Assembly: GCF_000764305.2 (NCBI RefSeq)
Contig: NW_025935765.1
Location: forward strand, 1 to 64,000
Length of the DNA stretch: 64,000 nucleotides
Reading direction: 5' to 3'
DNA from: Hyalella azteca
Taxonomy: Eukaryota > Arthropoda > Malacostraca > Amphipoda > Hyalellidae
Numbering within the stretch: the first letter of the stretch is position 1; every line of letters starts with the position of its first letter. A program made the translations under genes and the position numbers. Below are positions 1 through 64,000 of this stretch, piece after piece. A model generated the notes under the pieces. The model saw only the letters and a list, made by a program, of their open reading frames with translations. It made no database searches and was not told the DNA's origin.

Positions 1-117
1 CTCATTCCAATCACTTATCCCTGCTAAAAATTTTGGTATTCAGAGTCCCTCATTCCAATCCCTTATCCCTGCTAAAAATTTTGGTATTCGTAGTCCCTCA
101 TCCCAATCACTTATCAT
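1..117. repeat. 48-bp tandem repeat, 2.4 copies, cut by window edge
   Basis: Units start at 1, 49 and 97, each beginning CTCATTCCAATC or a close variant. The first two units differ at only a few bases. The third stops after about 20 bases. The array may continue to the left of the window. No coding sense. Confidence 0.9.
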
Positions 118-739
118 ACAAGAATTCCTCATCGAGTTCGCTTCGTGAACGGAGGTGATTGACTTCTGAAGCATTACTGAGATTGACGAAAATGATTCCT
201 CTGTCAGTATTTGAGATGATGGATGTGAAGGTTTTTTAATGACGAGTACAAATGATCAATTATTTAGTTATTGTCCAGAGAAATGCAGGATTTTCAAAGT
301 TTGTCCAATATTATTAGCTTAAACAAAATTTTTCGCTTAGGACTAGTTTGTTTTTATAAAGCTAACCTCACAGCGAAAAGCACTTTAATAAATGGTCTTT
401 CTTGTTTGTTCATTGTTGAGAATAGTTAGAAACAATTAACATGTGATACGTTTTATTTCATAGGTTTTGAAAGCTTCTGAATAGAACTCCTGTAATAATT
501 ACTCTAATGATACATGAATTATTATCTTCATAAGCATAAATTTATTGATGGTTTGAGAGCGCCATTTTTTCTAGTTTTTCAAATACAATCAATAAAATTT
601 TTTCACTCGAAATATACTTGAAACTATATGGGGAATGAAATGTAAAGCTCATTAATAGAGAAATCAAAATATTCAAATTTAGTTGTCTCCATAACGTGTC
701 ACAGCTCACCGTCCATAGACAAAGTTTTAATCACTAAAA
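118..739. other. Unique AT-rich sequence, nothing recognised
   Basis: Intergenic-looking sequence with no convincing ORF, RNA gene or repeat. Confidence 0.6.
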
Positions 740-890
740 TATATAACTCAGCACTCACTGCAGTGAGTGACAGAGAGCGCATTATCTCGTCCGTCCGTGA
801 AGTCACGGACAGACAGACGGACAGACATGCAGACAGACGGACATGACTAGCGCAACAGCACCTTTTTTTCCATAAATGAGAAAATGCGCT
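740..890 (+). mobile_element. GTCY hairpin element, copy 1
   Basis: First of five dispersed copies of a family of about 120-160 bp. In order it has: a short AT stretch (ATATAACTCAG); the palindrome CACTGCAGTG with GAGTGACAGAGAG after it; a left arm GAGCGCATTATCTC; a tetranucleotide run of GGAC/AGAC units (GTCY on the other strand); a spacer CCATAAAT; and a right arm GAGAAAATGCGCT complementary to the left arm. This copy has one mismatch in the left arm. The frame reading through it (699-902, minus strand) is a by-product of the microsatellite. It resembles nonautonomous Helitron-like (DINE-1/mini-me) elements, which also carry GTCY repeats; that link is inference. Confidence 0.75.
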
Positions 891-2227
891 AGAAAGAGCC
901 AAGAAGTGGAATGTTTTTGCCGTATGCCCAAAAAAATAACAATTATTCTTCTTGTAACAAAAATGCTGGAGTAAATCCTAAGTTAACATTAGTGTTACTA
1001 TATATCAATAATCAAAAGTTTGAGCTGCAGCGTTGCTGCAAATCATGTCGCTGCAGTAGCCCAATAATAGCGCCCTCCATCTCTGTCCGAGGGAGACACT
1101 TTCTAGCGCGCCACTCGATATGCAAATCAAATGCCTTCGTTCAAGTTGTGATAGGAAAATTGAAAGGCCCAATCCAACTGAGTGGGAGAGATATTTTCAC
1201 CTTCAGATCCCAAGGGGCCTTCCAGGAATAACAGATTGAAAAGAGGTCCACTCCTAGCTTCTGAAGAATTGATTTAGAACATGACTCAACATTTAAAAAT
1301 ATATATTTGAGTTTTGAAAGTTCCAAAGATTGTTTCTTATTCGTTTTAGCAGATTGAAATTTCGAAAAAATCTTCTATTTGGCATTTTTCAGAAATGTAA
1401 CGTTAGATTAAAAAAGTTCAGGCGTGACTTACATTTTTCTTCGACTTGTATTTCAGTTATTTTATTCTTACGTATAACATTTACGCTACATTTTTGAGCG
1501 CTGCGAGGAAACTTTTATGTTATAATTTGAAATTTCTTCAAATATTGATATTATGAAAATTTATTAAACACAAATACAACCAAATATTTTGCATTTTATT
1601 ACTTCTCTCAAGTTTTCTGTTGCCTATTAAATAGAGATTGTTAACCGTTTAATATATTCCCGATATTTTTCATGTATCACACTGACACTTTTACGCATAA
1701 ACTTCGTTTCGATTCTAATGTTAATATCGGACGATGAGAAGCAAAGACCGCAAATCTCTGAGCTGAAAGCTGAAAATGAAAGCTGAGCTGAAAGCCAGCT
1801 AACAGAACAGCTCGTCACACTTCGCCATCCACTCTGAACTGAAAGCACCATCGCAGAGCTGAAATTATTGGCCAGGTAACAGAGTATCTCGCCAAACATC
1901 AGCATTCAGAGCGGCTGTCGCAAGCCCTTCAAGTGTCATCGACAACTGCTTGTCCTGTAGCATCACCACCAAACGGCGTGGTCCATCACTTTATTGTGAG
2001 AGTCAATCGCCAATATAAAAATCGATTAACGCCATAACAGAAACCAGCGATTGTTTGAGGTCGAATCCACACAGCATAAAATCTATAAAAAAAACGGTGA
2101 CCAAAAACCTGCAAAGAAAATCGCGCTCATGACAAGAAAAATCAGCTTTCGAGGGTCCCGAAGGAAAGTTTAAATAACCAATTAACTCGTCCACGAAATA
2201 TAAACTAGCAACACCAACACGCTACGC
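891..2227. other. Unique sequence, no gene recognised
   Basis: AT-rich. Around 1740-1870 the word GAGCTGAAAG and variants recur at irregular spacing, perhaps a worn minisatellite. The short frames at 911-1231 and 1627-1905 match no family I know and have no codon or domain support. Confidence 0.5.
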
Positions 2228-2281
2228 ATTGGATTCATGGTTGAATTAATATTATATTATTAATTCAACCATGATTGGATT
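2228..2281. repeat. Perfect 16-bp hairpin flanked by 8-bp direct repeats
   Basis: The arms are CATGGTTGAATTAATA (2236-2251) and its exact reverse complement (2258-2273), with a 6-base loop. The 8-mer ATTGGATT lies directly on both outer sides (2228-2235 and 2274-2281). This is the geometry of a tiny inverted-repeat insertion with an 8-bp target duplication, or of a template-switch duplication. Confidence 0.85.
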
Positions 2282-2758
2282 ATTCAGGACATTTTCTTCC
2301 GCATCAAGATTAGTGGAGTAAATCGTCATGTTTCCGAAACGTTTTCAATATCGATATAGTGAATTTGCTTGGCGTTTTCTTTACTTTTAAATTCCTTCTG
2401 CACTTGCGATGTAAGCAGACTGATAATATAAATACTTATATAATTGAAATAATGCCAGCAATTGCACCGAAAATTGACGACATAATCATGAGGTTATAAA
2501 AAGTGAAAATATAAAAGTGACTCTGAAAGTCAGGCCCCAATGAGTACATGTCGAATAATTCCAACTGACCAACTGAAAACTAAAACATTAAGTTAAACTC
2601 CTACCACTTATTGAAATGGAACTTATGAATGCTTTTAGTGCCAAGAAAAAATTGCTCAATCTAAACATCAGATAATAATCCAACAAAGTTAGTGAACCAA
2701 ACATCGCAACACTCCACAAAACCTATGTAAAAACATAACATTAACGCGCAAACGCCAA
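2282..2758. other. Unique AT-rich spacer
   Basis: No gene, RNA or strong repeat seen. Confidence 0.5.
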
Positions 2759-3046
2759 ACAAGAGCAAACTACAAGCACACACGAGCAAACAACAAACAC
2801 ACGAGAGAAAACTACAAACACGCGAGAGCATACAAACACAAGAGAGAAAACTACAAACACACGAGAGCATACAAACACAAGAGAGAAAACTACAAACACA
2901 CGAGAGCATACAAACACACGCGAGAAAACTACAAACACACAAGAGCAAACGACAAACACACATGAGCAAACTACAAACACACATGAGCAAACGACAAACA
3001 CACAAGGGCAAACAACAAACACACAGGAGCAAACAACAAACATACC
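2759..3046. repeat. Purine/C-rich minisatellite, 18-21-bp units
   Basis: Units alternate between GAGAGAAAACTACAAACACA-like (about 21 bp) and GAGAGCATACAAACACA-like (about 18 bp), with GAGCAAACAACAAACACA variants at both ends. The middle part (about 2810-2930) is a dimeric 39-bp higher-order repeat. Read on the minus strand it gives Cys/Val-rich low-complexity frames that are not real proteins. Confidence 0.9.
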
Positions 3047-6000
3047 AAATACAACAGCAGAGTATGACTTAAAAACATTAACTTTCAAACCCAACACAAC
3101 CGCATCCAACAGACCAACAAACGTGAACATCAAACCCAAGAAAACAACAACTATTAGAGCAACAAGTTTTTCTCGAATTAAATGAGGAAGCATCTTCCTC
3201 AGCTCGCTATGCACTGCACAATATTTCCTTCTGCCCATCTTTTTTGCCGGGAGTTAAACATCATACACGGAAGTTTCTCAACTCTGGACTCATGTCGAGG
3301 CGGTACACATGTGAACGGAATTTTGTGTTCGTTGCACTATCTTTTTGTTTAAACGGTTCATCGCAGCATCGTCACTCCTGGTTCTTGTACCTTCGTTTAC
3401 GCACGCATAGCACTGTGCCCATACATCCTCTTTCGTTGTACGAATGCCTCTAGCTCACTCATCGCCCTAGCTTGCGCAGGCTCCATCAATTATTTCACAG
3501 AAATGACATTGCTTCAAATCCCTCGTGGAAGGCAAGACTCGTCAGACAGAAAGCTCAATCGAGTTGCCCAATTCGTTGTTCAATTTAGGGTGGGAATTGA
3601 GAGGCAGGTTCCACGAGACAAAAACACACTGCCCCGATATGAACAAAAATGCGCTACCGCGAAAGGGGTGCTTCTAAATTGACCGGGATTGAGCGAGCAC
3701 CTGAGTATCCGAGGACAGTTCTAAATCTCACAAATGTTGGACAATACTAAATTCATAATGTTTCTCTTTTGAATTCACTGTAGTAAATGTCCATTTTCTG
3801 TAAATTTTTGAAAATATTTGCGCTCCTTAATTGTTATTCCATTCTCGGCAAAATTGGATTTGGCAATAAATACTTCACAAAATCATTATATTTTCAATCC
3901 TTAAGTAGTTAAATTAAAAAATTTCTTGTGTGCTAGAAAATGGTCTCTAGTTTATTTTTGCGTCTAGTGTCTAAAATATTGCAAGAAAAGATACGTTTCA
4001 GAGAACTTCAAAAACTAAGTATTTTATATAACATATTTTTGAACAGGGAAACATAGAGGGAGAAACATTTGTTTTCAGGCTGAACAAGCTCATTGCCAAA
4101 AAAATCATCAACAAAGAGTCAAAAATAAGCTACAGATTGCACTTAGCACATTTCTTCGTGTTTCTTCTAAATTTGTATCAATTTTCTTTCTCATATCAAT
4201 TTTGAATGCAAATTATTCATGAATGCCTACTAAACCAGGTATTAGAGTATGAACCAAAACCGGTTCAAAGCAGGAAGTAAAAACAGCATAAACTCCACCA
4301 AAAAGAATAGCTAAGCGGAGAACCGAAGGTATAAATGCTCAGACAGACGGTAAAGGTGCAAGAAAATTCAGCGTTCGTGGGGCGCACAACCTGAGCATAA
4401 GAGTTTACCCGCGCTCCTGCGATGTTTGAACTCTCAATAATTATTATATCCTGAAGCGACAAACTTTCCTTGTCATTCTAAATCGATTCGAAAATTTCGA
4501 GGCTGGCGGCAAGTTGAGCATTTGTAACCTTGTATGGAAGCATTTATAAATTAAAAGGTAGGCATTAGGCATATAAATTAAAAGGTGGGCGTAGGTAGGC
4601 ATTTATGGATTAAAATCTCATATATGTAAGGTTTTTTATTCAAATTTTAATTGAATAAATAATAGTATTATCTGAGATTATTAACTTAAAATTTAACTCG
4701 ACGAGGCTATAAACTGATAAAAAATTCAAGTAGGAATCCGATTAAATCATTCATACATGCAATAATGCACCGGGTGCTTTCATTAGCGAAAAACCAGCGT
4801 ATTGTGAAGTTGAAATTTTATCACGATTCAAAACAATATTAAATAATATACCTGCAATAAATTTGGTGTAGATTATCATTCAAGATTTTTGCACAAACGT
4901 TTTATTGATCATGCCTGATTTGTGAAAAATATGATTAATATTACATTATAGTTTCACTGTACGAACAATGGCAGCCGAGAAATGAACATTAAAATTTCAC
5001 AGTACCTTCCACAAACTTGATCCAACAAATGGGCGCTGTCATGTGAATATGAGTAAAAAAAATAAATTGTATTCGCCATCTCTCTTACTGATTTACTATT
5101 GCTCTCCTCCTCCATACCATTCTATAGGAACGAACTAATTATCTGAATGAAATTTAGCCGAGTATGTTACTGATTGAGTGAAATTTTACTCATCACCCGT
5201 AACTAAGAATAAATAACTATCACAACTAAACTTGAAGTACTGACCAAGTGTAATTAAAATGAATGAAAAAAAAACGAAACAAGATGAAACTTCGCTAAAG
5301 AAACTTCATCGGGTTCCAAAGAACGGAAATAAGCTGATATTTATATTTAATTGTCGTCGACTACGTTTGCTATTTCTTTTGAGAAAATCTTCATTAATTA
5401 AAAGGAGTTGTACGAGCCACGAGAGTTATTTCAGTAGGAACTTCTAAAAATTATGCTCACTCTAAGCAGTAATAAAAATTACGATTTAACACCATAGGAA
5501 ACCATTAAAATATAGGATTGACTCCATAGTATACAAAAACAAATCATTGATGAGAAACAGAAGGAAGTCACTCATTGTAAGGAGCGAGCGATTCAACAGG
5601 TAACTTTTTGATTAAAATTAGTTGAAATTAAAATTTCTGATTATAAGAAATTGAGCACGAAAACCATGGACTATGATGGTATGATGGAAAACCATGAAGG
5701 TATTTCGATATCTACTTCCGTTTGCGCAAAGATGGAAAAATTAACCTCAACAGAGTTCTGGCTCAACAATGACCAATCAACCTGCACCTGAATATTGCTA
5801 ATCATGCTAGTCTAACAAATTCAATTTCCATTCGCGCGTTAGCACTAAATATTTTTTACTCTGATGTCAAAGCGCAAGAATATTATACTGACCCATGAAC
5901 TCTGACTCAATAACTCTGACACCACCTGCACCTAAAAAAGATTCATTGAAAGGTTCACCTCAGTGAAGACGGCGCTAGCAATCAACGGTGCCAGATTTTT

Positions 6001-8737
6001 GTTGACCGTCGAGTGTTGGCTCGCCACGCTTCCTGGCGCCTCTCATTTCAAAGGCTCGCCGTAGCAAAAAAAAATTGGTTTTGTCTTGCAAGCAGAAATG
6101 AGCAGCGCAGTCAAACGGGAATTCCTGAGGAGACTTCTTCCCCCCGTCCTACTACGATAGGGATAGTTTGTAGTCGCTGATATCACGGAGTTGGACGTGA
6201 AATGCTGAAATCATGAATGATTTTTTGTGACTTTTTTAGAATGTGGATGAAATTTTTAACTTAATGGAAATTTCGAAGAAGTGGTGATACGCTAATGAAG
6301 CAACGCAAAAATTGTTTTCGAATTCTTACCTTTTAAAATTGATGCATGACAGCGTTCTTCAGTAAAGACTTCGTTATTATAACAATACGATCCTCACTTA
6401 ATTTGCAAGTCCCTATTGGGACCTGTTCAAAAATTAATTATAAGGTTTTCTGGAAAACTATAACAAATTTAGTCAATTGAGCAGGTTGCCTACATGATCA
6501 TAATCTATTCTAAAGAATGCCATCAAATTCCCGTAATTAAACTTGAAAATATTACCAATTTTTATGAGTGAAAGCCAAAATTTCTCTAGCGTTTTATATT
6601 GTCCACTTAAATTTCAAGGCAGGACATCGTAGTGAACAAGGAACACAGTCGAAGCGCTTTTAGCTGTATTGAATGCAGCATTTTGTTCACAACCATCGTT
6701 CGTTTTGCCACTGGCGATGCAAAACGAGAAATCCTTGCCCAATTTATTGATACCCATACTCCTTGAAAACTGCATTGAAGAAATTTTAAGGTAAATATTT
6801 TTTCTAATCACACACATATCTGATTATAAATTAATTCCGTTCTTTGATCCTGTTAAGAAGTTGAAAGCACACCAAATTCTACAAAGTGATGTGTAGTGTG
6901 AAATGCAGGAAGTTTTTTAATACATATTGGATACATAATTGTAATCGAATACAGTCATTATTCAAACGAATGTGCACCAAAATTCATGTTTGATATGCAC
7001 TAATATTTTATTGACTATTTGTCGATTTTTTATGGCATTTTGCATCGACATTCATTTCGTAGCCATCGTTCCTTCTTGTGCTTCTTCACCGCGTGATATA
7101 ATTAAAACTATTAAATAAATTATAATATAGAAACTTAAAAAAATATATTTTTTGCCGGTTACTGAGATTAGTCGTTAAACGACGTTACTGATTGGAAAAT
7201 TTAAATAACATTTAAATGTCATGACTAATCATTTGAAGACTTTTACATGACTGACCGTTCACAGCATTGTATCGAAAAAAATTTCAGCTTGTATTATTTT
7301 AATTAAAAATAGAAAACCTCATGTTCAATATTTTTCTCTCGAAAAAAAATAGAAATAACTGCAATGCCGTACAGAAATAAATTAAAGTGCTAAGTCAAGC
7401 AGATCTTCCTTCACTGTTCAGGTCGCAGCTGAGAGACAAATCGGTGTTTCAAGTAATTAGCATACCTCCACCTACGAGAAGCTGCTAATTTTCCTTGAGC
7501 TCTTTGTGCAGCGAAGCAAATTTCCAGAGCCCTGTTCCGAGGCCGCCCAATTGACCTATCAACCCCCAACTCTGGCAATTTAATTAGTGGCCAAAAATAC
7601 AACTCGAGCATATTATCCGCGCCTCCCTAAAGCTAATTCAATAGAGCTTTTTATGGTTAATCCTATTGTTCGAGCGCCCATCGTTATCGGTTGACCGACC
7701 TCCTTAAAACGAAACCTAATGTTGCCGATGCACGCTAGAGCTACAGTAGTATGATCATAGTACAGCAGTAGATTGGTTGTTCGTTTGGCGGCGACGAAGT
7801 CGACCTTTTACCACCACAGGTAAAGTAATTACACTCCTGCACTAATGAATTCTGATTGTGATTGGGCACCAAGGTGATTACATCAAACTTTTGTCTCTCT
7901 ATTAATATCCAATAACGTAGCATTCGCTGTGATCGTTCAAAATTGTCATCGTATTTTATCAGTAATATTTTGATCCAAGCAAGATTTTCAGGGGTCAACA
8001 ACTTTGAATAATTTTAATCTAGAGAAATTTTAATGAATGTGGCTTAGTGATAATTTGAAGCAGCGCATCGAATTTCAAACATGCACGCTGCGTGTTATCT
8101 TAATGTGATATGTACACATTTTTGTTATCAGTAGAGAAAACTTTTGTCAGTAGCAAAGAGACAATAGAATACTCCTTCCTTGATATTAAAAAATTATTAT
8201 AAAATTGTGTAAGTAGAAAATTTTTAATAATTAGTTTGTACAATCGACTCGTGTTTATGTCTATGCTGTATTTACTGTATATTTATACACTGTTTATACT
8301 GTATATAATGTCTATACTCAAAAACTTCTCTGAGGTGAAGAAAATGTGAATGAAACCAAATAAACGGGAATGTGACAGGATGCTTTTATTGATGAATTGT
8401 TTATAAAACAGAGAACTATTCATAGCAACCACAATGAATCAAATTAATAATGACATCAACTGAGAAATTAAAATTTGTGCACAGAATTAATTTATTTTTT
8501 TTATTGTTTGACGCGTATTACCTATGTTTAATATTATATTACTCATGTTATTACTTGTTAGCTTTCAAAAATATTTTAAGTTTAAATTTTATCCATGGCT
8601 AATATTTATTTTTTGTAAAGTCTCGTGAATTGCTTTAAGACTCAATTCGAAACTACAATAACGAAGAGATAATATTTAATTATTCATGACTCGGTATCCA
8701 TTATTTTTTATAACACTTCTCTTTAACATCACTTCTT
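3047..8737. other. Long unique stretch, no gene recognised
   Basis: About 5.7 kb of AT-rich sequence. A small duplication of AAATTAAAAGGTRGGC with GTAGGCAT lies near 4549-4606. Slightly GC-richer patches occur near 3480-3700, 5960-6150 and 7400-7740. The short frames (for example 7411-7611 and 7741-8001, minus strand) resemble nothing I recognise. No tRNA-like A/B box pair was found. Confidence 0.5.
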
Positions 8738-9275
8738 GTCTGTGTGTTTGTTTGTTTGTCTGTCTGCTACAAATCTTGTAATCGAAATTTAATACACTTC
8801 TACTTATCCTATTGATCTGAAATTTTGCACACTAGTGTAAAGTTGGAGACAATGCATGAATCAAATTTCAAAATAAATGATTTTAAAAATTAAAAAAAAA
8901 TGTTTCAATATTACAAAATTGGAAAAATAATTTTGTCAGCTACAAATCTTATAACTGATATTTGACACACTTTTACCTGTCTAATTGATCTGAAATTTTG
9001 CAAACTTGTGTGAAGTCAGAAAAAAAATAATTGTGTCTGCTACATATCTTATAATCGATATTTAACTCTGATCTGAACCTGTCCAATCGAACTTAAATTT
9101 TGCACACTTGCGTAAAGTCAGAGACAATGCATGAATCAATTGACAGAATAAATAATTTTTAAATATTTAAATTTGTTTAAATTTTAAAATAAAATTTAAA
9201 AATTATTTTTTTATATATTTGATAATAAAATTAGAAATTGATTGTACATGTGTAACGTCGGAGACACTGGATTCT
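8738..9275. repeat. Tetranucleotide run followed by diverged tandem repeat of about 100-175 bp
   Basis: A GTTT/GTCT/GTGT run (8738-8765) leads into three diverged copies starting near 8765, 8937 and 9036. Each carries GCTACAAATCTTRTAAT, then ATTGATCTGAAATTTTGCA, then a TAAAGT-GGAGACAATGCATGAATCAA-like end; the middle copy is shortened. A fourth remnant with GTGTAACGTCGGAGACA lies near 9249. The run plus repeats looks like a worn nonautonomous transposable element; the family is unknown to me. Confidence 0.75.
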
Positions 9276-10299
9276 TTGGAAGTGTTGTCTTTAAAAAGTC
9301 ATTTTTAAACGCATATTATTCTTTTTCCTTGTAAGATGACGAGGTATGAATTTATTGGTTTTGATGATTTCTATAAAAAACTTGAATTTCGTTACTTCGA
9401 ACTTGAATCTAATTACTCGAATATTTCGAGGTCAGGCATATTCCAGCGCCCTTAATACATTAAAACCGTAATAAAGCGTGACATGTGTAATATAGGTAGC
9501 AATTATAAGTATTATTGGTAATATGTATAACTTTTCTTTAATCCAGTCATCAATTGGCCAAACAATCTGTCGCGAACAATTCACAATTATTGTTTATATG
9601 CAATAACTATTCCATCTATGATTTCAAAACCTCTCCTTAGCAACAAATAATAAATCAAGAACTTTTCGTTCGTTTCTAACGGTTTGTACTTAAATCCCCG
9701 GCAATGTCAGCTGCCCTATTTTACCTTTTGTTCACTCCCGATCATTGTTTATGCACAAGCCCGACCTGGCAGCATAACAAAAAAACTCCTGTAAGCAAAA
9801 TGAAGCAGTTTTCCTATAAAGTTTTTACGTGTATAGTTTGTCGCAGGCGATTGGTTTTCCAATAGATAAAATGCGGAACCGAGGCATGCGACGTCCGGCT
9901 AAAGTTGTTGTCGAGAGGCTGATGATGTCGTCGGCAGCAGCACATCAGCATGCCCTGCCAGACGCAAGTTACTGACAGCTCTACACTTCACGCATAAATT
10001 TGCTTCTTCCTCTCATACTTCCTTGCTTCTTCCTGCCGTGCGTTCAGAGATCCTCCAACACAAAGTTAGAGCAAAAATAAGCAAATAAATTTCACCCAAG
10101 TTTGGCACGTTGAAAAAAAAGTTGACGCAGGACACTTCATGACGACGATGGAGGACCGGCGCTAAGGAGCAGACGAGTTAACATTCAAGGGAACAGGACA
10201 TCGGGGAAAAAATATTCCTGTCTGAACCGAGCGAACTTTGAACTTACGACCACTTAATCTTTCGGGACAACGAACTGTGTTTGCTTCAACGACATGCCA
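9276..10299. other. Unique sequence
   Basis: AT-rich with a slightly GC-richer patch at 9880-10000. No ORF or RNA gene supported. Confidence 0.5.
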
Positions 10300-10490
10300 A
10301 TAGTAAGCTCAGTGCAAAACGAACTAAGGATAATGTTGAACGGAATAAAACTTATGTTTAACGCACTCATGCTAGTATTGGATGAAATAATTCTAATGTT
10401 TAATTAACGTACTTATGATAACATTTAACGAACTAACGCAAGTCTTTATTGAACTAACGCTAATTTTCAACGAATGGACGCTGGTGTTCC
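10300..10490. repeat. Degenerate minisatellite of AACGAACTAACGC-like words
   Basis: Variants of TTTAACGAACTAACGCTAAT recur about every 25-35 bases (10316, 10357, 10430, 10450, 10471). Too diverged to define one unit. Confidence 0.5.
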
Positions 10491-11440
10491 TTATATAATC
10501 AGCAATTTGCAATACTTATAATAGGTTGCATTGAACGATAGAATATTTCCATTTATGTTACAATTCAAATATCTATTCAAAGGATGGGGGCGTAGAGTAT
10601 GGGCCTTTCAACGTTCTTTCTGGCACTTGTGTACTTCAAAGAATTGAGTGGGAGCTTTACTTGATATGACAATCTTTCATCGCATAAAAGTAGTTTTAGA
10701 ATTCTAAGCAAATTTAGCTCAAATCAGGCAATAACAAACATGCAGGAAAACTGAAAATCTGCAAAGCCTTCAAAATCGATTGAATTTGGTAAAGACTCCT
10801 GAAAAGATTTAAAATACTTTGGACAAAATTCAATGCGCAGGCCAGCAGATAAAGCCGTCGTGATTGATTCAATGACCAAACAATGAATTTGCGCTAAAAA
10901 CAGTATTTGCATGCGTTTTTAATATAAAATTATCAATACAACTGCTGAAAGTTGAGCATAATTATTCTTGAAATGGAAGAGTTGTGATTAAGTTTTCACT
11001 CTAATTTAAAAGTTTTTTGATCTGGGCGTCATTTTAAATAATTGTGGATTATTTTCCATTTAGTTGCATATTGTCGAAGCCCTGAAGCAGGTATTTTAAC
11101 AAGTAATTTGACACTCACAAATAAATAGGATGTATGTAATTATTCATATATTCTTATTCCCTGTATATTTACAAGAAATAAATACTCAGATCTACTCTTG
11201 ATCCGGATTCCTTTTTTCCAGCGCCTATTCACTTGATAGCGTGTTAACACTCTCATTTTCATACGGACATCTGCGCAGGTAAGTTTTAAATAAACTTTTT
11301 ACACAAAAAGTTTGCAACCAATTTCAACTTTTTTTGCTGCTAATTTTGTCGTGTTTTGAAAGAAAATTGTTTTGTTTTTAAAATAACATTCATGCCATAT
11401 AAATGCATCGTTTATGGCCCATAAACTTACTCTTTAGGGT
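10491..11440. other. Unique AT-rich sequence
   Basis: Nothing recognised. The short minus-strand frame 10724-10912 has no family support. Confidence 0.5.
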
Positions 11441-11723
11441 TCTGTGTATAGTTCATGTGTGACCCATGTCGTGTGACCTTTGTATGACCATTGTGTGACC
11501 TTTGTCGTGTGAACAGTATATGACCCTTGTATGACCCTTGTGTGACCCGTATATGACCCTTGTGTGACCCGTATATGACCCTTGTGTGACCCGTATATGA
11601 CCCTTGTATGACCCTTGTGTGTCCGTATTTGTCCCTTATGTGACCCGTATTTGTCCCTTGTATGACCCTTGTGTTACCCGTACATATACCGTGTTTGAAA
11701 CTTGTATGACCCGTATATGACTG
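11441..11723. repeat. 11/22-bp minisatellite
   Basis: Units alternate TATGACCCTTG and TGTGACCCGTA, giving a 22-bp dimer that is cleanest at 11521-11620. Units at both ends are worn (GTCGTGTGACC, TTTGTCCC). No open frame runs through it. Confidence 0.93.
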
Positions 11724-14055
11724 GACGAAATATCATACTTATTCATACGGCTCGCTCGATACGCTCTTGTCACTGCGCATTACTGCGAGTAACGAAGTCT
11801 CATGAGGATCTCATTGAGCTAACCAAGTAATCAAGAAGACATCGGGGTGGTAATTAGCTGGCTAGTGTGAATAACAACGCTGAATGATTCATACTCAGGT
11901 ATCTCCAGCATGGATAACACTGAGGTACTTCGCCGATATCGACTTTAATTCTGCATATTACGGTGCATGTTAGGCAGACGAAATAACGATCAGATTGTAC
12001 GTTTTCGATCCGGAAAAATTGTTTATTTTGAGGGAGCAAATTTAAGTCTTTGTATGCTTTATTAAATAAAATTACTCCTGAATCCCGGAAACTTCATCAT
12101 CACAAAAATATATTAAACAAATTCCTTCAATTATGGGAAATGCAATAATTAAAACATTTAGTTAATGACTTAGCATCCAACGAGAGAATTTAATGAGTGC
12201 ATGATTATCGAATATAAGATTACTTAATACATGATTAATGAATATATGATTATTGAATTAATCACGACTGGCTTTGTGAGCTCCTGATTACGAACAAATC
12301 TGCGACAAGCCCGTCTATATTACATCTAATCTTCTGTTAATTAATTCGAAAATGCCTTCAATGCCCATAAAATGCCCATATGATTATGAAATTTGATTAG
12401 CACCGAGCCTTATTGCATTAATTATCAGGCGAACAAATCCTTGATCGATATGAGGAAAATTTAAATATTGAATGTCGCTAATACAGAATTACGAAGACAA
12501 GTGCTTCAGCTGGAACTTTTTAACATGAATAATGGTTTAACGATTGTCATAATCGGTGTTGATTGACCTATGTTGGACCAAAAATATATTCAAACTAATT
12601 ATTTATTTACCAAATATTTATACGGATTCGAATCAGAGAAACGTTCATTTCTATTATTCAAAAGTTCAAATTTGACTCGATAAATTTAATATCAACCGTA
12701 TATTAGCTGCGTGTTTTTGATAGTTTGTCCTAGTATGGTTAATAATATTAGATTCGTTTAAATTTATACTATTCAGGAACATGTAATGATCAAAATAAGC
12801 TTAGGATCACTTATTTAATTTACCATCACACCAAAAGAGTTTAGAGAATTCATCTCCCAAGTTTACTGGAAATCCTTCATACTTCCTGTTATAAATCACT
12901 ACCATTAATAGCTTTAACTGTCTGCTTTCAACTCAACCGTACATCGTTTGAAGCGTCGAACACACAGAATTCTTTTTCAAATTTATTTACCTTCTTTCTA
13001 AGTCTCCTCTTAGATCGCAAATATCTCTTTTAATTCCACTTTTTTCAGGTTTTTCTATATTCAACGATTTTATCTGCCATTGTGAAATTCGCATCAATCA
13101 CATGGCTGTTTTCATAATATATTAATTACTTATTCAAGAAACAAAGTAACCCTAGGCCGCTAATCATGGGCACTTTGTAGCAAGAAAGACCGTCATGTAT
13201 CTAATCTAGGACCAGGGTGCATGGTTGATATGGCGCGCACGTATCGAATTAAGCTCTATACCCTCATTGGCTGCGGCTACGAGCTAACGAATGACGAGCG
13301 CTCTCCTTACAGCACCCAAAATTCGGCTAATATTCATACTATATTCCTGCGCTGAATTTTAAATTGCGGATTTCAATGTGGAGGATGTTGAATTTGCACC
13401 AATTTTCCGAAGAAAATTTCATTTTTAATTGTGGATTTTCCACTCTGATGCTGCTGGAATTGTGTTAATGCTCCAAAAAATATTCGAATACTAAATAAAA
13501 AATTGTTGTTTTACTGTCATCATTTGCAGCCTATAAGCTTAATTTTTCTGGACCTCATTTATCTTTTTCACATTCGAACGCTTTGATCCTGTCAATATTA
13601 ACGAGCATTCCAATATTTAAACCTCGATTTGAGCATCAATATTGTCAGCTGCCTGTATTAACGTTACTTATTGCTATACAAATTTATTTATTTCGATTTA
13701 GGTCAATCATTACTAAATTTCTCAAACTAAAATTCTAATGATTATACTGGTATCTGTGTGAATACCGATGTCTCAATGCGGCCATAAGCGATATTCACCT
13801 GATATGTTATACGAATTTTCTGAATTGTGTGCCGTCAAAATACGAAAGAGAAAATGTTTAAAATATTTCACATTAACTTGTAACTGCCATAACGACCGGA
13901 ATATCAGGAGCGATTATGATATTTTCCAGGAAAAAATAAGCCTTAACATTTCCAGTTGGCGCTTCTGGGGAGTTAATTTCCCCTCAGGAACGTCGATGTT
14001 CATGCAAATCAGATGTGGATGCAGGAATATTAATCACACATCGCCATGTGTCGCC
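11724..14055. other. Unique AT-rich sequence
   Basis: The ATGATTA/GAATATA words at 12200-12270 form a small worn repeat. 13190-13330 is a little GC-richer. The frame at 13768-14124 runs into satellite A and is probably chance. No gene recognised. Confidence 0.5.
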
Positions 14056-14721
14056 GCACTTTATTTTGTCATCGAGACACAAGACTCGCTTGTAATAATG
14101 CTTTATTTTGTCACTGAGACATAAGACTTGGTGATAATAATGCTTTATTTTGTCATTGAGACACATGACTCGCTTGTAATAATGCTTTATTCTGTCATTG
14201 AGACATAAGACTTGGTGACAATAATGCTTTATTCTGTCATTGAGACACATGACTCGCTTGTAATAATGCTTTATTCTGTCATTGAGACACATGACTCTCT
14301 TGTAATAATGCTTTATTCTGTCATTGAGACATAAGACTTGGTGACAATAATGCTTTATTCTGTCATTGAGACACATGACTCGCTTGTAATAATGCTTTAT
14401 TCTGTCATTGAGACACATGACTCGCTTGTAATAATGCTTTATTCTGTCATTGAGACATAAGACTTGGTGACAATAATGCTTTATTCTGTCATTGAGACAC
14501 ATGACTCGCTTGTAATAATGCTTTATTCTGTCATTGAGACACATGACTCGCTTGTAATAATGCTTTATTCTGTCATTGAGACATAAGACTTGGTGACAAT
14601 AATGCTTTATTCTGTCATTGAGACACATGACTCGCTTGTAATAATGCTTTATTCTGTCATTGAGACACATGACTCGCTTGTAATAATGCTTTATTCTGTC
14701 ATTGAGACACATGACTCTCTT
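14056..14721. repeat. Satellite A, 42-bp monomer in 126-bp higher-order repeats (left half-array)
   Basis: About 16 monomers at exact 42-bp spacing (14059, 14101, 14143, 14185 and so on), each CTTTATTCTGTCATTGAGAC plus a variable half. Two monomer types occur: C (ACATGACTCGCTTGTAATAATG) and H (ATAAGACTTGGTGACAATAATG). The order is C H C H, then C C H C C H C C H C C C, so from 14185 the repeat unit is a 126-bp trimer. The left edge fades into unique DNA; the right edge is cut by an N gap while still in clean repeat. Because 42 is divisible by 3, the minus strand stays open for 242 codons with a 14-residue period; this is a repeat effect, not evidence of a protein. Confidence 0.95.
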
Positions 14722-14934
14722 NNNNNNNNNNNNNNNNNNNNNNNNNNNNNNNNNNNNNNNNNNNNNNNNNNNNNNNNNNNNNNNNNNNNNNNNNNNNNNN
14801 NNNNNNNNNNNNNNNNNNNNNNNNNNNNNNNNNNNNNNNNNNNNNNNNNNNNNNNNNNNNNNNNNNNNNNNNNNNNNNNNNNNNNNNNNNNNNNNNNNNN
14901 NNNNNNNNNNNNNNNNNNNNNNNNNNNNNNNNNN
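14722..14934. other. Assembly gap (213 N)
   Basis: All bases are N. Satellite A lies on the left and the unrelated satellite B on the right, both cut in mid-array, so the true content and even the join are uncertain. Confidence 0.99.
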
Positions 14935-15103
14935 TGCAGTAGCCAGCCCTGAGAGTTGCAGTAGTCAGCCCTGAGAGTCGCAGTAGTCAGCCCTGAGAGT
15001 TGCAGTAGCCAGCCCTGAGAGTTGCAGTAGTCAGCCCTAAGAGTCGCAGTAGTCAGCCCTGAGAGTTGCAGTAGTCAGCCCTGAGAGTTGCAGTAGTCAG
15101 CAG
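14935..15103. repeat. Satellite B, 22-bp monomer (right half-array)
   Basis: Seven to eight units of TGCAGTAGYCAGCCCTGAGA+GT. The first unit has AGCC, most later ones AGTC. The array starts abruptly at the N gap and fades into unique DNA at about 15103. It is in the same orientation as the B half-array ending at 41520. Confidence 0.95.
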
Positions 15104-16066
15104 TAATTGTTCGGTTCAGTTGCACTCGGCTTCGCCGCCTCATTTTGAACAGCTAAGCTAGCCTGATAATTTATAGAGTGGAGCTGGCAGAAATTAGGAC
15201 ACTGAATTAGACTCACACTAATGGTTGGCTGTAGCGAGCAAATGGTTGCGATAGAGAACCGATAAACTCCACTAAATGATCATAAAGCGATGCTCGCCGC
15301 CACATTAAGGCTTACTGCCAGGCCGCTCTTGTCGCCTTGTCTTGGCTTCTTTGTCGAGTCTTATGCCCTTATCGGCATATTATCTCATTTTGTAAAAAGA
15401 AAAATCCCATTATTAGGTAATGAAGCATTTTTTACCTGAATTTTGGATACTTAATAACCTAAATTAATGCTTTGTGTTGTATTAATATTTATTTTTTAAC
15501 TATTTTTTCCCGTTTAGTAAATAATGGCGGCATTTTATAACTCCATTTGCATGATACCTGACACTTTTTGCGTATATTTGGTCTTAGTTTTTTCAACTCC
15601 TTATAACTTATTTACGTCAAAAGTTTCTTGGTACCCATTAAGCAAATGTTGGAAAACTAAGCAAGAAAATGGGATAAGTCATCTCAGCAATTTATTGAGT
15701 GCATTTTTATCAGTATTCCGCATAGCCCCATCAACACAAACGGCTGCACGCGATGCAAAAGTTCAAGACATTTTTATAAAAACAAACATTTATAGGAGCC
15801 ACTAGCAATGCTTTCTGGTATTTGTAGGCGGGGCGTAATTAAGTAGATTTTTCTGTGCGACTTGTTGGCTCTAAGAGCCTCAATAATGAGAGGACATCTG
15901 CTCAGGTGTTGCCTTCGTAATGAAATGAGCATTTGAGGCACTTAAAGTCCTACGATCAAGCCCATTCATTAGGCTTAAGAGGCGCGTCGTTACGGAGGAT
16001 TTCAAGAGCTCTCTTCGAGCAGTCGCTCTGACTCTTAAGAAACCTTGTCGCTTCCAGTCCAGCGTC
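15104..16066. other. Unique sequence
   Basis: A frame of 93 codons at 15524-15805 has no recognisable domain. No RNA gene seen. Confidence 0.5.
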
Positions 16067-16537
16067 TGAACAACGCTAATGTGAAGGCCAGATGTGGACA
16101 ACATAATGTGAACAACGCTAATGTGAAGGCCAATTGTGGACAACATAATGTAAACAACGCTAATGTGAAGGCCAAATGTGGGAAAAATAATGTGAAGAAT
16201 GTTAATGTGAAGGCCAAATGTGGACAACATAATGTGAACAACGCTAATATGAAATCCAAATGTGGACAACATAATGTGGACAACGCTAATGTGAAGGTCA
16301 AATGTGGACAACATAATGTGGACAACGCTAATGTGAAGGCCAGACGGGGACAACATATGTGAACAACGCTAATGTGAAGGCCAATTGCGGAAAACATAAT
16401 GTGAACAACGCTAATGTGAAGGCCAACTGTGGAAAACGTAATGTGGACAACGGTTATGGGACACGAGTTAATGGAAAAAAGTATGTGTGTGAACAACGCT
16501 AATGTGAGGGCCAAATGTGGACAACATAATGTGAGCA
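16067..16537. repeat. Satellite D, 42-bp monomer
   Basis: About 11 units of GTGAACAACGCTAATGTGAA followed by GGCCAAATGTGGACAACATAAT. Substitutions (AAATGTGGG, AACGTAATG) and one badly worn unit at 16439-16489 interrupt it. It has the same period as satellite A but an unrelated sequence. The 42-bp period leaves open frames on both strands with a 14-residue periodicity; these are not credible proteins. Confidence 0.93.
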
Positions 16538-18346
16538 AGTTAAATATTGCTGATTTCAATTTGTTCTATTATATAACTAAATTTTTCGTGTAAAAATTTC
16601 ACGTTTATTTTTTTTTTTATAATGAATGTTAATTAAAAAGAATACTGGTTGAGGATACGAAAACAAATTAAAAGAAAATGACCACCTTTCTTCTGGCAGA
16701 AAACCCAAAAAGTTATTAGAAAATAAATTATTTTCCTAATATTAAATTATCATATGAAGGCACACCAAGAAAATAGATTTCACTTGTGATTGACAATTAC
16801 TAATTTGTTGAAAAATTAATTGTTTAAAAGTGAAAAGCTTAACTACTGTTGTTTAGAAGCTAAACATGATTAAAAGAGTTTAAAAAACATCAGACGAATA
16901 CAATTTCATCGCAGCACATTCACTCATGGACCAACGAACTTTAAATTTTCAATTGACCAATGATTCAACATAATCGGGATAGACGGCCTATCTAGAAATA
17001 CAAAAATGTTCCGAAATGCGATCAAGCGAAGACTGGAAGATGATAAAGAGCGGCAACAATGCAATTGATCATTCATAATGAATGCATAAATTAAGCAGTA
17101 ATTCAGGTGTCTGGTCCTGTCTTCACTCACCTCCGAGCAATTCATTGTCTTATTTGCCGTTATTTGTGCTCGTAATTCTAAGCAAATCGGAGTCTTTAGC
17201 ACGATAAAGGCGTAACATTTTACCTTCACTTGATTTATTTAGCCTTATGAATGTGGTTGTGCAGTATACAGTATAGCTGCCTTGTACTCTTGATAGACGA
17301 GGGTTCTGCCTGCTAATCAGATTATACTTAACATTAATTCGTGTATCATAATTAATAAACTTGATTATTATACGTTTAATTATTCTAATTAGACTGCAAA
17401 CTGATTATGTAGAATTTCTTGAAATAATTCAGGTAATTATCATATTTAGGAACTGAATTTATTACTTCATTGTACGCAGGCAGAGGCATTAAAATGATCA
17501 GACTTTACTACCCGGATAGAGACGCTTATTAGTGAATATTAGGTTTTAATCATAAATGATACCTTAATTGGAAACCTCAAAGAATTTCTGTATAATTTCT
17601 TTGTAAAATTACTTCGTTCTATTGGGTAATTCAACGCTGTTTTCATCACGTTATCAAAAGTTTCTTGAACTCGGATGAAGAAAAAAAGTTTCATTAAAAA
17701 CTTATTGTTAAGTTTTACTTCTTGAAAGTTATATGAGTAAGTCGCAAAATATTTTTCCCGATTCTGGACAAATAATTGCACTTAGAGCACAGACTAATGA
17801 AGAATAATTAAAATTTTGCTATAAATTTATGGATATATTCGGTAGTTAATAAAGTATTCATGTTAGCAATTTTTATATGTTAGCAATTCGAGCAATTATA
17901 TTGTATGTTAGCAATTCGACCATATATTCAGAAATCAAATTTGTTATGAAATCTGTCGAAATTTTATTTACTCGTTGACATACATCATTTCTTATTTACT
18001 TGTCACAAATCTTTCCCTTTTTAATAATTATTTGCTGAAGGTCTTTGAACGGCCTTTGTACTAACTTTTGTATGCGTAAAAAATTCCGTACAATTTCATT
18101 CCAGCCGAATTTATATAAAAAAATTACAGTAATGAACGATGGAAGAGTTTATGCGTAACTCATTTTCCACCAAATTATAACCGTCAAACAAGTGAGGCAA
18201 GCGCTTGTTTGAGATTTCCTATAATTCAATCCCGCCCTATTTTTTTGCTATGAATAAAGGAAAGTATCTGGATGAAATTCCACCGAGCACACTTACCTCC
18301 CCCATTTTCGCCAAGGAAGTGTGATTTCCAATAAAATATTTAAACT
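16538..18346. other. Unique AT-rich sequence
   Basis: Small local repeats of ATGTTAGCAATT at 17860-17925. The frames at 16924-17229 and 17539-17781 (minus strand) are unrecognised. Confidence 0.5.
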
Positions 18347-18795
18347 CACTTCCACTCAATTTCCGGAGTAGAAGCTAAACCAAGCGTCTGTAAGAGACTC
18401 TGTATTACCTTCTTCCTGCCCTATTTCCGGCGTTGAAGTTAGATTAAAAGTCTGCAATTAGGAGACTCTGCGTCGCTTACGTCCCTCCCTATTCCTATCT
18501 TTTAAGTTTAAGCAAGCGCCTGTAAGAGATCTTGTATTACTTATTTCCAGCCCTATTTCCGTCTATGTAGTTAAAGCATGCCTCTGTAAGAGATCCTGTA
18601 TTACTTATTTCCAGCCCTATTTCCGGTTATGTAGTTATAGCATGCCTCTGTAAGAGATCCCGTATTACTTATTTCCAGCCCTATTTCCGGTTATGTAGTT
18701 ATAGCATGCCTCTGTAACAGATCCTGTAATACTTACTTCCGGCCCTATTTCCAAAGTATAAGTTAAATTAAGCTTCCTACTTCCGGCTTACAATT
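18347..18795. repeat. 64-bp tandem repeat
   Basis: Exact 64-bp steps at 18521, 18585, 18649 and 18713, units starting TGTAAGAGATCCTGTATTAC and containing CCAGCCCTATTTCCGG. Older, more diverged units precede at 18389 and 18453 (the second 68 bp long), and half-units lie at both ends. Sequence age falls toward the middle, as expected for slippage or unequal exchange. Confidence 0.93.
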
Positions 18796-20065
18796 TTCAG
18801 AAGAAGTATCGCCGGGCAAAAATCCGCCATTTATGTTCGTTTCACGATCTGCCGACACCTTGTCGGGTATTAAGCTTTCCAACCTTTAGTGGGTCGTAAA
18901 ATTTTATGGTTACTTGACTATGGACACCGCGAGGAAAATTGGACTCGGGCAACCCTATGCCTAATACAGCAGTATCGCTCGATAAATCGGCTCACGATGC
19001 TTGACTTACGCCAGCATACAGATAAGATTCTTTGGTTGAATAAATATGGGGGTGATTAGCGTGCAACATAACTTGTAATGAAGGTCGTCATTCACTGTAC
19101 AATATAGAAAATAATGCCACGGATGTTCAGTTTCTGTCATTTGTTATTTATTTTCAATTAATCATATTTATTATTTTTAATTCAGACTACTGGCAATATC
19201 TACAATATACATAACGCATTTATTATTTTCTCATCTCTATGTTTGCAGAGAAGCGCAGGTGAAATGTGTAGTTATATTTCACATTTCATTCATTATTACA
19301 GGCTGGTTAGCGAAAAAATTCTCATTGGTCGAATTTTAAATCATATTGCTTCGTTTAAACTGCAGCAAAAAGAATCATTTTTTAATTATAGAATGAATAA
19401 ACAAATTCAGTCATGTCCCAGATAATAAATTTCTCTTAACAACGCTTTTTCGTAGTTTCATTGCATAAATATAACCTATTGTAGACTTCTTGTAATAAAA
19501 AAAATTATTACAGTAATATAAATGAATGTTATATTTTGTTCATTGCTTTGTTGGCTTGTTGGCATGCTTTGTTGGCATGCCATTGGCATGAAGGCAGCCA
19601 AAACAACAATAATATTATAATTAATGGCCAATGCGAGGATGAGTAAATGAATCATGTGGGCATTATTCATTAATAATGCACGCGATAATGCATGAAGACA
19701 ATCCATCCAAGAAGTCTCATTGCAATTAACCGAATCTCTGGATGAATATGAGGCAGAGTATAATGCAAAATAATGTATAAATGCAACTAAATGAGGAATG
19801 ACGCAATGAAAACAAATTGCGATATATGCATGACAAAATTGAGGCTCAATAATTCATAACACTCATCATTATGGTTCTTTTTTTCAATGTATTTGAATAT
19901 TAATATTTTTGTATCCAGTTATTCTCATTTTGATTGTGCAAGGATGCAACCATGCAGTTGCAAGAATATTTTTACGCTGATTTATTAACCTTCAAATATT
20001 TTATTGGTTGGAAAGTTCGCTATGATCTTTCTCATCAGCTTTCGAAACTTACCACGATGAAATTT
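18796..20065. other. Unique AT-rich sequence
   Basis: A GTTGGCATGC/TTGGCATG cluster lies at 19551-19590. The frame at 19476-19706 (minus strand) is unrecognised. Confidence 0.5.
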
Positions 20066-20591
20066 GATCTCATTAGCATTCATCTCATTATCATGTATCT
20101 CATTATCATATATTTCATTATCATGTATCTCATTATCATGTATCTCAGTATCATGTATCCCATTATCATGTCTCTTTATCATGATCTCATTATCATGTAA
20201 CTCATTATCATGTATCTCATTATCATGTATCTCATTATCATATATCTCATTATCATGTATCTCATTATCATGTATCTCATTATCATGTATCTCAGTATCA
20301 TGTATCCCATTATCATGTATCCCATTATCATGTATCTCATTATCATGTATCTCATTATCATGTAACTCATTATCATGTATCTCATTATCATGTCTCTTTA
20401 TCATGTATCTCATTATCATGCATCTCATTATCATGCATCTCATTATCATGCATCTCATTATCATGCATCTCATTATCATGCATCTCTTTATCATGTATCT
20501 CATTATCATGCATCTCTTTATCATGTATCTCTTTATCATGTATCTCTTTATCATGTATCTCTTTATCATGTATCTCATTATAATGTATTTG
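20066..20591. repeat. 15-bp minisatellite, about 35 units, with segmental sub-blocks
   Basis: Monomer TATCTCATTATCATG with variants TATCTCAGTATCATG, TATCCCATTATCATG, AACTCATTATCATG, TGTCTCTTTATCATG. A block containing CAGTATCATGTATCCC is present twice about 147 bp apart (20144, 20291). After 20410 it becomes homogeneous CATCTCATTATCATG, then TATCTCTTTATCATG. A 15-bp unit without stops keeps several frames open on both strands, giving five-residue repeats that are not real proteins. Confidence 0.95.
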
Positions 20592-20699
20592 CATCATCTT
20601 TGAAGCCAAGAAATTCAACCTAGTAGTTTCTTTTTCGATTCTACCTAGTAGTTCGAAAATTTTACTTCTTCAAGCATAATTTAATTTTCCCTCCACGAA

Positions 20700-21010
20700 T
20701 CATTTCTGTCTCGACACATCAGCATCCCTTCTCTCTCCAGCCTGCTCTCCTACCTTCACCAAACTCTTCTTCCTCGGCGCATAAAAAAACCCTTCACTCA
20801 TCACGCTGCCTTTGTCCCTTCACTAACATCTGCTCTATCAGCACAACACCAACCCTTCACTATTCAGGCTACCCTCGCCTCTTCACTAACATCTACTCTC
20901 TCACAAAATCACCAAGCTTCACTCTTCAGGCTATCCTTGCCCCTTCACTAACCTCTTCTCTCTCAGCACATCACCAACTCTTCACACTCTCAGCCTGCCT
21001 TTCTCCTTCC
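20700..21010. repeat. 62-bp pyrimidine-rich degenerate tandem repeat
   Basis: CTTCACTAAC recurs at 20819, 20881 and 20943 (62-bp spacing), with CTCTCAGCACATCACCAAC and CTTCACTCTTCAGGCT between. A worn copy precedes from about 20700. Confidence 0.8.
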
Positions 21011-21219
21011 TTTCCCGAAGCAGGTTCCCCTTTCCATCCCCTCGCTTACAGTCCGGTAGCTTTCCCCCGGTCGAGACAACTCCTATGAGGAGGAAGGTTA
21101 GAGTTAGCTCTGTTCTTTATGTTTTTTGTGTTTCCCGAGCGCAGATGCTAATGCAATTGGGTCCGCCCCTTGACACCTTGCCAATAATGGGAACATGGCA
21201 CGGGCGAGCGAGCTGCCTT

Positions 21220-21500
21220 TCTTAAGACCTATCGCTCTGCTCGACGATAACGCTTCTTGCTCGACGATAACTCTTTTCTATGAACAGTAAATCTTTCTCT
21301 CTCTCTTTTGAACTATGACTCTATTAGGAAAACTATATCTTTCTTAGCTAAGCAATGGCTCTCTCTGCTGAGCAGCACCTCTTTTCAAATTATACCATTT
21401 ACTGAACAATAATTTTCATAGCTGAAATGTTACACATGGCTAAAAATTTTTAATGCTCTTGAGCTGAGCAATGAATGTCTTAACAATACTTCACGACTCT
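21220..21500. repeat. Very degenerate repeat of TCTTTTYTGAACTAT/GAGCTAAGCAATG words
   Basis: Loose recurrences of CTCGACGATAACKCTT (twice, 21240-21273) followed by CTGAGCAATGRCTCT-like words. The period cannot be fixed. Confidence 0.4.
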
Positions 21501-23629
21501 TAGCTAAATCACACTTAGCGTTATTCGCCTACGACTATATTTACTAAGGGACAAACTTAGATCGTGTCACTTGATGTTTCATTTGAATTTCACATTTAAA
21601 ATAATATGATTATAATGCCAGATCGCTTTAAATGATGACTAGTATCTGTCTCTCACTATAAGGATGCTGTTTATTGTGATTCTTTTTCTAAAATATCTAT
21701 ACATATTCTTTTTTAACAAATATCATGCAAATTTATCTGATCTGAGGCTGAAGGAGTTTGATTCTCCAATTATTTTTCAGTTATAAATGAAAAATTTGAT
21801 GAAATTTTAAGAAAAGAAGTTTTGTCGTTTATGCATCGTCCAAGTGCGCGATACACTATAAGTCTTTCCGAAATTATGGTTATCAATAGTTTAAAATTTT
21901 CCTAATAAAATAATTATATTGTTGTAGTTGCAATAGCTAAACTGTAAAGTTAACTTCCACGCGACTCATTGATCGTTTTTCCCTCGTCCCAAAAACACTT
22001 TTCTGTTTGAAACAAAAATTCCAATTGAATTGTAACCTTGTAATATGACTGCCTCGACACAAATGTTTTCAGAATTGACGAATTCATATCATACGTTTCA
22101 TGAGACAGAAATAATATATTTTTAATGCATCGAAACGTCGCCATGTATTATTTGCTGCATTTCATCGCTTTTTAATGTGTCGGTCCGCACAACAGTTGAC
22201 CCTAGAGGAAGTTTGCAATTGCTTGGATTCCATTAGAAATTCAAAGCAATTTGTCGGTGTGGAAATTTAAAATATTATGTAGGTGGACAAGCAATACCGT
22301 ATGATAAACAATCAACAGTTGTTTTCATTTCAAAATGTCTGTTTGAAGGCGATCGAGGTCAAAAATTACTTGGCTGTAGAAGTTCGGTCGGAACTAATGT
22401 TTCCTCTGAAAAGTTATTTGTCACTTGTATTTGACGAGACACAATATTGCTGTGAAATAAGGAAGACTTGGCAGTCCAAGCTTTATTCGAACAAATGTCC
22501 ACTTAGCCGCAATAAAGAATAACTGCCATCAAATATAAATAAAAATCATAACGTAAATATAGCAATGAAACAGTCAATATTACATCATCTTCATAGCTAA
22601 CAATGTACGTGTTACAGAACTTACATTAATATATCACATAACGGCAGAGCTTAAGACCTTCTAGCTCGATAGATGCATTGAGACCAAGTATGGTGTTAGA
22701 AGCCAGACCATCTAACGATATGAACTTTAATCATTTAATCATTTAGTAGAAAGTAGTAGTAATCATTTAGTTTAATCATTTAGTAAAAAGGCCTATATTA
22801 CTAAACCTGCAGATATACAACACTTCTATATCGGATATCCTAATAACTTTTTTATGAGATTTATTAAGCGCATCAATAGATGAATTTTCCATTATCATTT
22901 TAAACTATTAGCAAACTATGCGAGTTGTGATTACATTCCGTTTCAATATTATTATACCAAATCAAGATTACACTAATTTCCTATGCTTCATATGATCGCA
23001 CTATTGAAGCCCAACATTGCTATACAAAATATCGTATAGTATCTCTCACTCAGATTCTTATTTGCACTCACAACAGAGAAATAACCAACATAAAAAGCAA
23101 CTTGGCCGCGAGTGTTGGCTTCTACAGCCAAACTTGTGCAATAATGTGCAGAAGAATTACCTCTTTCAAAATAAGTTTTGTTTTTAAAACTGCTACATGG
23201 CGCGCGTTTACGCAACACATGACGATAACTGTCGTCTTTGTTCTATGGTCAAACTATAGAACCATCACAGCTTGAAGATTTGCTCTAAAGCCTTGCACAA
23301 CTTTACACCTCCATCAAACGTTGTTCTTTGGGAACCTTTGGTATCCTTAAAACTTTAAAAAGTTTAAAGCATCGCGTGTGGGATTGGTGACACAAAGTAT
23401 TTTTTTCATTTCGAAGCCTTAGTGCAAGTTTTTATAGAAAGGAAACTCAACGTGAAGTAGTTATTCTATGTGACGTGGTCATGTAACAATCAGCAAAAAG
23501 TTTTAAAAATTACGACATGGGTTTTCAAGAAACGATAAACGATGTAATTAATCGATTGAGTGTATTCATGGTCGTGAAAATATTTCTCAGCAGGAATTTT
23601 CTCTTCTCAATTCGCAATATCAATCCAGT
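21501..23629. other. Unique AT-rich sequence
   Basis: A small AATCATTTAGT cluster lies at 22729-22785. Unrecognised frames at 21950-22144, 22283-22522 and 22988-23218. Confidence 0.5.
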
Positions 23630-23725
23630 TATATCGAGCTGTTATATTATTATACAATCCTGTTACAGCGAGCTATTATATTGCTATACAATCCTGTTAT
23701 ATTATTGTGTACAATTCTGTTTGCA
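23630..23725. repeat. Short repeat of about 38 bp, 2.5 copies
   Basis: GAGCTRTTATATTRYTATAC followed by AATCCTGTTAYA appears twice, then a partial ATTATTGTGTACAATTCTG. Confidence 0.75.
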
Positions 23726-25799
23726 TCAATCATTCAAGCCACGTGGATGCAGAGAAGAATTGAATGTAAATAAATACGTCCTCTGCCACGTGGTTGCCGG
23801 TAGCACTTCAATCAAGAGCGCTCGTGGGCGACGGTGACCAGCCACTCTGCGGCTTCTTGAAGGAACAAATATTTTATCAAACTAAGCTGTTCGAACTAAT
23901 TAAATGAAAACAGAATTCCGCCTCGAACTATTGGTGTGAAATATTTTATTCGCATCCTGTGCGCTGCGAGAGCGGACGTGAGAGATTAGTTCTATTGCGA
24001 CTATATAGAGGGAAGCCTTAACAAGTTTAAATGCAGTGGTAGTGATGTAACATTAACTATTGATGGTCGTCTGTACCCTCACCAAGACGCTTCAGAAATA
24101 CTGAAGAGGCAAACGCAGGAAGGCACGCTGCAGTAATTTGAAGCAATTACAAGTCAAGAAAGGAAACACTAATTTGCAGCACCTCTATAGTGGACAATTA
24201 GCATCTGAAGGCTAATGAATCACATGGACAATGATGTTAAATTAGCCGTAATGTGGGCAATTTTAGCATTCTTTGTTTGAACGTTTGTATTGCTCTCCTT
24301 TGTCTCATCTGCTGCATCAAGTTAAAAGGATGGCGGCTGACCGTCGGTCATTAACTATGATTTAAAATCTAATAATAACAATTTTGTATGATTACATGAT
24401 ATTACTCAAAAATTTCGTAAGATACTCACTCTAGATGAATTTTTTGTAAAATGATGTGAATAAAAATTTTGTAGTAATTATTAATCCAATCATCTGATAT
24501 TGAAGTAACGTTCAATTTTCTTGATTTTATTGCCAGATCAACCAAAAAAATCCCGTCTCATGCAATACCGTCAGCATTAGGGTGAACTTCGCTGCGGTCA
24601 TAATAGCTTTCAAGTTCAATCAGTCGAATCTCAACGACCATCGAAAAATTATTCGTCAAAACTTCCATCGCTTAAGAATTAGTCAAGCCATTAATTTTTA
24701 TCCCTGAGATTCCTTTCAAGTCACCTAAATAAATGCTTGAATTCATCAAAGTCATTCATAGAATTCAAGTCACTTATATTCAGCGTGACCAGTGATTAAA
24801 GAAAAGTCTGGTCCTCAGTCAACGAACTTTTTGGGGCCGCGACTTCATATTTTGACTCTTTTTCGGGCGGAGTTCGTTTGAATCAAAGGATAATTATTCG
24901 AGCAATTCAAAAATTACGTCTTTGATGCCAATTAATTACTGACAAGGGCCATCCATCTAAAGCAAGCTTTGACCTAACCAACTCCACGCCAAACGACCGC
25001 ACCAATTTGCTGACGTCTTCTTGCATTCATAATCGTGGAAATAGTTTTTTCATAGTTTCATCATAATCGTGGAAAATTTTTTAAATCGATCCCCGGGATG
25101 AAAAAAATTTTCAAATATTTTAAAAGTGATATTAGCTAATTACAAGTATAATTCGTTCGATAATGAACACATTCACAGGCCAGGAACACTCAACATTTTC
25201 TATTACTAAAACATTTGCTAGGGCGATTGAAAATGTTCTACAGCGGAAGATAACATTTTCTTCAATCTGAGACCCACATTCATGGTAGGAATATTTAAGA
25301 TTATTCCTGTATTTCCACATAAAATGCATTTCCTGTATAATATTGAATATAAATAAATGGACCTCATAGTTTTTCCAGTTAAAAGAAGAAAAAGTACATA
25401 TGCCAATTTTAGCTATATTTTTTATATTCCCTCCGCTTTGACTTTTTTATGAAAATCACAAAATTTCAAAATTATATGATCTGTGCATATTCATTGGACC
25501 GATAAATTTCCACCATTAGTAACAATATATTAATAATTTTAAGAGCAAATTATTCACAATTGCAGCAAGAAAGTATAAGCTTGTATCTGCCGATAAAAAG
25601 AGATTCAGTTAAGTAAATAAATATAATTGGATTACTATATGGAACTCTTGCTTGAAAGTTAGGACGCTGAATTCTCCTTATTCTCATCCGAGTTATTTCG
25701 TACGAACTCTTTTTCGAGCTAAAAACTCTGTTCGCTCAACATTTCCAAGAAAATAATGATATGCGACGCTCACTATTGAGCCGAAAATTTTATGCTTGC
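23726..25799. other. Unique sequence
   Basis: 23740-23860 and 23940-24010 are a little GC-richer. No gene supported. Confidence 0.5.
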
Positions 25800-26110
25800 G
25801 GCTTTCTTCAGCGGGAAATGTTATACGAACAAATCGTCGTATATATAAGGAGCTTCCTTGATGAGCAGAACTACGAGTCGCAAACGTGAGCCATAAATGT
25901 TATGCGAGCTGCATACCTGAGACAAAGATGTAATACGAGCAGTTTTAATGAGGCGATATATGAGCAACATTCGTACGCAGAAAATTTTATTCGAGCTGCA
26001 CGTCAAAGATGTACGAGCTTCTTTAATGAGCAGAAATATGAGCTGCACTCGTGAGCAGGAATAGTGAGCTGGAATAATCCTACATGTTGCATGCCGCAGC
26101 AACAAGAGGA
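25800..26110. repeat. Degenerate repeat of (T)GAGCAGAA/ACGAGCTGCA words
   Basis: Words such as ATGAGCAGAACTACGAG, ATGCGAGCTGCA, ATTCGAGCTGCACGT and ATGAGCTGCACTCGTGAGC recur every 25-35 bases. This is probably an old minisatellite; the unit is not definable by eye. Confidence 0.45.
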
Positions 26111-26984
26111 GAGATGAGCGATAAACGTCTGAGTTCAGCACTTTGCAGCCGCCCTAAACAGAGCAACACACATGACTTGCTTGAGTTGGATTCCAAAACA
26201 AAGTTCAAACTCGGTTCAAACTCTGTAGAAACGTGTGCTAATCAGAATAAAGAAATTGTGCTATAGGGCCATAAAAACTCCGCACCCACTGTCTTCCATC
26301 TCATTCTAAATCTTGCAAAGGCTGAGCTAATTTTAAGACAAAGTAACGTAAAGTTTATCGAAGCTGAATACCAAATGATACAGAGCTAAGTTTAGAGCGC
26401 GCAGAAATAGCACTCACTCGAAACGGTTCCAAGCGGAGTTATATACGGCATAAATCCAGGAGAATTTGCAACGCGGCCCAAGCATGTTTTTTTTTCGGTT
26501 ATATTTCCATCGTAAACCGACCGCTGCGCGGGTGCAATATTATGAAAACATATAGATTATCTTTATCGTCAAATTATAGTAAATAATTAAATTTTCTAAC
26601 AAACAAACTTGCAATATTTTTCGTTTTGAGGTGCATATATAATAGAGAGTGTGGAAGCTCCGTTTTCAAAAATACAATTCTCTTACTATGGAAATAATGC
26701 ATGAGTAAATGAAATAATCAACATATAGAATATATGTGAACTTAAATGATATTCTTAAAATATTACTACATTTTTTAAAATTAATTTAGATAAGTGCATC
26801 CACCAACTAATGCAGTTTAACCTAAATTTCATAACCATGAGCATATGCATACATTTTTGCAAAGCCTCCTTTAAATGCTAAATAATGAAAGTCATCGCCC
26901 AGTACTACACCTTCGGTATATTTTCTGTAAAATATATATACTTTCGTAATATATATAAATATACCTTCGGTATATATCCTGAAG
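26111..26984. other. Unique AT-rich sequence
   Basis: An ATATATACTTTCGTAATATATATAAATATACC stretch at 26930-26970 is low complexity. No gene recognised. Confidence 0.5.
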
Positions 26985-27415
26985 TTACGAATGTGTTTAT
27001 TGCTGTGTTTCCTGTGTTCATTGTTAAATCCGCTTCATATTCTTTGCAATTACGAATATTGTTTACTAATAAATTTTCATCATATTCTCTACAAAAACGA
27101 AGATTGTTTATTGCTAAATTCCACCACATCTTCCCTGCCGTAATATATATTGTTAATTTTTAATTGTTTATCATGCATGAGTAATGTTTATCATCATGTT
27201 TCCTGCAGTTACAAATAAATTGATTGGTTGAACATTCATCGTATTCCATTCAGTAACTAATATTGTTTATTGTTGAAGTTTGCTATATTCCCTGCAGTTA
27301 CGAATAATCTTAATGGTTAAATGTTCATCATACTCCTTGCAGTTACGAATATTGTCCGTAATTAACCAGTTTATTATTTCTCCTGCAGTAACAAACACCG
27401 CCAATCAATTATCAT
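26985..27415. repeat. Degenerate 36-45-bp tandem repeat, about nine units
   Basis: Consensus words in order: ATTGTTTATTGCTAAATTYC, ATCATATTCCCTGCAGTTAC, GAAT. Clear units end at about 27055, 27103, 27298, 27344 and 27395. Heavily diverged, so old. Confidence 0.8.
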
Positions 27416-30400
27416 ATGTTCATTCTATTCCCGCATCAACAGACATGGTGCACCATCATCTATTAAACACATACCACACAGCAGTTAACATCAACAAATA
27501 AATATAATTTTTTGCAGCTCATTATCATAGCAAGTTATAAGAAGCCTGAGGGCAGCTGCTTGCGTGCGGAGCCTCTTTTTCTCTCGGCTTAGCGACCCTC
27601 AATCAAGGGAAAAATCTTAATTATTTTCTCTGGAGGTTACCGTCTCAGTGAGCCTCGGACCGCGGCCAGCGTGACTCCTAAGACGGCCTCAGGCCGGCCG
27701 CATCTCTCATCTTCCTGTCTGATAATAATGCCTTAGTCTACCACTGCGCCTGTGAATAACTTAATGTGTAAATACTGTAATCCATGTATTTATAATGATG
27801 CTGGAAGACTGGTAAATGAGTATTGAAATTAGAACAAAATTTGATAGTTTATATAATGAAACGTGGTCACATTCATTCATATTGGTAAATGAGTTGTAAG
27901 AAAATTTATTGGCTTAAATCCCACCTCGAACGAGACAATAAAAACATTAAGACAATTTAGAGGTTTTATTCGTTTAAAAGTCAAGAATAAGGAAAATACG
28001 TGATTTATTACTAAAATGCCAACTAAAAGGTAAAAAAATAAGAAGCAAAGTAAGCTTTGCAATTGACGCGTTCTGTACAAAAAGTAGGCAACAGTGTCAC
28101 GGTCTCTAATCTAATGAAACATGCCTATTAGAAGTGGGCGACTTAATTTTAATCTTGACAACTTATTAAATCAACAAACCACTACACTTGGGAAATAAAA
28201 AATACTAGTCAATTTGTACATAGGTTACATAAAATTTGCGGAATAGTTATTCCGGAGGCAAGAATTGTCTGTTCCAAAATCAGCGTTTATTCGCGCCGCA
28301 GTTAGAGCAAAAAATCCGGACACAGGCCGCGGCTCCGGCGGTCTCCAAAACGAAGCGTCAACTAGGGACTCAAGACGGCCAAGTTTTACGGTAAAGAAGC
28401 GAGAAATTACCACTTTTGCCATAAATTTCCATTTGCAAAGCTGGCGTCAAGTGGCTGCGATAGAGTGGCGAGCGGCTTATGGCTTCTTCCCTTGTATGCT
28501 GCGGCATCTATATGCATGGGAATTATGCTATGTCATTCCAAAAGTCTTTTTTTTAAATAAAATTTTTTAAGATGGAAACTGAGAGAGCCGGTTGGCATAT
28601 TTGAGATCAGATATGAATGTAATGACATAGTGAAACATGGTTGTTTCTGGGAAATTATAGAATTTTTTCATTGTAGCTTTCATTTCTTTTCTTTACATGT
28701 CATAATAATTGTTGTAATGTCTTCATCAGTTTTAACCCTTTCATCAATTTTAACCTAAGGCTTAAGTTTCACCTTCATTTTATAATTTATCTGCATGAAA
28801 TCATTGTAGAAATTTTCGACTGATCCATTGACAAACTACTTCTGATATTGAGCTCCTTGCTCAAATCAATTTCGTTACATTTTCGTTTATATGATTACAC
28901 CATTTATTCGTAACTTTGGGCTGTCTAAAAAACTTATCACCTAACACGACCTGTCATCAATGCTAGCTTAAAAATAAATCAAAATTACTTCAATCTTATC
29001 GTTTATTTGGAGCAAGAAACTAGCCTAGTGACTAAAAAGTTGGGTGGATCCGAAACTCATGATCTCCACATGACGAAATTTTGATGAGAATTTTGCCGTT
29101 CTCACCGAGACACATTAAGCGTCCCATTTTCATTATGAGAATGAATTCAACCGAGGTATATCGCTGTGATGGACCTATGAGAACCCCGGCATTGCGACCG
29201 AAGTAAATTTAGACTAAGAAGTGCAGGAGGCAAAACGCCTTATTGATTCAGTATTGCTTAAGGCGAAAATTAGATTGAAAGTTTTAGGGAAAAGGAAAAC
29301 TAACAAAGTGACAAACTAAAAAGACCAAAATTGGGACTAATTTATAATTTAGAAAATTACTGCGAGTTTACTTCTCTAACAATGCAAAGCGCTATTTATG
29401 TGAACATTGAAGATAAGAGAAGATAATTTAAATTTTAAAATGTTTAAGATGCAGCACCGATTCGGAAACTTATCAGATTTTGTATATCTACTTGCAAAAT
29501 TGCCTATCTTATTTACAGGAGAAAGGTGAAAGAAACAGCGATGAACTAACAACCATGACTCACAGACTCATCTCTGGACGACATAATAATATTTTAAATT
29601 ATGTGTTCAACAAATCGTATCTAAGGCCTGTCATAACTTGCTTGAAATTAGAGTACCGGATCAATATTTTTTTCTCCGCTTTAAATGAGTGACACGTATA
29701 TTTTTTATATACACTATACACTTATATATCCCCTTTTTTCTGCACTTGAATAGAGCCTCTAAAATATATAAAATAATAACACAGTGAACTTGCTTCGATA
29801 CTTGTGCATCATTTAGAGCGTGCGTCGGAACAGGACTTTTGCATTGGATTTTGGCATCGCTACAAATGGACTCCATTAAAAAGGTGCCGCGTGCCCGTAA
29901 AAAGTATTGACAGTTCAATTAGGTGCTTCTAATGAAGACAACCTCTATTATTCGCACAAGCTAATGTGTATAAAAGCTATAGATGTCCTCCATTAAATGC
30001 TTTAAGCTAATGCTCTGCCCGGACAGCGATTGAGATTGAAAATAGTCAGGTTTTTGACGATCATTCAAAGTAACATTATATATCCTCAAATCATTCACTA
30101 ATTAAATTCTAAAATTTGCATGTCACGCATTTAATGCGGCAAATTAGATGATTAAACAGTGATACTGTTATAAATTCATGCATGTTCTGGCTGGCCTCAT
30201 TACGACTTATTGGACACCTAATTAGCATGTAGAAGTTCTAGCAAGTTAAGAAGTAATTCAAAGCTTCTTGAGCCACAATGTTTTCAATTTCCTGGAGTAG
30301 AATAGTTACGTATCATTAGTTAAATTGCGGGGTAACTTCAAACTTTTAGGTTTCATGACTTACACTCGTGCGTAAATTGAAAAGCCAAGATTATCGATAC

Positions 30401-31690
30401 GTTGGTCTCTCATCAAACAGCCGTCGGAATCCCGCAGACTATTGATGATGTTTAAATTGAATATAATGATTAAATTTGAAATAATCGGGCAAAATATAGC
30501 TTGGGTACGGTTAATTGTTTGAAACAATCATTTGAGATTTTCTTTTTCTTTAATCTTACCCGGTTCGTTTACAATTTCAAATTAAATTTCCGAAAATAGT
30601 AATAATGAAAATTATTTCCATCAACGTATTGAATAACAAAGAAAGTTCTTCAAAAAAATTATAGAATTCGCTGCTAATTTATGAATTAAGACTAATATTT
30701 CCGGGTGTAAATCTCTAGAAACCGTCGTAATTGATAGTTTATTAGTCAACGGGGAGATTTACATTGGGCATCTACAGTACAATGAACAGATCCCTACAGA
30801 AGGCAAGATGTACACAGGTATTCTGCTACAGATTTGTAGGATGTGGCACGGAATCAGGAAATTTTCCAAGCCATTCAGTTTAATGATGCAATTTTAACGA
30901 TTTTTGAAAAATATTTTTGAAAAAATATTTTGAATTTTTTGAAAAATATTTACTTGGTAAGTTATAGGAAATGATTATGAAATTCTTTTTCATTGGTAAA
31001 AACTTTTGTGCGCGTAGGTAATGATTTTTTATAAAATATATTCTATGACAACTATGCTTCTCTATTTCCACTATTTATCAACTACTTTTTGTATTTAATA
31101 TAAGAAATCCACTTAATTTTCAAGTTAACGTTATCATCTTTAATGGGGAACTAACATATTAATTTACTAGCATGCGAGGCCTGAATCACCTAACCAGTAT
31201 GCATTCAATTGAAATTAAAACAACCTTAGTATTTATATTCCTTAACTAATGTAATCAGTTGCCATGTTCGATATTCGCTACATTTGATTCTGTCTTAAAA
31301 TAATGGGTCGAATGCTTTATTCCACACTTTAAATTCGACACTTCTAATGTTTATTGAACTAAGAAATGTTTGCTTTGGCAAGCTTTGAAAGCAAGTGAAG
31401 TGCACTGCGATAAGCGAATAATTTCTGCCAGCATTGATGTTTCGAACAACTGTTTAAAAATCTAAGTGAAACCAACCTTAAAACTTGGTACATTCGCAAT
31501 AATTAATTAATGACACTTTACTTATATCAGAACACTTAGGTACTCAATAAAAAACAATAGCAATCCTAATCATTAAATTATCTGCTGGAGACCAGCCCTG
31601 ATGCCGTAAAATCTTAGAGCGCTTTATGACGTAATTAAATTTCTCTTGAGCGCTTACAGAACGTGAAAGATGATCTGCAATTTCACCGCC
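27416..31690. other. Unique sequence, two GC-richer patches
   Basis: GC-richer patches at 27580-27720 and 28280-28490 stand out from the AT-rich background. An open frame of 101 codons crosses the second (28265-28570, plus strand). I recognise no domain in it; it could be a chance frame or an exon fragment. The rest is AT-rich and featureless. Confidence 0.5.
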
Positions 31691-32029
31691 TCATTTATTC
31701 CGCATTGCGTGCTGACGAATGAACTTCATTCACTCATAGTCGTATTTTATTTTTATGAGTGAACATGAGGGTATCCATACGACATCATTGATTCCACATT
31801 GCGTGCTGACGAATAAACTTCATTCACTCATAGTCGTATTTTATTTTTACGAATGAACATGAGGGTATACATACGACATCATTTATTCCACATTGCGTGC
31901 TGATGAATGAACTTCATTCACTCATAGTCGTATTTTATTTTTACGAGGGAACATGAGGGTATACATACGATACCATTTATTCCATACTGCGTGTTGACGA
32001 ATAACTTCATTGACTCATAGTCGTATTTT
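31691..32029. repeat. 94-bp tandem repeat, 3.6 copies
   Basis: Units start at 31691, 31785, 31879 and 31973, exactly 94 bp apart, each TCATTTATTCCGCATTGCGT-like and containing CTTCATTCACTCATAGTCG. Units are very similar, so the duplication is recent. The last unit stops after CATAGTCGTATTTT. Confidence 0.96.
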
Positions 32030-33640
32030 CGGTGGCCGCCGAATTTTCAACAGTATTCCGGTTGCATAGAGTTATTTTCAAAATTGTGTAAAAAGCTTTA
32101 TAACATTTTCATTTGAGTTCTATTCAAACCAGTTGCACAAGCACTTCTCAAGGATATCACATGGTGTAATTTTACGTTTGATTTATGATAGATATAAGAA
32201 AAAAGGGAAAGAGTAAATCTGCGTGAGTTAACACGAACAAATTATTTCAAATGTTTTGAAGAAATTAAGCTAATGGAATTGTATGGATTACCACTTTCAC
32301 TGGCAATTAAAAAATTATTTATGATGAGTGATCTGGAGTGTCCACCGATGGTTAGTTATAATGATCAGTATATACTGATCATTCGAATTCACTCGCATAG
32401 CGAGGCTCGCACACAAAATGCACCAAAAAAATATCATTTATTCATCCTACTCGCGCTACGATCAGTGTGCCACTCGAGTATACACATAAGTATTAATACA
32501 AAATACTGATTTTTCGTTTCACTTAAATGTCAATATGATTCTTTGACTCGCTATCTAGTTAAAATTGTCAAAAACCTCACAACTTGCAATGAAACGGCCA
32601 TACAATTTGTCTTGAATACCTCACGACCACAAACAGAGACTCAAATACGAAGTCTGGTTCTCATATCAAGAGCCCCCAATTTACATGAGAAAAGTCCAGG
32701 CATGAAATATGTTCAAATGTTGCCCCTGACTCCAGTAAACAAAACAGACAGTCATCTTATTTGCGACGAATGCCTTCATACCGCAAGATTTGATTGCTCG
32801 CCTCGTGGCCATCGTGCGGAGCCACTGCGGCGTAACAGACGCTATTTCCTTCTCTCGTTTATGGAGAAGATCTTGCGTATCTTCAAATTTTATTGGCGCT
32901 TTGCTCAAGATTTTAGCTTCAGGTATGAAAACAAATAAGATAATAAGAAGCCTGAGAATGTCGGGAATGCATTCTCGAAATATAAATACGTTTATGTTTT
33001 CTGAGACGTTTAATTTATGGACGTCACAATTTATTCCTGGAACTGCAGTTCAGAATTATTTTACATATCATAGGGTCTGGTAATTAAAGTTTGCCGACAG
33101 AAGAGAAAAGTTTGAAGCATATCATTCAGTATCATCGTTGTTCTTACTATTCCACATCATTGTGGTACTCACTATTCTACACCATCATGACCCTCACCAT
33201 TCCAAACAATCGAGACTAAATTATTCCCTATCTATGAGACGATAAATGAATCAAAAACCAACTGGCATTCAGCACACCAGAGAACCACAATGGCGCCGAC
33301 ATTGCAGTCCAGGCTCAAGAAGTACATTCCTTTCGCGAGACAATGCATGCCACATGAAATGGAATGAAAGGAAACCGTCAAATTGGTGAAGAGGGCCGCC
33401 TGCTGAAGTTGAGTCTGTTCCCTAATCCTACCCCTGTCGCCTGTACGCGACTCACAGACGCGCGCAAAGTTTGAGGCACTCGCGGCGAATGCTGATATCG
33501 ATGGGACACTGTTTTAAAGACGCTCACTCACAATAAAATGCTCACCAACAGCTCCTATACAATTCCAGGGTAATTCTACATGCAAGTCCCGTAGTACAAG
33601 TTTTAGCAGCATGCACAGGCGATTTCCGTTGCTCCTTTTT
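32030..33640. other. Unique sequence with a small palindrome and a worn repeat
   Basis: A 24-bp perfect palindrome lies at 32360-32383 (own entry). At 33130-33235 the words ACTATTCCACATCATTG, ACTATTCTACACCATCATG and ACCATTCCAAACAATCG recur about every 30 bases. The frame at 32543-32938 (131 codons, plus strand) has no domain I recognise. Confidence 0.5.
32360..32383. repeat. Perfect 24-bp palindrome
   Basis: AATGATCAGTAT followed directly by its reverse complement ATACTGATCATT, with no spacer. Role unknown; it could be a dimeric binding site or a replication artefact. Confidence 0.9.
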
Positions 33641-33769
33641 AGCACATTTTCTGATTTATGGAAAAAAGTCCGCCCGTCCGTCTGTCCGCGAATTCACGGA
33701 CGGACGGACGGACGGACGAGAAAATGCGCGCTCTGTCACTCATTGCAGTGAGTACTGATCTAAATATAT
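33641..33769 (-). mobile_element. GTCY hairpin element, copy 2
   Basis: Reverse orientation. It begins AGCACATTTTCTGATTTATG (worn right arm), then GTCCGCCCGTCCGTCTGTCC, then (GGAC)n, then GAGAAAATGCGCGCTC and the palindrome-derived CACTCATTGCAGTGAGT. The left arm is intact; the right arm has changed bases. Confidence 0.75.
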
Positions 33770-36700
33770 TTTTCTAGTTTCGTCGCTCCTAAAACTATTA
33801 AAACCATTTAAGAACAAAATCTTTGGCTTTTTTCTATACTAAATGAACACCATTGGTTCAGAATCTTTCCCGAAAATAACAAAATCATTAAATATAAATT
33901 ACATTTTTTCATGCTTCATCAACATCATCAACTATTCTAAGATGCAACAATGCCTATTAAATATATCGTCTTTAGACAGTGTTTAACAGTCCTGATCTCC
34001 ATATCCATTTAACTTAATCACGTTATTTTCTCACAATTAGGGTAGTTATTGCTGCAATCAATGCTGCAAAAAATTCATTCGCTCCAAAAAGCGAATTAGA
34101 ATTATGGTTCAGTTTTTTTTAAACTTGATATGAATTTCGGCTATCCATAATTGAAGGTATAATTTGTTTAACAAAAAATTGATTAAGTTTTTTAGCATTG
34201 GTTTAGTTTAACCTTCAGATTCTACCTTTCATAAAGCCTTTAACCTCTATTTCTTTATTACTCTTAAAAAAATATCTGTACAAACAATGCATGCCTCAAT
34301 TGCCGTCATTCTTCACAAAAAATACTGGTAGATCATTATAGTTCTATTCAACCGAGGTTATATTGCCCCATTGTGCATCATTCATTGCCTGATTTTACTT
34401 GCATCAATAACATAATGATAGAAATGTTGATGAATAGAATTTTTCTTGTCTTCAGTCATGAATGAGCTATGATACAAATACGTGACTGAAAGACTTCAAT
34501 ATTTTAGAAATGACGTTTACCTGATTAATGATTGAGATTTATTAATATATGGCATTGAAAATTGCTATTTGAATGAACGCTAACCTAGACCATTATCTTG
34601 TACCTGGACTTCTTTATTATCATCTCAATATTTCAATTAATTTAAGAAAAATCAACGTTATACAAGTCTTTCTAGTGACAGACTTTAAATTGATCGAGAT
34701 GAAATACAGATTTTAAACAGTGAGCGTCCACTGACGGGTGTAACTATCTTTATTACTTATCTTATTAATCGTTCGTTAATCTCAACATATTAGTCAGTCA
34801 TCCAAAATATATATAGTAGTTATCCCTACCACGTTCTTCGGTAATCAGAACCTGGTCTAAGGTCTAAGCATTCGTCTTAAGGCGCCTCATTCCCTTCAAA
34901 AATATCTAAAATTTTCTCCAAATTTTAGCTTTCTACACATTTTGGAATAACATTTTATTAAAATAATATACTGAATCTATTCAAAAATATCGTAGTGAGT
35001 GAAACTTACTACTGCAGGGGGTATATCAAACAGAAAAATTCAAAGTATTCATACTGTAGCAAAGTTTTCACCAAGAAAAGACAGTTCGTATAAACAGAAA
35101 ATTCTTTGAGAAAATCTTTTGTCGGTGGATGGATTTTGGCAGGAACGAAGTCAAGCAAATCTTCGGGTCGTAAAGATAACGAATAGTTTTACAGTTTTGT
35201 CCTCAGGGGCTTGGCCATTGGGAGACCGTGTCCACGTCCAACGCAAACGAAATTTCTTCCTCGCAAACCTTTAAACCAACACCGGCCACTAGGAAGTCGG
35301 TTTTCTTTAATAGTTTTAAAACAGTTTTATGTTCACAATAATATAGTTTTTTCCGATATAATTCTGTTTTTCACGTTGTGGTTGATTTTAGAACTGGGTA
35401 CGTGAAAATTTTCAAGTATACCCTTAAAAATATTCATTGCCGTGATTGTAAATTTAAAAAATAAATTATTTTAAAGCTGCCAAAAGAAGTTACTGTATGA
35501 AAGATACATATATATGTTTGTTATTTGAGATCAGAATTACTCACTAATCTATGAAAATAATACAATAGGCCTACCGATGCTTTGTGTGAACGCGACCTGA
35601 AACTGATAAGGAAAGTTCCCAAGGGGTCCACGCGTGCTCAGCCTCCTCCGCAAACTAAATTTAAAACCAACAAAAGTTCCTAAAAAAAAAGTTATTCTGA
35701 ACATTTGAAGAGATGTGAATTTTCCTCCATGAGTGCATCAAACAAAAATTGGAAAAATAATTTAAATTTGTTCATATTTTTCATTTCGAATGCTGGCCCA
35801 AAATAAGAAAGTGATTGAAATAAAATAATTATACAAATGAAATGTAAAAGTATACTGAATATTTCAGAACTTGAGCTATTCGTTAATTTCATTTCTTCTG
35901 CAAATAATAAGTCATGAATTAAAGAAATGGTTTCACTATAAAGAAGATTTAAAAATATTGACCTCAATAACGTTAATAAGGCTTGATAAGTTTACATCAT
36001 AGCCGTATAATGCTAAACATTCATGTACAGAGATGAACGATGCTTCCAATATTTGTATTCCCATATAGGCTTTATTCAACGAGTCTCCCTGTCCTAAGGC
36101 CAACTGATCTAAACAATTTTAATCAATCTTACTTATGCGGAGATGACAACAATCTTCCCCTTCTTGCCTTATTATTAAAATTAACTATATTTCATCTGTT
36201 GATTTCAAATGGGATGACGGTTTATTTTGATACAACAGGCGGAGCCTCTTATCAAGGAAAATAATGATCCGAACAAAGTATTAGCATGGAATTTGAACTA
36301 GAAGGACATCAAAAATGTTACTGAAAATTCCTGCCTGACTTATTATGATCACCTTTTTCAGGGCTTAAGGAACTGCCTGCCACTGTGGTTGGATGAAGCC
36401 ACTAAATTATCAGACAATTAAATTAAATTGAAGGACTTAATAACATTAACATGGTTAACAACCTTTCTAGCACTAGAAGATAATCATGTTTACTAGAGAA
36501 TCTGCATCGTGGAACTTTCAAAAAATCAACAAGAAAGTTGAAACGCCCTCGCATATAGAGGCAACGCTCTAAAGCTCGCTCGAGTTGAGCGTCACGTCAG
36601 GTTTACGACCGTCATAATTGAGTGTCTACAACGCATCCGTTAATAACGTCGCCGTGTTGTCGTTGTCTGCTGAACTTACGTCACTATACGTAACATTCAC

Positions 36701-37546
36701 CTTCGAAGCTGCGGAAAAATCATTTTTCGCTTGCAAATTATGTAAGAATTTAAGGATAAAAGATTAAATTTAATGAAAAGTAAAAATTCAGTAAATCATT
36801 TTTGCGGCTATGTAAATATAGTGTCGGCATCGGTTATAAAATCATAATCTGCATTTTTCAAATTTGTCCGTCAATGTGAACTTAACATTTCAATATTTGT
36901 TTATTATATTTTTGCTATTCAAACCGTGTGTTATGCAAACCTCTACGATGAAAAGGCTCGCAATATTCTCTATAATTTGAAATTAAACGAAGCGAATAAT
37001 TTTTCACTAATCGTTTACAATTCACAATTTTCCATAAAATAATTGCGAAACAAATCATGTGGCTTTTCCACACCGCCAAGCCCCAGCATGGGCTGGTCTT
37101 GTAAGCCTTCAATGACCAAGAAGGGCACCGGCCCCCATACTATGTGGAGCGATTGGAGCTGCATATTACCTTGTTGGAAAGATATGAGTAATCAATGAAA
37201 ATGTCCAAATCCCTTTTCTGTATCCAATTCCTAGAAATAATACCTGAATAAAAGAATTGAAGTTCAAAAATGTCCTCTATTCACAAATTTTAAAATTTCA
37301 TAAGTTGATTAATTGAACCCTTTCACTCCAAACAATTAACATTAAGAAAATATGTAGTCGCATCTAATGACGACATATGAGCACTTGACTCTTTTTAAAG
37401 GAGATGGTATCACCTGAATATCCTTGGGTACATTCGAACGCGAGCCCAACGAAGCACATCCACGATAGATAAACTCATTAAAAATTCGCTACATTTGGGA
37501 AGCGCTGCACTCCTGCCCCTTCCGGTGCTGGAAGTCATGCACCATA
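33770..37546. other. Unique AT-rich sequence
   Basis: No gene, RNA gene or clear repeat. Short frames at 35692-35967, 36040-36264 and 36915-37112 are unrecognised. 36530-36730 is somewhat GC-richer. Confidence 0.5.
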
Positions 37547-37712
37547 AATGTTACGGCAAGTGGCCTAATGTTGGTTACTGGAATCACTTTCTTGCAGCCA
37601 AATGTTGGTTGCTAGAATCATTTTCTTGAGGCCTAATGTTGGTTGCTGGAATCATTTTCTTGAGGCCTAATGTTGGTTGCTGGAATCATTTTCTTGAGGC
37701 CTAATGTTGGTG
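37547..37712. repeat. Satellite C, 34-bp monomer (left half-array)
   Basis: Units of AATGTTGGTTGCTGGAATCA followed by TTTTCTTGAGGCCT. The left edge is worn (ATGTTACGGCAAGTGGCCT, TTGCAGCCAA), and the last three units are clean and identical in type to those at 41559. The array is cut in mid-unit by a Tn5 mosaic-end sequence at 37713. Confidence 0.95.
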
Positions 37713-37731
37713 CTGTCTCTTATACACATCT
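37713..37731. other. Nextera/Tn5 mosaic-end adapter (assembly artefact)
   Basis: Exact 19-mer CTGTCTCTTATACACATCT, the Tn5 transposase mosaic end used in Nextera libraries. It sits exactly between satellite C and satellite A. The minus-strand reading contains DVYKRQ, part of the known artefact peptide this adapter produces. It is not biological sequence. Confidence 0.98.
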
Positions 37732-37912
37732 TCATTGAGACACATGACTCGCTTGTAATAATGCTTTATTCTGTCATTGAGACATAAGACTTGGTGACAA
37801 TAATGCTTTATTCTGTCATTGAGACATGAGACTTGCTTGTAAAATCGAGGCGTAAACTGGCTTTTAATAAAGTTATATTCTGCCACCGAGTCGTAAGACT
37901 GGCTTTTAAAAA
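37732..37912. repeat. Satellite A, 42-bp monomer (right half-array)
   Basis: Starts in mid-unit (TCATTGAGACACATGACTCG), one C-type then one H-type monomer identical to those at 14.2-14.7 kb and in the same orientation. Units then become worn (AAATCGAGGCGTAAACTGGC, CCACCGAGTCGTAAGACTGG) and fade into unique DNA by about 37912. This is a natural right edge. Confidence 0.95.
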
Positions 37913-40463
37913 TGTATTATGATTTTTTCCTTCCCTAAAATGGAATCACAATAATTTGAGATTTTTTTCACTTCTTAAAATTACTTTACACTTCTGCGAA
38001 ATTCTTTAAAAAGAATTCTTTTAAATTCTTTAAACGCTAAACTGATTTCAAAGAGTTGAGCTGGTCTGACATTCATTATTGTTTTACCAATACATCGTTC
38101 AACAGCTCTACAATACCCAATCTGGAATCCAGTGACTGCATTAAAACCTATTCTCCCACTTTCAAAATGTACGTTAATAACAAACCCTATTTGTCAAAAT
38201 TTCTTCGACCGACGGGAAAAGAACTTCAAAAACCCAATAATCGAAGATATTCTTTCCTAGTTTTGATTTCAAATTTGCAAAGTTTCTCGGTAGATTTCTT
38301 TCACTGAAATAATTCCAAATAAATAATATATTTCTTAAACATCAATTTGACACTCATCCTTTCCGGAGCTTTGTCACCACCTCATTTGGCAAAGTAGCTG
38401 TACGCCCATTTTCATCACTGTGCATCTCGAACGAAAGCTCTATGATGAAGAGGACAAGCAAACCACAGACCATTACCCAGTTTTTCCGCTCATGAACCTT
38501 GGACGTATTATGTACGGCCAACCATCCGCAAAATACTAGCATCCATCACACCGCCAAAAATTAGCAAGATATGTTTCGTGTCACATGAAAGACCGGCAGC
38601 TCTGAAGAGCTTTCAATGCCCGCGAAGATCCATTCGGGCGAGGGTAGCATTGCAGTGTAGGAAAGAAATGCAACACTGGGATGTTTCTTCCCACACACAT
38701 ATTGGTTTCTATAGTCTTGCTGCTCAAGTGCGTTGCTGAAACAGCTTTCTTATGCAGTTGCAATCAGCTAATGGAGGGTCCGCTAGACTCTGATGACTTC
38801 TAAAGGTAATCTCGCCTGATACGCCTCTCGACAGCACGACGAATCCTTCGTCATCAGACGATCCTATAGAACTTTGGGACTCTCACTGATCCTTTAACTG
38901 CTTACATGCAAATTTTTCTTTTATCCTAATCACCTATCTGAGTGAAAATTATTCATGTAGAATTTTTTCAATAATTTTCATTTTTTCCCAACCTCTTGTC
39001 CAAGGAAAGTGCCCTTTCAGTGGGCACTTTCCTCAACAAAAATATATTTCCATTCAGATTTGTTATTGCATTGGATTTTGAAGTCGTTTACGGCATTTTT
39101 CACAAACTAGTCTCTTATATTTAACCCATTGATAAAAAATCTTTACACTGACAAGCATTCCAAACTATTTTGCCCTGCTAACTGACATCACAGTCGTTAT
39201 CTTTTAATTTCTATCAACGCATGATATTTCTATCAAAAAGATCCAATGGCCTTTTAACCTCTGCATCTTTGTTGGGTTTTATTCATATGACGGCCATTCG
39301 ACAAATTTTTGTATGCCTAACATCATTTCCTTACGCTTGATTGTCTCCAGTTTCAATTGTAAAATGATAGACTCGTTTAGTTCACCAAATACACCCAACA
39401 CCATCACACCTTTCGATAAATATGATAATTTTTTTGTGTATTAATTATTCTTCATTTCCATATTTTGACTATTGGATAATAGCCTAGAACATTCAAATTT
39501 AAATTATTCAATTAAATTTTGTGTATTCCTTCCCGACTTACTTTTAATGACTGTAAAATTACGTCCCTATGAGCAGGCACTAACAGTCCGCGAAATACAA
39601 ATTTTAAACGTATGGTACTAATAATTAATTTTAGTGTATAATAACTATTTCTTTTAATCCTCCCAAAAAATTTTTCTGTATTATGAGAACTTTTTTCATT
39701 CATTTTTCACCTTTTTTTATTTCCTTTCAGATCGTTTTCAGTATTTGTAAAATTTAAGAGAAACAAGCCAGAAAAATGCAGCTAAAAACGCGATTAACTT
39801 TAAATCATTGCTTCAATTCTTCATTCCGTTCTATTTCCTTCCTATGTTATCCCTCTGATTCTCATATTATATAATAAATAAAAAATAAACATAGGAAAAT
39901 TTTAATTTATTTATTATTCAATCGATTTGACAGGAAAAATTTGAAGGCAAAGTTATAAATCAAATTCTGATCAAGTTATTTCATACATTTCATGCGAGAA
40001 ATGTAATTTAGTTAAATTTATTAATCGCTGTTCATGAACTAATTGCTGGATACGATAGGCTTACTAGAAATTATTTTCATTTACAGTTTCATCTAATTCT
40101 AATCCTATCACCACTTAAATCTTGTTTGTTGTCTTGTCAATCTTAGCATACAAGTTTACTAAAAAATTTCGTATATTTCGCGGTAGGCAAAACTTGTAAT
40201 CCTGTAAGCCAACGTACGCTTGGGACAGCGCAGGCGCACAGCAGATCACAGCCGCGGCACGCGCCCCTAAGTGAGATTGATGGCGAGCAGGGAGGCTTTG
40301 GTTGCCCATGACGGATGGCCGCATCGGGGCCGGGCAAACACGCGCTCAACAGCTTCTGATTTGCAGCCCTCGAGCTCACTGCTGCACATGCACAATGCTC
40401 CTGACTTTTCTTCGTTCGACAGCTGCTAGGCTTGTACTTGTACCGTCATACTCCTGACTTTTT
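37913..40463. other. Unique sequence with a hairpin and a GC-rich patch
   Basis: A perfect short hairpin lies at 39003-39033. 40195-40400 is GC- and CpG-rich against an AT-rich background and is open on the minus strand (40143-40379). I do not recognise the translation, so it is at most a possible exon or promoter-proximal island. Confidence 0.5.
39003..39033. repeat. Perfect 12-bp stem with 7-base loop
   Basis: AGGAAAGTGCCC, loop TTTCAGT, GGGCACTTTCCT. Too short for an animal pre-microRNA. Function unknown. Confidence 0.85.
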
Positions 40464-40616
40464 AGCGCATTTTCTCATTTATGAAAAAAATGCACTATTG
40501 TGCTCGCCATGTCCGTCTGTCAGTCTGTCTGTCCGTCCGTCTGTCCGTGACCTCAAGTTTTCGTCGACGAGAAAATGCGCTCTCTGTCACTCACTGCAGT
40601 GAGCATTGAGTTATAT
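40464..40616 (-). mobile_element. GTCY hairpin element, copy 3
   Basis: Reverse orientation, complete. AGCGCATTTTCTC arm at 40464, ATTTATG spacer, GTCY run (GTCCGTCTGTCAGTCTGTCT and on), TTTTCGTCGAC spacer, GAGAAAATGCGCTC arm, then ACTCACTGCAGTGAG and AGTTATATTTTT. The two 13-bp arms are perfectly complementary. Confidence 0.8.
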
Positions 40617-41411
40617 TTTTGAAGATTTTTTTTGCGCCGTTATCCACCGACTTCAAGATTATTTGTGCTACGATTTTTTTGAAATTTTTTCTACTGTCAT
40701 GCTCTCAACTCGAGTACATTTTTACTGTCAGACACTCTATTTCTTTGTAACTTTTTGCTCCATCATGCGCACGTCCGGCTTTTCAGATTTTTTGCAAAGA
40801 ATGGCACACGGCTTGAAGATTTAGCTGATGCAACTGGAGAAAATTTTTTCTTACCTTCTCTAGCCTTTGTTCTATTCCCAAGTCAAACTTTGACTTTTCT
40901 AGTCTTACTCTGAATATTTTCTCTCTAGTCTTACTCTGAGCGCAGAATATTTAACATTATACCCACTACTCTGACCCTGTACTTGCATCATCCACGTGTT
41001 ATTCAGATTTCAGCGTAAATCTTCATTTTTAATTCATCCTTAGAATATCATATAATTAAATGACTCACGATTATATGTTTCGCTCTGCAATCGTATCACA
41101 ATTGTCACAATACGATCTCTGAAATATCGATTTCCAGTTAATTTACGTATAAGATTTTAAATATTTCGCGAATGAGTTGAAATAATCGTTTGTTTCCGTT
41201 TTCTCAGCGTTCGTTTGCACTGAAAGTATGCTAAGTTGTGGAAAAAGCTTTCCAGTAGTAGTCTTAATGAATTATAAATTTTAAATCCAAACTAAAGAGA
41301 ACTAATAAAAACGCTAATCGGCACATGATGTCAGGTACACAATGATGAAATATTGATATACATTTCTGTAGATTATTTCATGAGAACTTTTTTGTCATTT
41401 TCAGTTACATA
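40617..41411. other. Unique AT-rich sequence
   Basis: TCTAGTCTTACTCTGA occurs twice (40897, 40924). No gene recognised. Confidence 0.5.
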
Positions 41412-41520
41412 AAGTAGTGAGTTGTAGTATTTAACCCTGAGAGTTGCAGTAGCCAGCCCTGAGAGTTGCAGTAGCCAGCCCTGAGAGTTGCAGTAGCCAG
41501 CCCTGAGAGTTGCAGTAGCC
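41412..41520. repeat. Satellite B, 22-bp monomer (left half-array)
   Basis: A worn first unit (GTAGTATTTAACCCTGAGAG), then four clean units of the AGCC type, cut in mid-unit at 41520 by the mate-pair junction. Same orientation as 14935-15103, whose first unit is also AGCC type. Confidence 0.95.
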
Positions 41521-41558
41521 CTGTCTCTTATACACATCTAGATGTGTATAAGAGACAG
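41521..41558. other. Nextera mate-pair junction adapter (assembly artefact)
   Basis: Mosaic end CTGTCTCTTATACACATCT (41521-41539) directly followed by its reverse complement (41540-41558), which is the standard circularisation junction of Nextera mate-pair libraries. The minus strand reads SYTHLDVYKRQ, a well-known contaminant peptide in protein databases. It lies exactly between satellite B and satellite C. Confidence 0.99.
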
Positions 41559-42372
41559 AATGTTGGTTGCTGGAATCATTTTCTTGAGGCCTAATGTTGG
41601 TCGCTGGAATCATTTTCTTGAGGACTAATGTTGGTTGCTGGAATACTTATCTTGAGGCCTAATGTTGGTTGCTGGAATCAATTTCTTGGGGCCAAATGTT
41701 GGTGGCTGGAATCACTCTCTTGGGGCCAAATGTTGGTTGCTGGAATCACTTTTTGAGGCCAAATGTTGATTGCTGGAATCACATTCTTAGGGGCCAAATA
41801 TTGGTTGCTGGAATCACTTTCTTGAGGCCAAATGTTGGTTGCTGGAATCACTTTCTTGAGGCCAAATGTTGGTTGCTGGAATCACTTTCTTGGGGCCAAA
41901 TGGTGGTTGCTGGAATCACTTTCTTGGGGCCAAATGCTGGTTGCTGGAATCGCTTTCTTGAGGCTTAATGTTTGTTGCTGGAATCGCTTTCCTAAGGCCA
42001 AAAGTTAGTTGCTGGAATCACTTTCTTGAGGCCAAATTTTGGTTGCTAGAATCACATTCTCGCAGCCAAATGTTGGTCGTTGAAATTGTTTTCTTGCAGC
42101 GAAATTTTATTTGCTGTAATCGATTTCTTGAAGCTAAAAGTTGGTTGCTGAAATCGGTTTCCTGCAGAAAATTGTTGGTTGCTGTAATTTCTTTCTTGCA
42201 GCCAAATGTTGGTTGCTGGAATCGTTTTCCTGCAGCCTAATGTTGGTTGCTGGAATCGTTGCTTGCAACAGAAGGTTTGTTGCTGGTATTCTTCTTTTGT
42301 GGACAAATGTTGGCCACTGCAATTGCCGTTTTTGGTCGAATGTTTGCTGCAGCAATTGCATCCTTTCAATGT
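41559..42372. repeat. Satellite C, 34-bp monomer (right half-array)
   Basis: About 24 units. The first ones are AATGTTGGTTGCTGGAATCA plus TTTTCTTGAGGCCT, identical to those ending at 37712. They grade into CACTTTCTTGAGGCCAA units, then into worn units (CGTTTTCCTGCAGCC, CGTTGCTTGCAAC) that fade at about 42372. Frames through it on both strands are repeat artefacts. Confidence 0.95.
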
Positions 42373-43435
42373 TGGTAATTTTCCGCCAACATGTGAATTT
42401 TCTCCTACCGACCGATGTTCATGCAATTTCTCTTGATGGTGACTTTGCATCAGTTGCAGATGTTGTGAAGGCTCGTGGCGCTGCATATTTGGGTGGAATC
42501 AAAAAACAAAAATTGCCGCATAACCCAATTTAGCCCAGCATCAGGAAGCAATAGCCCTCTGCCTGTTGAGGGACTACAATCAAGAACGCTACACAGACTC
42601 TATTGTCCGCGGCAATTTCTCAAATTTGATTATTTTCCGGCAAGACGACATCTGAAAGCGACAAAGGCAACGAGAGTTTGTTATTGTTATTTTGAGGGCC
42701 CGCCATCTGGAGCCATCACTTTATGTTAAACTAACGCAGCAAACCACGAGAAACTCACAATTATGGGAGCTGTTGACAAGTATTCAAATGTTCCCTTTAA
42801 ATGAACAGTCAGGCTACCACTGAGATTTCAAACAATAAACAAAATTTGAACAAAAAACTTCTTCTTGGCAATATGGAATTTTCAAATACAAATTAATAGG
42901 AGATGATATACGTACATAATTTTTTCCTGTATCGACATGGCTTCAAACATTTAAAATATCCGATTAAGTATCTTATATATCTGCACAAATTTTCTCTCAA
43001 AAAACAATGTAAACAGCAAACTATCCAATACGTTTGTATCCGTAAGAAATGTAAATATCAGAACTGAAAATAACACAAAAAGACATCAATTATATTTATT
43101 AACTATAAAGCGTCTGGTTATAAACGAAAACAACTGGGAATTGAATGTGTAATAGCATTGAGAACAAATTTTCTACGCATTTACGTCGGGCTAAATAGCA
43201 GCCCAAGAAAAAAAATAATGAAAAGTGTTAGAAATTAAGCACCATATTCTTTAATCCTCTTTCTTGCCTATATAATCTACTTATGTGAAAAGAAAATCCG
43301 AAAATTTAGGTAATAGAATGTTTTAACAATTAACGATTTTCTATAATGAACGTTCTTATCAATTATGTCTGGGATCTTACAAAATTTCAAATTGCCATCG
43401 TAAAATCTTGGATATTTTTATTTATCCAAGGAGAT
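42373..43435. other. Unique sequence
   Basis: 42390-42730 is moderately GC-richer and open in places, with no recognisable product. The rest is AT-rich. Confidence 0.5.
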
Positions 43436-43556
43436 AAACTTTATACTTTATACTTTATATACTTTATAAACTTTATACTTTATACTTTATATACTTTATA
43501 AACTTTATACTTTACAGATAAACTTTATACTTTATATACGTTATACAGGAGATAAG
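43436..43556. repeat. TATACTTTA-rich 32-bp tandem repeat
   Basis: The unit AAACTTTATACTTTATACTT plus TATATACTTTAT occurs about three times, with an ACAGATAAAC interruption at 43514. GGAGATAA words lie on both sides (43430, 43549). Confidence 0.85.
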
Positions 43557-46500
43557 TTATAATCAGTATTTTAAATAAAGAAATTTAATAATTTGGGTCT
43601 TTTAAGCCAGCTGTTGAGATTAGACCGCTCACGATGGAATTTTTTGTATTTATCTTGTTTTATTCCGGCTTCGCATTCAGTTCAAAGGGCCCCACTCTTT
43701 CCTAAAAAAACGTGGTTACAAAAAAAATATGCCACCTAAGAAGGCATATTGAATTTTGTTTTACCAAATCGAAGTATTTCTGAAGCTTTAAATAATATTA
43801 CTTGTAAATCCTTACACATTTTTAAAATGGAAACTTATTTTTAAATATTTTAATATTTAGCCGCAAAACATTTGTTATCGATGATATTTTTGTTACTCAG
43901 CCTTTTGTTGAACAATTTTGATCTTAATATCAACTGAGTAAATTTAGTCATAAGTTTGCTTATCTTTTATTATAAAGATTTTAACTTATGTTGAAGCTGG
44001 TCCTCAAATGTATTCAATGAACTTATTTATAATGAAAATTCCAAATAGTATAAATAAAATTTTAAAAAGTAATTTAATTTTTTGTGAAATTATTTATAAT
44101 GAATTTTCCTTCTTCATTCTCTTTGCTTCCAAATTCATGATTAAAATATCCCATCTCATTCACTCAGCTCTGGATTATTCTAGTTTCATCAGGCGAGCTC
44201 AACAATATTTCACTAAACAGCATGAGAATATTTCACCGTTGAATATCACCTTATAATATTCCAACTCTTTAATTTCAGCTCCATATCTTCACTATAATTT
44301 CATGTCTCAGTCTGGACGTTACCCGCTAAGCAAACAACATGCGACATGTGCAAGCGCGCGGCAAATGTGAGAAACACTCTCATGGGCGCCGTTCAAATCC
44401 CTGGCTGCTTGCAAATGTTATCTGTGAGGCTAGAGCCTCGCTGGTGTCATTAAGTTCACGACGAGCCCTGATTTGGTCGCTAATCAGCGCTATAATTGCA
44501 TCCAACGCAGCAGACCTCACACGCGCTTCTGGGCCGTTTGGCAGACGTGCAGTTTGCCCCAAGGTTTTGTTTCCTGTTAACGTTTGACTGAGTTGATGAT
44601 TTGGATATTCTATATGTTCTGTTCTTTGTCGGCATAGAAAATTAGTTGCAATTTTTTCTGGCTTTGATCAGTATTTATTTTTTCATTTTTTTTCTTCGAA
44701 GTATACATAGATGTTTGAGAATCAGAAATTGTTACGAAAATTTTCATGGTTTTTTTTATTCAGAATTCATAAATTTAAAAGATTCATATTCAATGTCGTA
44801 TGAGGGACCAAATGTCTCAGTTTCCGTTATAGAATCTCATTTTGAATAGTTGTTCCATTTTATATTAGAAGTTTTAATTATTTTTCAAGAAGCTTCCAGT
44901 TAACAGTTATGTGTCAAAAATAATTTCGTAATTCTACAATGCTGCCTGCAATTGGCGTACGCAGTTATCATCGATTAAAATAAATTCTTGTTTACATTCG
45001 TGTTTATAATAATTTCTTAATTCAACTGTGAGGACTCAAATCGACTCTATGTCCAATAGTTTGATGAAGGAATCACTTATCCGCATCAATAGAGCTGCTT
45101 TCTGTGCCAATTTCATTGACATAATAATAATATGAGGATAGAGATTAAGCCATATACTTTATTCCCAATGCCAGAAACGTTTATATGTGTTATGAAATTT
45201 CTGGTATGGAGCAATAAAATAAAGTTTAATTATTTCAGGTGTTCGTCGTTACTCGATCAATATGAACGAGTTTTAAGCTTTTCTACAAATTTAATACTTC
45301 GTGTGACATTATATTACCCGATGTACACGTGTGTAGGTATGGAGTGTAAAATTTGGTCTTGTGAATTGAAGCAGGAAACCAATATTCCTAGATTTTAGTT
45401 TCATTTGATTCTACTAGCCAGAAAAATACATTGCCGGTGCGAAAAAATGGTCATCCCTGCAGCAAGATAAATGGAAAGGTAAGCTGCACAATCTTGAAAT
45501 TGAACTTCATGATTGATTGACACGAGCATTCAAAGATACCATTTGCTGAGCGTGAGTATAAAAGCGATAATGTTTTCTGAGAATTGAAATAAATTTGAGG
45601 CTGCGTCAAAGGGAGGACCCTTCCTATTGAATCAGCGTTATCCATTTGCTCCGTGATCAATGTTAGCTGGCTTTAAAAATACTCAAACTGAAGGCAGAAA
45701 AAACTTTACTTGCATCTAAGCTTCCCTGGGGCGAGTTTCCGGCTTGAAATATTTTTTCCAGTGCTGCGAAAATGGAAGTATAACGAATGTAAACGGAATA
45801 CAGAATAAGAACAACATTTTGCTTTTCAAAAGTTAAAATAAAATTAAAACTACATAGAGTTGATAAAATATTGCACGGAAACTCAGTTGCAAATACAGTA
45901 TGTTGTTTTCATATGTGATTTTGTGCGTTTCGAGTCTAGAAGTAAAACAGAATTTAATATCTGAGACGTTGTAAGTTTCGTGAGGTGAATTTATATTTTT
46001 TGTGCTTTTTTTATTTAATCACAACGACGGAGAATTAATGCGATGATAAAATATCTCCTTATTCCTTTTTTGCTTGCTTGTCTTGTCAACAATTCCCTTA
46101 AACGAATCTACGATAATAAATTGCGATGTCATTCACAGTGAAAAAAATCAAATCTATTATTTCTATTCTTCCATTAGGTCTGCGACTACCGAATGCACGC
46201 CTGAACCCTATTTTTAAGATGCATTAACCGTATTCAATGATATTCGTACCTAAAGGCCGGGAACTAGAGTTCCCGTCATAAGGCTTCGAGTTGATCTTAA
46301 TTATTTGACTACGGACACATTAAATAAGGTCATTATTATTCGTATCTACAGGCCTGTTAACAAATGGTTACAGGCCAAGGAAATCTGATAAAAACAATAA
46401 TAGCATATTACTGAATTAAGTCCTAATTATGGAATCGTAATCATAAATAAATTCATGTTTTTCATTTAACATCACTGTGCTAGCCTATTATTCTATTCTC

Positions 46501-47164
46501 ACAGTGAATTATCGCTTTACCTAAACACTGTTGATTAAATAATCTTTGGTTCATTGGATATATTCCTTTAATCGGAAATACCCTAATCCCTTTTCAATGC
46601 TCCATTGCAAACAGGCCAACATGGCGGCTAATGAGAGGATAATCAGCGCCCAATTCGTGTGTACAGGAAACCTGACCTCAAACAGATCATTAAACTTGAC
46701 CTTAAACGGATCCCGATTCATCTCATAAATGTGATCGTCGGTACACGTTGTTGTACATACTGTAACCTTCAATAATAAAGCTATTGTTCTCGGCTAGAAG
46801 AAATAGCATTTTGTCAAGACACTAATCGTTCCGCATACGATTCCACATTGATTGATCAATAAACATGGACATCAATCACAGAGATCCTGGGATGACATTA
46901 GCCTGTCTGCATGAGAATGGCACGACTGGTCAATTTCCGTATAGCTTTGGCATGTGCACTTGCGGATCTCATGGTTTCCAATAACAAAGCTCTATCATAT
47001 CAAAGTCGCAGGCCACAGATACAGGCCATCCATCTCCTCGCCGCTGGTCGAGCGATCGCCTTCCTTTATTGTGTTGGCTGAACGTGACTCACTCGAGACA
47101 ACGATGCAACTGCAAGCCAGGAATTGAGTGCTACATTGCAACGCGCCCATCAGCCGGAGTCAAT
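43557..47164. other. Unique sequence, one GC-rich patch
   Basis: 44330-44560 is GC-rich and open on both strands (82 and 60 codons) but unrecognised. GTTCAAATCCCTGG at 44392 looks like half of a tRNA B box, but no A box or cloverleaf accompanies it. 47020-47160 is another GC-richer patch. The rest is AT-rich. Confidence 0.5.
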
Positions 47165-47680
47165 AACTGACACTTGTCAGTTAAGACAGTTGTCAGTTAA
47201 GACATTTGTCAGTTAAGACAGTTGTCAGTTAAGACAGTTGTCAGTTAAGACAGTTGTCAGTTAAGACAGTTGTCAGTTAAGACAGTTGTCAGTTAAGACA
47301 GTTGTCATTTAAGACAGTTGTCTGTTAAGACCGTTGTCAGTTTAGACAGTTGTCAGCTAAGACCGTTGTCAGTTAAGACAGTTGTCAGTTAAGACCGTTG
47401 TCAGTAAAGACTGTTGCCTGTTAACACAGTTGTCAGTTAAGACAGTTGTCATTTAAGACTGTTGTCTGTTAACACAGTTGTCAGTTAAGACAGTTATCAT
47501 TTAAGACTGTTGTCAGTAAAGACTGTTGCCTGTTAACACAGTTGTCAGTTAAGACAGTTGTCATTTAAGACTGTTGTCTGTTAACACAGTTGTCAGTTAA
47601 GACAGTTATCATTTAAGACTGTTGTCTGTTAACACAGTTGTCAGTTAAGACAGTTGCGAGTTGAGACCTGACAACAGTCT
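47165..47680. repeat. 16-bp minisatellite with nested higher-order repeats and inverted end units
   Basis: Monomer GTTGTCAGTTAAGACA, about 31 units. The left third is near-homogeneous. From 47421 a 48-bp trimer starting TTAACACAGTTGTCAGTTAA recurs (47421, 47469, 47533, 47581, 47629), and the 112-bp block from 47421 is repeated at 47533. The left end has an inverted piece AACTGACA (47165-47172) and the right end an inverted piece TGACAACAGTCT (47669-47680). Confidence 0.93.
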
Positions 47681-47926
47681 CAGGAATGTATGTATGCGGG
47701 CTCGTATTGCAGTCGATGCTGTTTCGTCAAACTGATCGCGACGTTTCCATCACGTCATGCCGTTCATCAGTGTACAAATTGCAGTCCATTTCCAGCATCG
47801 GCTTGGTCACGTAAATTTGTATTCAAATGAATGAGGTACGTCGAACGACGTTGGATGGAATTTCGAACCAATGTAACAAATTTCACATCGCTGAGAAAAA
47901 TTACTTGTCCACCAAATTACCAAAAA
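47681..47926. other. Unique spacer
   Basis: Nothing recognised. Confidence 0.5.
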
Positions 47927-48083
47927 ATATAACTCAGTACTCACTGCAGTGAGTGACAGAGAGCGCATTTTCTCGTCGATGAAAACGTGAAATCACGGAC
48001 GGACAGACAGACAAACAGACGGACGGACGGACGGACATGGCGAGCACAGTGGTGCATTTTTTCCATAAATGAGAAAATGCGCT
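47927..48083 (+). mobile_element. GTCY hairpin element, copy 4
   Basis: Complete plus-orientation copy: ATATAACTCAGTACTCACTG, palindrome CACTGCAGTG, GAGCGCATTTTCTC arm, GTCGATGAAAACGTG spacer, (GGAC/AGAC)n, CCATAAAT spacer, GAGAAAATGCGCT arm, followed by AAAAA. Best-preserved copy together with copy 3. Confidence 0.82.
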
Positions 48084-49132
48084 AAAAACGATTAACATTC
48101 GTATGAAGGCTTACTTGAAACCAAGAATGAAATTAAAAGGTACATTGCTCAATTTTTTCGTCATTTTGTTTAGCAATCGACTTTAACAATGTGATGAACT
48201 GCATACAGCTGCTGATTAAATGTTATAATCCTTAATGAAAAATTGCGCGCATGCCTTAGCGTGTCATGCCAGATGACATGCCATAATAATATGATCATAA
48301 CATCGTAGATAATGATCTCAGTATGGCTCCTTTTGATAGACGACGTTGATCGATGTACTATATTAAGCAGTCAATAACGTGCGTATCTTCGTCTTAATCG
48401 CCGAGACTGACGAATACACGAGAGCTAAAGTAAACGCTGTGAGCTCGGGCGTAATACCCTTCAATTTAGTTAACAATTATATCGAAACGATTTAATTATA
48501 TAAATGGCATTACTTCCATATTTTTATTTTATTATAAATCAAATTTACGTTCAAATCTTTTGTGGTAGCTTGAATAAAGACAGGATTGTAATTGTTGGGT
48601 AAATTTTCAGACACCTTTTCATTCTCAGCAACCAGTGAAGACACTGACCACACATTAACCAATTATTAATTTCAAGTTAAAACTCTTTCAACTGCACCGA
48701 TGATGTTTCTAGTCAGACATTCGGTATTTGCGCCTGATGAAGGTTTACAGCTGCAGACTTGGTCAGCTTCTTTTATAGCTATAGTTCGATTATTTATTAT
48801 TTGTCATAAACATTTTCTTACAAGACCTTGACTATATTTGACCAAAAAAATCCCTTCAACTCTACATACTTTATATACTTATAATTCAAGAAAATAAATG
48901 GTAAACTTTTACATGATTCGTTGAACTTTGAATTTCGGTGATTTTAATTTCACATGAGGAATTTTGTATATGGTTGAATAATGATGACAGTGACGCTTCT
49001 TGGGTCACAATAAACGTTGTATAGAAAAGACGGAGTAAACGTTCGTTTAACTATGGCCACTCCCCAACCAATGGTAGGATCTGTATTAGCCTCCATTCTC
49101 TGTCTCCAGTTTTTATTGAGTTTTTTGATCGT
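48084..49132. other. Unique AT-rich sequence
   Basis: No gene or repeat recognised. Confidence 0.5.
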
Positions 49133-49590
49133 GTAAAGAGATCTCCACACTCGAATGGAATTTCCACACCTCACTTGGATATAATCCCTACACGCAAACG
49201 GAAAATTAACCCCGAAATTAAATCTACACACCCATATGCGATCTTCATGTCCAAATGTAGTCTCCGTATCCAAAAGGAATCACTGGACGTTAATTTAAAC
49301 GCCGCACCCAAAATAAATTGCCACAGCAAATGGAATCTTCGTACCGAAATTTAATTTCCACATCCAATTGAATCTCTACACTCAAATGAAATCTCCATAC
49401 ATAATTTTAATCCCACCTCCAGATGTAATATCCACATTTAAAGGGAATCTCCGCTCCCATGCAACTAAAATTAACACATTTAAATGGTATCTCTCCACCC
49501 ACATGGAATGCCTATAAACAAATTTAATCGGCCCATCCAAATATAATCTCCGCATTTAAACAGAATCTCCACACCCACGTGCGCGAGAAT
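49133..49590. repeat. Degenerate minisatellite of AATCTCCACACCCAAATG words
   Basis: GGAATCTCCACACCCAAATG and variants (AATTTCCACACCTCACTTG, AATCTACACACCCATATG) recur every 20-30 bases in about 18 worn units. The minus-strand frame 48950-49273 that enters it is not convincing. Confidence 0.75.
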
Positions 49591-50591
49591 CGTAACAATT
49601 CTGTATCCTGACGTCAACTCAGCGCGCACTAATTTGTTTGTCGCGACTCGGTGCGCTTCTCCAGAATTGTAAAGAATGCAACGTTGAAAATTGCATGAAG
49701 AAAGCTTTTCGAAATTAGCTGCTGGGTTGAGCTGCTTGAATAAATATTACTCGACTATTGAGAAACATATTAAGCCTCCTTGAGCACAATTTTTTGGAAA
49801 TTGTTAACTTGTTGCCAGAAAATTTTAGCACGTATAGCTAAATTTTCGCCAAATTTGTTGTTAAATTCATTTTTTAAGAGAGTAAAAACCTATTCTTTTT
49901 TAATACTTTTTTAAGAGAAAGATTCACTAAAATCTTCACTACTAAAGTTTGAACAGTATTTCAACAAGAATTACCGTACCCCTTATGAAGTACGAGTGCC
50001 AAAACCAATTACACCCGTTAAAATTTTGTGGGAATTAAATTATATAATAGATTTTCAGAAGTCATAGACTAAGAAATAATTCTCCGGTACCAGAATAAAC
50101 GCTGTACCAAATAAGTCGCCGAGACCGAAACAAACCACTGTTTGCAGATAAAAAATAAAAAGAACTTGTTAAGTTTCATGCACAACTCAGCCTGACATAA
50201 CCTAAACATGAGAATAAAACAAAGAATGTTCAGCTAACATCACAACACCGACACAAAAATAAATCCCCATTATTTAAATAAAATACACTTCATTCAGCTA
50301 CCATTGTAACGCTGTACCAGAACAGTATCAACGTATCAAAATAAAACTAAGTTCAACTATCAACTCAACAAATTTCAACACTGCCGCAGCATTCGCCCAC
50401 GTCCCAAAATAACATAAACTTTGTGCAAGAAATATCCCGACTTCGAGAGGGTGCTTGCATTTACCGCCGGCATCTCAAGATGGCAGCGTCGGTTATAGGG
50501 CGCTCTATTGTGCTTGGCGTCGTCGTTAACGTGAAGAATGGCGCTAGAGGTGCCGAAGTAGTGAGACTGAGACCCTTGCTCAGTTTTGCAT
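49591..50591. other. Unique sequence
   Basis: 50380-50590 is a little GC-richer and open in several frames. Nothing recognised. Confidence 0.5.
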
Positions 50592-50746
50592 ACCAATGCA
50601 GTCTTTGCGTCACTTTCTCTTGATGCGTTAGTAATGAATCAACCTGAACCTCAAGTAATGCAAATACCTGCAGTCTTTGCGTCACTTTCTCTTGATGCGT
50701 CAGTAATGAATCAACCTGAACCTCAAGTAATGCAGATACCTCAAGA
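50592..50746. repeat. 72-bp tandem duplication, 2.1 copies
   Basis: GTCTTTGCGTCACTTTCTCT occurs at 50601 and 50673. The two copies differ by a handful of bases (GCGTTAG against GCGTCAG, GCAAATACC against GCAGATACC), so the duplication is recent. The 72-bp period preserves frame. Confidence 0.95.
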
Positions 50747-52328
50747 GAAAACTAAATGGTCGACTATAGGCAGCCGATGGCTGGCTTCTCTACACGCAAA
50801 TCTGTATTTCGATTTCGAATTCGCATGCACCCAGGTGATTCAAACACTGCTATAACTAACCTCTGATATGAGAGCACTTAACTAAGTTATTGTCATATCT
50901 TATTGTTATTTGTTTTCTCGCTACCGGTAACATAACTAACATTTATGGGGTACTAAGGGAATGTTTTTATTATATTTTATTGAGGTATAGTTAAGTTATT
51001 GACTCTTCATACAGGAGCGCTTGGGGTGCAATATCGCTCATCAAAAGTTAGTGCCTTTTGGAAAAAATTATGAGTAAATAAATAAATTCTGACGCACTGT
51101 AAGGCCTTGAATTTCGTTTTAACAAAATTTAAAATTTTAAGAACAATAGTTTTTCGGAGCGACCAAGCCTTATCTAAAACGTGAGTCATTGTACACCAAT
51201 CACTAATAAGGACTTCCTTTAATAATACTGAATTGGAATGAATGGATTTCTTTCGTCTTATTGCAATGAAAAATACTCTAAATTTTGATCTGTAAGAGCA
51301 ATATGAAACCTGAAATCTTAGTGTAGTGAAGAAAGACTTCTTGTATTCAAAGTGAGTTGCAACTGTGGCAGGAATTAAGGGTCAAGCTGAGCCGATCATT
51401 CAAAGACGACAAGCAAAGCCCACAACCAGTCTGTCATTACGGGTCAGATCCATCATCATCGCGGAGGATGAGTCCAGTGGGGAAATGTGAGCCAATTGCC
51501 CATAGCCACAGTCGAGCCTTGGCTCTGCTCCGAGGAAACACGAGCCAAACACTTTGAACAAGTACCAAGCTTTTGAATTTATACAGCAAATATTTCCTTG
51601 TAAATAATTTTTTAATTCATGTCACTTCAAGTGCACGTATACTCCCCAATACAAAAAAAAAATTATGCATGCATCGTAGCTGCTGAGTCCAAGGAAAGAC
51701 CCCACGTGGCCATAGGCGGTGTCCAAAATGAACGCTGAGAATGTTTTTCTAGGTTCTTTTGATACAGAAAATGATATGAATATTTAACAGACTTAATTTC
51801 ATTTGCTGTATTCAGCATTGCTAACTCGGTAAAAATGTGTAATGTATGCGTAAATTAAAGATAAAATTTTGCATTGATGACTAAAACATATAGTCAAACC
51901 ATGCATTCGAGACATCCTACACATATCACTCGTCCCAACCGCGCTTGGAATAAACAGTATCTCAGACATATCATGCAACTAAACCTTGATTTAGTCGAAT
52001 ATAAGAGACTTCACCCTCCCAAACCACGGTTCTAACATATCCTTATCCTCAACATGTGGCGCTCCGAGTATGAACGCGTTCAAGAACAGACTAGATAAAG
52101 CTGTGGAAAAATATATGTTCAGACTTGAAATGCCTAGCACCCTATCGTACCCGGTGGAAGTCTAGTAGCTATCTCAAACTATCGTCAGTCATGAAAAGAT
52201 CCGGTCAAATGACACGATTTTAGATTTTCTGTGAACAAGTCCGAAAAGTAAAAGAATTTTCGACAGGCCACATCAGGCTTACTCTTCAGCGCCGACATCA
52301 CTATGTTATGTTTTGTTATGTTATGTCA
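50747..52328. other. Unique sequence with worn repeat units near its end
   Basis: Words like ACATATCCTTATCCTCAACA (52035) and CAGACATATCATGC (51964) look like old copies of the 48-bp repeat that follows. TATGTTATGTTTTGTTATGT lies just before it (52301-52327). Otherwise unrecognised. Confidence 0.5.
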
Positions 52329-52530
52329 ACCTATACCAGTCCTTGGATCAGACATATCCTAATCCTAGACATATCACCCTATACCAGTCATTGGATGTGA
52401 CATATCCTAATCCTAGACATATCACCCTATACCAGACCTTGGATCTGACATATCCTAATCCTAGACATATCACCCTATACCAGTCCTAGGATCTGACATA
52501 TCCTAATCCTAGACATATCACCCCACCAAG
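52329..52530. repeat. 48-bp tandem repeat, about four copies
   Basis: GACATATCCTAATCCTAGAC occurs at 52351, 52399, 52447 and 52495, exactly 48 bp apart, with ATATCACCCTATACCAGTCC between. Units are nearly identical. Confidence 0.96.
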
Positions 52531-55500
52531 CCTCGGTTTCGTAGAAGGCAGCCGAATTATCAGAGAGCGTTATAGTAGCGCAACAGCTGGCGTTTTTGGG
52601 GCGACAGAGCGACGTTATGGCTGCCATAAAGATCGTTACAGTGGCTGGAAAAACTCACGGACTGACCGTCAGACGATGTGCTTAACTTCTTGATCTGTCT
52701 TTAGTGTGTGCTGACTCAAGTGTAGACTTCTTCTTATATTGCACATAGGGAGTTTTATCAACTTGATTTAATATGGGCTCATGGTTTTCTCGTAGCGGGG
52801 AATTATTCAAGCTTTGTATGTATTGTAGAATGTTGTACGGCGAAAACTCAAGCAAATTTAATTTTCATTAGATTGAGCCATTCATACAACTGCAATTTTC
52901 AGCATAATATTCTTCCATTTAACAACTATACAGACATATTGAGCAGAGACTCCTTCGTATACCGTTTTTTCAGTCAGCGGTAACGTACCTGCAATAAAAT
53001 TAGAATGAACCATCTTGAGCTGCCACGAGAGTTAAAACTAGCAAATTACACCATCATGAGAATCTATATAAAATTAAAGATGTATAATTTTTTAACGATA
53101 GAATGATAGTCAAAACGAGAGGTTCTTTTAAAATTAACACACACTTATACTCGTCATCGCTTCTTGCGTCTTCAAAGAAACTCGCCGTGACTTGAATTAT
53201 ACAAGCAAACGATTAATTTTTTTATCCAATTTCCATTTGTTGTATCAAGCAAGAAACATTGGACGTCTCAATGTTATTTCGTTGCCAAAGTAATTCAAAA
53301 TACTACAATTGATTTAAACTTTTTTTATGTATCAATCTATGGTCATTTTTAGACCTTTTTAGTGAAATCGCAAATCTGTGTAACCTTTGTAAAATGAACT
53401 TAAATCATTGTAAAATTTGCTTAGCAGAATTTTCATTAAAATAGCTTCAGAAGAAGAAAACAGTTCGGTCGGACTAGCGCGCCAGCACCACCATGCTGCA
53501 AGATCAGCATGCTACAAGATCAGCATGCTGCAAGCTGAGCTGTGCCATGTATTGGCTTGTACGTTTTCCCTGGCTTTTGCCTGTCCCCCATCTGGATTTC
53601 AGAGCTCCATTTAGCGTCCCTTGTCCGCAAAAATTATCACTGTGCAACGGACTGCTTCCATACATATTCCATGCAAGGCTTCAGCACTTCTGCATGTATT
53701 TTTATTCAACCTCAGCACATGGATTTGGATTGATTTCACACGTCTTATTAAATAAGCTCTTGGATGTTGTAAATTATAAAAATCAGCGTCAACCGAGTTC
53801 TTGATCACCATTGAAACATAATGGCATTAAAGTGCGATTGTTAATCTCATTTATTATTTGGCTATGTAGCTCATCAAGAGGTAATTATAAGATAAGACTT
53901 ACAGGAGGTACCATCACGAATAATCAAGGAATTGATTATTTGTTATCAAGATTGAAGGGATATTTTTTCAACCACCAAGATATTGTCCATAAAAATTTTT
54001 CCTGACAAATGGGAAAATATTTTAATGTAAAAATAGAAGTTATTGGCTTTATATTCACAATGGTCCTACAATGTCAATTTTTACAATTTCCGCACAATAA
54101 TATTCATTATAAAAAACTTCGTAATTTCGGATAAATGACCTAATACACATTATTCAAGCTAGAACGAAAATATTACAGCACGAAATATATTTCAACTTAA
54201 AAAATTGGTGCATCATTAAGCCGTGATCTTTAGTCAAGTTGATTCCAACAACACACGGTATCTATCTTACCAGTTGGTTGCATCAGCCATGTCAGCCCAA
54301 CCATTCGCCTGTTCATTCCCGCTGGGCTTGCTGAGCTTGTAGGCTACAGGCAAGTCTGTTTCTAGATTACGTTCATTTGAAGATCTTTGTAATCTGGCGG
54401 TGGTAAAGCACCGAGTCCTTTGATGTAAATTAGAGCTGCTGCTGCTACCAAATATTTGGTCAACATTGCCGCTGCGGCGACATCGTGAGAACTGATGATA
54501 AAAGAGCGTGTGGTGCATGATTTAAAATAGAATGCGTTGAAATAGTAAGCCTTGCTGGTGCGTGGCGTGCAATTCCGCGTAGAGTGCTACCTCGCAATCT
54601 AAATGGTATGCCGCTCGTAGAGAGCTGTCTTCAATTTAAATTCCTTACTGTGTTTTGCACGTAAAGTGAATTTGTCGCCAGGAATGAAAAAAACATATAT
54701 CTCTTGATAAAATAATATTTAACGATTAGATTTGGAACTGAAATGTACGCGCCGTTCTTCATTCTAAATAATATAGAACTAAGCAAGCCGCAAATGAAGC
54801 AAAGCCAATAAATAATATAAACTAACGGGCATCGAGGAGGATTTCATAAAAAATATGAAGCATGGGCTGAAACTTCCATACGAACCTACGAAGACCTTCA
54901 TGCGTAGGCGGGAATTTTAGATTTTTGTCTTACTAAATTCTGTTACAATTTATACTAAATGAATTTATTATGTATTTTATAAACAACAATTAATTATTAA
55001 ATCATTTTATGTTTATTAATATGTCGCAACAAATTGCTAGGCCGAAACAAACTTCAAATTTTTTAATTTTTTCAGTTACAAGTTTCTATTTTAAAAATTT
55101 TCCGCTCTTATTTTTCTTACAAACTGACAAATTTTCAATCTTGTTCCCACAGACTTGCACACCTGCCTGTTTTAACCTAAAAAAATGTATTTGGAAAATA
55201 CGTGGTTGGAATATTTAAACATTATTTTGTGAATTTCGAATGAATTTTTCACCCCAAGTTGAGAAGGAATATTTTGTGTGAGCTTCTGTTGACGAGGCGT
55301 TTGAAGGAAGCTGCCAGTATAATATACTATATAAAATGCCTATTTGTACTTGAAATTGATTTTCGACATTTATCACATGATATCTCCTTGCTTTCACTTG
55401 AATTTTTTTAAATTTAAATACATGGCGCAGAAAACTTCGTTCGCTTAAAGCTGTTCTAGAGTTAAAATTTAAAGCTTCGAGCCAATAATGCTGTTCTGAA

Positions 55501-58489
55501 AAAAACTCAAAATATACAGTGCGTTTTATTTTTTCTTAATATTTTTAATTTTTACCCCATATCCGATTCCCGTGCTGAGAACAATAATAATCAAAGAAGA
55601 AACTATAATCGCGAATTTGCTCCCCTCATTGTCTTTAAACTATTTTGTTCTCCATGTGTTCTCCAAGACATTTGAGCCTCAAAGGAAGACTTGTCTTTCA
55701 AAGCCGCCTCCTATTTTGTCACCGGCTGATCGATCAATCATCAAAATTTAAAGCAAAAATTCTATTACTGTTCTTTGATGAGCGGCTGTGAGGCGGGCGA
55801 CCAGAGTCGATTTATCATCCCCTTAGCGCCGTTAAGGGAAGACTGCTGTTAATGTTGCCTCATTAATTGCGTTAGCCAAAATGTGAGCCGAAATGGCCAC
55901 AGCTTCTAGCGATGGAGTCCTTATCTCGGATTTTTGTTTAAAAAGTTGTTGAAAATATCGTATCCTTGTCGAATTCCTCGCTGTCTTTACTGGTTGAAAC
56001 TACTAAATGGCCAGCGGTCGGCGGCTGATGACGTATTAATCATTTTTAATGGGTAACCGAAAAATTATGCGCCGGGCCCACGTACCGACAATTTTCGATC
56101 TCCTGAATTTAATCCCAATGATTAAAAAAAAACCAATTAATCTGTGAACGATCAATGAATACATTTTAAACTCAATTTATAATAAGCTAATTTGTTAATT
56201 AATTATTATTTACATCTTCGAACGGGGTTAAGCAAAATCAAGATTAATAAAACAAGAGCAAATTGATTAAATGTTTTAATAAATATTATGCAAAATTCGA
56301 AGCCAAGCTTCCGATTAACTTGATTTAGTGACTATAGCTATGTTAGATTGATTTGTTATAGTGACCATAAGATAGGTTAGTCGTAAAAAAAAATACTGAT
56401 TGTTCTGGCACTGATTCCAGACCAGTAAGTTATTAAGTAGATATCATATTCTATTTGACCTCGAAACTGAACTCAATGACAGTCACAGATCAATATGACT
56501 TCTTGTATAGAGTACGTGCTTGCATTAATAAGGTGCTACTAGAAATTAATAAGGTGTTGCCGCCTGGTGACGGATGGCGTAGGCTGAATATTCCGTCATA
56601 CAGTCACGCGATAAAGAAATTAAAATTATATAAAATAGCCCACTTACAGAATATCTATCGATTTTACCCTGCCTTGAACTCACCCGCCACAAACACTTGG
56701 AATCCTTTAGTCTCCTCATAGAGTTGTGAAGAGGTTCACCTGCGCGTTCAGGATTTAGATTTATACAAGTTTTAGCGCGAGCAAACAATCGTGCGTGAAT
56801 CAATCACTCAGTCGGCAAGACAGTGTTTGCCTAGAGCTCGAGGTACGCCTCAGATGAACCAGAGACAGACTTGAGCCTCAGTTTGCTTTGGCTGTTACGA
56901 GCACCGAACTTCTCGACTATCGACGCTCGTTAGCTTGCGATGGCTGGAATTTGTCAGCGCTGCTAAGCTCCCTTTTTGAAAATCATGGGCGGATTTTCTC
57001 GGCTCTTTGAACGGCCGACGTACGGCCGGCGATGAAATACTCAATTATGTTGTGTTAGTGCGATGTTTTTCATGTGCCTGATCGGTGGCAAGCAGATGGA
57101 ACACACGTAATAATCACTGAAGTAAATACGTTTTTCAAAATCTTTAATTGTGATTAGAATTTTTCATCTTTTCGTAGCCTTTAAATAGCCGATGGGCGAT
57201 TGCACCGCCTCGTGGTGAGGTTGTGTGCCAGAACAACCGCATTGAGCTACGATTTTTGTATGTGAGGCATTTAAAAAATAAATAAATCGACCAATAATTG
57301 AAAATACAAATTTTAGCCGCAAATTTCCCAATAGATTGTTATTGAAAACAGAAACATTCGTGGCGCCGGATCAAAGGCTTCACAGCTTTTGATCGTCTGA
57401 AAGGTAACAATAAATCGAATCATCAATAGTAAACATATTTTTGCAGCAAACAACAACACAATATTTAAATATTTTAGAGCAAATTATATGTAAAACATTG
57501 GGCAAATTAATTGATGAAAATGAGTTCTTTTGATCAGGAATCAACCGTCATTATTTCGGCTTTGATTTTCAGTAGGGATATTCGCTGCGTAATGGGCCTT
57601 CGCTGAGCTGGAAGACGTAAACCAGACAACGTTTTCTCTGCGTCTTACGCTTTCAGTAACAAAAACAGCTCACCATTTTCATGGGTGTCGTGCACCAGCT
57701 CCCTGGGAGGAGCCTCAAAGCACACTGAAATACTAAAATAAAATTTTGAATGCAAATTAACATTAAAACGGGTTGAAAGAGGACGACTTTTGGGACAGTC
57801 TAGAAAATTTCTCAGTAATCCCTATATTAGCAAGTTGTTTTTGCTTGATGTTCCAAACCTTCATACGAAAAATCAAATGCTTCAAATTGAGCGCAATCCT
57901 TCCATTCTATTGTATTTTAATTTATTCAGTTTTCTGCAATTATATTGATTCGCTTCTCACCATGTCAACTGAAAATCTCCATCACAAAGCCTCTTGAAAG
58001 TAATCCTTACTGGCCCCTGCTGCAACCCAGCATTAAATCAAAATTATTTTCGTGCCTTATGAAGCCATTACGTTCCCCTGCATTATTTTTAATACTTAAT
58101 TGATGGATAGCGATATTTTTCCATCGGATAACACGTACGTTTCAAACCTCCAAGGCAGAGAGCACAGGCTGTTCATACTCGTTCGTGCCGCGTGCATCAC
58201 TCAAAAGACTCAATTCAGCTCATCCTTCTTTGATGAACCCAAACTTCTTCATCAAGCAAAATAGCTTGATTATTTTCTTAGCTGCAACTAGGATTAAAAC
58301 TAGCCACCCACATTAGGATATAGGAAATCCTCAACAATTTAAAGCGTCCAATCTCAGGTTGGCTTAAGATTCGCCAATCAAAGTAAAAATTCTGCCAATG
58401 CTAACGAATTTATTGACACAAATTTTCGTTTTACGTACACATAAGGCCCGAGCAATATTAGAAGTAAAGAGTACGGTAATGTTATGATA
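52531..58489. other. Long unique stretch, no gene recognised
   Basis: A 16-bp repeat CATGCTGCAAGATCAG, 2.7 copies, lies at 53492-53534. GC-richer patches occur at 53480-53640, 54270-54500 and 56820-57020. The minus-strand frame 54267-54518 (83 codons, Ser/Arg-rich) is among the less AT-driven ones but shows no domain. No tRNA or rRNA. Confidence 0.5.
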
Positions 58490-58775
58490 TTATTTTCAGC
58501 GTCAGTATAGTGAGTGTGTTGGTTGAAAATTATTGTTTTTAATAGATAATATCGAGTTCATTGTATTATTTAATGTTATGGTAGTATATGAGTTTATTGT
58601 ATTATTTAATGTGATTTGGAACTTTTTACTTCATAGAATTATTTAACGTAATGCCAATATTTCATCTTATTAATTAATTTGATGATAATATTTTACTTCA
58701 CTGTATTATTTAACTTCATGGCGATATTTAATAACAGCGCATTATTTAGCGCCATGGTAATATTAAATTATTAAC
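58490..58775. repeat. Degenerate repeat of about 36 bp with ATTATTTAAYGTYATGG
   Basis: The word recurs near 58565, 58601, 58638, 58704 and 58740, with GTAATATTTAATT between. Worn and AT-rich. Confidence 0.7.
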
Positions 58776-58790
58776 TTACAGAGATGAATA

Positions 58791-58826
58791 AGGTCAAGGT
58801 TGGCCATTTAAGGTCAACCAAGGTCA
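58791..58826 (+). promoter_or_regulatory. Three AGGTCA nuclear-receptor-type half-sites
   Basis: AGGTCA occurs at 58791, 58811 and 58821. The third sits in CCAAGGTCA (58818-58826), which fits the extended half-site of FTZ-F1/ERR-type receptors. Clustered and same-strand, at 20- and 10-bp steps, but no gene lies next to it. Could be chance. Confidence 0.25.
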
Positions 58827-58900
58827 AGGTTGAGCAACTCATTACTGATGATTAATTCATTCAATTAAAACGGAAAAAAGTATGCAAATATGAAATGTAG

Positions 58901-59020
58901 CATCAGTGTTGCCAATAGTTCTTGGATGGCACCATCAGTGTTGCCAACAGTTCTTGGATGACACCATCAGTGTTGCCAACAGTTTTCACCATTCCTGGCA
59001 GCATGCAGTGTTGCCAACAG
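58901..59020. repeat. 32-bp tandem repeat, about 3.5 copies
   Basis: CATCAGTGTTGCCAAYAGTT at 58901, 58933 and 58965, followed by CTTGGATGRCAC. A partial CAGTGTTGCCAACAG follows at 59006. Confidence 0.93.
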
Positions 59021-59340
59021 CTCAGCCATGAAGTAACTCAAGCGCTGCGACAGTTTTGGATCGCCAGTACGCGATCAAGGATCCATAAAGTTTTATGGAG
59101 TCGTAAAAAGCTTCAGCCGCCATCCGCTTTCACTTTCTTCTGCTGAGGCGGTAAAGAAAATCAGCTTTCAAAGTCTCCGCATGATTAATTCAAAACTTTA
59201 AACGTGTCATTAAGAACTAAGGATTTTTCAAAGGGAATATTACCTATATAATAAGAGGCTCTGTGTTAAAAGAATATGAAACATGTTAGTTTTTAGCAAA
59301 GCTCTGTCATATCTCATGCAGGTGAAATCGTTGAAAAAGT

Positions 59341-59460
59341 ACTCACTGCAGTGAGTGACAGAGAGCGGATGGACGACAGAGAGCGGAACGGACGGATGGA
59401 CGGACGGACGGACATGACGAGCACAATAGGGCATATTTTCCTTCAATGAGAAAATGCGCT
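59341..59460 (+). mobile_element. GTCY hairpin element, copy 5 (worn left arm)
   Basis: ACTCACTGCAGTGAGTGACA, then a duplicated GACAGAGAGCGGA in place of the left arm, a GGAC run, GACATGACGAGCACAAT, and the right arm GAGAAAATGCGCT followed by AAAAA. The left arm has been lost to microsatellite rearrangement. Confidence 0.78.
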
Positions 59461-59569
59461 AAAAAGATGAACCTAATCAACAGCTTCAGTACTGGAGAAA
59501 GTAACATCAATATAAAACGCTGAAAAACTTGAACAGACAGCATGAGTATCAGCATTACTTAATCTGCGC

Positions 59570-59735
59570 AGCATGACGCTGCCGCGCCTGAGAAACACAT
59601 GAGCATGAATTGCAGCATCAGAGCAGCATGCAGCATGATAAAGAGAACATCAGAGCAGCATGCAATATGAGAGTCAGAGCACCAGAGTAGCATGCAGCAT
59701 GATGGAGAGATGCAGCAACAAAAGAGTGTGCAGGG
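59570..59735. repeat. Degenerate repeat of AGAGCAGCATGCAGCATGA words
   Basis: AGAGCAGCATGCAGCATGAT (59619), AGAGCAGCATGCAATATGAG (59651), AGAGTAGCATGCAGCATGAT (59691). Runs into the GCAGAGTGT array. Confidence 0.7.
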
Positions 59736-59766
59736 TGTGCAGAGTGAGCAGAGTGTGCAGAGTGTG
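59736..59766. repeat. (GCAGAGTGT)n array, left part
   Basis: Three to four 9-bp units in plus orientation that end at the retrotransposon's 3' terminus. The same repeat, in the same orientation, resumes at 62812 beyond the element's other end, so the element lies inside one original array. Confidence 0.9.
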
Positions 59767-59782
59767 ACCTTATGACCTTATG

Positions 59783-59947
59783 ATGAGTTCGGGACTTCCT
59801 AGCCCCCGGTCACGCTGATGCGCCGCCTTCGTCGTCCTCCGTCTCCGAGTCGTCGTCGGATGTAACGTTGGACGTGTTCCGGCTATTTGCCCTCCTTTGG
59901 GCCAGCTGATGCAAGATGCTGTTGCTTGTCCCTTGCTGAAGGTAGTT
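59783..59947 (-). other. 3' untranslated region of the retrotransposon
   Basis: Follows the stop after the residues DCPVV. It shares its whole length with the second copy (63246-63409), differing by scattered substitutions. Contains Asp/Glu-like GACGACGAAGG codons in one frame, but the coding frame has already ended. Confidence 0.75.
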
Positions 59948-60478
59948 TCACACTACTGGACAATCCGGGATCTTTCTCAACCACTTGTCCAGTCGTCTCT
60001 TGAATGTTGCAAGGGTAAACTCCCCTCCTCTCAGCGCTTTTGGCAAGGCATTTAAGAGCCTCGGTCCTACCACGGACAGTGATCCCTCACGAAGAGTCTG
60101 TACTCTGGCCGCGGCTCGGTTATTAAATTGGGGAATCCTGCACAGTCTCCCCCTTCTTTCGTTGTAATATGTTATAATTTTGGAGGTCTCACTGTCAAAG
60201 TTGGGAGCCAGTCCGTTTATCATCTTCCAGGTGTACAGTATGATATACCTTTCCCTTCTTCTCTCCAGTGAGTACAGTTCCAGGTGTTTCAGCCTTCTCC
60301 AGTAGTTCAGGTTCAGCTCCCTCATGCCGCTGATCCTGTACGTGAAGGTCTGCTGCACTGCCTCCAGTTTCCGCACCGCACCCGCTTTGAGTGGCGACCA
60401 AAGCTGGCAGCAATACTCAAGATTGGGGAGCACGAGGGCTCTGAAGAGTGTAATCATTGGTGCTGCTTTCTGTGCCAT
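59948..60478 (-). pseudogene. C-terminal domain of non-LTR retrotransposon polyprotein
   Basis: Open for 176 codons in a different frame from the reverse transcriptase just upstream. It carries ALVLPNLEYCCQLWSP (residues 14-29), the conserved segment found after the polymerase domain in CR1/L2/Jockey-type proteins, then an Arg-rich region (LERRRERY), the stretch FNNRAAARVQTLREGS, and a Lys/Arg-rich end (TFKRRLDKWLRKIPDCPVV). The ATG at 60478 is probably not a real start; it lies where two pieces of the original protein were brought together by a deletion with a frame change, because the linker normally found between FADD and LEYC is largely missing. The 3' half (to about codon 102) is shared with the second copy at 63021. 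Family placement is firm, exact clade is not. Confidence 0.88.
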
Positions 60479-61463
60479 CTGATTCCAAGTAGAGATGTGG
60501 CATCCCGATCTCTGTGCGGTCTCTGTATCTCATTACTTCGAATTTGGTGCCGTTGAACTGCATATTATTCACTAGGGCCCAATCGTAGATTGACGATAGA
60601 TCATCCTGTAACCTCTCGCAGTCTAGGCCATCTGTGATCTTCATCAGCACTCTTGTATCGTCCGCAAATGACGATGTAGATGCGTGGGTGAGTTCTGAGT
60701 CAATATCGGCAATGTGGATGAGGAAGAGGTTCGGTCCAAGCACTGAGCCCTGCGGAACTCCGTTTTTTACCTTCGCTTCTCTCGATTTCGAGTTTCCAAT
60801 TGCGACAGCTTGTACTCTATCTGTAAGGAAGTTGTGGATCCACCTTAACAGGCTTCCTCCTACCCCCAACAGCCTCAGCTTTCTGAAGAGCACCCCATGG
60901 TCAACTTTTTCAAAAGCTTTAGCAAAGTCTAGGTATACCACGTCCACGCCAGCTCCCTCCTCCAGCTGGGCCACCAGACGATGATGGTGCTCCAGTAACT
61001 GCGACAAACAGGAACGATAACGCCGGAAACTATGTTGTCCGTTATAATACATGTCAGCCTCTTCCATATACCGGACAAGCCTCTTGACCACTACCATCTC
61101 AAAAACCTTGATCACATGTGAGGTCAAGGTCACATGTCTGTAATTTTGGGGTCTGTCCCTCGGACCTCCTTTGTGGATTGGCGTTATCAGTCCCACTTTG
61201 AGACCCTCAGGGATAATTCCCTCTGTTATCGAGGCTTTCCAGAGCATTGTGAGCGGAGCCCTCAGTGCTCCGACACACTTCTTCAACAGCACTGCCGGAA
61301 TTCCGTCGGGTCCTGGTGCTGAAAACGTCGCCAATTCTATGATACTTATTTCCATGTCTTCTGGTCCAAACTCAATGTTCTCCAACTCTCTACCACCTGG
61401 CAGCTCCTGGAGAACTTCAATTTCATTCTCCTCCCGTGAGTAGCGGGGGTTACTGAACACAGA
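60479..61463 (-). pseudogene. Reverse transcriptase domain of non-LTR retrotransposon
   Basis: The region continues in the same frame as the endonuclease part after a single TAA. Numbered from the GTG at 61460, the motifs are in the right order: SAPGPDGIP (47-55), ITPIHKGG (92-99), NYRHVTLTSHVIKVFE (106-121), YLDFAKAFEKVDHG (176-189), NGVPQGSVLGP (233-243) and SFADDT (264-269). The catalytic aspartates (D178; D267, D268) are present, so the polymerase core itself is undamaged in sequence. Its role would be target-primed reverse transcription of its own RNA at the nick. The frame runs past 60479 to a stop at 60417 in nonsense sequence after the deletion junction. The GTG is not a true start; the segment is the middle of one polyprotein. 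Confidence 0.93.
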
Positions 61464-62618
61464 TTAAAACTGAGATCCCAGTAACTCACACATGCCCTGG
61501 TCATCTCCGACAATGACTTCGTTATCCTTAAGCGGGCCTACTGGTGTCTTTATTTTAGCCTTGCACTGAGCATATTTAAAAAAATACTTGGGGTTCTCTT
61601 TGATGACTTCAACCACTCGCTCTTCCGCGGCTTGTTCTTCCATCCTGTGCGAGACCTGCAGCCTAAGTTCAATTTTCTTGCGCAAATTTACTAGCCTCTG
61701 TCTTCTCGTATCACCAGTGGATTCAGCTATTTGTTTATTTAATCGCTTGCGTTTTCTCATAAGGATTCGTCTGTCTCTCGGAATGCTGCGGACTTTAGGC
61801 CCTGTTTTTCTCGGTGTATGACGCACACATACCTGTGCTAGTTTCTCACACAGTTTTGTGTAGATTTCCTCAGCATTCATCTCGTGAAACTCTGCTCTCC
61901 AATCGATTTCGTCAATTTCATTCCAAATTGCCCCCCAATCCGTTCTTCGATTGTGAAAGTTAAGTCCTGCCAGTCTCTCTTGGGGTATAGACCTGGGCAG
62001 GGTTTCAATTCCAATTGTCGTTTCCACCATCACTAAGCGATGGTCAGACAGTGAGGTATCTTCAACCCGGACAGCAACCACCATTCTTTCATTATTAAGA
62101 AAGAAGAGATCGAGAATATTGTGTTCTCTTGTCGGCGACCGTACCTGCTGACTGAGCAAGTATTCCGCAGCAAACTTCACAAGTTGGGCTTCTTGACTTG
62201 TGTCGCGGTCATCGACCTCTAAGCCGCCAGGGCTTGTCCAACGGATTCGTGGGAGATTGAAGTCCCCACCAATTATCAGGCTGGGGGCTGGGTCACCAAG
62301 TTCAGCCACCCTGGTCTCCATTTCCTTAAGGGTTTTGTTGAAATTTTTCGGCGGACAAGCAGGCGGTCTAGAGACTATGGCTACGCTCAGGTCATATTTT
62401 TTTATGTGAAGTAGCACGTATTCAACAAAGCCGTCAGAGTTTCCAGATTTCGATCTCAATTCTACAGTGCTTCTTGCGAGGGAGTTCCTAAGGTAGGCAA
62501 TTACTCCACCCTTCTTTCTCCCTTCTTTCCGGTCCGCGCGGTAGTGTTGAAATCCTTCCATTGTAATTTCTGCATCGAGGATATCTTTCCTTAGGTGCGA
62601 CTCCGTTAGTGCAATCAT
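61464..62618 (-). pseudogene. AP-like endonuclease and linker of non-LTR retrotransposon, 5' end missing
   Basis: 384 codons ending in TAA (61464-61466). Motifs of the exonuclease-endonuclease-phosphatase fold: IALTESH (2-8, with the metal-binding Glu), a YRAD/GGVIAYLRNS segment (26-47), SRPP (83-86), GGDFNLP (117-123), ILDLFFLNNERMV (168-180) and SLSDHRLVMVE (189-199, with the catalytic Asp-His). A basic linker (RSIPRDRRILMRKRKRLNKQ) leads toward the polymerase. The first strand with the usual Asn motif is absent: upstream codons in this frame run only to a stop near 62634. The domain would nick target DNA for reverse transcription. The single TAA separating it from the polymerase is in frame, so one substitution is enough to explain the break. 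Confidence in family is high. Confidence 0.92.
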
Positions 62619-62639
62619 AAAGATCCCTAGTAGCTAGGT

Positions 62640-62811
62640 CATCCCTCCTTCTCCAAGAACTACCCTCCTCACCGCTCCTTCTACCAGTGTTTCCCGCAAC
62701 CCTATCACTGCCCTGTCTTCCCTGTGATGGTGGGGACTCTGAGGGTGAGGGAGTGGGCTGGCGTCCAGCAGGAGCCCTTCGTTGTGGGGGTGAATCATTG
62801 TTGCCTCCAGT
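62640..62811 (-). pseudogene. Pro/Ser/Arg-rich 5' segment of the retrotransposon
   Basis: In another frame from the endonuclease, the minus strand reads a Pro/Ser/Arg-rich stretch (GGNNDSPPQRRAPAGRQP and on to GRRSGEEGSSWRRR). It may be the linker or ORF1-like end that precedes the endonuclease in the intact element, now fused by a deletion to the middle of the first endonuclease strand. It starts exactly where the GCAGAGTGT array stops, so this is the 5' boundary of the copy. The Thr/Leu/Cys repeat that precedes it in the open frame is translated microsatellite. Confidence 0.6.
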
Positions 62812-63020
62812 GCAGAGTGTGCAGAGTGTGCAGAGTGTGCAGAGTGTGCAGAGTGTGCAGAGTGTGCAGAGTGTGCATAAGGTCATAAGGTGTGTAGAGT
62901 ATGCAGAGTGTGCAGAGTGTGCAGAGTGTGCATAAGGTCATAAGGTCATAAGGTGTGTAGAGTGTGCAGAGTGTGCAGAGTGTGCAGAGTGTGCAGATAT
63001 CTGCAGAGTGTGCAGATAAG
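62812..63020. repeat. (GCAGAGTGT)n array with two orphan CATAAGGT blocks
   Basis: Plus-orientation 9-bp units between the two retrotransposon copies. Two tandem CATAAGGT units lie at 62876-62891 and three at 62931-62954, each entered from GAGTGTG and left through GTGTAGAGT. CATAAGGT is the 8-bp terminal repeat of the retrotransposon. TGCAGATATCTGCA at 62992-63005 is a small palindrome. Confidence 0.92.
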
Positions 63021-63425
63021 ACATATTACAACGAAAGAAGGGGGAGACTGTGCAGGATTCCCCCATTTAATAACCGAGCCGCGGCCAGAGTACAGAATTT
63101 CGTGAGGGATCATTGTCTGTGGTAGGACCGAGGCTCTTTAATGTCTTGCCAAAAAATCTAAGAGGAGGGGAGTTCACCCTTGCAACATTCAAGAGACGAC
63201 TGGACAAGTGGTTGAGAAAGATCCCGGATTGTCCAGTAGTGTGAAACTACCCTCAGCAAGTGACAAGCAACAGCATCTTGCATCAGCTGGCCCAAAGGAG
63301 GGCAAATAGACGGAACACGTCCAACGTTACATCCGACGAAGACTTGGAGACGGAGGACAACGAAGGCGGCGCATCAGCGTGACCGGGGACTAGGAAGTCC
63401 CGAACTCATCATAAGGTCATAAGGT
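63021..63425 (+). mobile_element. 5'-truncated second copy of the retrotransposon, plus strand
   Basis: Aligns in reverse with 59767-60172 over its full length, starting at ACATATTACAACGAAAGAAG and ending with CATAAGGT twice (63410-63425). It covers the last 75 or so codons of the C-terminal domain plus the 3' end. Small differences include a one-base loss in the CAGAATTTCGTGAGG segment, where the other copy has CAGACTCTTCGTGAGG, which breaks the frame. 5' truncation is the normal result of incomplete target-primed reverse transcription. Its flanks are the same GCAGAGTGT array on both sides. Confidence 0.95.
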
Positions 63426-63504
63426 AAGGTGTGCAGAGTGTGCAGAGTGTGCAGAGTAAGCAGAGTGTGCAGAGTGTGCAGAGTGGTCAGAGTGTGCAGA
63501 GTGT
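63426..63504. repeat. (GCAGAGTGT)n array, right part
   Basis: Starts with AAGGT (partial tail unit) and about eight 9-bp units with single changes (GAGTAAGCA, GAGTGGTCA). Ends at GTGTTCGC. Confidence 0.92.
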
Positions 63505-63508
63505 TCGC

Positions 63509-63616
63509 TATATAAGCACTTGACTGGAGGGCGACAGCACCACTCAGCTCGGTGCTCCGTGTGTTGCTGGCGATAAGCCGCTTCAGTGGCTCCCGCTACT
63601 TACAAAATTAAATAAA
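63509..63616 (+). promoter_or_regulatory. TATA box, initiator-like site and nearby polyadenylation signal (possible LTR)
   Basis: TATATAAG at 63509-63516 is followed 35-37 bases later by ACTCAGCTC, close to the arthropod initiator, then a GC-rich stretch (GGTGCTCCGTGTGTTGCTGG) and AATAAA at 63611-63616. TATA box, start and poly(A) signal within about 100 bases is the layout of an LTR R-U5 region in Ty3/gypsy-like elements. No PBS, second LTR or pol was seen, so a solo or fragmentary LTR, or a real gene promoter, both remain possible. Confidence 0.4.
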
Positions 63617-64000
63617 ATCATTACGGATTGAAAATTGTGTCCCATAATAGTGAGTTTCAATATTCAATACGTTGACAATTTTATTTTGAATAAGAAGGGA
63701 TGCGTATATGTTAGAGTTAGAGCATCGACTCTATATACTTTTTAAAATCATACTGTCCCATATGTTCATAAATTCGTGAATTTTCTTTATTTTCTATTTT
63801 CAGAAAATAAACAATGTCTCAGCTTTGAAGAAATATTTTAATTTAAAGTCTACCAATATACATCAACCATGCTTTTTTTCTATAGAATTAAATTGAACTT
63901 GAATTCAATTTTCATCCAAGGACGTCGTCAAAGATATTTTTAAAGTCCAACATTATTTGTGCACGTGCCGAAGAAATATTATTACTGGAGCATTTCTTTA
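63617..64000. other. Unique AT-rich sequence to window end
   Basis: No gene or repeat recognised. If the TATA box above drives a gene, its body would begin here, but no convincing coding frame follows. Confidence 0.5.

What the first reader, a model, noticed from the sequence alone, without database searches (positions are those of the whole stretch)
14056..42372. Two large blocks appear swapped: three satellites are each split into complementary half-arrays
Satellites A (42 bp), B (22 bp) and C (34 bp) each occur exactly twice. In each case one copy has a natural worn left edge and an abrupt right end, and the other an abrupt left end and a natural worn right edge, all in the same orientation. 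A: left half 14056-14721, right half 37732-37912. B: left half 41412-41520, right half 14935-15103. C: left half 37547-37712, right half 41559-42372. Every abrupt end meets a different satellite through an N gap or an adapter. Joining like to like gives one unbranched order: 1-14721, 37732-41520, 14935-37712, 41559-64000. Monomer subtypes at the cut ends also match (C units with TTTTCTTGAGGCCT on both sides; B units of the AGCC type; C/H order in A).
Basis: partly seen in the sequence, partly recalled or inferred. Interest (0 to 1): 0.9.

Follow-up and report, generated by a model that had tools for sequence, protein, structure and literature searches.

The report
Misplaced contig glued by sequencing adapters
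Three repeat arrays look cut in half most likely because the genome assembly put a 3.8-kb piece of DNA in the wrong gap and closed the joints with leftover laboratory adapter sequence, so this is probably an assembly error and not a real rearrangement of the chromosome.

Summary
Their six cut ends meet at three joints: a 213-N gap (A|B), a 19-bp Nextera mate-pair adapter half (C|A) and the full 38-bp palindromic junction adapter (B|C). The full adapter occurs 5585 times in this 519-Mb assembly, its reversed control 0 times. It is library debris.

Joining like to like gives one order: 1-14721, 37732-41520, 14935-37712, 41559-end. More simply, one 3789-bp contig (37732-41520) belongs in the N gap but was placed in the next gap, inside array C. 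Without it, C closes on itself.

Contig C7 shows similar cut arrays at adapter and N joints. At 3 of 24 sampled sites (two in one locus) the flanks are inverted copies across the adapter, as a palindromic false overlap would give. No reads and no second haplotype copy were available, so the order is inferred. The rearrangement is most likely not biological; its value is a warning about this assembly.

The parts
1..14721 (+). Block X: scaffold start up to the cut end of satellite A
   Evidence: (N gap begins 14722)
14056..14721 (+). Satellite A (42 bp, 126-bp higher-order unit), left half: worn left edge, cut right end
   Evidence: two places found in the genome
14722..14934 (.). 213-N scaffold gap, A|B joint; probable true home of segment S
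   Evidence: placement is inference
14935..15103 (+). Satellite B (22 bp), right half: cut left end, worn right edge
14935..37712 (+). Block L (22,778 bp) from B right half to C left half
37547..37712 (+). Satellite C (34 bp), left half: worn left edge, cut right end (the last base before the adapter departs from the unit)
37713..37731 (+). 19-bp half of the Nextera mate-pair junction adapter, exact; C|A joint
   Evidence: 0 mismatches; mean 0.02 matches expected by chance at up to 3 mismatches
37732..37912 (+). Satellite A, right half: cut left end, worn right edge
37732..41520 (+). Segment S (3789 bp), the misplaced contig, from A right half to B left half, with adapter sequence directly outside both ends
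   Evidence: single full match apart from a short dispersed repeat
41412..41520 (+). Satellite B, left half: worn left edge, cut right end
41521..41558 (.). Full 38-bp palindromic Nextera mate-pair junction adapter; B|C joint
   Evidence: 5585 exact copies genome-wide; palindrome checked
41559..42372 (+). Satellite C, right half: cut left end, worn right edge
41559..64000 (+). Block Y, from C right half onward (scaffold C1501 is 997,797 bp)

Best explanation
This is a short-read assembly artefact. The real chromosome most likely carries one array each of A, B and C, in the order X(1-14721)-A-S(37732-41520)-B-L(14935-37712)-C-Y(41559 on). Contigs broke inside each array because short reads cannot cross them (inferred). 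The small contig S was put into the L-Y gap and not the X-L gap, where 213 Ns remain (inferred). Reads of a Nextera mate-pair library that still carried the circularisation adapter were used to build or close the joints, leaving a half adapter at C|A and a full adapter at B|C (presence shown, role inferred). The 38-bp adapter is its own reverse complement, so any two adapter-bearing ends overlap falsely in either orientation. That is how unrelated ends could be glued (palindrome shown, gluing inferred from sites with inverted flanks).
For: Three satellites found only at this locus are each split into complementary same-strand halves. All six cut ends lie at three assembly joints: N, half adapter, full adapter. 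The full adapter occurs 5585 times (control 0), about one per 93 kb, and the 19-mer 6573 + 6528 times, leaving 1931 halves without an exact partner. The adapter and its 38-base pair form are described, with the statement that unclipped reads mislead scaffolding, in PMC3928519 (passages seen). The same 38-mer is named as a circularisation adapter in PMC7357533 (passage seen).

At 24 adapter sites outside C1501, 11 have an N within 500 bp (5.75% of 2000 control positions), 7 (two in one locus) have a tandem array on at least one side (11.9%), 3 (two in one locus) share inverted words across the adapter (0%), and 5 (two in one locus) share direct words (9%). Removing S alone makes L and Y meet like to like in C, with matching units at the cut and GCAGCC-type units near both outer edges. 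Contig C7 shows a comparable case.
Against: No reads, optical map or second haplotype was available. The N gap is 213 bases although the missing piece is at least 3.8 kb.

A mate-pair circle, read literally, puts the sequence right of the adapter upstream of the sequence left of it, at insert distance. For B-adapter-C this fits the window order (C at 37.6 kb, B at 41.5 kb) and not the proposed order. For C-half adapter-A it needs A upstream of C, which is so in both orders, about 23 kb (window) or 26.5 kb (proposed). That exceeds the 12 kb that PMC3928519 gives as the kit's limit, but PMC5427498 reports Nextera libraries of up to 27 kb (passage), so it is not excluded. The insert sizes used here are unknown.

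The adapter sites are a non-random sample (best hits and first-listed contigs). Only 7 of 24 touch a tandem array, so most adapter sites say nothing about satellites.
Confidence: 0.88

Rival explanations
1. The block order in the window is right. Each satellite really exists as two arrays lying side by side (A next to B, C next to A, B next to C), and the adapters and Ns only mark poorly closed spots inside those composite arrays.
For: The B-adapter-C joint, read as a true mate-pair circle, fits the window order at about 3.8-4 kb, and the C-half adapter-A joint would fit it with an insert of about 23 kb, a size within the Nextera range reported in PMC5427498. The scaffolder had mate-pair links that we cannot see.
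Against: It requires three satellites found nowhere else in the genome searches each to be truncated once on the left and once on the right, exactly at assembly joints, with compatible unit subtypes at the cuts.
Confidence: 0.07
2. A real transposition of a 3.8-kb segment between arrays occurred in the sequenced animal or in one haplotype.
For: Tandem arrays are fragile sites (general knowledge). The permutation is a simple three-break move.
Against: All three breakpoints hold library adapter or N. The full adapter occurs 5585 times in the assembly. No second haplotype copy was found.
Confidence: 0.02
3. The joints are artefacts, but the true order differs from both the window and the like-to-like order, because other contigs that are missing or elsewhere lie between the halves.
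For: Gap lengths are unknown, and in C7 one displaced segment ends at a joint with neither N nor adapter.
Against: Like-to-like joining leaves no free end. The outer array edges are worn and the inner ends are homogeneous, as expected of one array.
Confidence: 0.03

Closest known systems
Nextera (Tn5) mate-pair junction adapter left in an assembly
   Same: Exact 19-bp half at 37713-37731 and exact 38-bp pair at 41521-41558. Lengths and layout match the 19-base adaptor and the 38-base forward plus reverse-complement pair described in PMC3928519, and the letters match the 38-mer printed in PMC7357533.
   Different: Here it survives inside scaffold sequence 5585 times. The passages seen describe it in library preparation and reads.
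Hidden scaffolding errors from mate-pair libraries
   Same: PMC9635638 (passages) says that mate-pair reads can join distant contigs through common repeats and leave hidden errors.
   Different: There the errors were assessed through single-copy genes (BUSCO). Here they show through complementary half-arrays of single-locus minisatellites, with adapter at two of three joints.

Membership tests
Nextera mate-pair junction adapter | Two 19-base adaptors, one forward and one reverse complement, 38 bases in all | tested here: met
   (41521-41558 exact; the 38-mer is self-complementary); only the 19-base half at 37713-37731
Nextera mate-pair junction adapter | Occurs at many sites with unrelated flanks, as debris would | tested here: met
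   5585 exact copies; 24 sampled sites have differing flanks
Nextera mate-pair junction adapter | Present in the raw mate-pair reads of this project | not testable with these tools
   no reads held
Scaffold order error (misplaced contig) | Breakpoints coincide with gaps or artificial sequence | tested here: met
   three of three joints
Scaffold order error (misplaced contig) | An independent map or read set contradicts the order | not testable with these tools
   no reads; no second copy of the flanks found
Biological rearrangement or transposition | Junction made of genomic sequence only | tested here: not met
   all three junctions contain N or adapter

The most novel reading that the evidence does not exclude
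The self-complementary junction adapter acts as a universal false overlap, so a sizeable share of its 5585 copies in this assembly mark wrong order, wrong orientation or collapsed sequence. Complementary half-arrays of single-locus minisatellites would then reveal such errors, and suggest the right order, without any reads.
Probability: 0.4. Interest if true: 0.35.

Novelty: not a real feature. Interest (0 to 1): 0.18.

Why it matters
Anyone using this assembly for synteny, structural variants, gene models or satellite biology would take the joints as real. The genome-wide adapter count (5585 full copies) shows that the debris is not local. The complementary half-array test is a cheap, reads-free check for ordering errors.

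Tried and rejected
Looked for a second haplotype copy that would settle the order. Queries from the end of X, start of L, end of L and start of Y each gave one match, their own place. S gave itself plus 42 partial hits on 38 other contigs, all on a repeat of about 165 bp (40 of 1986 candidates scored, so partial copies of the rest of S could be hidden).

Looked for a host gene crossing the joints. By eye, the list of 150 ORFs shows no clear host gene there. I tested 4 of the 150 against Pfam, and two, both of a retrotransposon at 60-62.6 kb, matched. The other 146 were not tested.

Tested whether literal mate-pair circles explain the joints. B|C fits the window order and not the proposed one. 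C|A would need an insert of 23-26.5 kb. At the report check I found that a paper I had opened (PMC5427498) reports Nextera libraries of up to 27 kb, so I withdrew the claim that C|A rules circles out, and moved the best explanation from 0.90 to 0.88 and the first rival from 0.05 to 0.07.

Literature: searches on adapter or junction contamination and misassembly returned 1, 0 and 2 papers, of which I opened one (PMC5427498, passages). The 38-mer itself was found in 1 paper (passage read). Broader searches gave 16 papers (15 listed) and 125 (12 listed), of which I opened one (PMC9635638, passages). PMC3928519 was reached through a reference list (passages). I saw no description of adapter-glued half-arrays in these passages and listings. 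I did not identify the species, and I cannot name the assembler.
Full report
The window is the first 64,000 bases of contig C1501 (997,797 bases) in an assembly of 518,993,365 bases and 4890 contigs, eukaryotic by its size and content (my inference). The only N run is 14722-14934.

Satellites. Tandem Repeats Finder lists A at 14059-14721 (42 bp, with a 126-bp higher-order unit) and 37732-37842, B at 14935-15101 and 41435-41520 (22 bp), and C at 37562-37715 and 41559-42257 (34 bp). Unit-by-unit comparison shows full-quality units up to each cut and worn units at the outer edges. Whole-genome searches find A and B only at these two places each. The C query found two C places and 81 further hits on its adapter part (40 of 528 candidates were scored, so weak C relatives could be missed, and the tool warns about common words). 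Of 30 array loci in the window, the only other families with more than one place are a 9-bp one around a retrotransposon and a 12-bp one.

Joints. A|213 N|B; C|CTGTCTCTTATACACATCT|A; B|38-bp palindrome|C. A scan of the window for the 19-mer with up to 3 mismatches finds three copies, all exact and all at two of these joints, against 0.02 expected. The 38-mer is its own reverse complement. It is present 5585 times in the genome, with 0 for the reversed control. The 19-mer is present 6573 times forward and 6528 reverse, so 988 + 943 halves lack an exact partner. NextClip (PMC3928519, passages) describes the Nextera mate-pair protocol: a 19-bp biotinylated adaptor at each fragment end, circularisation that joins two of them, a 38-base pair, and scaffolding misled by unclipped reads. 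PMC7357533 (passage) prints the same 38-mer as a ring adapter for circularised 4-kb fragments. The two adapter joints are therefore library debris.

Order. If S (3789 bp) is simply lifted out, X-L-Y stays in place and L|Y closes inside C. S then fits the X-L joint, where an N gap still stands. A single misplaced small contig is thus the shortest description. Unit subtypes give modest support. The last whole left and first right C units agree over the 33 array bases compared, but two other right units are nearly as close, and some right units were mis-cut by the script. GCAGCC-type units lie near both outer edges of C. B beside the cut is AGCC on both sides. A is uninformative at the cut.

How the adapter could do it (inferred). 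Because it is palindromic, two unrelated sequences that both run into it share a 38-base overlap, in either orientation. I looked at 24 other adapter sites, from loci. This is not a random sample; duplicates, C1501's own site and sites too near a locus end (one, L007 at 99) were dropped. Of these, 11 have an N within 500 bp, 7 a tandem array on at least one side, 3 shared inverted words across the adapter and 5 shared direct words. At 2000 control positions from the window and C7 the fractions were 5.75%, 11.9%, 0% and 9%. Sites in one locus and overlapping controls are not independent, so these are descriptive only. At locus L009 the same array runs forward, reversed between two adapters, then forward again. 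L010 has an inverted copy of its left flank to the right, which could also be a genomic inverted repeat.

A second case. In contig C7 (10,001-28,033 read) there are four full adapters and one half adapter. A 30-bp satellite occurs at 23908-24327, starting after an adapter, one base and an N, and at 25297-26011, ending at a single N that is followed by a 28-bp satellite. At 13718 a third satellite, also of 28 bp, meets that same 28-bp satellite at a single N. A copy of the same element at 12.3-13.1 kb shows the order flank, satellite unit, middle part, whereas the second copy has the middle part (24299-24645) upstream of flank plus satellite (24674-25322 and on). This resembles the window, but with reservations. 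The matching pieces differ widely in identity (about 72 to 99.8%), one further piece lies at 16549-16685, one end of the displaced piece has neither N nor adapter, and more than one real copy of the element is not excluded. One search also finds related satellite on two other contigs (71-72%). The other C7 array next to an adapter (19 bp, 17107-17885) has only diverged relatives elsewhere (68-74%) and gives no second half, so it does not repeat the pattern.

Against the reading. No reads or haplotype copy exist here to prove the order. The N gap (213) is much shorter than S. A literal circle reading of B-adapter-C fits the window order. The same reading of C-half adapter-A needs A about 23 kb (window) or 26.5 kb (proposed) upstream of C. 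That is beyond the 12 kb given in PMC3928519 but within the 27 kb reported in PMC5427498, so it decides nothing. The library sizes used here are unknown.

Verdict. An assembly artefact, with high confidence for the joints (my estimate 0.98 that they are not genomic junctions) and 0.88 for the order X-S-L-Y. The satellites themselves look like ordinary single-locus minisatellites.

Noticed in passing
whole genome G000: 5585 exact copies of the 38-bp mate-pair junction adapter and 1931 further halves without an exact partner remain in the assembly, roughly one full copy per 93 kb.
   Followed up: partly
window 59723-63504: A non-LTR retrotransposon on the minus strand (endonuclease PF14529 in 61467-62633, reverse transcriptase PF00078 in 60420-61463) lies inside an inverted repeat (59767-60093/63099-63425, 95%; 60097-60172/63021-63096, 99%), with 9-bp GTGCAGAGT arrays at 59723-59766, 62810-63016 and 63429-63504.
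   Followed up: partly
window about 40451-40634: A dispersed repeat of about 165 bp, 90-97% identical on 38 other contigs among the candidates scored, perhaps a SINE (not tested).
   Followed up: no
C7:12300-26866 (L044, L045): A repeated element with internal 28- and 30-bp satellites appears at least twice, with one copy's parts apparently out of order at adapter and N joints.
   Followed up: partly
C7:23868: The sequence just before this adapter ends in TGTATAAGAG, the same letters as part of the adapter; possible microhomology at the false joint.
   Followed up: no
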